Shown here: piece by piece, positions 1 to 47,954 of the stretch | Position numbering within the stretch: the stretch's first letter is position 1 | Layout: each line of letters opens with the position of its first letter | DNA from: an uncultured Eubacteriales bacterium | GTDB lineage: Bacteria; Bacillota; Clostridia; Christensenellales; Aristaeellaceae | Assembly (NCBI GenBank): GCA_902789795.1 | Contig: CADAPM010000017.1 | Span: forward strand, 1-47,954 | Direction of reading: 5' to 3' | Length of the DNA stretch: 47,954 nucleotides | Notes under the pieces: model-generated | Told to the model about the DNA's origin: nothing | The model's database searches: none | The model's input: only the letters and a program-made list of their open reading frames with translations | Made by a program: the position numbers and the translations under genes

Positions 1-19
1 TCTCTTTGCCATTCACCAC
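1..19 (-). CDS. 5' end of a gene leaving the window
   Basis: Only the start is visible. On the minus strand AGGAGG (25-30) lies 5 nt before a GTG at 19-17, followed in frame by a second GTG at 16-14, and the frame V-V-N-G-K-E runs off the left edge. A well-formed promoter sits at 47-75. The same frame is open upstream to about position 243, so the true start could lie further right, although no ATG with a ribosome site is seen there. Product unknown. Confidence 0.4.
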
Positions 20-243
20 GGTGCCCTCCTTTCGTTTTTCACGATAAGTATACACCGTTTTGAATGCTAAATCAAGTTTTAGTTGATACAAAATACTACA
101 GTGTAACCGTACAAATTTGATCCAATCATCATAGACTTCATAGCGGACGTTTACATTCAAGGCGCGCTGCAAATCGCACCCACAAAGATATCCAAACTGC
201 TCCTTTCCTTTATTTGTCAGCTTTAAAAGAACCCAAAAATAGA
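20..243 (-). other. Open frame upstream of the edge gene; possible remnant
   Basis: This AT-rich stretch stays open on the minus strand in the same frame as the edge gene and reads as plausible protein (for example LTNKGKEQFGYLCGC). It has no ATG start, it begins at the hairpin of the repeat element at 245-340, and a strong promoter lies within it. It could be the 5'-truncated body of a gene cut by the repeat, or non-coding sequence that is open by chance. Confidence 0.22.
47..75 (-). promoter_or_regulatory. Sigma-A promoter for the left-edge gene
   Basis: Minus strand TTGATT (70-75), 17-bp spacer, TATACT (47-52). Transcription would begin about 40, roughly 20 nt before the GTG start at 19, which fits the AGGAGG at 25-30. 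Confidence 0.6.
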
Positions 244-244
244 T

Positions 245-340
245 CGAATCCCGGCGTCGCGCGTCGGGATTCGCACCTGAACTTATCACTTATCTCTTAT
301 CACTTATCACTGATATAACCACTTATCTCTTATCACCGAT
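245..340. repeat. Heptamer element E1 (right half only)
   Basis: A 9-bp hairpin (245-253 with 265-273) is followed by CACCTGAACT and an array of 7-bp units of the type CTTATCA, repeated to about 340 with one interruption. The order hairpin, CCTGAACT, array matches the right side of elements E2 and E5. No matching left array is present, so this is a half element. Confidence 0.75.
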
Positions 341-525
341 CTGTTTTCAACGGTTTTGTGAGTCTCTGTGATTATTAGAGTGGGTATTACCTGGACCTTT
401 GCGTTATTAGGAAAACAACAAACCCATATTTTGTAATGATTTAACCGCGGAAGCAGAATACCCTCGTCCGCCAGGCCGGCAATTGATACGTGATCCACTG
501 TGGGACGAATGGTTTTTGTTTGCAT
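307..525 (-). CDS. Small hypothetical ORF, possibly a remnant
   Basis: A 72-residue frame (MQTKTIRPTVDHVSIAGLA...). No convincing ribosome site precedes the ATG and a stop codon lies immediately before it. Its last dozen codons (ENRSVIRDKWLYQ) are encoded by heptamer units of element E1, which also supply the stop. No family is recognised. It may be a decayed gene tail rather than an expressed protein. Confidence 0.25.
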   Translation of the reverse strand: MQTKTIRPTVDHVSIAGLADEGILLPRLNHYKIWVCCFPNNAKVQVIPTLIITETHKTVENRSVIRDKWLYQ

Positions 526-567
526 TTATAACCGGGAGCAATGGAGAACCTGTAAAAGTATAAAGAA

Positions 568-593
568 CAGGGGCTGCCTTATAGCAGCCCCTG
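568..593 (-). terminator. Intrinsic terminator of the LRR gene
   Basis: A 10-bp stem, CAGGGGCTGC pairing with GCAGCCCCTG around a 6-nt loop, is followed on the minus strand by a T-rich tail. It lies 18 nt past the stop codon of the LRR gene. Confidence 0.75.
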
Positions 594-611
594 ATGGGTG
601 TTGGGGATGTG

Positions 612-3600
612 TCAGCCGTTGAAGCCTTCGACCAGTTTCATGATGTTGGTATAACCGGCAGCTTCCAGGGCGTCATAGGCATCAGCGTTATAATCCACCA
701 GCAGGATGGTACCCGCGGGGAAGGCGTTGGCGCCGAAGGACGTGCAGTTGTTCGGGATGCGGATGTACTGAAGGCCGGTGCAGCCGGAGAAGGCGTTGGC
801 GCCGATGGACTGCACGTTGTCCGTCAGCCAGATATAAGAGGCGGCGATGCCGCTGAAGGCTTCGCTCTCAATGGTGGTGAGGTCGGCGGGCGTGACGAAG
901 CCGGGCTCCACCGCCGGCAGGAAGGTGCCAAAGAAGTCGCTGACATCCACGTCGGTCACACTCGCGGGCACGGTGACGCGGATGAGCTCATCTTTGTCTT
1001 TCTGCCAGTTATGGACGAAGAAGACCTCGTTCTTCGTGGCAGTACCGGCGGGGATATTGATCTTCCGGAGGGCGCTGTTCATGAAGGCGTATTCGCCGAT
1101 GGACGTCAGTCCGTCATAGAGCGTGATCTCCTGGATGCCGGTGCTCTCAAAGGCGCTCGGGCCAATGATTTTCAGGGTGGACGGGAGTGTGACATCGGTC
1201 AGGGCACCGGATTGCATGAACGCCGCATTACCGATGCGGGTGAGGCCTTCGGGCAGGGTGACGGAGGTCAGGGCTTCGCAGGAATTGAAAGCATAGTTGC
1301 CGATGCCGGTCACGCCGCTTTCGACGACCACGGTATGGATATCGGCGGAAGTGTCTTTCCAGGGCGCTCCGGTGTTCCAGTCGTAATCAAACATATCCCC
1401 GGTGCCGGAGATGGTCAGGGTGCCGTCGTTCAGGGCCCAGGTCAGGTTGAGGCCGCAAGTGCCGGGGGCGGGAACGAGGTGCAGCCAGGCAACGAACTGG
1501 CCCGCTTTGATGCTGGTGTCTTCGCAGGCGGCGACGATCCTCACGCGATAGTCGCCGGGGGTAAGGGTCAGCTGGTCCAGAATATTGACGGACGAAGCGG
1601 TGCCGAGACGGGAGTCTGCGAAGTAGTTTTCCCAAGCGTAGTCGTTGTCGTCGTAGCCATCCAAACCGGTGTGGGAGCCGTATTCCACGTAGGAGCCGTC
1701 TTCCGTGAAACGGACGAGATCCATATTGAAGCTGCCATTGACTTTTTGCACCACATACCCGATCCCATCAGCGTCCGCGCAGGATGCGGAAAGGGTCATG
1801 GGATCCGCCAGGGCCACTGTCTGCAGGGTGTTCCGCGTCAAGGCCCGGCCATTCAGGGAAACGGCAGGCACGGCCAGTTCTGCGGAGGGCAGCAGGGTCA
1901 CTTCACCGCTGTTGACCCAGTACCAATAGCCGCTGAAACGGGCCCAGCAGTCGATCTCATACCGGCCAAACTCGCTGTTTTCTGCTTCGAGGGTGACGGT
2001 GGATCCATCATGATACTCGTCCGGGCGTCCGCCGCCCAGCCCCTCATAGATGGCATGGTATGCGATGGCTTCTGCGCCTTCGACGGTCAGGGTGACCTGG
2101 CCGGACACGCCCTCCGTGGTGTTGAAGGTCATGGTGTTGGTGTGCGTCGGTTCTGGCTCGGGGTCTTCACGGGTGACTGTGAGGACGGCCTGATTGCCGT
2201 AGGCCCAGGTCTGCGCAGAGCCCTCTTCGGACTCCAGGCGCTTGCCGGTCGCGGTGATCTTATAATTGTTCCCATCTATGAACCATCCGGGCACGGTGAG
2301 AGTTCCGCCATTGTTGACGGAACCACTATAAAGCTCGTTTCCTTCGCCATTATTCATGATCCCTTCGACCGAGACTTCGATCTTGTCGGTGTCTTCGGAG
2401 CCGGTCACGGTGATGGCCATGTCCTGATGGCTCGTGCCGGGGGCCACGGTGATGGTCGGAGCAGGGAGAACGGGAGAATCGGTGATGGTCAGCGTGATTC
2501 TTTTATTATCCGGGCTGGTCCAGCGATCGCTGCTCACGCCGAAGCTGAGGTAATATGTACCGAGGGGCAGATTATAACTGGTAAGGTCGATCACGCCGTT
2601 GCTCGATTCAGCATAAGCGAGCGTGTCTTCACTGCCATCTTCAAGCTCCTTGAGGACTGTACATGTGAAAGCGGTGGCGTTATCACACTCCACGGTGAAG
2701 ATCGGCGATTCGCCATCAGTAATGATCCATGCGCTGTCCACATAATTTCCATTATAGTAAATGGCGGGGACATCGAGCAAAGGAAATACGGTTATGATCT
2801 TTGTGACGGGCTTGGACCATACGCCGTTCACGCGGCCATAGAAGGTATATTCATTTCTTCCTGCATCGGCATAAAGCCTGCCGAAGGACTCGTAGCCGCC
2901 GGAAAGACTGGATCCGTTTACGTCATCGGTTTGCTCACTATAGACCCACCAGGCCAACGCGACATTGTCGACCCCGGAGATGGAATAGGTCAGGTTATCC
3001 AATTCGCTGTCGCCATAATCATACTCGGTCTTTGTTGCAGACAGTTCGACGGTGATCGTGGGCAGCTCAGCGTCCTCCAGGGTGAATTCATAGATGGCAG
3101 TCTCGCTGTCCGCGATGGTTTCAGAAGGCTGTTCGCCATAATACCATGTATAAGCCTTGATGCGGATCTGGTAGGTGCCGGGAGTCTGGAAGTGATAACC
3201 CTCAAGCTGGACGGCATCGCGTGCTATGTAGGGGTCATAATCACTGATGCCAAAGCTTTCCAGGGGTTCGAAATTGCCGCTGTCATCGACGAGGCCTACC
3301 ATCAGGCTGACCCGCTCGGTACCCTCGGCGCAATGGTAATCGAAGCCTACATCCCTGCCGATGGTACCGCCGGTGTTTACATTGGCGATGACCGGGGTGG
3401 GGAGCTGGGAATCGGGGTGGCTGTTATAGAAGATCGTGGCGGAGGTGAGGGAATCGTTACCTTCTCCAATCGTGATCGCGTTCCATTGCGCTTCGGTACC
3501 GGGGTAATAGACATCTGTCAAACGCCAGCAGTTGTTGAAAGCATTGTTGCCGATGGTGGCCAGAGACGCCGGCAGCGGTACGCCGGTGAGTGATTCGAAG

Positions 3601-4601
3601 GCGCTGAAAGCCCAATCACCGATACTGGTCACACCATTATCGATGACGACATGGGTGATAACAGGGGCATATTTGAACCAGGGCGCTCCGCCGTAGTCGT
3701 TATAATTTTCCATCGGGCCTGTGCCGGAGATGGTCAGCGTGTTGCCGCTGTAAGCCCAGGTCAGATGCTCGCCGCAGGTCCCGCTGTCAGAAAAAACATA
3801 GTCTCCGTCCGTGCAGTGCCAGGGGGAGCTGAACAGGCAGCCATTATATTCGCCGATGTCGATGTTGGGAACAGAGGCCGCGGGACCACGGTAGTTGATA
3901 GTGCAGGTCGGAACTTCCGCAAATGCGAAGCCGCTGACACTGATGAGGCCCGCGGGAAGGGAAATCTCTGTAAGATTGCTGCAGAGATAGAAAGTATCCG
4001 TGTCGATTGCCGTCACACCATCAGGCACATAGATCTCTGCCAGGGACATACATTGCGCGAAAGCGCCTTCGCCGATCACAGTCAGGTGTTCCGGCAGCGT
4101 GATATGCTGCAGGAGCGACTGGAGAAAAGCGTTTTTACCGATCTCGGTCACAGAGTCTGGTACGGTATAGGTGGGATACTGTGCGGCACTGCGGCCGGAA
4201 GGATAGTATATCAGCGTTGTGCAATCTTTATTGAAGAGAACGCCGTCTATGGACGCATAAGCTTCATTGGCTGCGGCAACGTTGACAGCGCTGATAGGAA
4301 CCTGACTGAACGCGTCGCGTCCGATCCGGGTCACGGAAGCGGGGATGGTGACGGTTTCGACGCTATCGCAGAACATGAAGGCTTGATCCTCGATCGCCGT
4401 GACCGGGTTGCCGTCCAGCGTATCGGGGACCATTACGTCAGTGGCCGAACCGGTGTACTTGGTGATGGCGGCGGAGCCGTCGTTGACGGTATATTCAAAG
4501 TCGGCAGCCGGCGTCGCCTCCGCATTCGCAATGCCCGAGCTGAATGCAATAAGGGCGAGGAGCAGCGTGAGGATGGCGAGCCAGTACAGATTTCTTTTCA
4601 T
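612..4601 (-). CDS. Secreted BspA-type leucine-rich-repeat surface protein
   Basis: A 1329-residue extracellular protein. A Sec signal peptide ends near ANA (residues 25-27). Three groups of LRR_5 (BspA/TpLRR) repeats are visible: about 45-235, 290-385 and 1050-1300, with the recurring pattern 'I..AF..C..L..V.IP..V..IG..AF'. The middle third (about 400-1030) looks like Ig-like beta-sandwich sequence. Paired 'GTCG..LTW......LTISGTG.M' stretches introduce the second and third LRR blocks, which suggests internal duplication. No LPXTG, SLH or other anchor is visible at the C-terminus. GGAGG lies 9 nt before the ATG. BspA-type proteins are typically adhesins; the binding partner here is unknown. 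Confidence 0.88.
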   Translation of the reverse strand: MKRNLYWLAILTLLLALIAFSSGIANAEATPAADFEYTVNDGSAAITKYTGSATDVMVPDTLDGNPVTAIEDQAFMFCDSVETVTIPASVTRIGRDAFSQVPISAVNVAAANEAYASIDGVLFNKDCTTLIYYPSGRSAAQYPTYTVPDSVTEIGKNAFLQSLLQHITLPEHLTVIGEGAFAQCMSLAEIYVPDGVTAIDTDTFYLCSNLTEISLPAGLISVSGFAFAEVPTCTINYRGPAASVPNIDIGEYNGCLFSSPWHCTDGDYVFSDSGTCGEHLTWAYSGNTLTISGTGPMENYNDYGGAPWFKYAPVITHVVIDNGVTSIGDWAFSAFESLTGVPLPASLATIGNNAFNNCWRLTDVYYPGTEAQWNAITIGEGNDSLTSATIFYNSHPDSQLPTPVIANVNTGGTIGRDVGFDYHCAEGTERVSLMVGLVDDSGNFEPLESFGISDYDPYIARDAVQLEGYHFQTPGTYQIRIKAYTWYYGEQPSETIADSETAIYEFTLEDAELPTITVELSATKTEYDYGDSELDNLTYSISGVDNVALAWWVYSEQTDDVNGSSLSGGYESFGRLYADAGRNEYTFYGRVNGVWSKPVTKIITVFPLLDVPAIYYNGNYVDSAWIITDGESPIFTVECDNATAFTCTVLKELEDGSEDTLAYAESSNGVIDLTSYNLPLGTYYLSFGVSSDRWTSPDNKRITLTITDSPVLPAPTITVAPGTSHQDMAITVTGSEDTDKIEVSVEGIMNNGEGNELYSGSVNNGGTLTVPGWFIDGNNYKITATGKRLESEEGSAQTWAYGNQAVLTVTREDPEPEPTHTNTMTFNTTEGVSGQVTLTVEGAEAIAYHAIYEGLGGGRPDEYHDGSTVTLEAENSEFGRYEIDCWARFSGYWYWVNSGEVTLLPSAELAVPAVSLNGRALTRNTLQTVALADPMTLSASCADADGIGYVVQKVNGSFNMDLVRFTEDGSYVEYGSHTGLDGYDDNDYAWENYFADSRLGTASSVNILDQLTLTPGDYRVRIVAACEDTSIKAGQFVAWLHLVPAPGTCGLNLTWALNDGTLTISGTGDMFDYDWNTGAPWKDTSADIHTVVVESGVTGIGNYAFNSCEALTSVTLPEGLTRIGNAAFMQSGALTDVTLPSTLKIIGPSAFESTGIQEITLYDGLTSIGEYAFMNSALRKINIPAGTATKNEVFFVHNWQKDKDELIRVTVPASVTDVDVSDFFGTFLPAVEPGFVTPADLTTIESEAFSGIAASYIWLTDNVQSIGANAFSGCTGLQYIRIPNNCTSFGANAFPAGTILLVDYNADAYDALEAAGYTNIMKLVEGFNG

Positions 4602-4653
4602 GTTTTCAAACCTCCCGGCGGATGTTATGTGACAAAAATGAACTGCATCATGG

Positions 4654-4683
4654 ATTATATCTTTTTTTATGCAGCACTGTCAA
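4654..4683 (-). promoter_or_regulatory. Sigma-A promoter of the LRR gene
   Basis: Minus strand TTGACA (4678-4683), 18-bp spacer, consensus TATAAT (4654-4659). The 5' leader would be about 45 nt, ending at the GGGAGG ribosome site of the LRR gene. Confidence 0.75.
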
Positions 4684-4717
4684 CGGAAACAAGGCAATTT
4701 TTCAGCGTTTTTGAAAG

Positions 4718-4739
4718 AAAATGATAGGAAAATGATAGG
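4718..4739. repeat. Two tandem 11-bp direct repeats, possible operator
   Basis: AAAATGATAGG occurs twice head to tail (4718-4728 and 4729-4739), with a degraded third copy near 4751. The 11-bp pitch is about one helical turn. The pair lies 35 bp upstream of the LRR -35 box and 33 bp upstream of the -35 box of the divergent promoter at 4772, so it could serve either. Confidence 0.4.
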
Positions 4740-4771
4740 GCTTTGAACGTGTTTTGATAGCGTTTTGCACC

Positions 4772-4800
4772 TTTACAGGGAAAACGGGGGATGATATGAT
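4772..4800 (+). promoter_or_regulatory. Sigma-A promoter of a candidate small RNA
   Basis: TTTACA (4772-4777), 17-bp spacer, TATGAT (4795-4800). It faces the phage island and is followed within about 60 nt by an intrinsic terminator. Confidence 0.6.
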
Positions 4801-4805
4801 TATAG

Positions 4806-4862
4806 TGCCCCGAAGGAACGGGGACGAAAAAGCGCTTCGGCTATCGCCGGTGCGCTTTTTTG
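4806..4862 (+). ncRNA. Candidate small RNA of about 55 nt
   Basis: Starting about 6 nt after the -10 box, the transcript would fold as a small hairpin (CCCCG, 6-nt loop, CGGGG at 4808-4823) and a second hairpin that is itself a terminator (4827-4861). No start codon with a ribosome site lies inside. It is either a free-standing small RNA or a terminated leader of the phage island. No known family is recognised. Confidence 0.4.
4827..4861 (+). terminator. Intrinsic terminator
   Basis: AAAAAGCGC (4827-4835) pairs with GCGCTTTTT (4852-4860), with an inner CGGC/GCCG stem. The A-tract and T-tract make it able to work in both directions. Confidence 0.7.
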
Positions 4863-4865
4863 ATT

Positions 4866-5035
4866 AGAGTGGAGAGTGGAGAGTGGAGTGTGGAGTTGCG
4901 GAAGAAACTGCGCGAAACGCAGTTTTAACCATATCGCCTGCCACAGGCAGGCCGTAACGATCATACAAATGCCATAGCGAAGCGGCGGCATTTGCACCTG
5001 AACTCCTCACTTCACTCTCCACTCTTCACACTTAT
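4866..5035. repeat. Heptamer element E2 (complete)
   Basis: The left array has units of GGAGAGT (4866-4893), then GTTGCGG, two or more hairpins in the core (for example AACTGCG with CGCAGTT), then CACCTGAACT and a right array of CTCCACT-type units (5003-5034) complementary to the left array. It immediately precedes the first phage gene. Confidence 0.75.
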
Positions 5036-5050
5036 CGAAAGGTGGTTTTT

Positions 5051-5290
5051 ATGATCGAAGAAAACATGAACGATGGTGTTGCCCGCGCGTCTCCCGGGGC
5101 GGCGGCGAAGGAGATGGCGATGGAGGCGCTTTCCCGGGTCGGGGCGCTGATCGCGAGCCCGGAAACGGACCCGCGGGTGCTCCTGCAGGCGGCGAAGCTG
5201 GTGCTGTCCGTGGCCGGGCAGGAGGACGCGGGGACGGACGCCGGCGGGTTTGAGCTGAGGTTCACGGGAGGCGCGGATGGCGACGTTTGA
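5051..5290 (+). CDS. Small phage protein, possible terminase small subunit
   Basis: A 79-residue, mostly helical acidic protein. AAAGGTGG lies 5 nt before the ATG; the in-frame GTG at 5042 falls inside that ribosome site and is less likely. Its 3' end overlaps the large terminase start by 14 bp, the usual position of a small terminase subunit. No helix-turn-helix is obvious and the length is short for TerS, so the role rests on position alone. Confidence 0.5.
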   Translation: MIEENMNDGVARASPGAAAKEMAMEALSRVGALIASPETDPRVLLQAAKLVLSVAGQEDAGTDAGGFELRFTGGADGDV

Positions 5291-6560
5291 GGTGGATCTC
5301 ACGGGCATCAATCCCGTGTACCGGCCCTATCTCGCGGACGGGCACCGGTATCAGCTGTACTTTGGCGGGTCTTCCTCGGGGAAGAGCTGCTTCCTGGCGA
5401 CGCGGGCGGTGCTGGACGCGCTGAGCGGGCGGAACATCCTGGTGGTGCGCAAGGTGCAGCGGACGCTGCACGCCTCCTGCTGGAACGAGGTCATGAAGGC
5501 GATGCGGCGGCTCGGCGCGCAGGCGCTGTTCAGGATCAGCCGCAGCGAAATGACGCTGACGGTGGTGAAGACCGGCGCGCAGATCCTGTTCGCGGGGCTG
5601 GACGACGTGGAAAAGATCAAGTCCATCACGCCGCAGACCGGCGCGCTGACGGACATCTGGATCGAGGAAGCGACGGAGTGCAGCCGGGACGACTTCAAGC
5701 AGCTGGACAAGCGCCTGCGCGGGCAGAGCGCCTTCAAAAAGCGGGTGACGCTGTCCTTCAACCCCACATGGAAGGACCACTGGATCTTCCGGGAGTTCTT
5801 CGGCGGCTGGGCGGAGGAAGGGCAGGAGCCCGGGGAGCGCCCGGGCGTGCGGGTCGAGCCGGGGCGGAGCTATCAGGACAGGAGCCTGAGCATCCTGCGC
5901 ACGACGTACCTGGACAACCGCTTTCTGACCGAGGACGACCGGCGCGCGCTGGAGGAGGAGAAGGCCGGGTATTACTGCACGGTGTACACTTTGGGCCAGT
6001 GGGGGACCCGCGGGGACGCGGTCTTTACCGACTGGCGGAGCGCGGACTTTCGGGCGGAGCCGCCGCCGGAGGGGCTGCGCGTTTTTTATGGGCTGGACTT
6101 CGGGTTCGCCCACGATCCCAGCGCGGCGGTACGATGCCTGCTGGACCGGGAGCATCGGCGCATCTATGTGACGGATACCTTCTCTGAGACGGGGCTGGTG
6201 ATCTGGCAGCTGGCGGAGAGGCTCAAAGCCTTTGCCGGACGGGCGAAGGTGACCTGCGATTCCGCCGACCCGCGGTGCATCGCGGAGCTGCGGGCGCTGG
6301 GCGTCCTGGCGGCCCCGGCGAAGAAGGGGCCGGACAGCCTGCTGCACGGCATCCAGTGGCTGCAGGGGTACAGGATCATCGTGAACCGGGACTGTGAGGA
6401 AATGATCCGCGAGATGAGCGGGTACTGCTGGAAGGAGGGCAGCCCGCCCCAGCCGAGGCCGGGGAACGATCACCTGATCGACGCGCTGAGATACGCGCTG
6501 GAGAGCGAGCAGCGGCCGCGCAAGGCGGTGCTCAAAAAGAAACGGGAGGTGGGACTATGA
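5277..6560 (+). CDS. terL: Phage terminase large subunit (PBSX/Terminase_3 type)
   Basis: A 427-residue packaging motor that cuts concatemeric DNA and drives it into the procapsid. ATPase half: Walker A GGSSSGKS (30-37), Walker B LTDIWIEE (124-131) and coupling motif SFNP (160-163). Nuclease half: first acidic residue in GLDFGFAHDP (D274), second near D328/D331 in CDSADP, and the terminal metal site NDHLIDALRYA (D398/D402). All expected motifs are intact and the length is normal. GGGAGG precedes the ATG inside the upstream gene. The stop overlaps the portal start by 4 bp. An intact motor in an otherwise stripped prophage is notable. Confidence 0.92.
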   Translation: MATFEVDLTGINPVYRPYLADGHRYQLYFGGSSSGKSCFLATRAVLDALSGRNILVVRKVQRTLHASCWNEVMKAMRRLGAQALFRISRSEMTLTVVKTGAQILFAGLDDVEKIKSITPQTGALTDIWIEEATECSRDDFKQLDKRLRGQSAFKKRVTLSFNPTWKDHWIFREFFGGWAEEGQEPGERPGVRVEPGRSYQDRSLSILRTTYLDNRFLTEDDRRALEEEKAGYYCTVYTLGQWGTRGDAVFTDWRSADFRAEPPPEGLRVFYGLDFGFAHDPSAAVRCLLDREHRRIYVTDTFSETGLVIWQLAERLKAFAGRAKVTCDSADPRCIAELRALGVLAAPAKKGPDSLLHGIQWLQGYRIIVNRDCEEMIREMSGYCWKEGSPPQPRPGNDHLIDALRYALESEQRPRKAVLKKKREVGL

Positions 6561-7798
6561 TCACGATCAGCCGGGAGCTGATCCAGGACGGCATCGGGGT
6601 AGACATCCTGACGGCGTGCCTGAAGCGGCACGACGCGCTGCTGCCTGAGCTGCAGCGGCTGCGCGCCTACTATGAAGGGAAGAATCCCGGCATCCTGGAA
6701 CGGACCGAGGGCGAGGCGGGGCAGACGCGGATCCCGCACCCCTTCGGGCGGTACATCGCGCTGACGGCGGCGGGCTACCTGACGGGGCGGCCCATCCGCT
6801 ATGAAGCGCCGGGCCAGGAGCGGGCGCTGGAGGCGATGGCGCGGAGCTTCAAGGAGAACGCCATGGACAGCGTGGACGCGGAGCTGGCGGTGCAGGCGGC
6901 TGTGTACGGCAAGGGCGTGGAGCGCATCTATACGGACCGGCAGGGGCGGGTCCGCAGCGTCACGGTGAGCCCGGAGGACGGGTTCATTGTATATGATGAC
7001 ACGGTGGCGCACGAGCCGCTGTTCGGCCTCTGCCTCTCGCGCCTGACGAAGCCGGACGGGACGGAGGACGGCGTACAGCTGGAGGTGCTGACTGCCGACG
7101 AGACCCTGACCTACCGGCTCAGGGACAGCCGCACGGTCACGGATGGCATGCTGGTCAAACGAGAGCGGCACTATTTCGGGCAGCCGCCGCTGATCGAGTA
7201 CTGGAACAACTGCGACGAGACGGGCGATTTCGCGGCGGTGCTGCCGCTGATCGACGGCTACGACGTGCTGGAGACCGAGCGCGTGCGGGACAAGGAGACC
7301 TTTGCGGACAGCCTGCTGGTGCTGACCGGCTGCCAGCTGGAGCAGGGCTGGCACACGCGCACGGTCACGGGGCCCGACGGCGAGCCGGTGGAGGAGCGCG
7401 TGCCGGACGAGGACCCGGCGCGGAGGCTCAGGCGGGAGCGGTGCCTCTCCCTGCCGGACAGCGAGGCCAGCGCCCAATACCTGACCCACAGCCTGCACGA
7501 GGCGGACACGGAGGTGCTGCGGGCGGCGCTCCGGGAGGATATCCACAAGTTTTCCTTCGTGCCGGATCTCTCCGACAGGGAGTTTGCCCAGAACCAGAGC
7601 GGCGTCGCAATGAAGTACAAGCTCATGGGCCTGGAGCGCATGGCGTCGGTCAAGGAGCGCTGGTTCCGCGAGGGGCTGCGCGTCCGGCTGCAGATCTACG
7701 CGCGGATGCTCGCCCTCTCCGGGGAGGAGGCGGTGGAGCCGGAGAAGATCGAGGCGGTGTTTGAGCGAGCGGATGAGGAAGTAGGAGGTAGGAAGTAG
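6557..7798 (+). CDS. Phage portal protein, SPP1 gp6-like, 3' end replaced by repeat
   Basis: A 413-residue portal forming the DNA entry ring at one capsid vertex. The family hallmark SGVAMKYKLMGLE lies about 75 residues before the end, preceded by the long helical stem region. The last codons (EEVGGRK, stop) are encoded by the AAGTAGG heptamers of element E3, and the length is somewhat below that of most gp6-like portals, so the native C-terminus has probably been trimmed by the repeat. It directly follows terL (ATGA overlap). An SPP1 gp7-like minor head gene would normally follow and is missing. Confidence 0.88.
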   Translation: MITISRELIQDGIGVDILTACLKRHDALLPELQRLRAYYEGKNPGILERTEGEAGQTRIPHPFGRYIALTAAGYLTGRPIRYEAPGQERALEAMARSFKENAMDSVDAELAVQAAVYGKGVERIYTDRQGRVRSVTVSPEDGFIVYDDTVAHEPLFGLCLSRLTKPDGTEDGVQLEVLTADETLTYRLRDSRTVTDGMLVKRERHYFGQPPLIEYWNNCDETGDFAAVLPLIDGYDVLETERVRDKETFADSLLVLTGCQLEQGWHTRTVTGPDGEPVEERVPDEDPARRLRRERCLSLPDSEASAQYLTHSLHEADTEVLRAALREDIHKFSFVPDLSDREFAQNQSGVAMKYKLMGLERMASVKERWFREGLRVRLQIYARMLALSGEEAVEPEKIEAVFERADEEVGGRK

Positions 7799-7845
7799 GA
7801 GGTAGGAAGTAAATAATGTTCCGGCTTTGCCGGGGTTGCGGAGGT
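7777..7845. repeat. Heptamer element E3 (left half)
   Basis: Five units of GGAAGTA/GGAGGTA (7777-7812) overlap the end of the portal gene, followed by a short hairpin (CCGGC with GCCGG, 7821-7832) and GGGTTGCGG. No complementary right array follows; the next feature is the promoter of the inserted gene at 7929. Confidence 0.65.
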
Positions 7846-7879
7846 GGCGGGGATATGATAGAATCGTGGCGCAGGGAGT

Positions 7880-7909
7880 TTGACAGTCAATATGTACGTG
7901 CTCTATGCG
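7880..7909 (+). promoter_or_regulatory. Promoter of the moron gene
   Basis: TTGACA (7880-7885), 18-bp spacer, TATGCG (7904-7909). The predicted start near 7916 leaves only a short leader containing the GGGAGG ribosome site. The -10 box is weak. Confidence 0.45.
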
Positions 7910-7928
7910 CTGACGGGAGGTAGCCACC

Positions 7929-8651
7929 ATGAGTATAGCCGCACTCATCGCTTCTTTGCTCATTGCGCTCGGCGCCCTGGTATCGCCGCTGACCACCCCG
8001 GTCGCGCCGGAGGCTGCCGCGCCCGCACCGACCGCCGAGCCGTGGACAGGGGACGGGCACTGGTACACCTTCCAGTATGTGCCGTCCGGCTTGCTCGATT
8101 CGACAGGGCGGCATTTTAAGGCCCTGGAATTGCCGTATTTCATCGCCAATGAAGAGGGCGTGGCCATCGGCAAGCTCAAGGGCGCAAGCACAAATATCAA
8201 GCTGTGTACCCGGGACCCGGAAGAGCGCGTGATCTGGGTGCGCACGGAGGATTTCTGGGGCACGTTCGTACGCACCGGCGTTGAGCTGCCCGTGCCCGGG
8301 CCGGACAACTGCGACCTGGGGATCGGTACTGAGTCGGCAACGTATTACCTATCTGACCGTGCGAGATTCGAACTGGAGGCCCTGGCGGAGAAGCTGGAGA
8401 CCTCCGGGGAGCCCTTCACGGCCGTTCCGGAAACGCTGGGGCCGACCTTTGCTTATTTCTTCCGCGATATGCCCTGGCTGGGGTATTGGCCCTTCCTGAC
8501 GCTGGAGTGGCTTGAGGGCCGGCCGGGGCTGACGCAATGGGGCACTGATCCGCAGACCGGAGGCGTGATACCGCAGCGCTTCGTCCCGATGGATTCCAGG
8601 AGCACATTGCTCTGGGAGTGCGTCAGGGCCATCGGCAGTGAGCAGGAGTAA
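7929..8651 (+). CDS. Secreted or membrane-anchored protein, phage moron-like
   Basis: A 240-residue protein with an N-terminal hydrophobic segment (residues 4-19) followed by an Ala/Pro-rich linker to about residue 38, then a soluble domain rich in Trp and Phe. No family is recognised and nothing suggests a virion role. It has its own promoter (7880-7909), a GGGAGG ribosome site 8 nt before the ATG, and its own 12-bp-stem terminator (8678-8718), inside a phage operon. That self-contained layout is the signature of a moron, a lysogenic-conversion cargo gene. The function could be cell-surface modification or exclusion, but this is inference. Confidence 0.7.
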   Translation: MSIAALIASLLIALGALVSPLTTPVAPEAAAPAPTAEPWTGDGHWYTFQYVPSGLLDSTGRHFKALELPYFIANEEGVAIGKLKGASTNIKLCTRDPEERVIWVRTEDFWGTFVRTGVELPVPGPDNCDLGIGTESATYYLSDRARFELEALAEKLETSGEPFTAVPETLGPTFAYFFRDMPWLGYWPFLTLEWLEGRPGLTQWGTDPQTGGVIPQRFVPMDSRSTLLWECVRAIGSEQE

Positions 8652-8677
8652 AGAGAACAGACGATCCACAATCAAAC

Positions 8678-8718
8678 AAAGACTATGGCAAGCGAAATGC
8701 GCCGGCCATAGTCTTTTC
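8678..8718 (+). terminator. Intrinsic terminator of the moron gene
   Basis: A perfect 12-bp stem, AAAGACTATGGC (8678-8689) with GCCATAGTCTTT (8705-8716), and a short T-run. It separates the moron from the scaffold gene. Confidence 0.8.
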
Positions 8719-8742
8719 ATTTGCAATCAAGGAGGCAGAATC

Positions 8743-9102
8743 ATGAACGAAAACCAAGAGAACATGGACGATCAGGCGGCAGCCAAGGAACAGGAGATGG
8801 CGCCGGAGCTTTCACAAAAGCTGCAGGCGCTGGAGGAGCGCGAGGCGGCGCTGTGCCTCCGGGAGCGGCAGATGCGCATGCGCACGCAGCTGAAGGACTG
8901 CGAGCTGCCGGAGGAGCTGATGGAGTGCCTGGACCTGTCCAGCGACGAGCGGGCGGAAAAGACGCTGGAGACTCTGGCGGGGGCCTTCCACGACGCCGTG
9001 ACCCGCAGGGTCAAACAAAAGCTCGGCGCGGAGCCGCCCCGGGCCGCCGCAGCCGCGCAGGACGGGATGGCGGCCGTAAGACGAGCTATGGGGTTAAAGT
9101 GA
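8743..9102 (+). CDS. Phage capsid scaffolding protein (DUF4355-like)
   Basis: A 119-residue acidic protein. Residues 15-50 form a charged coiled coil (SQKLQALEEREAALCLRERQ), followed by the typical 'LPEELMECLDLSSDERAEKTLETL..AF..AV' helical hairpin and an Ala-rich tail. This is the architecture of DUF4355 scaffolding proteins, which fill the procapsid and leave before maturation. It is shorter than most members. AAGGAGG lies 7 nt before the ATG. The gene order scaffold then capsid is the standard one. Confidence 0.75.
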   Translation: MNENQENMDDQAAAKEQEMAPELSQKLQALEEREAALCLRERQMRMRTQLKDCELPEELMECLDLSSDERAEKTLETLAGAFHDAVTRRVKQKLGAEPPRAAAAAQDGMAAVRRAMGLK

Positions 9103-9124
9103 CTGTTCAGTGAACTGAACAGTC
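9101..9124. repeat. Perfect 10-bp inverted repeat at the scaffold stop codon
   Basis: GACTGTTCAG, TGAA loop, CTGAACAGTC. The TGA stop of the scaffold gene overlaps the first arm. There is no T-run, so it is unlikely to be an intrinsic terminator; it may be an operator, an RNA processing or stability hairpin, or an insertion scar. Confidence 0.6.
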
Positions 9125-9145
9125 CCGCATGGGGGAGAAATCGAA

Positions 9146-9284
9146 AGGTTGAAGGTTGAAGGGAGAAGGGTTAAGGTAGGAAGTAGGAGTTAGGAAGTAG
9201 GAAGTAATTATTGTTTATGCAGCGGCGGTAGTAATGCCGGGGCAGGAGCAGAATTACTTTCTACTTTCTCCTTCCTACTTCCTA
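9146..9284. repeat. Heptamer element E4 (complete, core inverted)
   Basis: A long left array first uses TTGAAGG-type units and then shifts in register to TAGGAAG units (9146-9207). A core of about 50 bp follows (9205-9260), then a right array of CTACTTC units (9258-9284). The core is the reverse complement of the core in E8, E9 and E10, while the arms keep the same orientation because they are palindromic. Confidence 0.8.
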
Positions 9285-9345
9285 ATTGATTCATTGCACA
9301 ACAGAATTCGATCAAATAACAAACAAAAAACAAGGAGGAACAATT

Positions 9346-10203
9346 ATGCCTAACAATTCTATCACACTATTCAAAAAGTACGTTCCGCTGCTGGATGAGA
9401 CTTACAGGGTGGCAGCGCTGACCAGCGTGCTGGACGGGCCGGAGGAGATGGCCCGGGAGGGCGCGAACGCGGGGGAAATCGTCATCCCGGACATGACCAT
9501 GCAGGGGCTGGTGGGCTACAGCCGCAACAACGGCTTCACCGACGGCACCGTGACCCTGACCAACACCACCTACCAGTGCAATTACGAGCGCGGCAGGATG
9601 TTCACGGTGGACGCCCTGGACAACGCGGAGACCGCGGGCGTGGCCTTTGGCCGTCTGGCGGGCGAGTTCATCCGCAACCATGTGGCGCCGGAAATCGACG
9701 CCTTCCGCATCGCGCGGTATGCCGGGACCTCCGGCATCGGCAGCGCGTCCGCGGATCTTTCCACCGGCGTGGATGTGATTGCGGCGCTGCGCGTCGCGGC
9801 CACGGCCATGGATAATGGCGAGGTGCCGCTGGACCAGCGCTATCTGTTCATCACGCCGGCGCTGTACACGCTCATCGAGGACCTGGATACCATCAAGAGC
9901 CGCGCGGTGCTCAGCCGCTTCGAGCAGATCATCCAGGTGCCCCAGACCCGCATGTACAGCGGCATCAGCCTGTCCACCAGCGGCGCGGGCGGGTATTCCA
10001 AGACTTCCACGGCCAAGAACCTGAACTTTCTGGCGGTGCACAAGCCGGCGGTGATCCAGTACAACAAGCATGTCGCGCCCAAGGTGGTCACGCCCGAGCA
10101 GAACCCCGCCGCCGACGCCTGGAAGTTCGGCTACCGCGTGAACGGCATCGCCGATGTGTTCAAGAACAAGAAGGCGGGCGTATACGCGCACCTGGCGGCG
10201 TAA
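9346..10203 (+). CDS. Phage major capsid protein (HK97-fold type)
   Basis: A 285-residue shell protein. Its segments look like a compact HK97-fold coat protein of Siphoviridae-type Firmicutes phages: an N-terminal arm with 'LDETYRVAALTSVLD', then the central 'GRMFTVDALDNAETAGVAFGRLAGEFIRNHVAPEIDAFR' region (E-loop and spine) and a C-terminal 'VFKNKKAGVYAH' strand. The identification rests on pattern and on position after the scaffold gene. AAGGAGG lies 8 nt before the ATG. The frame is complete, and heptamer elements flank it on both sides (E4, E5). Confidence 0.82.
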   Translation: MPNNSITLFKKYVPLLDETYRVAALTSVLDGPEEMAREGANAGEIVIPDMTMQGLVGYSRNNGFTDGTVTLTNTTYQCNYERGRMFTVDALDNAETAGVAFGRLAGEFIRNHVAPEIDAFRIARYAGTSGIGSASADLSTGVDVIAALRVAATAMDNGEVPLDQRYLFITPALYTLIEDLDTIKSRAVLSRFEQIIQVPQTRMYSGISLSTSGAGGYSKTSTAKNLNFLAVHKPAVIQYNKHVAPKVVTPEQNPAADAWKFGYRVNGIADVFKNKKAGVYAHLAA

Positions 10204-10204
10204 T

Positions 10205-10330
10205 TAAGTGATAAGTGATAAGAGATAAGTGATAAGTTGCGGTAGAAATGCCTGACGGCATTTCAAATCAAAGAAATCGCGGAGCGATTTCATCCTGAAC
10301 TTATCACTCATCATTCATCACTTATCACTA
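10205..10330. repeat. Heptamer element E5 (complete)
   Basis: The left array has units of AAGTGAT (10205-10236). Then come GTTGCGG, hairpin AAATGCC/GGCATTT (10246-10263), hairpin AAATCGC/GCGATTT (10274-10290), CCTGAACT and the complementary right array of TTATCAC units (10299-10330). It is the clearest copy of the GTTGCGG...CCTGAACT core type. Confidence 0.85.
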
Positions 10331-10343
10331 AATGGAGGAGTTT

Positions 10344-10664
10344 ATGGAGGAAATGCTGTCAACCTTGCGTGCGCTGGTCGGGCGCGGGGATGAGGGGGAG
10401 GACGCTCTGCTGGGCGTCCTCCTTTCTCAGGCCCGGGCGGCGGTGCTGGGCATCACGGGCAGGACGGAACTGCCGGAGGGGCTGAAGGGCGCGGTCGTCG
10501 ATCTGGCGGTGCTGCGCTACAACCGGCGCGGCATGGAAGGGGAGACGCAGCGCACCGAGGGCGGCGTCACCGCGCAGATGGAGGCGCTGCCGGAGGACAT
10601 CCGGCGGCAGCTCAGGCGTTACACGCTGGCGAAAGCGGGGGTGGAACGATGCGCGAACGGATGA
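10344..10664 (+). CDS. Phage head-tail connector protein (gp6-like adaptor)
   Basis: A 106-residue helical protein placed directly after the capsid gene, with the feel of the Phage_connect_1/DNA-packaging adaptor family: 'LLGVLLSQARAAVLGITGRTELPEGLKGAVVDLAVLRYNRRGMEGETQRTEGG'. Such adaptors bind the portal and begin the neck. The chosen ATG has GGAGGAG just upstream; an in-frame ATG at 10332 lies inside that ribosome site. It overlaps the next gene by 16 bp. Confidence 0.72.
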   Translation: MEEMLSTLRALVGRGDEGEDALLGVLLSQARAAVLGITGRTELPEGLKGAVVDLAVLRYNRRGMEGETQRTEGGVTAQMEALPEDIRRQLRRYTLAKAGVERCANG

Positions 10665-10981
10665 TCCGCCACCGGACCTTCCTGCTCATGCGGCCGCAGC
10701 CGCAGGCGGGGGAGCCCTGGCCCCCGGAGGCGCATCTGGAGCGTCTGCTGACCGGGGCAAAGTATGACCTGCCGGAAACGGAAAAGCTGACCCTGGGCGG
10801 CCCCAGGCCGGAACAGGGGTTCTGCCTGGTGCTGCCGGCGGAAGAAGATATCCGGGCCGGGGATCTGCTGCGGCCGGCGGGGGATCCCGCCAGGCGCTAC
10901 GCGGTCACGGAGGTGCGCAGGTATCCCGGACACGCAGAGGCGGCGGCCCGGAGGATCCCGGACGAGGAGGAAACGGAATGA
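10649..10981 (+). CDS. Phage head-completion protein, putative
   Basis: A 110-residue basic protein with a beta-rich middle ('LRPAGDPARRYAVTEVRRYPGHAEAAARR') that resembles head-closure or minor structural proteins encoded right after the connector. There is no diagnostic motif. It overlaps the connector by 16 bp and the holin by 4 bp, so translation is probably coupled. In a normal siphophage the tail-completion and tail-tube genes would follow; here the holin follows directly. Confidence 0.5.
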   Translation: MRERMIRHRTFLLMRPQPQAGEPWPPEAHLERLLTGAKYDLPETEKLTLGGPRPEQGFCLVLPAEEDIRAGDLLRPAGDPARRYAVTEVRRYPGHAEAAARRIPDEEETE

Positions 10982-11397
10982 AGAATCAGACGATCGAACT
11001 GTGCTTTGCCCAGTGCCGGGCGGCCGCGGCGCTGATCGGCGGGTGGCTGGGGTATTTTCTGGGCGGGATGGACGGGCTGCTGACGGCGCTGATCGCGCTG
11101 GTCGGGCTGGATTATCTGACCGGCGTGCTGTGCGCGGTCGCGGAAAGAAAGCTGTCCAGCGCCGTGGGGTTCCGCGGCATCTGCCGCAAAGCGCTCATCT
11201 TTATGCTGGTGGGGGTCGGGCATCTGCTGGACACCCATGTGGCGGGCTCCGGGGCGGCCATGCGGACGGCGGTGATCTGCTTTTACCTGTCCAACGAGGG
11301 CATCTCCCTGCTGGAAAACGTGTCCCGGCTGGGGCTGCCGGTGCCGGAGCGGCTGAAGGAGGCCCTGCGGCAGCTGCACAGTAAGGACGGGGAATGA
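10978..11397 (+). CDS. Phage holin (toxin secretion/phage lysis holin family)
   Basis: A 139-residue integral membrane protein with three to four hydrophobic segments (about 16-31, 33-52, 72-88 and a weaker one near 100-115). It carries the family pattern 'LTALIALVGLDYLTGVLCA...KLSS.VGFRGICRKALIFMLV'. Holins open the cytoplasmic membrane for endolysin release. The C-terminus is charged and helical (PERLKEALRQL). The stop overlaps the endolysin start (ATGA). Confidence 0.88.
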   Translation: MKNQTIELCFAQCRAAAALIGGWLGYFLGGMDGLLTALIALVGLDYLTGVLCAVAERKLSSAVGFRGICRKALIFMLVGVGHLLDTHVAGSGAAMRTAVICFYLSNEGISLLENVSRLGLPVPERLKEALRQLHSKDGE

Positions 11398-12197
11398 GCG
11401 GGAGGATCGATCAGCCCTTCACCAACGAGCACTTTGCGGCCTGGTGCGAAAAAATGGTCGGGCGCCCGTATTGGTACGGCGCGTGCTGCTACCGCGCCAC
11501 GGAGGTGCTGCTCAGGAAAAAGCGGAGCCGCTACCCGAAGCGCTATCCTGTATCCATGAACGCGAAATACAGGCGGGACATCGCCGCCGGGGAGGTCGTG
11601 GCGGACTGCATCGGCGCGTGCAAGGGCTATGCCTGGTCGGACGGCGGGGAGGCGATCCTCGCCGCCTTGGGGCAGAAGGGCTCTATCCCGATGAAATACC
11701 AGGCGAACGGCTGCCCGGACAAGGGCGCGGACAGCATGCTCGCCTGGGCGAAGCGACAGGGCATGCCTTGGGGCGGCATCGGCACGCTGCCGGACGTGCC
11801 GGGGCTGTGCCTGCACAAGCAGGGCCACGTGGGCTACACCGTGGGCGGCGGCTATGCAGTGGAATGGCGCGGCACGAAGTGGGGCTGCGTCCGGACGGCC
11901 ATCGCGGACCGGCCCTGGACCGAGTGGTTCGCCCTGCCCTTCATCGACTACGCAAACGCCCCTCTGCCCCGGCGGAAGCGGACGCTTCGGCGTGGGAACA
12001 AAGGGGCGGAGGTCAGAACACTGCAGGAATCATTGAATCAGCGCGGCGCTGCTCTGGCCGTGGACGGGAAATTCGGGAAGCGGACGGAGGTAGCGGTCAG
12101 ACAGTTTCAGCGTGAAAACGGGCTGAAGGCGGATGGAGTGTGCGGGGAAAGGACGTGGGAGAGGTTGGAAAAGTTGAAGGGTGAAGGGAAAGTGTGA
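11394..12197 (+). CDS. Phage endolysin: NlpC/P60-like domain plus PG-binding domain
   Basis: A 267-residue lysin. The N-terminal half resembles cysteine peptidases of the CHAP/NlpC type, with candidate catalytic Cys72 in 'ADCIGACKGYAW' and His145 in 'GHVGYTVGGGYAVEWRG'. Residues about 197-258 form a complete PG_binding_1 domain ('RGNKGAEVRTLQESLNQRG...DGKFGKRTEVAVRQFQ'). The last eight residues (KLKGEGKV) and the stop are encoded by heptamers of element E6, so the original 3' end has been overwritten, though the binding domain looks complete. There is no signal peptide, so export depends on the adjacent holin. Confidence 0.85.
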   Translation: MSGRIDQPFTNEHFAAWCEKMVGRPYWYGACCYRATEVLLRKKRSRYPKRYPVSMNAKYRRDIAAGEVVADCIGACKGYAWSDGGEAILAALGQKGSIPMKYQANGCPDKGADSMLAWAKRQGMPWGGIGTLPDVPGLCLHKQGHVGYTVGGGYAVEWRGTKWGCVRTAIADRPWTEWFALPFIDYANAPLPRRKRTLRRGNKGAEVRTLQESLNQRGAALAVDGKFGKRTEVAVRQFQRENGLKADGVCGERTWERLEKLKGEGKV

Positions 12198-12253
12198 GTG
12201 TGGAGAGTGAAGAGTGAAGAGTGGAGTGAGGAGTTGCGGCGCTTCGCGCTGCG
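12162..12253. repeat. Heptamer element E6 (left half)
   Basis: About ten heptamers drift from TTGAAGG-like to GAGTGAA/GAGTGGA units (12162-12232), followed by GTTGCGG and a short GC hairpin. The array starts inside the endolysin gene. No right array follows; a MITE-like hairpin element lies just downstream. Confidence 0.7.
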
Positions 12254-12290
12254 TGCGAGATGGACAGCATTAATAGGTATTACAATATTA

Positions 12291-12422
12291 TTTACGCGCA
12301 ACAGGACGGGCGGGCCAGTGTCCCGCCCCTACGGCGGTTGCGGATATTGCTGTGATTTGAATCGCTTTTGGGTTATCTTGTAGGGGCGCCACACTGGGGG
12401 CGCCCGTCCTGTGACGCGTAAA
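12291..12422. mobile_element. MITE-like hairpin element, 132 bp
   Basis: Terminal inverted repeats of 22 bp (12291-12312 and 12401-12422) match at 20 positions: TTTACGCG, two mismatches, ACAGGACGGGCG. The pairing extends imperfectly inward to arms of about 42 bp ending in CCCCTAC/GTAGGGG, leaving an AT-richer loop. There is no ORF and no clear target-site duplication. The GTAGGGGCG/GGGCG sequence resembles intergenic repeats seen in many Firmicutes genomes. Confidence 0.65.
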
Positions 12423-12439
12423 CGAAGCTTGGGGTAATG

Positions 12440-13024
12440 TTATACCTTTTCTGCCTCGCAGGCAGCGTTCAGGGATTCCTCGCAGGCCTTGTAGGCTTCC
12501 AGGGTGTCGGAGAGCAGCTGGTCCAGCTCGATGCTGAGCATGTCCGCGCCTTGCTGGATCACGTCCCGGGAGCAGCCGGCGGCGAAGCGCTTGTCCTTGA
12601 ATTTCTTTTTCAGGGATTTCAGGTCCATATCCTGGGCGGACCTGGAGGGGCGCATCAGCACTGCCGCGCCGATGAGGCCGGTCAGCTCGTCCACGGCGAA
12701 GAGGGTCTTTTCCATATCGCTTTCCGGGCGTATATCCACGCAGATGCCGTAGCCGTGGCTGCAGACCGCTCGAATGAAGTCCTCCGGCGCGCCGATCTCC
12801 CGGAGGAGATCCGGTGCGACCAGGCAGTGCTGCTCCGGGTATTTTTCAAAGTCCACGTCGTGCAGCAGGCCGACCATGGCCCACAGGTCGGGGTCGCCGC
12901 CGTTTTTCAGCGCGAACTGACGCATTACGGCCTCCACCGTCAGCCCGTGGCGGATGTGGAAGGGCTCGTCATTGTACTTTTTAAGCAGGGCAAGGGCCTG
13001 ATCGCGGGTGAATGGGAGCATCAT
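12440..13024 (-). CDS. HD-domain phosphohydrolase-like protein
   Basis: A 194-residue protein with the metal-binding HD signature: His26 in 'IRHGLTVEA', His55-Asp56 in 'GLLHDVDFEKYP' and Asp112 in 'AVDELTGLI'. HD proteins hydrolyse phosphomonoesters or nucleotides; the substrate is unknown. GGAGG lies 5 nt before the first of two consecutive ATGs. It is downstream of and co-directional with the GH13 gene, separated by 60 bp that hold a heptamer array, so the two may form one operon. Confidence 0.8.
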   Translation of the reverse strand: MMLPFTRDQALALLKKYNDEPFHIRHGLTVEAVMRQFALKNGGDPDLWAMVGLLHDVDFEKYPEQHCLVAPDLLREIGAPEDFIRAVCSHGYGICVDIRPESDMEKTLFAVDELTGLIGAAVLMRPSRSAQDMDLKSLKKKFKDKRFAAGCSRDVIQQGADMLSIELDQLLSDTLEAYKACEESLNAACEAEKV

Positions 13025-13041
13025 AAAAACCTCCGGTTTTT

Positions 13042-13076
13042 AGGTTGAAGGCAGAAGGGTGAAGGGAGGAGGTGAA
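13042..13076. repeat. Heptamer array E7 (single arm)
   Basis: Four to five AGGTTGA/AGGGTGA-type heptamers between the HD gene and the GH13 gene. No complementary arm or core is visible. Confidence 0.5.
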
Positions 13077-13084
13077 TAGTGTTT

Positions 13085-14668
13085 TCAGGCGCCGTAGATG
13101 GCGAAGGATTCAGGGGGCAGGATGTCGGAGGCGTCGCCCGCCCTGTTGGCGCCGAGGGCGAACAGGCACTGGCGGCCGGACAGCTTTTTGGCGATGGCTT
13201 CGGGCAGCGGGACGGCTTTGCCGGAGGGGTTCACGCACAGGTACAGGCCGCCTCGGCGGTAAACCAGGGCGTGGGGCTCGCCGGGGATCTCGAAGGCCTC
13301 GAAGTCCGTGTCGGCAGCCAGGTCCTTGTGCTCGTGGCGGAAGCGGACGAGGGCGCGCACCGTCTCCAGCAGGGAGGCGGGGTCGCCCTCCTGGGCTGCT
13401 ACGGTCGGGGCGTCCGGAGACGCATCCACCGGCAGATAGAGCAGGGAAGCGTCCGCGCCGGAGAAACCGAGGTTTTTGCCGGCGGCCCACTGCATGGGCG
13501 TGCGGGTGCCGGTGCGGGTGTAGCCGCCTTCCTTGGTGGGCATGCCCGCCTGGTAGCGCATGCCGATCTCGTCACCGTAGTAGATGAAGGGCACGCCGGG
13601 CAGGGTCAGGAGGAAGGCGTAAGCCAGCTTGGCCTCCTCCGGCGTGAGGTCGGGGCAGACGCGGGGCGTGTCATGGTTGCAGGTGATCATGGCGATGTAG
13701 CCGTGATCGCGGCTCGTGGCGTAGCGGGGCAGGTAATCCTTGAGGAAGCGATGGATATCGCCCCGGCCGTCCCGGCGGAAGAAGCTGTTTTCCCCGTCGC
13801 GCAGCAGGGTGTGATAGCCGTTGTCCCAGTGATCGAGGTAGAAATCCGCATGGAAGCCGCCGCTGACGATGGCCTGCTCGGGCCAGGACCATTCCGCCAC
13901 CAGGGCGGCCTCGGGGTACTCGCGGTCGAGCATGGTGCGGATGTCGCGCCAGATCGCGCAGGTGCCGGACTTCTGATCGTCGTCGCCCTTGACCAGGGAG
14001 CCGGCCATGTCCACGCGGAAGCCGTCCGCGCCGCGGTCGAGCCAGAAGCGCATGACGTCCTTCATGGCCTCGCGGGTGGCGAGGGCCTCCGGGCTGTCCG
14101 TGGCGCACTGCCAGGGCTCGGTCGGGTGCAGCCAGCCGTAGTTGAGGGCGGGCTGGCACTTGAAGAAGTTGAGCATGTAAGTGCCGTTGCGCGGGCGCTC
14201 GCCCCCGATATAAGGCGCGCCGGGGATGCCCTTGATCCAGTCGTCGGACCAGATGTAGCGGCCGGAATACTCGTTGGGCGTCTCTTCGCCGCTCTTCAGG
14301 AACCAGGGATGCTCCTCGGAGGTGTGGCCGGGCACCAGGTCCAGGATCACGCGGATGCCCTGGCGGTGGGCCTCCTCAAACAGATGATAAAGGTCCTCGT
14401 TGGTGCCGTAGCGCGGGGCGACGCGCTTGTAGTCGCGCACGTCGTAGCCGGCGTCCTTGAAGGGTGAATCGAAGCAGGGGTTGATCCACAGGGCGTTGCA
14501 GCCCAGGGAGCGGATATAGGGCAGCTTTTCGGTGATGCCGGCAAAGTCGCCGATGCCATCGCCGTTCGTATCATAGAAGGTCTGGGGATAGATCTCGTAA
14601 AAGACAGCGTCCCGGAGCCAGGCGGGGGCATCGGTGACGGAGAAGGTTGCGGGCTGTTCATTTTTCAT
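13085..14668 (-). CDS. GH13 alpha-glucosidase / oligo-glucosidase family protein
   Basis: A 527-residue cytoplasmic (beta/alpha)8 glycosidase. From the chosen ATG the triad is Asp220 (DGFRVDMAGS), Glu259 (LVAEWSWP) and Asp333 (CNHDTPR). Other family stretches are 'DGIGDFAGITEKLPYIRSLGCNALWINPCF' and 'GVPFIYYGDEIGM'. There is no signal peptide, so it acts on imported oligosaccharides, probably alpha-1,4 or alpha-1,6 glucosides; trehalose-synthase-like activity cannot be excluded. AGGAG lies 9 nt before this ATG; an earlier in-frame ATG lies 60 nt upstream without a ribosome site and inside the promoter. Confidence 0.88.
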   Translation of the reverse strand: MKNEQPATFSVTDAPAWLRDAVFYEIYPQTFYDTNGDGIGDFAGITEKLPYIRSLGCNALWINPCFDSPFKDAGYDVRDYKRVAPRYGTNEDLYHLFEEAHRQGIRVILDLVPGHTSEEHPWFLKSGEETPNEYSGRYIWSDDWIKGIPGAPYIGGERPRNGTYMLNFFKCQPALNYGWLHPTEPWQCATDSPEALATREAMKDVMRFWLDRGADGFRVDMAGSLVKGDDDQKSGTCAIWRDIRTMLDREYPEAALVAEWSWPEQAIVSGGFHADFYLDHWDNGYHTLLRDGENSFFRRDGRGDIHRFLKDYLPRYATSRDHGYIAMITCNHDTPRVCPDLTPEEAKLAYAFLLTLPGVPFIYYGDEIGMRYQAGMPTKEGGYTRTGTRTPMQWAAGKNLGFSGADASLLYLPVDASPDAPTVAAQEGDPASLLETVRALVRFRHEHKDLAADTDFEAFEIPGEPHALVYRRGGLYLCVNPSGKAVPLPEAIAKKLSGRQCLFALGANRAGDASDILPPESFAIYGA

Positions 14669-14699
14669 AGCAGAGAGCTCCTTTCCTGCGATTGCAACT

Positions 14700-14728
14700 A
14701 TTTTATGCAAATCGGCGGCAAAAAACAA
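14700..14728 (-). promoter_or_regulatory. Promoter of the GH13 gene
   Basis: Minus strand TTGTTT (14723-14728), 17-bp spacer, TAAAAT (14700-14705), about 30 nt before the chosen ATG. Confidence 0.5.
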
Positions 14729-14996
14729 GGGATATTTGAAAAAACCGGCGGTGGATGACCGCTGCCGTGCGTATTTAATAAAGATTTAATAATTTGGAAG
14801 CTCGGATGTGTGAGATGGCGTCTATATGCGGCCGTTATGTACATCAGATTAAGTATCGTAATATAATCTTAATAATTATGTAATATAATCGAAATAAAAC
14901 GCTTGAAAACGCCCCGTTCCCCTTCGGAAAGCAGGCGGGGCGCGGCATTCCGGCGGGCGGGGGCGGATCGGCGCCTGCTCATATGTTGCGGCGGGC
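14729..14996. other. AT-rich divergent intergenic region with direct repeats and a hairpin
   Basis: No gene is seen. The 10-bp sequence TAATATAATC occurs at 14859-14868 and 14881-14890, a 22-bp pitch (two helical turns) typical of tandem regulator sites. A GC hairpin (14910-14916 with 14936-14942) is followed on the minus strand by a T-rich tail and may be a terminator in that direction. The -35 box of the SPFH promoter begins right after the region. Confidence 0.4.
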
Positions 14997-15025
14997 TTGC
15001 CTGGACAGCGGAAAACGCTTATACT
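14997..15025 (+). promoter_or_regulatory. Sigma-A promoter of the SPFH operon
   Basis: TTGCCT (14997-15002), 17-bp spacer, TATACT (15020-15025). The leader of about 90 nt is GC-rich and contains complementary segments (GTTCCG with CGGAAC), ending at AAAGGAGG (15106-15113). Confidence 0.6.
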
Positions 15026-15121
15026 GTAGGTGTTCCGAAGGGGGGCGCGCGATCCCCGGGCTGAACGGAACGGCAACTGGCCCCGAGGGGCTGAACGTCT
15101 CACATAAAGGAGGCACTAAAA

Positions 15122-15997
15122 ATGAAACTGAACAAAACGATCATTATCGCTGCTGTGGTCCTGATTCTGGCCGTGCTGGTCTATGCCACCTGCACCGCGC
15201 AGGTCCCGACCGGATATACCGGCATCCTGACGACCTTCGGCCGGGTAGAAAAGTACACCTTGGATGCGGGCTTCCACTTCAAGTCTCCCTTCCAGAAAGT
15301 CGTGTTGATGGACAACCGTGAGCAGAAGACGGTGTTCAAGACCCAGTCCTTCTCCAGCGATATCCAGCAGGTGGACATTGACGGGTCCATCAACTTCTCC
15401 ATCAACACCGCCACGGCCATGAACCTGTACCGCGAGGTGGGCACCAACTACTTCAACACCCTGGTGATGCCGAGGCTGCTGGAAAACACGAAGGCCGTCT
15501 TCTCCAAGTACACGGCGGAAAACCTGGTGGCGGCGCGTGAGCGGCTGAGCCTGACCATCCGCGATCAGCTGTCATTCGAGATGGAACGCTACGGCATCAA
15601 CATCATCTCCGTGAGCATCGAGAACATCGACTTCACCGACAGCTTTACCGACGCGGTAGAGCAGAAGCAGGTCGCGGCCCAGAAGAAGCTCCAGGCCGAG
15701 ATCGAGCAGGAGCAGAAGACCATGGAGACCCAGCAGCAGGCGGAGCGCCAGCGCATCACCGCCGAGGCGGAAGCCGCTGTGAAGAAGATCCAGGCGGACG
15801 CCGCTGCCTACGCCACCCGCATCCAGGCCGAGGCCGAGGCGGAAGCGAACCAGAAGATCGCCGCTTCCCTGACCGAGAGCCTGATCAAGTGGCAGCAGGC
15901 CAACAGCTGGGACGGCAAGCTGCCCACCTTCATGAGCGGCGAGAGCAGCACCACGCTGCCGATCCTGAACATGCAGACGACGGAGCAGGGGGACTGA
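15122..15997 (+). CDS. SPFH/prohibitin-like membrane protein
   Basis: A 291-residue protein anchored by one N-terminal membrane segment (7-24). A Band 7/SPFH domain covers about 28-180 ('VPTGYTGILTTFGRV...LDAGFHFKSPFQKVV') and a long Glu/Gln/Ala-rich coiled coil covers 178-255. SPFH proteins oligomerise in membrane microdomains and scaffold proteases or other complexes. AAAGGAGG lies 8 nt before the ATG. A small repeat protein follows 47 nt downstream in the same direction and may be its partner. Confidence 0.87.
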   Translation: MKLNKTIIIAAVVLILAVLVYATCTAQVPTGYTGILTTFGRVEKYTLDAGFHFKSPFQKVVLMDNREQKTVFKTQSFSSDIQQVDIDGSINFSINTATAMNLYREVGTNYFNTLVMPRLLENTKAVFSKYTAENLVAARERLSLTIRDQLSFEMERYGINIISVSIENIDFTDSFTDAVEQKQVAAQKKLQAEIEQEQKTMETQQQAERQRITAEAEAAVKKIQADAAAYATRIQAEAEAEANQKIAASLTESLIKWQQANSWDGKLPTFMSGESSTTLPILNMQTTEQGD

Positions 15998-16044
15998 CCG
16001 GAATCACTCCCGCCGCTCCCCAGGGATGAAAGGAGGCTGTGCGT

Positions 16045-16362
16045 ATGTCGAAGCGCTATACCACCATCGACGGTCTGTTCGGCACCAAGATCCATTTTGA
16101 CGAAAACGGGAATTACGCCGGCGAGTCCGTCCCCGGGCTGTTCAAGGACACCATGATTCACTATGACGCCAACAGGAATTATGCGGGGCGCACCGATCCC
16201 GGCCTGTTCGGGACCCGGGTGCACACGGACAAAGACGGCCGCGCCGCCGGGGAATCCGTGCAGGGCTGGTTGGGACAGACGGTCCATTCCGGCACGGACG
16301 GGAAAACCGGCACATCCTGGGACACGTGGTTCGGGACCGTGACGGAGATCGATGGTGACTAA
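16045..16362 (+). CDS. Small tandem-repeat protein (four repeats of about 21 residues)
   Basis: A 105-residue protein made almost entirely of four repeats: residues 9-29, 30-51, 52-72 and 73-92. Each has the pattern '(P/D/Q)G(L/W)(F/L)G....H.D..G..AG.S'. The YAG/AAG plus DENGNYAGES style resembles short beta-hairpin repeats that bind partners or cell-wall ligands, but no family is named. There is no signal peptide or membrane segment. AAAGGAGG lies 8 nt before the ATG; an in-frame GTG 6 nt upstream is less likely. It is in an operon with the SPFH gene. Confidence 0.7.
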   Translation: MSKRYTTIDGLFGTKIHFDENGNYAGESVPGLFKDTMIHYDANRNYAGRTDPGLFGTRVHTDKDGRAAGESVQGWLGQTVHSGTDGKTGTSWDTWFGTVTEIDGD

Positions 16363-16398
16363 AAAAAACTCAGTATAAGTTCACTGACAAATAAAAAA

Positions 16399-16439
16399 CC
16401 AGCGCCCCGGCCTGTCAGAACGGCAGGCCGGGGCGCTGG
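16399..16439 (-). terminator. Strong terminator between convergent genes
   Basis: A perfect 16-bp stem (16399-16414 with 16424-16439) and a 9-nt loop. On the minus strand it is followed by TTTTTTATTT, so it serves the esterase/msrA operon; the tail on the plus strand is weaker. Confidence 0.85.
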
Positions 16440-16455
16440 CGGTTTATCACCGGGA

Positions 16456-17232
16456 TCACTCCGAAAAGATCATTTCAATAAACGCTTTGATCTGCGTGTC
16501 CCAGAAGGACCATTCGTGGCCGATGCCGGGCTCCTCGTAATGGGTCACGGGCCAGCCGTGCTTCTGCAGCGCGGGCACGAAGGCCTGGTGCTGGCCGTAC
16601 AGGAAGTCAGCGGTGCCGCAGCTTATGTAGAGGTGGGGCTTCTTCGGGGCGGAGGCGTTCACTTCAAGCAGGTGCATCAGGTCCACCTCGCTGCCGGGGG
16701 CCTTGCTCAGGTCGCCCAGCACGCTGCGCCAGCGGTCCTGCCGGATCGCGGGGATGCTGGCGAGCTCCCGGATCGTGTTGACCGCGCCGGAGAAGCTGGC
16801 GGCGGCTTTGAAGCGCTCGGGATAGGTCAGGGCCAGGCGCATGGCGCCGTAGCCGCCCATGCTGAGGCCCGCGACGTAGGTATCCTCCGGCCTGTCGCTC
16901 AGGCGGAAAAAGCGGTGCATGATCCGGGGCAGCTCCTCGCTGACGTAGTCCCAGTAGCGCTCGCCGTAGACCTCATTGCAGTAGAAACTGTGGTTGACGG
17001 CGGGCATGATCACCGCCAGATTGTGGGCGGCGGCGTAGCGCTCCACGGAGGTGCGGCGCATCCAGATGGAGTGGTCGTCGCTGTAGCCGTGCAGCAGATA
17101 GAGGACCTTGGGCAGCTCGGCGCCCGCGCTGGCGGTGACGCCGATGCCCTGGCTGCCCTCCGGCAGGATCACGTTGACGGTGGACGCGACGTTCAGGGTT
17201 TCAGAGAAAAACTGGACCTGCAAAAATGCCAT
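16456..17232 (-). CDS. Alpha/beta-hydrolase esterase (EstA/tributyrin esterase family)
   Basis: A 258-residue cytoplasmic serine esterase of the 'putative esterase' family that also holds EstA, feruloyl esterases and S-formylglutathione hydrolases. It has nucleophile Ser124 in GLSMGGYG, probable Asp209 (SCGTADF), His239 (GIGHEW) and oxyanion-hole LLHG (47-50). AAGGAGG lies 7 nt before the ATG. It starts 16 bp after the msrA stop, so it is the second gene of that operon. The natural substrate is unknown; short-chain acyl or acetyl esters are likely. Confidence 0.85.
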   Translation of the reverse strand: MAFLQVQFFSETLNVASTVNVILPEGSQGIGVTASAGAELPKVLYLLHGYSDDHSIWMRRTSVERYAAAHNLAVIMPAVNHSFYCNEVYGERYWDYVSEELPRIMHRFFRLSDRPEDTYVAGLSMGGYGAMRLALTYPERFKAAASFSGAVNTIRELASIPAIRQDRWRSVLGDLSKAPGSEVDLMHLLEVNASAPKKPHLYISCGTADFLYGQHQAFVPALQKHGWPVTHYEEPGIGHEWSFWDTQIKAFIEMIFSE

Positions 17233-17248
17233 GGGAGAGCCTCCTTCA

Positions 17249-17797
17249 TCAATGCGCAAAATGCGGGGCTTGGCTGTCTTCCGTCCAGAGGGCCGGGTCC
17301 ACTGTGCGTACCCAGGCGATCTGGGCAAAGGGCACGTGGCAGTAGCCGCCGGGGTTCTTATCCAGGTACTTCTGGTGGTAGGTCTCGGCGTCGAAGAACT
17401 GGGCCAGGGGCTCGCATTCCACGGCGACAGGCCGGCCGGTGCGGCTTTCCAGGCGGCCGAGGGAGGCGCGGATGACCGGGGCGTCCGCTTCGTCCGTGTA
17501 ATAGATGCCGGTGCGGTACTGGTGGCCGATGTCACCGCCCTGGCGGTCCACGCTGGAGGGATCGATGGAAAGGTAGAAGAGGCTCAGCAGGGTCTCGAGG
17601 GGGAGGACCTGATCGTCGAACACCACGTGCACGGTCTCCGCGTGGCCGGTGTTCTCGTGCTTCACCTGCTCATAGCTGGGGTGCTCCGTCTTCCCGTTGG
17701 CGTAGCCTACGCGGGTCTCCAGAACACCCTGTATGCTGGCGAGGTATTTTTCCGCGCCCCAGAAGCAGCCGCCCGCCAGATAGATCTCATGACGCAT
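17249..17797 (-). CDS. msrA: Peptide-methionine (S)-S-oxide reductase
   Basis: A 182-residue repair enzyme that reduces methionine-S-sulfoxide. The catalytic Cys11 lies in AGGCFWGAE at the very start, and the family stretches 'GYANG', 'TGHAETVHVVFD' and 'GGDIGHQYRTGIYY' are all intact. GAGGAG lies about 6 nt before the ATG. It leads a two-gene operon with the esterase from the promoter at 17859-17887. Confidence 0.95.
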   Translation of the reverse strand: MRHEIYLAGGCFWGAEKYLASIQGVLETRVGYANGKTEHPSYEQVKHENTGHAETVHVVFDDQVLPLETLLSLFYLSIDPSSVDRQGGDIGHQYRTGIYYTDEADAPVIRASLGRLESRTGRPVAVECEPLAQFFDAETYHQKYLDKNPGGYCHVPFAQIAWVRTVDPALWTEDSQAPHFAH

Positions 17798-17858
17798 AAA
17801 TACTCCTCTTTCTTCAGTGTGAACTGAATGGAATGGCGATACAAAAACTGACACGCCC

Positions 17859-17887
17859 ATTATAGGGAAGCGGGTCGAAAACGTCAA
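17859..17887 (-). promoter_or_regulatory. Sigma-A promoter of msrA-esterase
   Basis: Minus strand TTGACG (17882-17887), 17-bp spacer, consensus TATAAT (17859-17864). The leader is about 55 nt. Confidence 0.75.
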
Positions 17888-17992
17888 GAGCCGATGCGAG
17901 ACGGGACGGTCTGATTAAATATCGAACATTTGATTCTAAAATGAGATATATAATTCATATATATCCGAACAAAATTTAATAGTTTTTGAGGA

Positions 17993-18021
17993 TTGACACG
18001 GTTTTATGAATCTGCTACAAT
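17993..18021 (+). promoter_or_regulatory. Sigma-A promoter of the purine ABC operon
   Basis: TTGACA (17993-17998), 17-bp spacer, TACAAT (18016-18021). The start is near 18028, giving a leader of about 90 nt. Confidence 0.8.
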
Positions 18022-18027
18022 GAAAAA

Positions 18028-18115
18028 GCTCCCTGGACGAGGGGGCGACCAGAATACGCTTCGCCTTTGGGTGAGGCGTAGTGCATTTTCTGGGGTATTT
18101 TGGTTGTAAGGAGGG
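18028..18115 (+). promoter_or_regulatory. Structured 5' leader with mutually exclusive pairings (riboswitch-like)
   Basis: CCAGAA (18049-18054) can pair upstream with CUGG (18033-18036), closing a loop with ACGAGG and GGCGA, or downstream with UUCUGG (18088-18093). The downstream pairing closes a long hairpin with inner stem CGCCU/AGGCG (18062-18078). The leader ends at AAGGAGGG. The competing pairings suggest a switch controlling the transporter operon. It matches no riboswitch consensus I can recall with confidence. Confidence 0.5.
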
Positions 18116-18121
18116 ATGCGC

Positions 18122-18955
18122 GTGAAAAAGCGGTGGCTGCTCACGCTGTTTGCGCCGGGTGTCGTGTTCCTGGTGCTGTGCTGCGCCTGGCCGGTGCTGC
18201 GCATCGTCCTCCAGACCATTTATGACGATACCGGCGCGGTCAGCTTTGCGGGCTACGCGTCGCTCTTTGGCAAGAGCTTTTTCAGGAATTCCCTGCTGCG
18301 CACCCTGCGCCTGTCCGCCATCACCACGCTGGTCTGCGCGGTGGTGGGCATCCCGGTCTCCTTTTACATTTCCCGCCTGGCGGAAAAGCGCAAGAGCCTG
18401 GCGATCTCCCTGGCCACCTTTCCGCTCTTGACCTCCGCCATCGTGCGCTCCATCTGCTGGATCGTGCTGCTGGGCAAAAAGGGCGTCATCAATAATCTGC
18501 TGGTGGGCATCGGGCTGATCGACAAGCCGCTGAGCATCCTGTACACCGAAACCTCCATGCTGATCGGCTACATCCAGCTGTTCATGCCGCTGATGCTTCT
18601 GAGCCTGGTGGGCGTCATGGAATCCATCGACGACGAGCTGCTGCAGGCGGCCCAGACCCTGGGCTGCCCGCCCATCCTGGCCTTTGCCAAGGTGGTCATC
18701 CCCCTGAGCGTATCCGGCCTGATCACCGGCGGGATGCTGGTGTTCACGGGCACCATGACGGCTTACGCGACGCCGAACCTGCTGGGCGGTACCAAGACCA
18801 AGGTGCTCTCCACCCTGCTGGATCAGTACGCCAACGTCAATTCGGACTGGGTCAGCGCCTCCATGGTGGCGGCGGTCATGATCTTCTTTACCGTGCTGGT
18901 GAACGTGCTGTTCACGCAGATCGCGAACCGGCTGAACAGGAGGCAGAACGGATGA
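18122..18955 (+). CDS. ABC importer permease, PotB-like
   Basis: A 277-residue permease with six predicted membrane helices and the BPD_transp_1 'EAA'-like loop 'ELLQAAQTLGCPPILAFAKVVIPLS' that contacts the ATPase. The GTG at 18122 is chosen because AAGGAGGG ends 6 nt before it; the in-frame ATG at 18116 abuts the ribosome site. It is the first gene of the operon and its end overlaps the next permease by 4 bp. The family imports polyamines, iron or other small cations, but the operon context points to a purine-related substrate. Confidence 0.87.
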   Translation: MKKRWLLTLFAPGVVFLVLCCAWPVLRIVLQTIYDDTGAVSFAGYASLFGKSFFRNSLLRTLRLSAITTLVCAVVGIPVSFYISRLAEKRKSLAISLATFPLLTSAIVRSICWIVLLGKKGVINNLLVGIGLIDKPLSILYTETSMLIGYIQLFMPLMLLSLVGVMESIDDELLQAAQTLGCPPILAFAKVVIPLSVSGLITGGMLVFTGTMTAYATPNLLGGTKTKVLSTLLDQYANVNSDWVSASMVAAVMIFFTVLVNVLFTQIANRLNRRQNG

Positions 18956-19731
18956 AAAAGAGCCGCCTCCTGCTGGTATTGACCGTGCTGACGTACATCT
19001 TCCTGGTCGGGCCCATGCTGATCATGGTGGGCACGTCCTTCTCCTCGACGGCGGCCGTGTCCTTCCCGCCCACGGGGTTCTCCCTGCAGTGGTATGAGAA
19101 GGCTTTCACCCTGCCCAGCTTCCAGCGCGGCTTCGTGACCTCGCTCACGGTCTCGCTGATCGGCACGGTGCTGGCGATGCTGCTGGGCATCCCCGCGGCC
19201 TATGCCATCAACAAGTACCGCTTCCGCGGCAAGGCGCTGGTGAACGGCTTCTTCCTGTCCCCGACGCTGGTCCCGGCGCTGGTGCTGGGCTTCGCGCTGC
19301 TGCGCTCCTTCATCCCGCGCATCGGCGGCTCGGTGTACCTGGGGCTGGTGGTGGGCTATACGCTGATCGCGCTGCCCTACATCATCCGCACTACGGGCTC
19401 GGCCATGAGCAACTTTGACTTCTCCATCGAGGAGGCGGCCCGGTCCCTCGGCACCCCGGCGGTCCCCGCGTTCTTCCTGACGGTGATCCCCAACATCCGC
19501 TCCGGCCTGATCTCCGCCTTCATCCTGGCGTTCATCAATTCCTTCAACGACGTTTCCATCGGCGTTTTCATATCCAGCCCGGGCACCATGACGCTGCCCA
19601 CCGCCATGCAGAGCCTGATCATCGGGCGAATGGACCCGACGATCGCCGCGGCCTCCGTGCTGCTGATGCTGATGACCATCCTGCTGATGACCTTGTCTGA
19701 AAAGCTCCTGGGCATCAAGCTCCGCCGATGA
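18952..19731 (+). CDS. ABC importer permease, PotC-like
   Basis: A 259-residue second permease with an EAA loop 'SIEEAARSLGTPAVPAFFLTVIPNI' and about six membrane helices. It starts with an ATGA overlap to the first permease. Together they form the heterodimeric channel. Confidence 0.88.
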   Translation: MKKSRLLLVLTVLTYIFLVGPMLIMVGTSFSSTAAVSFPPTGFSLQWYEKAFTLPSFQRGFVTSLTVSLIGTVLAMLLGIPAAYAINKYRFRGKALVNGFFLSPTLVPALVLGFALLRSFIPRIGGSVYLGLVVGYTLIALPYIIRTTGSAMSNFDFSIEEAARSLGTPAVPAFFLTVIPNIRSGLISAFILAFINSFNDVSIGVFISSPGTMTLPTAMQSLIIGRMDPTIAAASVLLMLMTILLMTLSEKLLGIKLRR

Positions 19732-19747
19732 TGAAAGGACCGATGAC

Positions 19748-20800
19748 ATGGCGCTTTTAGAGCTCAAAAACGTATCCGCCGGTTACGGCAAAAACATCAT
19801 CCTCAAGGATTTCTGCATCGACATCGAGGAGGGCAAGCTCGTGTCCCTGCTGGGCTCCTCCGGCTGCGGCAAGACCACGACCCTGCGCACCATGGCGGGC
19901 TTCATCGACGTGGTGAAGGGGCAGTTCCTCTTTGACGGGCAGGATTATACCCGCACGCCGATCCACAAGCGCGGGTTCGGCTATGTGTTCCAGAGCTATG
20001 CGCTGTTCCCGCACCTGAGCGTGTTCGACAACGTGGCCTTCGGCCTGAAGCGCCGGCACGTGAACCGCACGGAGATCAAGGAACGCGTGACGGAAATGCT
20101 GACCCGGGTCGGCCTTTCCGGCTTTGAGGACCGCCTGCCTGCTGATATGTCCGGCGGACAGCGGCAGCGCGTGGCCCTGGCGAGGGCGCTGGTGCTCAAG
20201 CCCCGGGTGCTGCTGATGGACGAGCCGCTTTCCAACCTGGACGCGCGGCTGCGCGTGGAGATGCGCGTGGAGATCCGCCGCCTGCAGCAGGAGATGGGCA
20301 TCACCGCCGTGTACGTGACCCACGACCAGGAGGAGTGCTTCTCCATCTCCGACCAGGTGGCCATCATGAACAACGGCCGCATCGAGCAGATGGATACCCC
20401 GATGCACATCTTCAACTATCCGGTGAACGAGTTCACCGCCCGCTTCGTCGGGTTCGAGAACTTTGTGCCGGTCACCTTGGAAAACGGGCGCTATGTGTCC
20501 GCTTCGGGCACCGTGTTCGAGACGGACAAGACCGCGCCCCGCCTCAAGGCTGCGTGCCGGCCGGACGACCTGCAGCTGCTGCCGGGCCACGAGGGCGGCA
20601 TCATGCGCCTGAGGGGCGAGATCGTGGTGGCCACCTTCCTGGGCAAGCAGATGCAGTACCTGGTCCACACCCGGGAGGGAGACTTCCTGGTCAATACCGC
20701 GGCGGAGGCGCTGTACGCCCCGCACGATCCGGTGACCGTGTGCTTTCCGCGGGAAAAGACCATTTTTACCCTGGACGAGACCCCGGTGACAGCGCCGTAA
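19748..20800 (+). CDS. ABC importer ATPase, PotA-like
   Basis: A 350-residue ATPase: Walker A GSSGCGKTT (36-44), Q-loop in YVFQSYALF (79-87), signature MSGGQ (134-138), Walker B LLMDEP (155-160), D-loop SNLDA and switch His192. A C-terminal TOBE-like domain (about 275-345) is present. It lies 16 bp after the PotC-like gene. All catalytic residues are present. Confidence 0.93.
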   Translation: MALLELKNVSAGYGKNIILKDFCIDIEEGKLVSLLGSSGCGKTTTLRTMAGFIDVVKGQFLFDGQDYTRTPIHKRGFGYVFQSYALFPHLSVFDNVAFGLKRRHVNRTEIKERVTEMLTRVGLSGFEDRLPADMSGGQRQRVALARALVLKPRVLLMDEPLSNLDARLRVEMRVEIRRLQQEMGITAVYVTHDQEECFSISDQVAIMNNGRIEQMDTPMHIFNYPVNEFTARFVGFENFVPVTLENGRYVSASGTVFETDKTAPRLKAACRPDDLQLLPGHEGGIMRLRGEIVVATFLGKQMQYLVHTREGDFLVNTAAEALYAPHDPVTVCFPREKTIFTLDETPVTAP

Positions 20801-20841
20801 AGCGGCGTTATCATAAATACAAACCTAATGGAGGAAAACCC

Positions 20842-21870
20842 ATGAAGAAGATCGCTGCTGTGCTGCTGGCCCTGGTAATGGTCCTGTCCATGACCGCCGC
20901 GCTGGCCGAGGAAGTGCCTACCCTGGTCATCTCTACCTGGTCTGCCAACATCGATACCATCACCGAGAACGTTTTCAAGCCCTTCGAAGAGGCGAACAAC
21001 TGCAAGATCGTGCTGGACCTGGGCAACAACGCCCCGCGCCTGGCCAAGGTGCAGGAGAACCCCGAACAGTTCGACATCGTGTACTTCTCTGACCTGTATG
21101 TGCAGAAGTGCATCGCGGCTGACCTCTTCATGCCCATCGACAAGACCCGCATCGAAGGCCTGGAAGACCTGTATCCCTTCTGCCAGGATCCGTCCAACGG
21201 CTATGGCCCCGGCTACACCGTGACCGGCTTCGGCATCCTGTATGATCCCAAGGCCGTCAGCGAGCCCATCACCAGCTGGGCGCAGCTGTGGAACGAGGAA
21301 GTGGCTTCCCAGCTCGTGATCCCGGACATCAGCATGACCTCCGGCCCCTACATGATCGAAGTTGCCGGCAAGGTGGCCGGTGTGGATCCCGCTGAAAACG
21401 AAGATCCCGCTTTCGAGAAGATCAAGGAGCTCATCAATCTGGGCGCCGGCTTCTATGCCAGCTCCGGCGACCTGGCTGCCAAGTTTGAGCAGGGCGAAGT
21501 CTCCGTGGCCGTGTGCCAGGACTTCAACGCCAGCACCATCCGCGGCGCCGTGGAAGGCCTGGAGTACGTGATCGTTCCTGACGAGGGCACCTTCCTGGGC
21601 ATCAACTCCGTCAACATCGTCAAGGGCTGCAAGAATGTGGACCTGGCCTACAAGTTCATCTCCTGGCTGATCAGCTATGACGTGCAGTACAAGGACGCTC
21701 TGGACAAGGTGGAAGCTCCGGCCAACACCAAGGTCGTGCTGACCCCCGAACAGGCCGAAGGCATCTGCTACGGCGAGACCGTCGCCCTGTCCGGCGCTCC
21801 CAACTGGGCCCTGTACAACGAGCGCAACGCCGCCTGGATCGAGCGCTACAACGAGGAGATCTATCAATAA
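20842..21870 (+). CDS. ABC importer substrate-binding protein, PotD-like, non-lipidated
   Basis: A 342-residue periplasmic-binding-type protein (SBP_bac family, PotD group). The signal peptide ends at ALA-EE (after residue 22). No cysteine follows the signal peptide, so it is not a lipoprotein, which is unusual for a Gram-positive importer: retention would need another mechanism. GGAGG lies 8 nt before the ATG. The stop overlaps the start of adenine deaminase (TAATG). The substrate is inferred from neighbours to be a nucleobase or nucleoside rather than a polyamine. Confidence 0.88.
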   Translation: MKKIAAVLLALVMVLSMTAALAEEVPTLVISTWSANIDTITENVFKPFEEANNCKIVLDLGNNAPRLAKVQENPEQFDIVYFSDLYVQKCIAADLFMPIDKTRIEGLEDLYPFCQDPSNGYGPGYTVTGFGILYDPKAVSEPITSWAQLWNEEVASQLVIPDISMTSGPYMIEVAGKVAGVDPAENEDPAFEKIKELINLGAGFYASSGDLAAKFEQGEVSVAVCQDFNASTIRGAVEGLEYVIVPDEGTFLGINSVNIVKGCKNVDLAYKFISWLISYDVQYKDALDKVEAPANTKVVLTPEQAEGICYGETVALSGAPNWALYNERNAAWIERYNEEIYQ

Positions 21871-23576
21871 TGAAACGGACGCTGATCCGGAACGCGAACG
21901 TTTACAACACCTGGCTTCGGCAGTTTCTGCCGGGCTGGGTGCTGATCGAGGGCGAGCGGATCCGCTACGCCTTCTGTGAAGGGACGGGGCCGGATACGGC
22001 GGATGAGATCATTGACGCGAAGGGATGCTTTTGCATCCCTTCGTTGATTGATATTCACCTGCACGTGGAAAGCTCCATGATCACGCCGGCTACCTTCTCC
22101 CGGGAGCTTCTGCGCCGCGGGGTCACCACCTGTGTCGCCGAGCCGCACGAGATCGCCAACGTGTTCGGCATGGAGGGCGTCCGGGCCTTCATCAAAGCTG
22201 GTCAGGACGCGGAAATGGACATCCTGTGGGGCATCCCGTCCTCGGTGCCCTGCACGGAGTTCGAGACCACCGGCGGGCGCATCGAGCTCGAAGACGCGCT
22301 GGAGCTGTTGAAGGAGCCGTCTGTGCATTGCCTGGGCGAGGTCATGAACGCCCACAGCCTGCTCAACGAGCCCGAGGGCAAGACCCGGACCTGGCTCAAC
22401 ACATTCCGGCGGGATCTGCCCCAGGTGGTGCGCGAAGGGCACATCGCCTATTACAAGGACCGGGAGCTCTGCGATATCGTCTGGTACGGCGTCGATTCCG
22501 ACCACACCATGTTGGGGGTCGAGTGGGCCAGGGAGCGCATGAAAATGGGCGTCTTCGGCGAGCTGCAGGACAAGTCCCTGATCCCCGAGACCGTGGAATG
22601 GCTCGAAAAAGACGACATTTGGGACCACTTCTGCCTGGTCACGGACGATACCATGCCGGACCTGCTCTGCCGGCGGGGGCATCTGGATTACCTGCTGCGC
22701 AAGGCGGTGCGCCTCGGGATGAAGCCGGAGCGCGCTATCCGCGCCGTGACGTGGAATCCTGCCCAGCGCATGCGCCTGTACGACCGGGGCATGATCGGCC
22801 CCGGAATGCTGGCGGACCTGCTGCTGGTGGAGGATCTGACGGACTTCAACATCCTGCGCGTATGGAAGAACGGCCGGACCGTATACACTGCCGGGGACGC
22901 GCGGAACGAAGCCGCGGCGGAGCGGCAGTTCCCGGATCATTTTTATCATTCTGTCCACCTGGCCCCGCTCAGTGAAAGGGATTTCGCCGTGCGGACCGAC
23001 CTGCCGGACGGCGAGCATGACGCGCGCGTGATGGTGCCGGACGCGGCCTCGGGCCGGGTGCTGGAGGGCTTCCGCAGCGTGCGCGTGAAGGACGGGCAGG
23101 CTGTCGTAGAAGGCAGCGGCTGCGCCCTGATCGCCGTATTCGACCGCTATACCGGCTCAGGCCGGCGCATGGTGGGGCTGGCGGACCAGAAGGATTTCCT
23201 GAAAAAGGGCGCGGTGGCCTGCACCTACGCCCATGACCACCACGACCTGCTGGTGGCCGGCTGCTCGCCTGCTGACTGCGCCGCCGCCGCGAACTGGGTC
23301 ATCGCGCACCAGGGCGGCTACTGCGCCGTGCTGGACGGGCAGGTCGTCGCCTCCATGGAGCTGGAGGTGGGCGGCATCGTCACCGAGCGCCCCATCGCGG
23401 AGCTGGCCCGGGACGCCGACGGGATCTCGAAGGCCCTCGTCGACTTCGGCTACCACTTCCCCAACCCTATCATGTCCTTCAGCGTCCTCGGCCTCACCGT
23501 CTCCCAAGCCCTCCGCATCACGGATAAGGGGTATGTGGATGTGAGGGGCGGGAAGCTCAAGGGAGTTTTTGACTGA
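21870..23576 (+). CDS. ade: Adenine deaminase
   Basis: A 568-residue amidohydrolase that converts adenine to hypoxanthine plus ammonia. The metal site HLHVESSM (His63, His65, Glu67) and the family stretch 'VAEPHEIANVFG' (89-100) are clear, and the C-terminal domain carries the 'VGGIVTERPIAELA' segment. Length and motifs fit the Ade family. It is translationally coupled to the binding protein (TAATG), so the deaminase is dosed with the importer. Confidence 0.93.
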   Translation: MKRTLIRNANVYNTWLRQFLPGWVLIEGERIRYAFCEGTGPDTADEIIDAKGCFCIPSLIDIHLHVESSMITPATFSRELLRRGVTTCVAEPHEIANVFGMEGVRAFIKAGQDAEMDILWGIPSSVPCTEFETTGGRIELEDALELLKEPSVHCLGEVMNAHSLLNEPEGKTRTWLNTFRRDLPQVVREGHIAYYKDRELCDIVWYGVDSDHTMLGVEWARERMKMGVFGELQDKSLIPETVEWLEKDDIWDHFCLVTDDTMPDLLCRRGHLDYLLRKAVRLGMKPERAIRAVTWNPAQRMRLYDRGMIGPGMLADLLLVEDLTDFNILRVWKNGRTVYTAGDARNEAAAERQFPDHFYHSVHLAPLSERDFAVRTDLPDGEHDARVMVPDAASGRVLEGFRSVRVKDGQAVVEGSGCALIAVFDRYTGSGRRMVGLADQKDFLKKGAVACTYAHDHHDLLVAGCSPADCAAAANWVIAHQGGYCAVLDGQVVASMELEVGGIVTERPIAELARDADGISKALVDFGYHFPNPIMSFSVLGLTVSQALRITDKGYVDVRGGKLKGVFD

Positions 23577-23605
23577 GTGAGGAGTACGGGGGTGAAAGAA
23601 GATAC

Positions 23606-23724
23606 GAAGTAGGAAGGATGAGGTAGGAAGTAGGAAGTAATTCTACTTCTGTTCACGGCACTACAAATGCCTCTGCATACACAATAATTACTTCCTACTT
23701 CCTAACTCCTACTTCCTAACTTCT
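23606..23724. repeat. Heptamer element E8 (complete)
   Basis: The left array has units of AAGTAGG (23606-23640), the core runs from GTAATTCT to AATAATTAC with a GGC...GCC hairpin, and the right array has CTACTTC units (23690-23724). It lies 30 bp after the ade stop and just upstream of the promoter of the phosphorylase. Confidence 0.85.
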
Positions 23725-23735
23725 TTTCTCGGTTC

Positions 23736-23764
23736 TTGTTTTCTTCTAAACTGTTTTCCATAAT
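23736..23764 (+). promoter_or_regulatory. Promoter of the nucleoside phosphorylase
   Basis: TTGTTT (23736-23741), 17-bp spacer, CATAAT (23759-23764), about 20 nt before the ATG. Confidence 0.45.
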
Positions 23765-23785
23765 GATTCATATGACGAGGTTATT

Positions 23786-24508
23786 ATGTCCGACTTAATG
23801 AAACACATCCGCTGCACAGCGGGAGAGGTGGCGCCGTTTGTGCTGATCCCGGGGGATCCGGCGCGGGCGGGGCGCATCGCGGAACGGCTCACGGACGTCC
23901 GGCTGGTGGCCCAGAACCGGGAATATGTCGTATATACCGGCGTTTATGAGGGCGTGCCGGTCAGCGTGTGTTCCACGGGCATCGGCGGGCCGTCCACGGC
24001 CATCGCCATGGAGGAGCTGAGCCGCTGCGGGGCGGAAACATTCATCCGTGTGGGCTCCGCGGGCGCGCGTCGGGACGGCATCGCCATCGGCGAGCCCGTC
24101 ATTGTCAGCGGCGCGATCCGTGCGGGCGGCACCGCCCAGGCGTACCTGCCGCTCAGCTTTCCGGCGGTGGCGGACAACGAAGTCCTGAACGCGCTGACGA
24201 AAGCCGCGGAGGAGCTGGGCATCGAGGCCCAGGTGGGTCTGTCCCTGAGCCGGGACGCCTTCTACCGCCAGGACGCAGCCCTGAACGAGACCCTGCGCCC
24301 CGTGCGCGCGGTGGCGGTCAGCGAAATGGAGTGCGATACGGTGTTCGTGGTCGCTGCGGCGCTCAACAAGCGCGCCGGGGCGGTGGTGGGCACGGATTCC
24401 AACCTCTACCTGCCCGTGCAGCCCAGCCGGGAGGAGAAGGAACGCCTGTACGCGGAATCCGAAAAGCGCACCATCAGCATCGCGCTGAAGGCGTGCACAC
24501 TGCTTTAA
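23786..24508 (+). CDS. udp: Uridine phosphorylase family nucleoside phosphorylase
   Basis: A 240-residue phosphorylase that splits nucleosides to base plus ribose-1-phosphate. Motifs: GDPARA (23-28), CSTGIGGPSTAIAMEEL (58-74), RVGSAG (84-89) and the C-terminal 'AVSEMECDTVFV' substrate segment with the M-E-x-(E/D) ribose-binding pattern. Udp is favoured over DeoD by the STGIGGPS signature. Only GAGG precedes the ATG. With ade and the importer next door it completes a nucleoside/base salvage set. Confidence 0.85.
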   Translation: MSDLMKHIRCTAGEVAPFVLIPGDPARAGRIAERLTDVRLVAQNREYVVYTGVYEGVPVSVCSTGIGGPSTAIAMEELSRCGAETFIRVGSAGARRDGIAIGEPVIVSGAIRAGGTAQAYLPLSFPAVADNEVLNALTKAAEELGIEAQVGLSLSRDAFYRQDAALNETLRPVRAVAVSEMECDTVFVVAAALNKRAGAVVGTDSNLYLPVQPSREEKERLYAESEKRTISIALKACTLL

Positions 24509-24551
24509 GCGCTGGTCCGCATCCCGCGTGGGTGCGGAACTGTGATTTTGA

Positions 24552-24580
24552 TTGTACTTTTTCCCAAAATATTGTAATAT
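24552..24580 (+). promoter_or_regulatory. Promoter upstream of the serine dehydratase genes
   Basis: TTGTAC (24552-24557), 17-bp spacer, TAATAT (24575-24580). An intrinsic terminator begins about 10 nt after the -10 box, so either transcription is attenuated or the terminator belongs to udp. Confidence 0.5.
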
Positions 24581-24589
24581 ATGGATAGC

Positions 24590-24624
24590 GCGGACGCGGC
24601 AGGCACCGTGTCCGCACCTTTTTT
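24590..24624 (+). terminator. Intrinsic terminator between udp and sdaAB
   Basis: A 10-bp stem (24590-24599 with 24606-24615, one G-U pair) and a 6-nt loop, then ACC and six T. It lies 82 nt after udp and 57 nt before sdaAB. Confidence 0.75.
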
Positions 24625-24680
24625 ATATCAGGAAACGGACGGCACAGGATCACGAAGAACTGACCGAAAAGGGAGATCAT

Positions 24681-25337
24681 ATGGATCTGTTTGATATTCT
24701 CGGCCCGGTGATGATCGGGCCCAGCAGCTCGCACACGGCAGGGGCGGCGCGCATCGGGCGCATCGCGCGCAAGCTCTTTGGCCGGCTGCCGTCGGAGGCG
24801 CTCATCGAACTGAGCGGCTCCTTTGCCATGACCTGGCAGGGCCACGGCATCGACCGCGCCATCCTGGGCGGGCTGATGGACCTGGCGGTGGATGACGAGC
24901 GGCTGCGGGACAGCCGCGCGCTGGCGGACCGCGCCGGGCTGCGCTACCGCTTTGAGCAGGTGACGCTGCCGGACACCCACCCGAACACGGCGCGCCTGAC
25001 CCTAAAAGATTATGGGGAAAAGCTGTGCGTGACCGCGTCCTCCATCGGCGGCGGGCGCATCCGGGTGACCCAGATCGACGGGCTGGAGGTGGGCTTCTCC
25101 GGGGATATGCCGACGCTGGTGATCCTGCACAAGGACGAGCCCGGCGTCATCGCCGATGTGTCGCGGCTGGTGGCGGAGGCGGGGCTGAACATCGCCACCA
25201 TGCGCGTGTTCCGCCAGCACCAGGGCGGCGAGGCGGCCATGGCCATCGAGCTGGACGCGCGCCCGGACCCCTCGCTGGTGAACTGCCTGACCCATCTGCA
25301 CTTTATCGACCGCGCCGTAGCGCTGGACAAGATTTGA
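24681..25337 (+). CDS. sdaAB: L-serine dehydratase, iron-sulfur-dependent, beta subunit
   Basis: A 218-residue subunit of the enzyme that deaminates L-serine to pyruvate and ammonia. N-terminal GPSSSHTAGA (14-22) is the family serine-binding signature; a C-terminal ACT domain (about 146-210, 'PGVIADVSRLVAEAGLNIATMRV') is regulatory. GGGAG lies 6 nt before the ATG. The alpha subunit follows after 13 bp. Confidence 0.94.
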   Translation: MDLFDILGPVMIGPSSSHTAGAARIGRIARKLFGRLPSEALIELSGSFAMTWQGHGIDRAILGGLMDLAVDDERLRDSRALADRAGLRYRFEQVTLPDTHPNTARLTLKDYGEKLCVTASSIGGGRIRVTQIDGLEVGFSGDMPTLVILHKDEPGVIADVSRLVAEAGLNIATMRVFRQHQGGEAAMAIELDARPDPSLVNCLTHLHFIDRAVALDKI

Positions 25338-25350
25338 CGAGGGAATAGAC

Positions 25351-26229
25351 ATGAGACAGGCGATAGCGTCTTTGGCTGAACTGACAGCCCTGGCGGAAAA
25401 CATCGGGATCGAGGAGGCCGCCCGGAGCTTTGAGCCCCAGGAGGAGACCCGGGAGCAGACGGACGAGCGGATGCTTAAGCTGCTGCCGGTCATGCGGCAG
25501 TCCGTTCAGGACGGGATGGACCCGGGGCTGAAGTCCATGTCGGGCCTGACCGGCGGCCAGGCGCCGAAGCTGCGGGACGCGGCCAAGGCCGGCGGGACCG
25601 CGGGCGGATCCCTGCTGGGGCGGGCGACATCCCGGGCCCTGGCGGTGGCTGAGAGCAACGCGGCCATGGGCCGCATCGTAGCGGCGCCGACGGCGGGCGC
25701 CTGCGGCATTATGCCCGGAGTGCTTCTGACCCTGGCGGAAGAGTACTGCCTGGACGACCAGGCGCTGCTGCCGGGCCTCTATATGGCCGCGGCGGTAGGC
25801 GCGATCATCGCGAAGCGGGCCAGCATCTCCGGCGCTCAGGGCGGCTGTCAGGCGGAATGCGGCGCGGCCTCGGCCATGACCGCGGCGGCGGCGGTGGTGC
25901 TGCGGGGCGGGAACTGCCGTCAGGCGGCGGACGCGGCGGGCTTTGCCATCATGAGCGTGATGGGCCTGGTCTGCGATCCCGTGGGCGGCCTGGTGGAGGT
26001 GCCCTGCGTTTACCGCAACGTGGCTGGGGCGGCCCAGGCGCTGGCGGCGGCGGATCTCGCGCTGGCGGGCATCCCCTGTCCGCTGCCCCCGGACGAGCTG
26101 ATCGACCAGATGAAGTCAGTGGGGGACATGATGCCCTCGGCCCTGCGGGAGACCGGTCTGGGCGGCTGCGCCGCCTGTCCGTCGGCCCGGGCGATGCTCG
26201 GCGCGGACAGCGCCTGCGGAAAGGCGTGA
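25351..26229 (+). CDS. sdaAA: L-serine dehydratase, iron-sulfur-dependent, alpha subunit
   Basis: A 292-residue catalytic subunit. Cysteines 166 and 170 (GGCQAECG), 208 (LVCDPVGG) and 219 (VPCV) are in the positions expected for 4Fe-4S ligands. 'NAAMGRIVAAPTAGACGIMPG' (103-123) is the substrate-site stretch. The oxygen-labile cluster fits an anaerobe. It is in an operon with sdaAB and the kinase downstream (2-bp gap). Confidence 0.94.
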   Translation: MRQAIASLAELTALAENIGIEEAARSFEPQEETREQTDERMLKLLPVMRQSVQDGMDPGLKSMSGLTGGQAPKLRDAAKAGGTAGGSLLGRATSRALAVAESNAAMGRIVAAPTAGACGIMPGVLLTLAEEYCLDDQALLPGLYMAAAVGAIIAKRASISGAQGGCQAECGAASAMTAAAAVVLRGGNCRQAADAAGFAIMSVMGLVCDPVGGLVEVPCVYRNVAGAAQALAAADLALAGIPCPLPPDELIDQMKSVGDMMPSALRETGLGGCAACPSARAMLGADSACGKA

Positions 26230-26231
26230 AC

Positions 26232-26855
26232 ATGGACAGGGAGGGGTTTATCCGGGAGACCCTCGGCGACCTGAAAGCCTGTCCGGAGCCGCTGCTGCCC
26301 GCTTTGTGCGCGGCTGCGCAGGCGGCGGAGCTGGGACGGCGGGTGCTGATCACCCTGGACGGGCCCTGCGCCTCGGGAAAGACGACCCTGGCGGGAAGGC
26401 TCGCGAAGGCGCTGAACGCAGCGGTGCTGCATACGGATCACTTTGTGGTGCCCCACGAGCGGAAGACGGCAGAGCGTCTCAGGGTGCCCGGCGGGAATTG
26501 CGACTGGGAGCGGCTGACCGCCGAGGTGCTGATCCCCTGGAAAGAGGGGCGGGCGGGCACCTTTCGCCGGTACGACTGGAGCGTGGGCCTGCTGCCGCCG
26601 GAACCGCTGCCAGAGGAGCGGGTGATGATCCTGGAGGGCAGCTACTGCAACCTGCCCGCTATCCGGGAGCTGGCGGATCTCCGCCTGTTCATGGACACGC
26701 CTCCTGAGGTGCGCCGGCAGCGCCTGGAGGCCCGGGAATCGCCCGCGTCCCTCATCCGGTTCGACGAGCTCTGGATCCCGCTGGAGAACGCCTATTTCGA
26801 GGCCTACGGGCTGCCGGATGAGGCCTGCTATCGGGTGCGAATGACAGATGAATAG
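26232..26855 (+). CDS. Uridine kinase-like P-loop kinase
   Basis: A 207-residue kinase of the uridine kinase/phosphoribulokinase fold. Walker A is GPCASGKTT (44-52); 'VLHTDHFVVP' and 'ILEGSYCNLP' are the family substrate and Walker B regions; 'RESP..LIRFDELWIPLENAYF' replaces the usual LID. It is shorter than canonical Udk, so the substrate may be a different nucleoside or sugar. It begins 2 bp after sdaAA, the last gene of the operon. Confidence 0.75.
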   Translation: MDREGFIRETLGDLKACPEPLLPALCAAAQAAELGRRVLITLDGPCASGKTTLAGRLAKALNAAVLHTDHFVVPHERKTAERLRVPGGNCDWERLTAEVLIPWKEGRAGTFRRYDWSVGLLPPEPLPEERVMILEGSYCNLPAIRELADLRLFMDTPPEVRRQRLEARESPASLIRFDELWIPLENAYFEAYGLPDEACYRVRMTDE

Positions 26856-26876
26856 AGTTTTTTCCACTGCTGCCAC

Positions 26877-26904
26877 CGGCCATTTGACAACAAATGGCCG
26901 TTTT
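26877..26904 (+). terminator. Terminator hairpin overlapping a promoter
   Basis: A 10-bp stem CGGCCATTTG/CAAATGGCCG with a 4-nt loop, then TTTT. It ends the serine dehydratase operon. The TTGACA -35 box of the next promoter is inside its loop and stem. Confidence 0.7.
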
Positions 26905-26912
26905 GGTATAAT
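26884..26912 (+). promoter_or_regulatory. Consensus sigma-A promoter
   Basis: TTGACA (26884-26889), 17-bp spacer, TATAAT (26907-26912): both boxes perfect. It drives the small secreted protein and DUF362 genes, with a leader of about 65 nt. Confidence 0.85.
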
Positions 26913-26984
26913 TTAGGGTACCGCCGGACAGGCGGGAAAATGAATGAGAGAGCTTTTTGTAAGTTATCAAGGAGATAACGCTGA

Positions 26985-27425
26985 ATGAAACGATTGTTTG
27001 CATTACTGCTGACGGCGGCGCTGCTGTTGACCGGCGTGAGCGCGCTGGCGGTGGAAGGCACCGACCTGGCGGTGCAGCTAAAGGCGGAGACTGCGTCCTG
27101 GCAGCTGGTGTCGCCCCAGCACTGCGCCTTCCAGTGCGAGTACGCCAATCAGGATCCGGACAGGACCGTGTCGGGCTTTGATCTGGCTTTTACGGCCATG
27201 GACCGCAACCGGAACATCTCCATGACGGAGACGACCCAGTACATCGCCCTGCAGATCGATCCGCTGACGGAAAAGGTCGCGCCGGTCATCTACATCACCA
27301 ACCCAAACGAGATGGCGTACCTGACCGTCTCCGTGCAGGCCGTTTACTTTACGGACGGGAGCTCCGAGGTCATTGATTTCGCGGCCGGCGAGAACTACGA
27401 TACATCCGTATTCCGCATTTATTAA
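26985..27425 (+). CDS. Small secreted protein of unknown function
   Basis: A 146-residue protein with a clear Sec signal peptide (cleavage near SALA-VE, about residue 23) and a beta-rich mature part of about 120 residues, possibly an Ig-like fold ('VSGFDLAFTAMDRNRN', 'LTVSVQAVYFTDGSSEV'). There is no lipobox. The ribosome site is AAGGAG. It is followed after 15 bp by the DUF362 gene; the strong promoter implies high expression. Confidence 0.75.
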   Translation: MKRLFALLLTAALLLTGVSALAVEGTDLAVQLKAETASWQLVSPQHCAFQCEYANQDPDRTVSGFDLAFTAMDRNRNISMTETTQYIALQIDPLTEKVAPVIYITNPNEMAYLTVSVQAVYFTDGSSEVIDFAAGENYDTSVFRIY

Positions 27426-27440
27426 GGGAGGAAAAAGCCT

Positions 27441-28430
27441 ATGAGCAACGCCAACGGCACCCGCTACGTGCCTTATGAGGAGCGCACCGGCGCTGAGAGC
27501 ATCGTGTACTTCACCCGCGATCTGTCCCCCGAGGGGCTGATCGCGATCTACCGGAAGCTCCATCCTTCCTTGGTGGGCAAGGTGGCAGTCAAGCTGCACA
27601 CCGGCGAGCCCCACGGCCCGAACATCATTCCCCCTGCGTGGATCAAACAGTTCCTGGCTTCCGAGCTGCCGGAGGCCACCATCGTGGAGACGAATACCTT
27701 CTATGACGGCGACCGCTATACCACCGAACAGCACCGGGAGACCCTGAAGGTGAACGGCTGGGACTTCGCGCCGGTGGATATCATGGACGAGGAGGGCACG
27801 GTGATGCTGCCGGTGAAGGGCGGCAAGTGGTTTGACCAGATGTCCGTGGGTAGCCACATGCTGCGCTATGACTCCCTGCTGACCCTGACCCACTTCAAGG
27901 GCCACACTATGGGCGGCTTCGGCGGCTCCAACAAGAACCTGGGCATCGGCTGCGCGGACGGCCGCATTGGCAAGGGCATGATCCACGCCAAGAACGGCAA
28001 TGACTGGGGCGTGGTCCAGGAAGAGCTGATGGAGAAGATCGCCGAGTCCACCAAGGCGACGGTGGATTATTTCGGCGAGCACAACGCCTTCATCAACGTG
28101 CTGCGCAACATCTCCGTGTCCTGCGACTGCGAGGGCGTGGCCGCCGAGCCCGTCAAGACCCCGAACATCGGCATCCTGGCCTCCCTGGACATCCTGGCCG
28201 TGGACCAGGCCTCCGTGGATATGATCTATGCCCTGAAGCCCGAGGACGGCAAGTACATGCGCGAGCGCATCGAGACCCGCCACGGCCACGCTCAGCTGAC
28301 CCATATGGAGGAGCTGGGCATGGGCAATCGTCGCTATCACCTGATCGACATCGACAACGGCGACCAGGAGATCAAGTCCGCCGACGCCGTGAAGGGCGTC
28401 AAGCCGTTCAAGCTGTATCAGCCCAAATAA
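27441..28430 (+). CDS. DUF362 domain protein
   Basis: A 329-residue protein with the DUF362 pattern: 'VAVKLHTGEPHGPNIIPPAWIKQFL', 'THFKGHTMGGFGGSNKNLGIGCADGRIGKGMIH' and a late 'SLDILAVDQASVD' segment. It lacks the 4Fe-4S ferredoxin module that many DUF362 proteins carry. There is no signal peptide. The biochemical role of the family is not established; redox or metal-centre work has been proposed. GGGAGG lies about 9 nt before the ATG. Confidence 0.85.
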   Translation: MSNANGTRYVPYEERTGAESIVYFTRDLSPEGLIAIYRKLHPSLVGKVAVKLHTGEPHGPNIIPPAWIKQFLASELPEATIVETNTFYDGDRYTTEQHRETLKVNGWDFAPVDIMDEEGTVMLPVKGGKWFDQMSVGSHMLRYDSLLTLTHFKGHTMGGFGGSNKNLGIGCADGRIGKGMIHAKNGNDWGVVQEELMEKIAESTKATVDYFGEHNAFINVLRNISVSCDCEGVAAEPVKTPNIGILASLDILAVDQASVDMIYALKPEDGKYMRERIETRHGHAQLTHMEELGMGNRRYHLIDIDNGDQEIKSADAVKGVKPFKLYQPK

Positions 28431-28452
28431 GTGTTATAAGCGCAAATGAGAT

Positions 28453-28483
28453 CGGCCGCTGCGATTAAGCAGCGGCCGGTTTT
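28453..28483 (+). terminator. Terminator after the DUF362 gene
   Basis: A perfect 10-bp stem CGGCCGCTGC/GCAGCGGCCG with a 6-nt loop, followed by GTTTTT. It lies between convergent genes. Confidence 0.85.
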
Positions 28484-28512
28484 TGTATTTGTGGATCATG
28501 CAACAAAGATAG

Positions 28513-29319
28513 TCATTTCCTCAGCTCCCAGAACGCCACGGCGGCGGCGGTGGCCACATTCAGGCTGTCGATACCCCGGGCCATGGGGATACGGACCACG
28601 TGGTCCATCCGCGCGACGGTATCGGCGGTGAGGCCGGTATCCTCGGTGCCGAGGAAGACGGCGGTCTTATCGATGCCTTTCAGAATGGGATCGCCCAGGT
28701 CGCGGCATGGTTCCTGCAGGGCCATGCCGAGGGTGGTGAAGCCTTCGGCCTTCAGCAGGCGCACGGCGTCCGCGCTTTCGGCCCTCGCCCAGGGCAGGGA
28801 GAAGACCGCGCCCATGCACACGCGCACGGCGCGGCGGTGGAAGGGATCGGCGCAGTCAGGGGAGAGCAGCAGCGCGTCCCAGCTGAGGGCGGCCGCGGCG
28901 CGGAAGATGGCGCCCACGTTGGAGGGCTCGTTGAGGCCCTCCAGGTACGCGATGCGGCGCGCGCCCTTCAGGCACTCTTCCGGGGAGCGCTCGGGCGGCC
29001 GGCGGAAGGCGCACAGCACCCACGCGCGCTGGAGGCGGAAGCCGGTCAGGGCCGCCAGGGTCTCGTCGTCGCCCGTGTACAGGGGGATATCGCCCGCCCG
29101 GGCGATCAGGTCCCGGCCCGTGCCGCCGATCATCTTCCGGCGCATCAGCATGGCCAGGGGCTCGAGGCCGCAGTCCAGGGCGGTGCCCACGACCTTCGGC
29201 CCTTCCGCGATGAGGACGGCGTCCTCGGGATGCTGGCGGCTGCGCAGCTGGGCGTCGGTCAGCCCGTGGAAGTAGCTGAGCCCGGGTTCGTCAAATGAAG
29301 TGATCTCGATCGGTGTCAT
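28513..29319 (-). CDS. SpoU/TrmH-family RNA 2'-O-methyltransferase
   Basis: A 268-residue SPOUT methyltransferase with an N-terminal RNA-binding extension. Motif 1 'NEPSNVGAIFRA' (130-141), motif 2 'FLGTEDTGL' (about 219-227) and motif 3 'IPMARGIDSLNVATAAAV' (about 243-260) form the trefoil knot that binds S-adenosylmethionine. The target (tRNA or 23S rRNA) cannot be read from sequence. Its ribosome site is weak (GGAAAC). It is divergently transcribed from the PIG-L gene. Confidence 0.9.
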   Translation of the reverse strand: MTPIEITSFDEPGLSYFHGLTDAQLRSRQHPEDAVLIAEGPKVVGTALDCGLEPLAMLMRRKMIGGTGRDLIARAGDIPLYTGDDETLAALTGFRLQRAWVLCAFRRPPERSPEECLKGARRIAYLEGLNEPSNVGAIFRAAAALSWDALLLSPDCADPFHRRAVRVCMGAVFSLPWARAESADAVRLLKAEGFTTLGMALQEPCRDLGDPILKGIDKTAVFLGTEDTGLTADTVARMDHVVRIPMARGIDSLNVATAAAVAFWELRK

Positions 29320-29337
29320 CGCTGTTTCCTGCCTGTC

Positions 29338-29360
29338 ACGGGCTTCGCAGCCCGTTTTTT
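29338..29360 (+). terminator. Plus-strand hairpin and T-run in the SpoU 5' leader
   Basis: ACGGGC/GCCCGT with a 6-nt loop, then TTTTT on the plus strand. It lies inside the minus-strand leader of the SpoU gene, so as a terminator it would only stop antisense transcripts; in the minus-strand leader it is just a hairpin. Confidence 0.45.
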
Positions 29361-29381
29361 GATCATCGGATATGCAAATGC

Positions 29382-29410
29382 ATCTTACAACAGGCCTCGG
29401 ACCGTGTCAA
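29382..29410 (-). promoter_or_regulatory. Promoter of the SpoU methyltransferase
   Basis: Minus strand TTGACA (29405-29410), 17-bp spacer, TAAGAT (29382-29387). Confidence 0.65.
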
Positions 29411-29428
29411 TATCCGGCAAGGACGTCA

Positions 29429-29440
29429 TTGCGTACGCAA
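29429..29440. promoter_or_regulatory. 12-bp perfect palindrome between divergent promoters
   Basis: TTGCGTACGCAA lies between the -35 boxes of the SpoU (29405-29410) and PIG-L (29447-29452) promoters, a position from which one dimeric regulator could act on both. Confidence 0.4.
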
Positions 29441-29446
29441 ATAATA

Positions 29447-29475
29447 TTGTGCTTTTTCCCTTGCGGTGCTATGCT
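29447..29475 (+). promoter_or_regulatory. Promoter of the PIG-L deacetylase gene
   Basis: TTGTGC (29447-29452), 17-bp spacer, TATGCT (29470-29475), about 40 nt before the ATG. Confidence 0.5.
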
Positions 29476-29514
29476 GACCGGGCACAAGGATCAATAACCG
29501 GATGGTGAGCGGAT

Positions 29515-30792
29515 ATGAAGAGATCGATGAAAAAAACTGTCTTTGCGGCGCTGCTTCTTTGCGCTGTGATCGCCGCGGCGGGCCTGGCGGCCGCGGAGCT
29601 CGGGACGGCCCCGGATATCACCCAATGGGCGGAGATCCGGCTGTCCAAATACAACTCACAGGTCAAGGTGCTGACCGACGGCGATTACAAGACGGACTGG
29701 CGGGACGAGCGGGGCGCCTTCGCGGAATTCACCCTGCCTGCGGATCATCCCTGCCACACCCTGTACATCCTGACCAGCGGAGACCCGGAAAAGCTGATCG
29801 TGGAGGAGGACCGGGCCGGCAGCTGGCAGCGGGTGCCGATCGAGGGCGAGCGCTTCAATACCCATACTATCCCGCTGGAGGGCCTGACGCATTTCCGCGT
29901 GCGGGTGACTCGGGACAAGCTGCGCATCCTGGAGGTGCGGCTGTTCGGCCAGGGCAAGCTGCCGCCGGACGTGGTGGACTACCATCACGTGGCGGACAAG
30001 GCGGACCTGATGGTCCTGGCCTGCCATCCGGACGATGACATCCTGTGGATGGGCGGGCTGATGCCCACCTATGCCGGCCAGCTGGGCATGAAGGTGCAGC
30101 TGGTGTACATGACCTCCCGTTTCCACTACCGCCGCTGCGAGGCCATGGACGCCCTGTGGCACAGCGGCGTGCGCCAGGGCCCCGTGTTCCTGGGCCTGCC
30201 GGACAGCGTGGACGCCAAGCGTGATGAGGCGCTGGCCATGTGGGGCGATATGGATGAGGCCGCGCTGAAGATCGCTCGGCAGATCCGCCGTTTCCGCCCG
30301 GAGGTGCTGGTCACCCAGGACGTGAACGGGGAATACGGTCACGTGCAGCACTGCATCATGGCTGCCGCCTGTACCCGCGCGGTGAAGATGGCGGCGGATC
30401 CCAAGAACCGCAGGCTCAGGGATCTGCCAGCCTGGGAGGTCAAAAAGTATTATATGCACCTGTACCACAAGAATAAAGTGGTGCTGGATATGGAGCGCCC
30501 CCTGAGCGCCTTCGGCGGGAAGACCGCTTTCGAGGTGGCCAAAGAGGCTTTCCTCATGCACAAGTCCCAGCAGTCGGGCCGCGTCAGCGTCAATGTGGAC
30601 GGCCCCTACGATATGCGGCGCTTCGGCCTCGCCCACACCGCCGTCGGTCCCGATGAACGCGATGACCGCCTGTTTGAGCATATTGAGGGACTGGAGAAAG
30701 TGGAGAGGGAGTTCTACGACGGCCAGACGTATAGACCAGCAGCCCCCGAGCCCACTCCGCGCTTCCGGTTTAGTACCAGGCCGCCTCGCTAA
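29515..30792 (+). CDS. Secreted PIG-L/LmbE-type deacetylase with N-terminal sugar-binding-like domain
   Basis: A 425-residue secreted protein. The signal peptide ends near AAA-EL (about residue 27). Residues about 36-147 look like an F5/8 type C (discoidin-like) beta-sandwich ('LTDGDYKTDW', 'RILEVRLFGQG'). The catalytic PIG-L domain follows: zinc motif HPDD (171-174) and HxxH (His276, His279 in 'GEYGHVQH'). PIG-L enzymes remove N-acetyl groups from amino sugars, so a cell-wall or host glycan target is likely. A second ATG at residue 5 is possible because the ribosome site is weak. Confidence 0.85.
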   Translation: MKRSMKKTVFAALLLCAVIAAAGLAAAELGTAPDITQWAEIRLSKYNSQVKVLTDGDYKTDWRDERGAFAEFTLPADHPCHTLYILTSGDPEKLIVEEDRAGSWQRVPIEGERFNTHTIPLEGLTHFRVRVTRDKLRILEVRLFGQGKLPPDVVDYHHVADKADLMVLACHPDDDILWMGGLMPTYAGQLGMKVQLVYMTSRFHYRRCEAMDALWHSGVRQGPVFLGLPDSVDAKRDEALAMWGDMDEAALKIARQIRRFRPEVLVTQDVNGEYGHVQHCIMAAACTRAVKMAADPKNRRLRDLPAWEVKKYYMHLYHKNKVVLDMERPLSAFGGKTAFEVAKEAFLMHKSQQSGRVSVNVDGPYDMRRFGLAHTAVGPDERDDRLFEHIEGLEKVEREFYDGQTYRPAAPEPTPRFRFSTRPPR

Positions 30793-30829
30793 TTTTTACA
30801 AAAAAATGACAGAAATATTAAATCTTTTC

Positions 30830-30858
30830 TTGACATTGAAATGTTTCTGACATAGAAT
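30830..30858 (+). promoter_or_regulatory. Sigma-A promoter of the surface operon
   Basis: TTGACA (30830-30835), 17-bp spacer, TAGAAT (30853-30858). The start point near 30865 falls inside the 5' arm of the terminator hairpin at 30862-30905. Confidence 0.7.
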
Positions 30859-30861
30859 AGA

Positions 30862-30905
30862 GCCGTATAACCAGCGATATCTGCAGGATTATACGGCGCT
30901 TTTTT
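30862..30905 (+). terminator. Terminator overlapping the transcription start
   Basis: GCCGTATAA (30862-30870) pairs with TTATACGGC (30889-30897), followed by six T (30900-30905). Read-through RNA from the PIG-L gene would contain the full stem; RNA started at the local promoter would lack its first bases. Confidence 0.7.
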
Positions 30906-30926
30906 GCGACGGAAGGAGGGAGGGGC

Positions 30927-32840
30927 ATGCAAACTGCCCTGAGTAAACGGATCAGAGGGATCGTACTGGCGGTCCTGGTCCTCTGCCTGATGGCGGCGCT
31001 GCCGGCGCTGGCCGTTGAAACGCCTGTCACGGCGCAGATCACCATCTCACCGGAGGAGATGTCAGTCCCCGGACCGGTGGATGTGTCGATCAGCGTGACC
31101 AATATTTCCGGCGCGGACCTGACGCAGCCGGTGACTTTGTATGACCCGAACGGGAGGCTCGTGTCCGGCTTCGGCCAGAACGGCAGCGTGACCATGAAGG
31201 CGGACGCTCAGATGTCCGTGAGCCTTCAGGGCACGGTGACCCAGGAGATGCTGGACCAGGGCAGCATGACCTATACGCTGCGCTGGATGGATGAAAATGG
31301 CACGGAGCTGGCCCTGCCCCTCACCGCGGAGGTGCACTTCAGCGGCGAGCGCGCGGGCCTGCGCGTGGTGCGCACCATCAGTCCGGAGGTCGTGCGCGGC
31401 GGCCAGACCGTGAAGGTCAGCTATGAGCTGACCAACATCGGCGGGGTCTCCATCAGCAATATCCAGGTGCGCGAGAAGCTCAGCCGCACCCCCAAGACCC
31501 TGAAGAACCTGGCTATCGGCGCTTCCTCCACGGTGGATTTCACCGCCAAGATGGGCAATGCCGACCTGGTCAGCAGCGCGGAGATCACCTACCGCCCGGC
31601 GGGCAGCGGCCAGAATGAGTCCGTGGTCATTGAGGAGCAGACCATCCCGCTGGCGATCAAGGGCCTGAACGTGGAACTGAGCGTGGACAAGGACGCCGTG
31701 AACATCGGCGAGACCGTGCGCCTGATCATGACCGCCCGCAACGAGGGCAACATCACCTACAGCAACGTGACGGCGGAGGACAAGAAGCTGGGCAAGGTGT
31801 TTGAAAACCTGACCATCCCCGCCTACACCACCATCTCGGAGGAGAAGGAGCTCACCATCAGCGAGCCGTCCAGCTTCCAGCTGAAGCTGAACCTGCCGGA
31901 CAACACCGGCACCACCAACAGCCTGGATACCAACGCCGTGTCCGTCAGCGCCTTTGACCCGGAGAAGGAGCTCCTGCTGACCCTGCTTTTGACCTCCGAC
32001 AAGGAGAGCATCGTCAGTGAGAACGAAGACGTGTCCATGACGCTGGTGGTCACCAATACCAGCAATGTGGACTGCAAGAATGTGGAGATCACCCACAACG
32101 GCACGCCCATCTATACCATCCCGTCCTTGGTGGCCGGCCAGAGCATGACTGTGAAGCGCGATTATACCGTCTCCCAGGCGGGCGCTTTCCGGTTCACCGC
32201 CACCACCAAGGATACCATCGGCAACACGGTGCGGTTTGAATCCAACACCCTGACCCTGCCCTACACGCGGGTGACCGCGGCGCCGACCGCCACGCCCGCG
32301 CCCACCATCCCGCCGCTGGAGACCCTGCCTCCCGCTGATTACGAGAACACGGGCAGCGTCCTGCGCACCATGCGCAACGTGCTGTATACCGCTTCCAACG
32401 TGCTGGGCGTGCTGGCAGCGGCGGCGCTCCTGCTCTTTGTGATCAGCACCATCGTGCGCGCCAGCAAGCGCCACCAGTCCGAGAGCGCCTATGACCACCT
32501 GGACCTGGCGGAGCGCCGCGACTACGCGCAGCCCGCGGAAAACAGCGGTGACGAAGACGCGCCGAAGCCGGAAACGAAGCCCGAGGCGGAGGAGCAGGCG
32601 GCCGATCAGGACGCCGTGCAGAGCGAGGTCGGCGGCTTCAGGATGACCCGCGACCGCCAGACCGATGAATTCCCCGCCTGGCACGAGCCGGGCGCGCCTG
32701 CGGAAACGCAGGACGAAGCTGCCCAGCCCGAAGAGGCTCCCGCTCAGGAGCAGGCCGACGCCGCTCCCGAAGGGGAAGACGCCCCCCGTCACAGCCGCGC
32801 CTCTCTCCCGGATCGGAGGAGAAGATCAAGGCGTAGTTAA
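30927..32840 (+). CDS. Membrane-anchored CARDB/DUF11-like repeat protein
   Basis: A 637-residue type I membrane protein. The signal peptide ends near PALA-VE (about residue 32). Four beta-sandwich repeats of about 100 residues (35-440) carry the pattern 'V..G..V.....TN.G...I.N..V', as in CARDB/COG1361 S-layer-type proteins. A Pro/Thr linker (about 445-475) and one transmembrane helix (about 487-510) follow. A cytoplasmic tail of about 125 residues is rich in Glu, Ala and Pro and ends in a basic cluster (RRRRSRRS). It is the first gene of the MoxR operon and probably exposes a scaffold outside while signalling or tethering inside. Confidence 0.8.
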   Translation: MQTALSKRIRGIVLAVLVLCLMAALPALAVETPVTAQITISPEEMSVPGPVDVSISVTNISGADLTQPVTLYDPNGRLVSGFGQNGSVTMKADAQMSVSLQGTVTQEMLDQGSMTYTLRWMDENGTELALPLTAEVHFSGERAGLRVVRTISPEVVRGGQTVKVSYELTNIGGVSISNIQVREKLSRTPKTLKNLAIGASSTVDFTAKMGNADLVSSAEITYRPAGSGQNESVVIEEQTIPLAIKGLNVELSVDKDAVNIGETVRLIMTARNEGNITYSNVTAEDKKLGKVFENLTIPAYTTISEEKELTISEPSSFQLKLNLPDNTGTTNSLDTNAVSVSAFDPEKELLLTLLLTSDKESIVSENEDVSMTLVVTNTSNVDCKNVEITHNGTPIYTIPSLVAGQSMTVKRDYTVSQAGAFRFTATTKDTIGNTVRFESNTLTLPYTRVTAAPTATPAPTIPPLETLPPADYENTGSVLRTMRNVLYTASNVLGVLAAAALLLFVISTIVRASKRHQSESAYDHLDLAERRDYAQPAENSGDEDAPKPETKPEAEEQAADQDAVQSEVGGFRMTRDRQTDEFPAWHEPGAPAETQDEAAQPEEAPAQEQADAAPEGEDAPRHSRASLPDRRRRSRRS

Positions 32841-32872
32841 GGGTTGCAGCGAAGGGACAAGTTGCGTTTTAG

Positions 32873-32984
32873 TGAGGAGTTAGGAAGTAGGAGGTAGGAG
32901 TTAATTCTTCTCCTGCTTCAGGCGCTACAGGCGCCACCTGAGAAACATTCTTTACTTCCTACTTCCTACTTTCTACTTCCTAAT
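32873..32984. repeat. Heptamer element E9 (complete)
   Basis: The left array is AGTTAGG/AAGTAGG (32873-32903), the core contains AATTCTTCTCCTGC and a GGCGC...GCGCC hairpin, and the right array has CTACTTC units (32951-32984). It sits inside the operon between the CARDB-like and lamin-tail genes. Confidence 0.85.
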
Positions 32985-33003
32985 TAACCGAAAGGGTATC
33001 TGT

Positions 33004-33528
33004 ATGAAGAAAATCATTTCTCTGGTTCTCTGCCTCACTCTCGTCCTTTCCGCCGTGTCCGCGCAGGCGCTGACCCGGGATTTCGGGATGATCAAGATCA
33101 CGGAGCTCATGGCTTCCAACGGCGATACGCTGGACGACAGCAAGGGCAAGTCCTGCGACTGGATCGAGCTGCACAACACCTCGGAAGATGATATCGACAT
33201 GAGCGGCCTGAACCTGTCCGACGGCAAAAAGAACCTGGCCAAGTTCGTCTTCCCGGAGGGCGTCGTGCTGGCCAAGGGCGCGTACATGGTCATCTTCTGC
33301 TCCGATTATGAAGAAGTGGCGACCCTGGACGACGGCACGGTGGAGATCCACGTTCCCTTCAAGCTTAGCGCCGACGGGGAAAAGGTGGTCATCTCCTATC
33401 AGGACGTGATCCTGGACATCGTGACCTTCGATCAGCAGCAGCGCGACGTTTCCTACGCGCTGAAGGACGACGGCACCTGGGCCTTCTGCGATACCCCCAC
33501 CCCCGGTGCGGAAAATAAGTTTGAATAA
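33004..33528 (+). CDS. Secreted lamin-tail-domain (LTD) protein
   Basis: A 174-residue protein with a Sec signal peptide (cleavage near AQA-LT, residue 22) and one LTD beta-sandwich: 'IKITELMASN', 'CDWIELHNTSEDDIDMSGLNLSDG' and 'TPTPGAENKFE' are the standard start, middle and end of the fold. LTD domains in bacterial surface proteins are thought to bind ligands or anchor enzymes. It ends 8 bp before the MoxR start and is part of the operon. Confidence 0.87.
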   Translation: MKKIISLVLCLTLVLSAVSAQALTRDFGMIKITELMASNGDTLDDSKGKSCDWIELHNTSEDDIDMSGLNLSDGKKNLAKFVFPEGVVLAKGAYMVIFCSDYEEVATLDDGTVEIHVPFKLSADGEKVVISYQDVILDIVTFDQQQRDVSYALKDDGTWAFCDTPTPGAENKFE

Positions 33529-33536
33529 GCGATAAA

Positions 33537-34508
33537 ATGGCAATGTTAGTCGATACGGAAGGCGCGCGTTCGCTCGCCTTCCGTTTGCAGCAGAATATCC
33601 GCCAGGTCATTGTGGGCAAGGATCAGGCGATCGAGCTGATGCTCATCGCGCTGATCTGTCAGGGCCACATCCTGCTGGAGGACGTGCCGGGCGTAGGCAA
33701 GACCACTCTTGCCGGCGCGCTGGCGCGTTCCGTTTCGTGCAGCTTCAGCCGCATCCAGTTCACGCCGGATGTAACGCCCTCCGACGTGACCGGCTATACC
33801 ATCATGAACATGAACACCGGGAAGATGGATTTCAAGCCCGGTGCGGTCATGAGCCAGATCGTGCTGGCGGACGAGATCAACCGCACCTCGCCCAAGACCC
33901 AGTCCTCCCTGCTGGAGGCGATGGAGGAGCGCCAGGTGACGGTGGACGGCACTACCCATGTGCTGCCCCAGCCCTTTATGGTCATGGCGACCCAGAACCC
34001 TGTGGAATTCGCGGGCACCTATCCGCTGCCCGAGGCGCAATTGGATCGCTTCCTCCTGTGCGTCACGCTGGGCTATCCCACCGTGGCGGAGGAAGTGGAC
34101 ATCCTGGAGCGCTATACCTCCGCCGGGCAGCCGCCCCTGTCCCAGCTGCAGCCGGTCTGCGCCGCGCAGGATATCCAGCGCCTGCAGAGCCTGCTGCCCC
34201 AGATCTATTCGAGCCCGGAGCTCCGTCAGTATATCGCGGAGATCGCCGCCCAGACGCGGCAGCATCCGCTCCTGAGCCTCGGCGTCTCCCCGCGCGGCGC
34301 GATCGCGCTGTTGAAGGCGGCCCAGGCCTATGCCCTGCTGAGCGGGCGTGATTATGTGCTGCCGGACGATGTGCGGCAGCTCATCAAGCCTGTGCTCAGC
34401 CACCGCATCCAGCTCACGCCCGAGGCCCGCATGAAAGCGGTGAGCCCGGAAAGCCTGCTGGACGAACTGACCGCCGCGGTCGCGGTGCCGGTCAAGAGGC
34501 GCGTATGA
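33537..34508 (+). CDS. MoxR-family AAA+ ATPase
   Basis: A 323-residue chaperone-like ATPase. Walker A lies in EDVPGVGKTTLA (48-59, GKT 54-56); Walker B is 'VLADEINRTSPKTQSSLLEAMEE' (about 109-131); sensor 1 is 'VMATQNPVEFAGTYPLPEAQLDRF'. MoxR proteins usually act with a DUF58 protein and a transglutaminase, exactly the genes that follow. The ribosome site is poor, so translation may be coupled to the LTD gene 8 bp upstream. The stop overlaps the DUF58 start (ATGA). Confidence 0.93.
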   Translation: MAMLVDTEGARSLAFRLQQNIRQVIVGKDQAIELMLIALICQGHILLEDVPGVGKTTLAGALARSVSCSFSRIQFTPDVTPSDVTGYTIMNMNTGKMDFKPGAVMSQIVLADEINRTSPKTQSSLLEAMEERQVTVDGTTHVLPQPFMVMATQNPVEFAGTYPLPEAQLDRFLLCVTLGYPTVAEEVDILERYTSAGQPPLSQLQPVCAAQDIQRLQSLLPQIYSSPELRQYIAEIAAQTRQHPLLSLGVSPRGAIALLKAAQAYALLSGRDYVLPDDVRQLIKPVLSHRIQLTPEARMKAVSPESLLDELTAAVAVPVKRRV

Positions 34509-35609
34509 CCCTGAAAGCGCTGATGCTGGCGGTCAGCGCGGCTGCGCTCATGATCCTGGGGCTGGCGCTGGGGCTGGAGGTGTTTTGCTTTGCCGCGGCG
34601 GTGGTGCTGCTGGTGCTTTTGTTCTGCGCCGTTGGCATCCTGTGGGCCCGGCGGCAGCTGGCGGTCTCCCTCTCCGCGGACACGGAAGAGGTGCTGCACG
34701 GCGAGCGCATCACCTATAACCTGCAGGCATCCCATGGGTTCATCCTGCCGGTGGGCCCGCTGCTGGTCACCTGCATGTGCGGCGCGGCGCAGCAGACGCA
34801 CCTGATCTCGCTCAAGCTCTTCCGCGGCACGCGGGAGACGTGGGCAGAGCAGGCCATGCACGTGGGCAGTTTTCCCATTGAAGTCCGTGAAGCGCTGCTG
34901 ACGGACTGCTTTAGTATATTCAAAACTCACCTGAAAACCACTCCTGCCGGACACCTGCTGGTGCTGCCCCGGCCTTTTTTGATTGCAAAATTGGCCTTCG
35001 CCCAGAGCGAGGAGGCCCAGACCGCCCTGAAGCGCGCCACCGAGGACACGAGCCTGCCCGACGACGTGCGCGCCTGGCAGCCGGGCGACCCGATGAAGCG
35101 CGTGCACTGGAAGCTGACCGCCCGCAAGCGGGAGCTGCTGGTGCGCCGCTACGAGAGCCCGATGCCCAAGGACCGAGGAGCAGGAGCTGAAGCTGCGCGA
35201 CGCGCTGTGCGAGACCGTGGTGGCTGTGGCGGACCTGCAATTGCAGGACGGGAGCCCCGTGCGCGTGCCCCTGTACGGCGAGCGGCCCACGGAGTTCTCG
35301 GCGGAGCGCGCCCAGTCGCTGCTCCTTTTGCAGGAGCTGCTGGCGGAGCAGAGCTTTCGCACGGACGAGCCCTTCGCGCGCGTGCTGAGCCAGGAGCTCA
35401 AGCGCGTGCGCCGCAGCGGGGCGGTGGTCATCGTCTCGCCGCGCCTGGATCCGGACCTGACCGACCTGGCCCTGTCCTTCCGGCGCATGGGCCCGAACGT
35501 GCGCTATTACTTGGTGACCTACGAGGCGGAGCAGCCCGGCTGGCTGCCCTATATCCGCCGTCTGCAGGAAGCCGGAGCGGAGGTGTGTTATGTCACGCCC
35601 GCTTCCTGA
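34505..35609 (+). pseudogene. DUF58 protein, broken by a frameshifting deletion
   Basis: The N-terminal part has two membrane helices (about 5-45) and runs in one frame through the DUF58 signature 'DDVRAWQPGDPMKRVHWKLTARKRELLVRRYESPMPKD' to about 35175. The rest ('EEQELKLRDALCETVVAVADLQLQDGSP' to 'AEVCYVTPAS') continues in a different frame to 35609. The stretch that normally joins them, a hydrophobic strand plus 'LDLS'-like segment, is absent, so the lesion looks like a small non-triplet deletion rather than one slipped base. Without correction the upstream frame continues as an unrelated tail to 35683. It could be a true mutation or an assembly error. DUF58 is the partner of MoxR. Confidence 0.8.
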
Positions 35610-37857
35610 ACGCCTCCGCCTGGGGGTGGATGACGCGCTGCTGTCGGCCCTGGCGGGCGGCGGCCTTTCTCTGCTGCTTTTGACGGCCATGTTCGGCCAG
35701 ATCAATGTAGGGCTGTTGATCGCCGCCACCGCCGGCACGGCCCTGCTTTTGTGCCTGTTGAAAGCGCTGTCGCCCAGGGCCTGCGTGGCCGCGATCCTGG
35801 CGGGGATCATCCTGCTGGCGCTGGGCTGCCTGAATATCGGGCCCTTGTCCGCGCCTGCCCAGGGCATCCGCGTCTTTTTGCTGTACCCGGACCTGCTGGG
35901 CGCGGCGCTGCCGCCCTTCCGCCTGGTGTTGAACGTGCTGCTGCCGGTCATGGTGACGACGCTGTGCGCCGTGGCGGTGCTCATCGACGTGCCCACCCTG
36001 ACCCTGCTGCCCATGGCGGTGTTCAGCATCGTCTATGGGACCGAGCTCATCGGCAACGCGGGCGCGGCGGCGCTGATCGGCGCGGGCGCGTGCACGGCGG
36101 CCTATCTGCTGGCGCTGGGCCGCGACACGGTGTACATGATCCTGCAGCGGGGCCGCCTGCGCCTGACGGGCTGGCGGGTGCTGCTGGTCGCCCTGGCGGT
36201 GGGCCTGGCCTTCCTGGTCATGCCCCGGTCCCTGCCCAAGGCGCCCGCCCTGCGCGAAGCGGCGGAGGAGGTCTACCAGACCATCTCCGATTACCTGCCC
36301 ACCAGCGATGAGAGCGCCCGCAGCGGCTTCACCCTGGAGACGGAGGGCTATCTGCCCCTGGGCAGCGACGTCCGTCCGCGCCTGGGCGGCACGGCGGAGC
36401 CCGGCGACCGCCCGGTCATGGAGGTGCGCACGGAGCGCACCCTCTACCTGCGCGGCGTCGCCATGAACAGCTATAACGGCCTCAACTGGGATGATACCCT
36501 GTCCGGCCGGCGTTTCCTGTATGCGGACCTGTTGCAGCAGGGCTACCGCCGGAACGTGTTTGACGAATACCTGCCCCTGACCACCGAACAGCTGACGGCC
36601 CAGAGCGCGTCGGTGCACATGCTGTCCAAGGCGGCCACCACCCTGTACGTGCCCCAGCGCCTGCGCTCCCTGGAGCTGCGCTCGGGCCGCATGACGCCCT
36701 ACTTCAACGCAGGCTCGGAGCTGTTCCTGACCCGGGAGCTGGCGGCGGGGGACGGTTATGCCTTCACCTATCTGGACCTGCCCGCGGACAGCGAAAAGAC
36801 CGCCCGCATCATCGCCCAGGCCGCCGCTGTGGCGGATACGCGGTATGAGGAGACGGCCCAGATCTATACGGCCCTGCCCTCCCATCTGCAGCGGGAATTG
36901 TACAACCTGTCCTATACCGCCGCCGGCGGGGAGGAGTCGCCCTACCGCCGGGCGATGGCGATCCGCGATTATCTGAGGGACAACTACACCTACTCCCTGG
37001 ACGTGGCGGACCCGCCGGACAACACGGACTTCGCGGCCTGGTTCCTGCTGGGGGAGAAGAAGGGCTACTGCACCTATTTCGCCACGGCCATGACGCTCCT
37101 GTGCCGTATGCAGGGCATCCCGGCCCGCTATGTGACGGGCTACCTGGCGGTGCCCCAGGACGGCCTTGCTACTGTCACCTCCGCGGACGCCCACGCCTGG
37201 ACCGAGATCTACCTGAACGGCTTCGGCTGGCTGACCATCGACGCGACACCGGGCCGCGACCCGGGCGGAGACCGCGGCGACGGCGAGGACCAGCAACCGG
37301 GCCAGGACGATATCGATCAGCCGACGCCCACGCCGGAGCCGGAGCCCACGGCCCCGCCCGCGCCCGAAGGGGACGGGACGGAGACCGAGACCGAAACGCC
37401 GGAGACCACCCCCGAGCCCGAGACCACGGAGGAGCCGGCCCCCTCGGAGCCGCCCGCCCGCCAGGGCTTCCCGTGGCTCACGCTCATTTTCGCCCTGCTC
37501 CTGCTCATGGCGCTGCTGGTGGCGGCGGTTTTCCTGATGGATCCGGCGCGCCGCGCGCAGCGGAATCCGCGCCGGGCGGGGGAGATCCTGACCTCGGCGG
37601 TGAACGCGGGCATGGAGCGCCTGTTCAGGCCCCGGCGCGCGGGGGAGACCGTGATCGAATACTATGACGCCGCGGCGGAGCGCTTCCCGGACCTGCCCCT
37701 GGGCGGCCTGGCGGAGGCCTACAGCGCGCGCATCTACGGTCAGAAGCCCATGCGCGCCGAGCTGGCGCTGAATGCCTGGCGCCGCGTCTCCGACCGCCTG
37801 TCCTTCTTCCAGCGCATCGCGGTGATCCTGTCGGGGATCTTTGTATCGGGGAAATAA
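35590..37857 (+). CDS. Membrane transglutaminase-like protein (TgpA type)
   Basis: A 755-residue protein. N-terminal membrane helices span about 15-215, then an extracytoplasmic region holds the transglutaminase core with Cys494 (GYCTYFATAM), His535 (DAHAWTE) and Asp551 (IDATPG). After a Pro/Thr/Glu-rich linker (about 560-625) a last transmembrane helix (about 632-652) leads to a C-terminal DUF4129-like cytoplasmic domain. TgpA-type proteins crosslink or cleave surface proteins and pair with MoxR and DUF58. The start overlaps the DUF58 remnant by 20 bp. Confidence 0.92.
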   Translation: MSRPLPERLRLGVDDALLSALAGGGLSLLLLTAMFGQINVGLLIAATAGTALLLCLLKALSPRACVAAILAGIILLALGCLNIGPLSAPAQGIRVFLLYPDLLGAALPPFRLVLNVLLPVMVTTLCAVAVLIDVPTLTLLPMAVFSIVYGTELIGNAGAAALIGAGACTAAYLLALGRDTVYMILQRGRLRLTGWRVLLVALAVGLAFLVMPRSLPKAPALREAAEEVYQTISDYLPTSDESARSGFTLETEGYLPLGSDVRPRLGGTAEPGDRPVMEVRTERTLYLRGVAMNSYNGLNWDDTLSGRRFLYADLLQQGYRRNVFDEYLPLTTEQLTAQSASVHMLSKAATTLYVPQRLRSLELRSGRMTPYFNAGSELFLTRELAAGDGYAFTYLDLPADSEKTARIIAQAAAVADTRYEETAQIYTALPSHLQRELYNLSYTAAGGEESPYRRAMAIRDYLRDNYTYSLDVADPPDNTDFAAWFLLGEKKGYCTYFATAMTLLCRMQGIPARYVTGYLAVPQDGLATVTSADAHAWTEIYLNGFGWLTIDATPGRDPGGDRGDGEDQQPGQDDIDQPTPTPEPEPTAPPAPEGDGTETETETPETTPEPETTEEPAPSEPPARQGFPWLTLIFALLLLMALLVAAVFLMDPARRAQRNPRRAGEILTSAVNAGMERLFRPRRAGETVIEYYDAAAERFPDLPLGGLAEAYSARIYGQKPMRAELALNAWRRVSDRLSFFQRIAVILSGIFVSGK

Positions 37858-37887
37858 GAATGAAAAAGCTGATCATCTGCACTATTA

Positions 37888-37918
37888 TTCTAATAATCTG
37901 ATAATTAAATTATTAGAA
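37888..37918. promoter_or_regulatory. AT-rich inverted repeat upstream of the DUF2974 gene
   Basis: TTCTAATAAT (37888-37897) and ATTATTAGAA (37909-37918) form perfect 10-bp arms with an 11-bp spacer; a third TATTAGAAA half-site follows at once. The layout suits an operator more than a terminator, since no GC stem or T-run is present. Confidence 0.4.
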
Positions 37919-37976
37919 AACTATTAGAAAGATATCAGAAAGCAGCATGAACATACTGGCCATGGAGGATCGACCA

Positions 37977-39104
37977 ATGGCGAACATCTTTGACTACCTG
38001 GACTGGCGCGGCGATATGCCGCTGTTCGTGGACCCCTTCAACGAGGTGGACAGCCTGATCTTGTCGATGCTGGCCTATACGGACTTCCGGGACATCGTGC
38101 CGGGGGACGGGACCGAGGTGCCGATCCGGGACGCGTACCGCGCCTTTTTCAGCCGGTACACTCGGGAAGAGGTGCTGGCGCGCAAGTCCTACACGGCCAA
38201 GTCGCCGCTGCTCATGGAGCAGATGGTGTCGGGCGCGCGCTTCAGGAGCATGACCCTGAGCCACCATGTGAACGAGTTCAGCGCCGAAAAGGAAGTGCAG
38301 ATGTCCGCGGTCACCTTCCACCTGCCGGACGGCCTCAGCTACGTGGCCTTCCGCGGCACGGACGGCACGCTGGTGGGCTGGAAGGAGGACTTCACCTTCA
38401 GCTTCCAGCCGCAGACCCGGGGCCAGAGCATGGCGGTGCACTACCTGAACTGGGCGGGGCGGCAGACGCCCGGGCGGCTCATTGTGGGCGGCCATTCCAA
38501 GGGCGGGCACCTGGCGGTCTACGCCTCCGCCGGCTGTGATGCGGACGTGCAGGAGCGCATCGAGGCGGTCTATTCCTACGACGGGCCCGGCTTCCGGCAG
38601 GAGGTCATCGATTCGCCCGGCTACCATCAGGTGCTGCCGCGCGTCAAAAGCATCATCCCGGACACCTCGGTGATCGGCCTGCTGCTCTCCAGCCTGAGCG
38701 AGCACCGGGTGATTAAAAGCACCGCCAGCGGCCTCACCCAGCACGACGCCTTCACCTGGTCTGTGCAGCGGAACCGCTTTGTGGACGCCAGGCTGAACCC
38801 GGCCAGCGAGGGCATCGACAAGGTGCTGGGCAGCTGGCTGGAGCAGACCGATGACGAGACCAAGAAAAACCTGACGGACCAGGTCTTCAACATGTTCAGC
38901 TCCGCCGGCGGCACCACCATGAGCGAGGTCACCAGCGAGCAGAAATGGAAGAGCGCCGGCACCATCGCGACGGTGCTGTTGAACCAGCTGGGCCAGGGCG
39001 GGCTGCAGGCCCTCTCGGGGCTGCTGGGCAAACGGGAGGAGCCCGCTGCCGACAGCGGCCGAAAACCGACGCTGACCTTGCCGAATGCACTTGACAAACC
39101 ATAA
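37977..39104 (+). CDS. DUF2974 / Mbeg1-like alpha/beta hydrolase
   Basis: A 375-residue lipase-like protein. Ser174 lies in the nucleophile elbow GGHSKGGH (171-178) and 'AFRGTD' (124-129) is the class-3-lipase-like strand; this fits DUF2974. There is no signal peptide, so it is cytoplasmic. GGAGG lies 8 nt before the chosen ATG; in-frame ATGs at 37947 and 37962 lack a site. The substrate is unknown. Its 3' end overlaps the promoter of the symporter. Confidence 0.83.
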   Translation: MANIFDYLDWRGDMPLFVDPFNEVDSLILSMLAYTDFRDIVPGDGTEVPIRDAYRAFFSRYTREEVLARKSYTAKSPLLMEQMVSGARFRSMTLSHHVNEFSAEKEVQMSAVTFHLPDGLSYVAFRGTDGTLVGWKEDFTFSFQPQTRGQSMAVHYLNWAGRQTPGRLIVGGHSKGGHLAVYASAGCDADVQERIEAVYSYDGPGFRQEVIDSPGYHQVLPRVKSIIPDTSVIGLLLSSLSEHRVIKSTASGLTQHDAFTWSVQRNRFVDARLNPASEGIDKVLGSWLEQTDDETKKNLTDQVFNMFSSAGGTTMSEVTSEQKWKSAGTIATVLLNQLGQGGLQALSGLLGKREEPAADSGRKPTLTLPNALDKP

Positions 39105-39119
39105 AAAAAGGTATTCAAT
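39091..39119 (+). promoter_or_regulatory. Promoter of the GPH symporter gene
   Basis: TTGACA (39091-39096), 17-bp spacer, TTCAAT (39114-39119); the -35 box is inside the last codons of the DUF2974 gene. Confidence 0.5.
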
Positions 39120-39188
39120 AGGAACCAGAAAGATTTGTTTCTTTCGAAAGAGCAAAAATGCACATCACATCGGGGAGGAACTGCATCC

Positions 39189-40991
39189 ATGAGTCAGCAA
39201 GCCGCAAAAACCAGTATTTTTGACAGGCTGCCCAGCCTGATCAAAAAGTCCAACGTTACCCTGTTCCCTGAAGGAGCCATGGGCTACCTGATCGGACCCA
39301 CCCTGGCGCTGATGGCCAACTCTGTGCTGGCCAACTACTTCAACAAATACATGACCGACGTGCTGAACATCAACAGCTGGGCCAGCGAGTTCTTCAAGTG
39401 GCTGCCCGTCATCTCGGTCATTTTCGTGGTCTTTGGCAATATCATCGTCGGCCGGCTCATGGACCGCAGCAAGTCCCGCGCGGGCAAGGCTCGTCCCCTG
39501 CTGCTGATCTCGGTGCCCATCAGCTTCCTGGCGCTTCTGATCCTGTTCGTCATTTCTCCGCTGGCGACCGATACCATCAACACCCAGGGCCAGGGCCTGG
39601 CGCTGGTGTGCATCGCCATCGGCTATAACCTGTGGTTCGCCTTCGCGTACCCCATGTACTACACGCCCCACGCGGCGCTGGTTAACCTGTCCACCCGCAA
39701 CTCCAAGGATCGCACCCTGCTGGCCACCCTGTCCAACGCGACGGCGCTGGCGGCCATGGGTCTGTCCACCATGATCCTGCCCTTCTTCCTCTCCCTGCTG
39801 TTCGTGCCCCAGACCACCAACCTGCCTGAGGGCGCCGAGCTGCTGGCCTCCGGCGAATACGCGCTGAACGGCGTGGTGCTCTACGACGCGGTAGCCTCCT
39901 ACAACAACTGGAAGATCTTCGTCATCGCCCTGACCGTCATCACCGTCATCGGTGCGCTGGTCGAGTTCATGTTCACCCGCGAGCGCGTCACCGAGGAGTC
40001 CATGAACCAGGGCGACGATGCCGCCCCGGCCAAGGCCCTGCCCATCAGCAAGCAGGCCAAGATCTGCTTCGGCGACAAGTTCTGGATCATCATGATGATC
40101 TTCTTCTTCTGCTACCAGCTGGGCGGCATGACCAAGAACGTCAGCCAGCTCTACTTCTGCCAGGCTATGTTCAAGAACGCCGACGGCTTCTACACCATCG
40201 CCAACGGCGGCAACATCTCCGGCCTGCTGGCCATCATCGGCGCGATCCCGACGGCCATCGGCATGGTGGCGGCTCCCATCCTCGCCAACAAGATCGGCAA
40301 GGGCAAGGCCATCCTCTGCGGCGCGGTGCTGGCCACCGTGGGCGGCGCGCTGGGTCTCCTGGCGCCTGACAACCTGATCCTGGTCTATGTGTCCTTCATC
40401 CTGAAGGCCCTGGGCTCCACCCCCGCGATGTACCTGTCCATGGCGCTGCTGGCTGACGTGCTGGACCACCAGGAGGCGGTCAACGGCGCGCGCACCGACG
40501 GCCTGACCATGACCATCTACGGCGCCATCATGGCCGGTATGACCGGCGTGGCCACCGGCATCCTGAACATCGTGCTGTCCAACGTGGGCTACGCGGCGGA
40601 CAACATCTCCTCCGAGGCCATCCGCGGCGCGATGCCCTGGGTGTTCATCGGCGTGGAGACCATCTGCTACCTCGTGATCGCCCTGTTCTTCATCTTCATG
40701 GGCGTCGAGAAGTTCGGCAAGTTCGACCATGAGGCCATCGTAGCGGACCAGAAGGCTGCCGCCCTGGCGGAAGGCCGCGCCTACGTCTCTCCCGAAGAAA
40801 AGATCCGTCTCGAAGAGGGCGAGGAAGCCTACCAGGCCGAGCTCAAGAAGCAGGCTGACGCCAAGGCCGCCGAGGAAAAGAAGCTCGCCGCCCTCTCCGC
40901 CGACGCCCGCAAAGCGCTCCTGGACAAGGAAAACGCCATCAAGGCCGAGCTCAACAGCCTGAGAAAGGCGAAGGGGAAAGCGGCGATCTGA
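39189..40991 (+). CDS. GPH-family glycoside/oligosaccharide:cation symporter
   Basis: A 600-residue major-facilitator transporter with about 12 membrane helices. 'GRLMDRSKSRAGKARPLLLISVPISF' is the GPH hallmark loop between helices 2 and 3. Family members import melibiose, raffinose, xylosides or similar glycosides with Na+ or H+. The C-terminal 75 residues are an unusual Ala/Lys/Glu-rich helical tail predicted to be cytoplasmic. GGGAGG lies 11 nt before the chosen ATG; an earlier in-frame ATG at 39135 lacks a site. With the cytoplasmic GH13 enzymes it suggests uptake then hydrolysis of oligosaccharides. Confidence 0.9.
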   Translation: MSQQAAKTSIFDRLPSLIKKSNVTLFPEGAMGYLIGPTLALMANSVLANYFNKYMTDVLNINSWASEFFKWLPVISVIFVVFGNIIVGRLMDRSKSRAGKARPLLLISVPISFLALLILFVISPLATDTINTQGQGLALVCIAIGYNLWFAFAYPMYYTPHAALVNLSTRNSKDRTLLATLSNATALAAMGLSTMILPFFLSLLFVPQTTNLPEGAELLASGEYALNGVVLYDAVASYNNWKIFVIALTVITVIGALVEFMFTRERVTEESMNQGDDAAPAKALPISKQAKICFGDKFWIIMMIFFFCYQLGGMTKNVSQLYFCQAMFKNADGFYTIANGGNISGLLAIIGAIPTAIGMVAAPILANKIGKGKAILCGAVLATVGGALGLLAPDNLILVYVSFILKALGSTPAMYLSMALLADVLDHQEAVNGARTDGLTMTIYGAIMAGMTGVATGILNIVLSNVGYAADNISSEAIRGAMPWVFIGVETICYLVIALFFIFMGVEKFGKFDHEAIVADQKAAALAEGRAYVSPEEKIRLEEGEEAYQAELKKQADAKAAEEKKLAALSADARKALLDKENAIKAELNSLRKAKGKAAI

Positions 40992-41014
40992 CGCCAAGAG
41001 AAAGCAAAAGCTTT

Positions 41015-41148
41015 GAAGTAGGAGGGAGTGAAGTAGGAAGTAGGAGTTAGGAAGTAGGAAGCAATTCTACTCCCGCGGCTGGCGTTATAAAGGCCACAGC
41101 AAGAACACTCTTTACTTCCTACTTCATCCTTCCTACTTCCTACTTTCC
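41015..41148. repeat. Heptamer element E10 (complete)
   Basis: The left array is AAGTAGG/AGTTAGG (41015-41062), the core runs from GCAATTCTACTCC with GGC...GCC to TCTTTAC, and the right array has CTACTTC units (41110-41148). It starts about 25 bp after the symporter stop. Confidence 0.85.
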
Positions 41149-41194
41149 GCTCCATCCATCCTGTTTTTTATTGATATCCCTGAAAGGAACTACC

Positions 41195-41851
41195 ATGAAA
41201 CTATCCGCGGTCCTCTTCGACATGGACGGCCTGCTCACGGACAGTGAGGGGGTCGGGCATCAGATACTCAAAGAAGGCGGACGGCAGTTCGGGTTTGAGC
41301 TGTCGGACCGCCTTCTTGACGATATGACGGGCGTGAACGACGCGGAGTGCGTCGCGATCTTCAGCGCGAATTATCCGGGCCTCGACGCGGAAAAGCTGAT
41401 GCAGCACTACCGCGACGGGATGTACGCCGCCTCGGTGGCGGGCAGGATCCCCCTGAAGCCCGGTGTGCGCGAGCTCTTGGACGTGCTGGACACGCACCAC
41501 ATTCCCCGGGCGGTGGTGTCGAGCAACGACCGCTTCATCATTGAGAGCAATCTGCGCGGAGCCGGCATCCTCGAGCGTTTTGACGCCCTGGTGTGCGGGG
41601 ATATGATCCGCCGCTCCAAGCCCGCGCCGGATATCTATTTGGCCGGAGCAGAGGCGCTTTGCGTGCGCCCTGAAAACTGCCTGGTGCTGGAGGATTCGCC
41701 CAACGGGCTGAAGGCGGGCCGTGCAGCGGGCATGCGCACCTGCATGGTGCCGGACCGCATCCCCTACTCGGACGCCCTCGCGCCGTATGCGGACGATGTC
41801 CGGGAGAGCCTTCTGGACGTCATCCCCCTGATCATGCCATGGCTGAGCTGA
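41195..41851 (+). CDS. HAD-superfamily phosphatase (beta-phosphoglucomutase-like)
   Basis: A 218-residue enzyme. The catalytic DxD is Asp9/Asp11 in FDMDGLLTDSE, motif II is 'AVVSSNDR', the motif III lysine is in 'RRSKPAPDIYLAGAEAL', and motif IV is 'LVLEDSPNGLKAGRAAGM'. The cap-domain placement fits the PGM-like/phosphatase subgroup (hexose or nucleotide phosphates). AAAGGAA lies 6 nt before the ATG. It overlaps rlmH by 13 bp. Confidence 0.88.
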   Translation: MKLSAVLFDMDGLLTDSEGVGHQILKEGGRQFGFELSDRLLDDMTGVNDAECVAIFSANYPGLDAEKLMQHYRDGMYAASVAGRIPLKPGVRELLDVLDTHHIPRAVVSSNDRFIIESNLRGAGILERFDALVCGDMIRRSKPAPDIYLAGAEALCVRPENCLVLEDSPNGLKAGRAAGMRTCMVPDRIPYSDALAPYADDVRESLLDVIPLIMPWLS

Positions 41852-42315
41852 TTTTATGTGTGGGCCGCCTGAAGGAAGCATACTGGCGCGACGCCTGCGG
41901 CGAATACTTAAAGCGCCTCAGCCGCTACGGCAAGCCTGAGCTCGTGGAGGTGGACGACCTGCCCGAGCCGGAGCACGCCTCCGACGTCGACCGGCAGAAG
42001 ATCATGCAGAAGGAGGGCGAAGCCCTGCTCAAGCGCATCCGGCCCGGGGACTACGTGGTCGCCCTGTGCATCGACGCGCCTCAGCTCACCAGCGAGGGCC
42101 TGGCGGACCTGCTGAAGGACCGCGATCTCCAGGGCGGGCGCACCGTGTTCGTGATCGGCGGCTCCCTGGGCCTCTCACCCCAGGTCATCGCCCGGGCGGA
42201 CCGGAAGCTGTCCATGTCCAAATTGACCTTCCCGCACCAGCTGGCCCGGGTCATGCTGCTGGAGCAGCTGTACCGGGCAAGGAAGATCCTGGCGGGGGAA
42301 AGGTATCACAAATAA
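41839..42315 (+). CDS. rlmH: 23S rRNA (pseudouridine-1915-N3)-methyltransferase
   Basis: A 158-residue SPOUT methyltransferase that methylates pseudouridine 1915 in helix 69 of 23S rRNA. 'FVIGGSLGLSPQV' is the S-adenosylmethionine knot and 'SKLTFPHQLARVMLLEQLYRA' the C-terminal signature, ending ERYHK in place of the common EPYHK/R. Length and motifs match RlmH throughout. It is translationally coupled to the HAD gene. Confidence 0.96.
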   Translation: MAELILCVGRLKEAYWRDACGEYLKRLSRYGKPELVEVDDLPEPEHASDVDRQKIMQKEGEALLKRIRPGDYVVALCIDAPQLTSEGLADLLKDRDLQGGRTVFVIGGSLGLSPQVIARADRKLSMSKLTFPHQLARVMLLEQLYRARKILAGERYHK

Positions 42316-42410
42316 CGCGGAAACACGAAAAAGTCAGGCGGTTTCTTCGGCCGGTGTGAAAAAACGCCGCGGCAAAAATGTAAAAAACCGCTGACGTCAT
42401 AGGCCGAAAT

Positions 42411-42439
42411 TTGACAAATCCCTCCGATTGTGGTAAAAC
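42411..42439 (+). promoter_or_regulatory. Promoter of the alpha-amylase gene
   Basis: TTGACA (42411-42416), 17-bp spacer, TAAAAC (42434-42439). The spacer contains the arm AAATCCCTCC (42416-42425) of an inverted repeat whose other arm is the ribosome site. Confidence 0.6.
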
Positions 42440-42468
42440 ATGCCGAATCCACATCAAAGGAGGGATTT
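42416..42468 (+). promoter_or_regulatory. Inverted repeat pairing the promoter spacer with the ribosome site
   Basis: AAATCCCTCC (42416-42425) is the exact reverse complement of GGAGGGATTT (42459-42468), which holds the amylase Shine-Dalgarno. RNA that starts at the local promoter lacks the first arm; RNA reading through from rlmH has it and could mask the ribosome site. Confidence 0.5.
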
Positions 42469-42469
42469 G

Positions 42470-43942
42470 TTGGATTTTAACGAAACGATGATGCAGTATT
42501 TCGAGTGGTATCTCCCGAACGACGGCCTGTGGTGGAAACGCTGCGCCGCGAAGGCGGAGAATCTGGCGGCCCTCGGAATCACCCAGGTATGGTTACCGCC
42601 GGCCTACAAAGGCACCTCCCAGGAGGACGTGGGCTACGGCGTTTATGATATGTATGATCTCGGAGAGTTTGACCAGAAGGGAACGATCCGGACAAAATAC
42701 GGCACCAAAGAAGAATACATCGAAGCGGTGCGCGCCTTCCACAGCGCGGGCATCCGTGTGTTTGCCGACATCGTGCTCAACCACCGCATGGGCGGGGATG
42801 AGCTGGAGGAGATCCATGCCGTCACGGATGATCCGGAAAACCGGACGGAGCAGGTGGGCAGCGAGCAGACGATCCGCGCCTGGAGCAAATTCACTTTTCC
42901 CGGCCGAAAGGGCAAGTACAGCCGCTTTATCTGGGACCACCGGTGCTTTTCCGGCACCGACTGGGACGAGAACAGCCGGGAACCGGGCCATATCTACCGC
43001 TTCAGCGGCAAGCAATGGGCGCCGGAAACGGACCCGGAAAACGGAAATTTTGATTACCTGATGGGAATGGATGTGGATATGTCCAACCCGGACGTCGTGC
43101 GGGAAACGAAAAAGTGGCTCAACTGGTACCTGAAGGAGACGGGGGTCGACGGGCTGCGCCTGGACGCTGTCAAGCACATCAGCTTTCCCTTCTACCGCGA
43201 GCTGCTGAAGGACGCGCGCGACGGCGGCCGGCGCAGCCTCCCTGCTGTGGGCGAATACTGGAGCGGCGACGTGGAGCGCCTGAAATACTACCTGGACGCG
43301 GTGGACAATGAGATGTCCCTGTTTGACGTGGCGCTGCACTACAACATCTTCAATGCGTCCCAGGCCGGGGCGGATTACGACCTGAGGACCATCTTCGACA
43401 ACACGCTCGTCCGCGAACGGCCGCAGAACGCTGTCACTTTCGTGGATAACCATGACACCCAGCACGGACAGAGCCTGCAGTCCTTCGTGGACGACTGGTT
43501 CAAGCCTCTGGCTTATGCCCTGATCCTGCTCAGGCAGGAGGGCGTGCCCTGCGTGTTTTATTCAGACTACTACGGAAACCCGGTAAAGAACCGGCCGATG
43601 GTGCCCAACCTCGGCAAGCTGATCAAGCTGCGCCATGCCTACGCCTACGGCAGCCAGGAGGACTGCTTTGAGCGCGCGGACCTGATCGGCTGGGTGCGGC
43701 GCGGTGACGAAGAACATGAACACTCCGGGCTTGCTGCGGTGCTCTCCAACGGCGAGGGCGGCAGCCTGCGCATGAAGATCGGCGAGCGCTTCGCCGGGGA
43801 GAGCTTCCGGGATGTGCTCGGCGGCTGCCCGGAGCCCGTGGTGATCGATGCGGAGGGCTGCGGAGAATTCCGGGTGGAAGGCCGCGGCCTTGCGGTCTGG
43901 GTGCGTGAAAGCGCGTTTGAGGATCTGGTGGTCAATGAATAA
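42470..43942 (+). CDS. Cytoplasmic alpha-amylase (GH13)
   Basis: A 490-residue amylase with catalytic Asp232 (DGLRLDAVKHI), Glu262 (VGEYW) and Asp329 (FVDNHDTQ). It has no signal peptide and opens with the 'MMQYFEWYLPNDG' signature of intracellular bacterial alpha-amylases. The TTG at 42470 is chosen as start because AAAGGAGGG lies 6 nt upstream and the short DFNET lead matches the family; an ATG at 42488 is a fallback. It cleaves imported malto-oligosaccharides or glycogen-like glucans. Confidence 0.92.
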   Translation: MDFNETMMQYFEWYLPNDGLWWKRCAAKAENLAALGITQVWLPPAYKGTSQEDVGYGVYDMYDLGEFDQKGTIRTKYGTKEEYIEAVRAFHSAGIRVFADIVLNHRMGGDELEEIHAVTDDPENRTEQVGSEQTIRAWSKFTFPGRKGKYSRFIWDHRCFSGTDWDENSREPGHIYRFSGKQWAPETDPENGNFDYLMGMDVDMSNPDVVRETKKWLNWYLKETGVDGLRLDAVKHISFPFYRELLKDARDGGRRSLPAVGEYWSGDVERLKYYLDAVDNEMSLFDVALHYNIFNASQAGADYDLRTIFDNTLVRERPQNAVTFVDNHDTQHGQSLQSFVDDWFKPLAYALILLRQEGVPCVFYSDYYGNPVKNRPMVPNLGKLIKLRHAYAYGSQEDCFERADLIGWVRRGDEEHEHSGLAAVLSNGEGGSLRMKIGERFAGESFRDVLGGCPEPVVIDAEGCGEFRVEGRGLAVWVRESAFEDLVVNE

Positions 43943-44132
43943 CCGCAATTCACGTAAGCCCAGCCCGTCAGCTGCCATTCCCGTCTGATAAGTTTCGTAC
44001 AGCACTGCCTCCCTGTTTCTTTTTTTTAAAAAAATGCTGCCATGCCTCCGGGGTCTGCGTATCAACAGGTGGAAGCACCAAGCTTCCGCAAAATAAAAAA
44101 ACAACGCCGCTATGGCGGCAGGAGGTAGAAAC

Positions 44133-44354
44133 ATGTCAGCAATCATGAAGGAACTCAAACTGGAAGAAATGAACAAGGTCAGCGGCGGCGATCTGCATTC
44201 GCATATGATGGATTTCGGCGAGCGGCAATACTATCAGGAGCTGGAGTATTATTACAAGTACGGCGACGAAGAGAAAAAAGAAATGGCCACGCCGCAGATG
44301 AAGGCCTTTGAGAAGCAAATGATCGAAAAGTACGACCCTTCCATCGTCTACTGA
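44133..44354 (+). CDS. Orphan double-glycine-leader peptide (bacteriocin/RiPP-like precursor)
   Basis: A 73-residue peptide. Residues 1-19 (MSAIMKELKLEEMNKVSGG) match the double-glycine leader consensus 'L..EE.....GG' cut by C39-peptidase ABC exporters. The predicted core of 54 residues is rich in Tyr, Glu and Lys and has no Cys, so it is neither a lantibiotic nor a disulfide bacteriocin. AGGAGG lies 7 nt before the ATG and a bidirectional terminator follows. No exporter, immunity or modification gene is in the window. It could be a signalling peptide, a bacteriocin or a Nif11-like substrate of enzymes encoded elsewhere. Confidence 0.7.
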   Translation: MSAIMKELKLEEMNKVSGGDLHSHMMDFGERQYYQELEYYYKYGDEEKKEMATPQMKAFEKQMIEKYDPSIVY

Positions 44355-44370
44355 TAAAACACAAAAAAAG

Positions 44371-44411
44371 GGGACGGTCCTGCAATTCAGCGGGTGCCGT
44401 CCCTTTGTTTT
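44371..44411. terminator. Bidirectional terminator
   Basis: GGGACGG (44371-44377) pairs with CCGTCCC (44397-44403), extended by A/T pairs. TTTGTTTTT follows on the plus strand and a run of T on the minus strand, so it serves both the peptide gene and the MscS gene. Confidence 0.8.
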
Positions 44412-44418
44412 TGGGTGT

Positions 44419-45204
44419 TTACTTGTCACTGACCACGCGCAGCGCGGGGGCCTGGACGCCCTTGGCGGCGAAGGCTTCCACGATCAGCTGGTTGAGCTCA
44501 AAGTACAGGTCCCAGTAGTTCTCGGTCTTGCACCAGACGCGCACGGTGAACTCCATGGCCTCGTTGGTGCCGCCGCTGATGTGGGCGAAGGGCGCGGGCT
44601 CCTGCAGCGCGTACTGGCTGCCAGCCACCGCGTCCAGGATGCACCGCTGGATCTCGGCGGGCTTTTCAGACTTCGCGCAGGAGAAGACCAGGTCCACCCG
44701 GCGCTGGGGCTCGGCGGTGTAGTCCACCACGTTGGCGTTCATCAGGCTGCCGTTTGGCACGGTGACGCGCTTGTTGTCGATGGTCATGATCACGGTATAG
44801 AACAGGTTGATGGAGTGCACCACGCCGCTGGCGCCGGCCGCGTCCACATAGTCGCCGACCTTGAAGGGCCGGAGCACCATCAGCAGGATGCCGCCCGCCA
44901 GGTTGCTGAGCGCCCCCTGCAGGGCCAGGCCGACGGCCACGCCGGCGGAGGCCAGCAGCGCGATCACCTGCGCCATGGGCACGCCCAGGATCGTAATCAC
45001 CGCGATGATCAGCATCACGTACATGAGCCACTTGATGAAGTTCAGCACGAACCGGACCACCGTCTGGTCCAGCTTCTCAAAGCCCTTCAGCTTGCGCAGG
45101 GCTTTCATGATGAATTGGATGGCGAAATAACCGACGATACTGACGATAATGGCGAGCACGATGTTTCCGCCGGCCCCGGCGAGCATTTCGGGAATCTTGT
45201 CCAT
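44419..45204 (-). CDS. MscS-type mechanosensitive ion channel
   Basis: A 261-residue small-conductance channel with three membrane helices (about 14-33, 54-76, 78-110). The pore helix TM3 is Gly/Ala-rich ('AGVAVGLALQGALSNLAGGILLMVLRPFKVGDYV'), followed by the beta domain ('TIDNKRVTVPNGSLMNANVVDY') and the C-terminal alpha/beta domain. It releases solutes on hypo-osmotic shock. GGAGG lies 8 nt before the ATG. Confidence 0.94.
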   Translation of the reverse strand: MDKIPEMLAGAGGNIVLAIIVSIVGYFAIQFIMKALRKLKGFEKLDQTVVRFVLNFIKWLMYVMLIIAVITILGVPMAQVIALLASAGVAVGLALQGALSNLAGGILLMVLRPFKVGDYVDAAGASGVVHSINLFYTVIMTIDNKRVTVPNGSLMNANVVDYTAEPQRRVDLVFSCAKSEKPAEIQRCILDAVAGSQYALQEPAPFAHISGGTNEAMEFTVRVWCKTENYWDLYFELNQLIVEAFAAKGVQAPALRVVSDK

Positions 45205-45246
45205 GGCTGGAACCTCCTTATTATTCTTGCAGGAAACTGCTATTCC

Positions 45247-45275
45247 AGTATAGCGGTTTTTGCTTTCCCGTGCAA
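45247..45275 (-). promoter_or_regulatory. Sigma-A promoter of the MscS gene
   Basis: Minus strand TTGCAC (45270-45275), 17-bp spacer, TATACT (45247-45252). Confidence 0.7.
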
Positions 45276-45371
45276 CAAATTCTTTTCTGGGCGGCGATAT
45301 TTATTCGATAAAAACGCCCCGCAGCAGCGTCTATATCAGTGAAACCCAATCGGAGGAGGTGGTCCGCTCCC

Positions 45372-45890
45372 ATGACGGCTGTCAAGGATCCGGACAGCGG
45401 ACGGGATCAGGCGATCGAACGGCTGATCAGCGAGTACCAGACACCGCTCCTGCGCCTGTGCTATATGCAATTGCACGATCGGGCGCTGGCGGAGGACGCG
45501 GTGCAGGAGACCTTTTTGAAAGCATATCGCGCTTACGGGCAGTTCCGGGGCCAGAGCAGTGAAAAGACCTGGCTCAGCCGTATCGCGGTGAATGTGTGCC
45601 GGGACGTCCAGCGGGGCAGCTGGTTCAGGCATACGGACCGGCGGGTGACGCCGGACATGCTGCCCGAAGCCGCGCAGGAGCCGGCCGGCAGGGATATCGA
45701 CCTGGCGCTGGCCATCATGAACCTGCCAAACAAGCTGCGAGAAGCAATCATATTGTATTATTATCAGGACATGGGCACGGAGGAGATCGCGGAAGCGCTG
45801 GGCATCGCCCAGTCGTCCGTATCCAACCGCCTGAAGCGGGGCCGGGGAAAGCTCCACAAGGCGCTGGAGGGGAGGGATCAGGATGCGTGA
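45372..45890 (+). CDS. ECF-type RNA polymerase sigma factor
   Basis: A 172-residue group 4 sigma factor. Region 2 covers about 18-75 ('ALAEDAVQETFLKAYRAYGQFRGQSSEKTWLSRIAVNVCRD') and region 4 about 112-165 ('LPNKLREAIILYYYQDMGTEEIAEALGIAQSSVSNRLKRGRGKL'). GGAGGAGG lies about 10 nt before the ATG; an in-frame GTG at 45339 has no ribosome site. It overlaps the downstream membrane gene by 8 bp, the usual arrangement with an anti-sigma factor. Confidence 0.92.
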   Translation: MTAVKDPDSGRDQAIERLISEYQTPLLRLCYMQLHDRALAEDAVQETFLKAYRAYGQFRGQSSEKTWLSRIAVNVCRDVQRGSWFRHTDRRVTPDMLPEAAQEPAGRDIDLALAIMNLPNKLREAIILYYYQDMGTEEIAEALGIAQSSVSNRLKRGRGKLHKALEGRDQDA

Positions 45891-47954
45891 AGAGCTTGAC
45901 CGCAGGCAAGTCCATCAGGCCATTGACGGCGCGCTGTCCGGCCTGACCGGCGATCCCTGGCTGTACAGCAAGGTCTCCGCCGCTGCCGGAAAGGGAGAGA
46001 CTAAAGTGAAACGCAAAATATCTCTGGGCCTGGTGCTGGCCATCGTGCTGGCGCTGCTGGCCACCGCCGCTCTGGCGGCCGCCCTGCTCAGCCATCAGGA
46101 GATCATGGAGCAGGTGGCGGTGCCGCTGGCCAATGAAAATGACGGTCCGACGGGCGTCAACAGAAGCTACACGCCGGAACAGTTGGCGGAGCTGATCCGC
46201 ACGCTGAACGAGAACGGCATCACGCTGGAAGAAAACAACCGTATCATGCAGCTGATCAAAAACGGCCAGGGCTACTGGGAGGAGGAGACCATCATGGAGC
46301 TCTGCCGCCAGGCCTTCGGCGGCAACTTCTACACCTGGACCCTGGAGCAGCAGGACTGGTTCGAGCGCCTGATGGCGGACATCGGATGCAGCGAGACTTA
46401 TCAGAGCCGCCTGCCCGGGCCGGACAATATGAAGTATGAAGACGCCGAAGCCTTCGCCTTCGCGGTATTGCGGGCCAAATACGGCGCGGACCTGCCCCTG
46501 GAGGACCGGACGGTATTCCGGCTCAGCCGGGCCTTCTATCATGACACGGAGGATGAGCTGAGCGGCGCGACCTGGAGCTTTGATCTGGAGCCGCTGGACC
46601 TCACTCACGGGAGCTACAGCGCGGTCTTTGAGGATGCGGATCCGGAGGGCACGGTGCAGACGAGCGCGGACGTGCCGGACTGGACGAAGCCCTATACCGG
46701 GGAAGCGGTGCTGTCAAAGCTCCGCGATATCTACAGCTGGGATCAGGGGGAGTGGCCCCAGTCCGCCTGGCGCACCCTCCACGACATGCTTCAAAATGCC
46801 GTGGAAGAACCGGAAAAGCGCGCCTTCGCGGAGCTGAAGGCTTACCGGCTGACAGAATATCCGGAGCCTGCGGAAACCGACCTGTCCCGGGAAAAGGCAG
46901 TGGAGATCGCCGGCACGGCCGGGCTCGACCCGCGCGCCGCGCTGAACGCCGCCGTGCTGACGGAATACGGGGGACAGCGGCACTGGCTGGTCGGCTACCG
47001 GATCTTCGCCCAGACGGAGGGGCCCGTGGATGAGGCGGCGGGCTGGTACGTCGTCTGCGTCAGCAGCCCGGAGGGCAAGGTCGAATACGCGCGCAAACAG
47101 GGCCGGGATGATAACAGCGCCATCCTTTACACCCCGGAAGCCGCTTATGAAAAGGCCCGGGAGGGGCGGTTGACCCTCAGCGACGCCATCCGCCTGGCGG
47201 CGGAGGCGATCCGGGCTGAGTACCCCGGCCCCGATCTGCTGGACGAAGCGCTGTACCAGGTCTTTGCGGACGGGTACAACCAGTATAACGTCCGTTTTGT
47301 ATCGAACGATATCCATTACGGCGACGCCAGCGCGGTGGTGAAACTGACCGGCGCGGTCCAGAGCGTCGAGGCGGATACCTCAGAGCTGACCGGCGATAAC
47401 CTGATGGACCGCTACTGGTCCGCCTACGGCTACTACGGGGAGTGGACGCAGGAGCGCTGGCAGCAGCTGACCCGCGACATGCAGGCGCTGGAGCCGCAGG
47501 AGGTGGAAGGCAGGCTCATCAAGCAGACCGTCTATCCGCCGGAGAGCGCCGCAAAGATCACCCGTGATCAAGCCATCGCCCTGGCCATTGAGGCCACCGG
47601 CCAGCGCAGCGCCGAGGCCCACACCTGCATCCTGATCGGCGCGGAGCCGCATCCGGTCTGGAAGCTGCGTATGCTGACAGAGGACTACGTGAACCCCATG
47701 ATCGAGCTGGACGCCGAGACCGGCGAGGTGCTGAACACGGACCGCTACAAGGTGGATTATACGCCGCGCTGGCACGTGTTCACCCTGGAGCGCGACTGGC
47801 GGAAAATGGAATTCGATCCGGAGGATCTGGAAGCCCTGGCCCGGCAGGAGATCAGCTTCGCCTACAACAATATGGCGCTGGACGAGCCGGACTTTGATCA
47901 GAATGATCCTGACGGCTGGACCTACGAGCAGGACGGCCTGACCGCGCGCTTCAC
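45883..47954 (+). CDS. Membrane anti-sigma-type protein with large PepSY-like extracytoplasmic region (partial)
   Basis: It runs off the right edge after 690 codons. Residues 1-45 are a short cytoplasmic segment expected to hold the sigma factor, 46-69 a single membrane helix ('LGLVLAIVLALLATAALAAALL'-like), and the rest is outside the membrane. Several PepSY-like stretches are visible, for example 'ITRDQAIALAIEATGQ...PVWKLRML....IELDAETGEVL' near 560-625. The large sensor region is far bigger than in a classic anti-sigma factor. The ATG overlaps the sigma gene by 8 bp and is preceded by GGGAGG. Confidence 0.75.
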   Translation, partial: MREELDRRQVHQAIDGALSGLTGDPWLYSKVSAAAGKGETKVKRKISLGLVLAIVLALLATAALAAALLSHQEIMEQVAVPLANENDGPTGVNRSYTPEQLAELIRTLNENGITLEENNRIMQLIKNGQGYWEEETIMELCRQAFGGNFYTWTLEQQDWFERLMADIGCSETYQSRLPGPDNMKYEDAEAFAFAVLRAKYGADLPLEDRTVFRLSRAFYHDTEDELSGATWSFDLEPLDLTHGSYSAVFEDADPEGTVQTSADVPDWTKPYTGEAVLSKLRDIYSWDQGEWPQSAWRTLHDMLQNAVEEPEKRAFAELKAYRLTEYPEPAETDLSREKAVEIAGTAGLDPRAALNAAVLTEYGGQRHWLVGYRIFAQTEGPVDEAAGWYVVCVSSPEGKVEYARKQGRDDNSAILYTPEAAYEKAREGRLTLSDAIRLAAEAIRAEYPGPDLLDEALYQVFADGYNQYNVRFVSNDIHYGDASAVVKLTGAVQSVEADTSELTGDNLMDRYWSAYGYYGEWTQERWQQLTRDMQALEPQEVEGRLIKQTVYPPESAAKITRDQAIALAIEATGQRSAEAHTCILIGAEPHPVWKLRMLTEDYVNPMIELDAETGEVLNTDRYKVDYTPRWHVFTLERDWRKMEFDPEDLEALARQEISFAYNNMALDEPDFDQNDPDGWTYEQDGLTARF

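Follow-up and report, generated by a model that had tools for sequence, protein, structure and literature searches.

Heptamer-armed palindromes between the genes of an uncultured Eubacteriales bacterium: an apparently new sort of small spreading repeat

Many spaces between genes of an uncultured Eubacteriales bacterium, with a gut-type Clostridia genome, contain palindromic elements in which a core is flanked by two inverted arrays of 7-bp units. As a first-pass annotation had claimed, the paired arms are real: the unit differs from element to element and agrees inside each, even where different arms enclose common cores. The current work describes the anatomy of these elements, their class agreement, shared cores and arm heterogeneity, their position beside genes and their patchy distribution in the genus. 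Such heptamer-armed palindromes seem to represent a small spreading repeat of a new sort. They were analyzed in one stretch of 47,954 nt (the window), in a sample of its own genome (G000) and in drafts of related genomes (G001-G007).

The observation was confirmed in the window, where 15 seven-base arrays and 5 automatic pairs were detected; 50 dinucleotide shuffles gave 0.1 arrays on average, 1 at most, and 0 pairs. Purine-rich 7-bp arrays were found at all ten places listed by the first-pass annotation (E1 to E10), no more than a few tens of bases from the starts given there (Table 1). E2, E4, E5, E8, E9 and E10 are complete, each having a core between a purine arm and its inverted match; E2 is missing from the automatic pair count because its right arm falls under the automatic threshold. 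The units reported earlier also hold (AAGTGAT in E5, AGAGTGG in E2, AAGTAGG in E4, E8 and E10), and the left arm of E9 is a mixture of AAGTAGG and AGGAGTT. E1, E3, E6 and E7 have one arm each. No left arm was found for E1, which is counted among the solo halves, and E7 was caught by a tandem-repeat program but missed by the purpose-written array detector.

Table 1. Parts of the ten elements in the window
Feature	Position	Strand	Description
E1 half element	246..311	-	core hairpin about 246-272; class A right arm 281-311, unit AAGTGAT
E2 left arm	4866..4896	+	class S, unit AGAGTGG
E2 core	4897..5001		hairpin AAACTGCG..CGCAGTTT, middle part, hairpin AAATGCC..GGCATTT
E2 right arm	5002..5032	-	class S; 27/31 match to left arm
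E3 lone arm	7776..7811	+	class B; overlaps 3' end of portal gene
E4 outer array	9145..9170	+	class T (AAGGTTG); no right-side partner seen
E4 left arm	9174..9206	+	class B, alpha form with AGTTAGG
E4 core	9207..9254		class B type, minus orientation
E4 right arm	9255..9287	-	class B, beta form; 26/33 match
E5 left arm	10207..10237	+	class A (AAGTGAT); directly past stop codon of major head protein gene
E5 core	10238..10298		hairpins GAAATGCC..GGCATTTC and GAAATCGC..GCGATTTC
E5 right arm	10299..10329	-	class A; 27/31 match
E6 lone arm	12196..12234	+	class S; at 3' end of endolysin gene
E7 lone array	13042..13076	+	class T-like (class by eye); period 14 in tandem-repeat program
E8 left arm	23607..23639	+	class B, beta form
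E8 core	23640..23688		class B type
E8 right arm	23689..23721	-	class B, alpha form; 28/33 match
E9 left arm	32871..32903	+	class B with D-like units
E9 core	32904..32952		class B type
E9 right arm	32953..32985	-	class B; 25/33 match
E10 outer extra units	41015..41030	+	extra units outside the left arm
E10 left arm	41031..41063	+	class B, alpha form
E10 core	41064..41112		class B type
E10 right arm	41113..41145	-	class B, beta form; 28/33 match

Among lags of 4 to 15, strong arrays in 447,954 bases numbered 30 at lag 7, 11 at lag 14, the double of 7, and 0-5 at each other lag. The arms are nearly fixed in length, mostly 31-33 nt, with extra outer units on some. Neighbors within 200 bp stand in purine-pyrimidine order in 38 cases versus 1 in pyrimidine-purine order, with 5 + 5 of one kind; under a looser filter, the numbers are 42 versus 1.

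Across sampled sequence from four genomes in the genus, 68 purine-pyrimidine pairs were found, in 61 of which the two units are at most 1 base apart, against a mean of 22 and a maximum of 36 after re-pairing. One common pool of hairpin-rich cores sits between three arm classes, and both arms agree in 25 of these 26 elements; re-pairing gave at most 21 agreeing elements, and 0 of 100,000 trials reached 25. Core similarity crosses the classes, with one D/A core pair being 88.6% identical over 140 nt, and the best core neighbor belongs to another arm class in 11 of the 24 elements that have a near full-length core neighbor. Exceptions are one element with unlike arms (L113:4346-4455), neighbors with unlike arms in L357 and L359, and one pair of G004 (L311) whose units lie at distance 2. 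Nested concentric arms, with different classes in mirror order, can be seen at L121:16560-17520 and L100:17979-18181.

The first-pass annotation had also concluded that the arms change together. The data bear this out for the unit class but not for the sequence, as fine variants are not shared between the two arms of an element. For class B, 34 of 49 aligned rows were kept after dropping duplicates and opposite-orientation copies of the same elements; the arms differ at 5.74 positions on average within elements and 4.89 between them, and at most 2 of 10,000 re-pairings were as high. One of the 34 elements is out of register, and the result is unchanged without it. Most of the class B excess lies in the third unit, without which the means are 3.32 and 3.08 (335 of 5,000 re-pairings). 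The corresponding means are 3.2 and 2.6 in class A (10 elements, p 0.013), 5.9 and 5.1 in class D (9 elements, p 0.10), and 4.7 and 3.8 in class S (6 elements, p 0.13), so that the lower likeness within elements is significant in two of four classes. Arms that are less alike within an element than across the class are therefore not homogenized by conversion, and the proposal that gene conversion or template switching keeps them alike is not borne out in detail. Class agreement without sequence agreement is explained more simply by the inheritance of whole elements. Moreover, a nearly constant alpha arm stands opposite a beta arm in 20 of the 34 class B elements and opposite another alpha arm in none. 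Random matching predicts 3.8 alpha/alpha elements and leaves none in 0.2% of trials; two distinct ends would produce the observed pattern.

The best reading, which we regard as evenly poised between right and wrong, is that these are palindromic units that spread and are inherited as wholes, with ends specific to each class and cores exchanged among them. In its favor stand the class agreement, the shared cores, the arm heterogeneity, the alpha/beta pairing, the copy number that varies within the genus, the like pairs in other genera and the placement beside genes. Small non-coding palindromes would spread whole through the gaps between genes, and both ends of one element would be read by the same machinery; copies lie near stop codons and seldom between divergent genes. 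Class agreement of the arms may follow from the inheritance of both parental ends and from their recognition by one machinery, and the differences in detail from separate histories of the two ends or from an instability of perfect palindromes. A given core may recur across arm classes because cores are exchanged, or because the classes diverged around an old core. The heptamer structure itself and the nested arms in mirror order are left without an account by this spreading of whole units, and the pairs with unlike arms and the mostly unpaired arrays of G004 and G003 also speak against it.

With gene calls from a gene finder trained on Pfam-supported genes, 73 elements lie between two called genes, of which 54 are in co-directional, 16 in convergent and 3 in divergent spaces (2 further elements are at stretch edges and 1 is within a gene). 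The background of intergenic spaces of at least 60 nt comprises 236, 44 and 57, respectively (n=337). The A-type core follows the arm through a short junction (T-NN-GG-NNN) and then a hairpin, and forms an inverted pair of hairpins with variable stems; the B-type core has no such pair. Rfam models gave 0 matches in the window and, in L107, L109, L122 and L128, only Gut-1 at L128:8765-8839, outside any element. Between 4700 and 13200, 9 terminator-like sites were found versus a shuffle mean of 5.7; two minus-strand sites adjoin or fall inside elements (after the E3 arm and in the E5 core), and one lies just before E2. A terminator role was rejected in general, but single elements may have one. 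The element at L125:12886 sits behind a terminator-like hairpin (by eye). Stops in all frames were considered as a function and rejected: they occur in 96 of 144 arms, against 28.5 for shuffled arms and 105.8 for arrays rebuilt from shuffled units, because a heptamer array of such composition yields them anyway, and only 3 of 18 class S arms have stops in all three frames. A phage origin was likewise rejected, as three exact arm patterns had 0 matches each in viral contigs.

Within the genus, many pairs were found in G000 and G007, 1 in the stretches of G003 and 2 in those of G004. The first-pass annotation would not have survived arms that are mostly unpaired; pairing is the rule in G000 and G007, where 84/124 and 46/59 purine or pyrimidine arrays belong to purine-pyrimidine pairs, but not in G004 (4/14) and G003 (2/7). 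No heptamer-arm pairs were seen in the sampled stretches of G001, G005 and G006; at least one exists in G001 outside them (L351). In other genera of the family, paired arms of like unit were found in 5 of the 8 loci examined. Orthologous gaps of G000 and G007 contain elements in both genomes in 4 cases, in one genome only in 4 and 1, and in neither in 27 (Fisher p 0.005); this excess of doubly occupied gaps is not predicted by free insertion unless sites are strongly preferred, and it counts against the spreading of whole units. At two orthologous sites of the same class, the core lies in opposite orientations. The G000-G003 screen gave 1 gap occupied in both, 5 in G000 only and 14 in neither, counts that understate shared sites by at least one since the purine filter missed an AGTGCGG element of G003. 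The remaining relatives offered 1 or 2 sites each, with the element in G000 alone or in neither. Empty orthologous sites exist, with flanks too diverged for reading an insertion junction, and viral relatives of the prophage portal protein, tried as a source of empty sites, were too distant (25-35% identical).

One intergenic site bears on an alternative in which the element stays in place while a templated mechanism, be it snap-back template switching, slippage or ectopic conversion, replaces the unit of both arms. This site is occupied in three species by three units, with arms matching in each: G000 has an AAGTGAT element, G007 three AAGTAGG elements in tandem, and G003 an AGTGCGG element with a B-like core, all ending within about 5 nt of one common stop codon (by eye). 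The class differs at 3 of the 4 doubly occupied G000-G007 sites from the screen, and in-place rewriting would also suit the very similar cores between different arms and the mirror order of nested arms; it is nevertheless unlikely, for the arms of one element share nothing fine beyond their class. Selection on a stem in the transcript, a 3' UTR stabilizer or attenuator that maintains the class of both arms, would agree with a folding much stronger than that of shuffled sequence (z -6.4 to -11.1; four elements, including one examined on both strands) and with the hairpins about 7 nt inside the arm, which keep pairing while their stem sequence varies (stem of at least 7 with at most 1 mismatch in 66/77 halves). 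A-core elements, moreover, adjoin stop codons, with the facing stop codon at most 15 nt away or overlapped at 21 of 33 such sides, and of 27 B cores between co-directional genes, 20 point the same way as those genes. The excess of G-U over A-C that a sense-RNA stem predicts at arm differences is absent, however (67 vs 61, 42 elements), the alpha/beta order shows no tie to gene direction (9 vs 6), many single arms persist, and stepwise compensated change across about nine heptamers is implausible, which makes this explanation improbable; a stem constraint at the DNA level may still act on the arms. From the earlier interpretation, then, the family, its paired arms and the unit agreement within elements stand, but conversion or template switching and the sense-RNA stem receive little support.

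Ordinary MITEs, which derive by deletion from an insertion sequence whose DDE transposase recognizes the inverted ends, would likewise be short, multicopy, intergenic and patchily distributed, with terminal inverted repeats such as the imperfect arms of 31-33 nt. We consider them quite unlikely here. Target-site duplication was not found among 60 elements (mean flank identity reached 0.30 at best, while re-paired flanks averaged 0.298, a test in which uncertain element ends could hide a short duplication), which counts against the spreading of whole units as well. As regards the 5'-TA-3' termini of such repeats (PMC2229807), the left flanks have T at -2 in 25/60 and A at -1 in 24/60, with ends uncertain by some bases. 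Class B has two end forms, each genome has several unit classes, and no insertion sequence with heptamer ends was noticed in the material covered, the transposase search having covered the Y1 family. That search revealed no linked mobilizer, a further point against spreading units. The Y1-type family (PF01797) is present in 2 of 8 draft genomes, one gene being in G000, and matches were absent from the drafts of G001, G002, G003, G005, G006 and the element-rich G007. A REPIN-like system, in which a REP-associated tyrosine transposase recognizes the hairpin after T-NN-GG and the heptamer arms are extra, could draw on that G000 gene and on the inverted hairpin pair with its conserved short foot. 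It is very improbable: the repeat upstream of the gene, two copies of GTAGGGGCGG, is unlike the heptamer elements, no heptamer arrays occur in the 3,279 bases around it (L346), the genomes named above lack Y1 matches, the stems vary greatly, and class B has no paired hairpins.

The present elements can be compared with several known systems. Cyanobacterial STRR are heptanucleotide simple repeats, intergenic tandem heptamers; the head-to-tail 7-bp units of the lag 7 count are alike in this, but the near-fixed length of 31-33 nt and the pairing of 84/124 own-genome arrays differ from arrays of free length with no fixed partner. Pneumococcal BOX elements are also modular, intergenic and built of hairpin modules; they are not known to have heptamer-array arms. 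REPINs are extragenic REP doublets forming hairpins, with several groups per genome, and in the available part of their description (PMC3116915) group-based names imply that both halves come from one group. The present elements resemble them as short extragenic inverted doublets, but have 7-bp periodic arms of near-fixed length, units varying by class and species, variable inner hairpin stems and no linked tyrosine transposase found. Correia/NEMIS, RUP, ERIC and RPE, as treated in the available part of PMC2229807, are similarly shorter than 200 bp with inverted ends and long stem-loops, RUP being described as intergenic. Most of these bacterial MITE-like repeats are said to create target duplications and to have TA ends; here no duplication was found, and several unit classes surround common cores. 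The word "heptamer" is absent from PMC2229807. The TAACTGA arrays of Beggiatoaceae, in the available part of PMC4679880, are intergenic tandem heptamers too, with some sets broken by related units; there, one main unit is repeated in the same direction, in most cases immediately before a start codon, and one inverted case is reported, unlike the paired, inverted arms with differing units described here. No description of paired heptamer arms was recognized in the available parts of the literature searched, including PMC4679880, PMC3542288, PMC2229807 and PMC3116915.

Two kinds of bacterial repeats that are usually kept apart, heptamer arrays and palindromic mobile repeats, are now joined, and single arrays elsewhere in the class may in some cases be halves or remnants of such elements. 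If a protein reads the units, specificity would differ from class to class, and the arms would supply binding sites ready for use in identifying that protein. In-place rewriting, if true, would mean that paired arrays evolve in concert about a fixed center, with sister species carrying different, internally matching units at one locus. These elements provide a natural case in which paired sequences agree in type yet turn over between related species, and the genus permits presence, absence and unit to be compared site by site.

The heptamer arrays claimed for the window by the first-pass annotation proved real at all ten places (E1-E10), six of which carry complete elements. The window contains 15 arrays, against a mean of 0.1 and a maximum of 1 in shuffled sequences. 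In 447,954 bases, a lag of 7 gave 30 strong arrays and a lag of 14, its double, gave 11; the remaining lags from 4 to 15 gave 0 to 5. In a sample of 847,954 bases from the window's genome (the window plus 40 stretches), array neighbours at most 200 bp apart stood in purine-then-pyrimidine order in 38 cases, in the reverse order in 1, and as same-type neighbours in 5 and 5; contigs of this sample were picked by length and earlier hits, so its density is not an unbiased estimate.

The genome itself is a draft of 2.59 Mb in 64 contigs, 88% complete, with the window as contig 17. For one window protein, the search of the named genome collection found a single relative, from Clostridia MAG isolate RGIG2628 (Goat_Omasum), at 69% identity. 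Phage-type genes (terminase, portal, major head protein, head-tail adaptor, holin, endolysin) adjoin E2-E6, and E7 comes after an unmatched reading frame.

Arms are mostly 31-33 nt long, about 4.4 heptamers, and fall into classes by unit: A (AAGTGAT), S (AGAGTGG), D (AGGAGTG and AATGAGG), B (AAGTAGG) and T (AAGGTTG). Two core types were found. In the type B core, usually 48-50 nt long, one small hairpin is flanked by ends resembling ATTCTACT and ATTATTGT. In the A-type core, each side carries the junction T-NN-GG-NNN followed by a hairpin; in 66 of 77 halves the stem has 7 pairs or more and no more than 1 mismatch, and the stem sequences are many and different.

Genes were called with a purpose-written, simple codon-usage finder. 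Both neighbour genes were called for 73 elements and single arms; of the others, 2 were at stretch edges and 1 within a gene. The context of the 73 was co-directional in 54, convergent in 16 and divergent in 3; the corresponding numbers for the 337 intergenic spaces of at least 60 nt were 236, 44 and 57. A-core elements sit close to the stop codon, at a relative position between stop and next start that averages 0.09 (15 cases), and at 21 of 33 facing stops they overlap the codon or come within 15 nt of it. For B elements the tendency is weaker (0.35, 27 cases; 10 of 39 facing stops).

The central claim of the annotation, that both arms of one element use the same unit while the unit varies between elements, is upheld at the level of arm class by three results. 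In 68 purine-pyrimidine pairs (42 from the window's genome G000, 23, 2 and 1 from its same-genus relatives G007, G004 and G003, whose stretches were partly chosen by hits), the unit distance between arms was 0 in 35, 1 in 26 and 2 in 7; thus 61 of 68 differ by at most one base, against 22 on average and 36 at most after random re-pairing. Arm classes agree in 25 of 26 A-type-core elements drawn from the window, 40 stretches and 90 search loci (A/A 10, D/D 9, S/S 6). Finally, the core does not determine the arm class: the best core neighbour has a different arm class in 11 of 24 elements (those for which a core neighbour reached 75% coverage, out of 26 from G000 and 6 from G007), and in one D/A pair the cores share 88.6% identity over 140 nt. 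That arms occur mostly in pairs held for arrays of G000 (84/124) and G007 (46/59), but not for those of G004 (4/14) and G003 (2/7).

Gene conversion or template switching, proposed earlier as what keeps the arms alike, finds no support in the arms themselves, since those of one element are less alike than same-class arms of different elements. Differences within and between elements were 5.74 and 4.89 in class B (34 elements; at most 2 of 10,000 re-pairings as high), 3.2 and 2.6 in A (10 elements, p 0.013), 5.9 and 5.1 in D (9 elements, p 0.10), and 4.7 and 3.8 in S (6 elements, p 0.13). Class B arms have two forms, by motif-based labels set after the arms had been inspected: the nearly constant alpha (23 of 68 arms) may stand on either side of the core, is opposite beta in 20 of 34 elements, and is never opposite alpha (3.8 such elements would be expected, and 0.2% of random matchings have none). 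The third unit, which separates the forms, holds much of the class B effect; without it the values are 3.32 and 3.08, reached by 335 of 5,000 re-pairings. This heterogeneity speaks against conversion or template switching in the recent past; separate histories of the two ends, or avoidance of perfect palindromes, would fit it. Selection on a stem, the other earlier proposal, was tested as sense-RNA pairing: over the 42 elements that lie between co-directional genes, 67 arm differences would give G-U in the sense transcript and 61 would give A-C (p 0.66). An RNA role is possible, though the arms show no sign of it. Folding of the elements is much better than that of shuffled sequences, which is expected of any inverted repeat; B core orientation equals gene direction in 20 of 27 co-directional cases, and alpha/beta order has no tie to it (9 vs 6).

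A BLAST search with E8 matched 3 of the 7 relatives from the same genus and none of 52 other genomes. No pairs occurred in the sampled stretches of G001 (100,000 bases), G005 (78,610) and G006 (200,000); G001 has one outside them (L351). A D-class query matched 17 of 120 family genomes, counting its own and three same-genus relatives, and 12 of 50 genera, its own among them, with arms alone matching in most. Like-unit pairs stand in 5 of 8 other-genus loci: L352, L353 and L358, with junctions of the same kind and different hairpins (by eye), L355, around a B-like core, and L359; no pair was seen in L354, L356 and L360. Unlike-unit neighbouring arrays occur in L359, besides its pair, and in L357 of G004. 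Within the class, 16 of 391 genomes, the own included, have arrays of GTGANNA units; the fetched loci outside the own genome gave one clear pair (L199), most arrays being single.

Positions of individual features (L-numbers, sampled stretches or loci outside the window)
Stretch	Positions	Feature
Window	5277-12197	Compact set of the phage genes named in the text, heptamer elements at several gene ends; no tail gene among ten proteins scanned, 4 of 10 without match
Window	12323-12332	GTAGGGGCGG-like repeats in the gap of E6
Window	14850-14897; 37907-37942	AT-rich tandem repeats, 11-bp or 22-bp, between called genes
L100	17979-18181	Mirror-nested arms, T-B and B-T
L113	4346-4455	Sole unlike-arm case (S/D) among the 26 A-type-core elements
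L114	16800-18050	Gene-poor DNA with other dispersed repeats, e.g. CATCCGTGCGTGCC and CTGTCATTCTGAG types (by eye)
L131	8300-10660	As L114
L118	15056-15313	Clearest shared gap
L121	1868-5212	About 3.3 kb of lower-GC DNA between D-class arms; reading frames ECF-sigma-like, HTH-like and others (names by eye)
L121	16560-17520	Mirror-nested arms, S-B-A left and A-B-S right (by eye)
L121	16621-17501	Long class A element with GTAGGGGCGG-like repeats inside
L128	12155-12559	As L121:16621-17501
L128	8765-8839	Gut-1 RNA (RF01706), 58 bits
L159	11890-12070	Same-class orthologue of E10, core reversed (by eye)
L167		Same-class orthologue of E8, core reversed (by eye)
L163	10852-11347	Three class B elements in tandem, each copied along with the 3' end of the neighbour gene
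L346	1435-1899	Y1-type (REP-associated-like) transposase gene
L346	1264-1273; 1412-1421	Two inverted GTAGGGGCGG upstream of that gene

In 36 orthologous gaps of G000 and G007, an element was present in both in 4, in G000 only in 4, in G007 only in 1 and in neither in 27 (Fisher p 0.005), and arm class differs in 3 of the 4 occupied in both. In the clearest shared gap, in L118, the G000 element has AAGTGAT arms around an A-type core. G007 (L163) carries three AAGTAGG elements in tandem there, and G003 (L292) has AGTGCGG arms flanking a B-like core; by eye, the occupied stretch in each species ends no more than about 5 nt from the same stop codon. Differing units in one gap may reflect either repeated refilling or in-place rewriting; orthologous gaps without an element also occur. 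The mechanism we favour is that whole units with class-specific ends would spread, cores being exchanged besides. Spread of whole units is opposed by the lack of target duplication in 60 elements, by the failure of a Y1 family search to find a linked transposase, and by the mirror-nested arms of L121 and L100 (similar nests in L294 and L312). In-place rewriting is retained as the novel alternative, because palindromic copying explains mirror-order nests of different classes equally well or better.

Among the open-access papers listed by the literature searches, none was seen to describe this repeat as such. The elements form a real type of palindromic repeat that occurs in several genera of a single family; as their defining novelty lies in the heptamer build of their ends, they are placed among the palindromic repeats.
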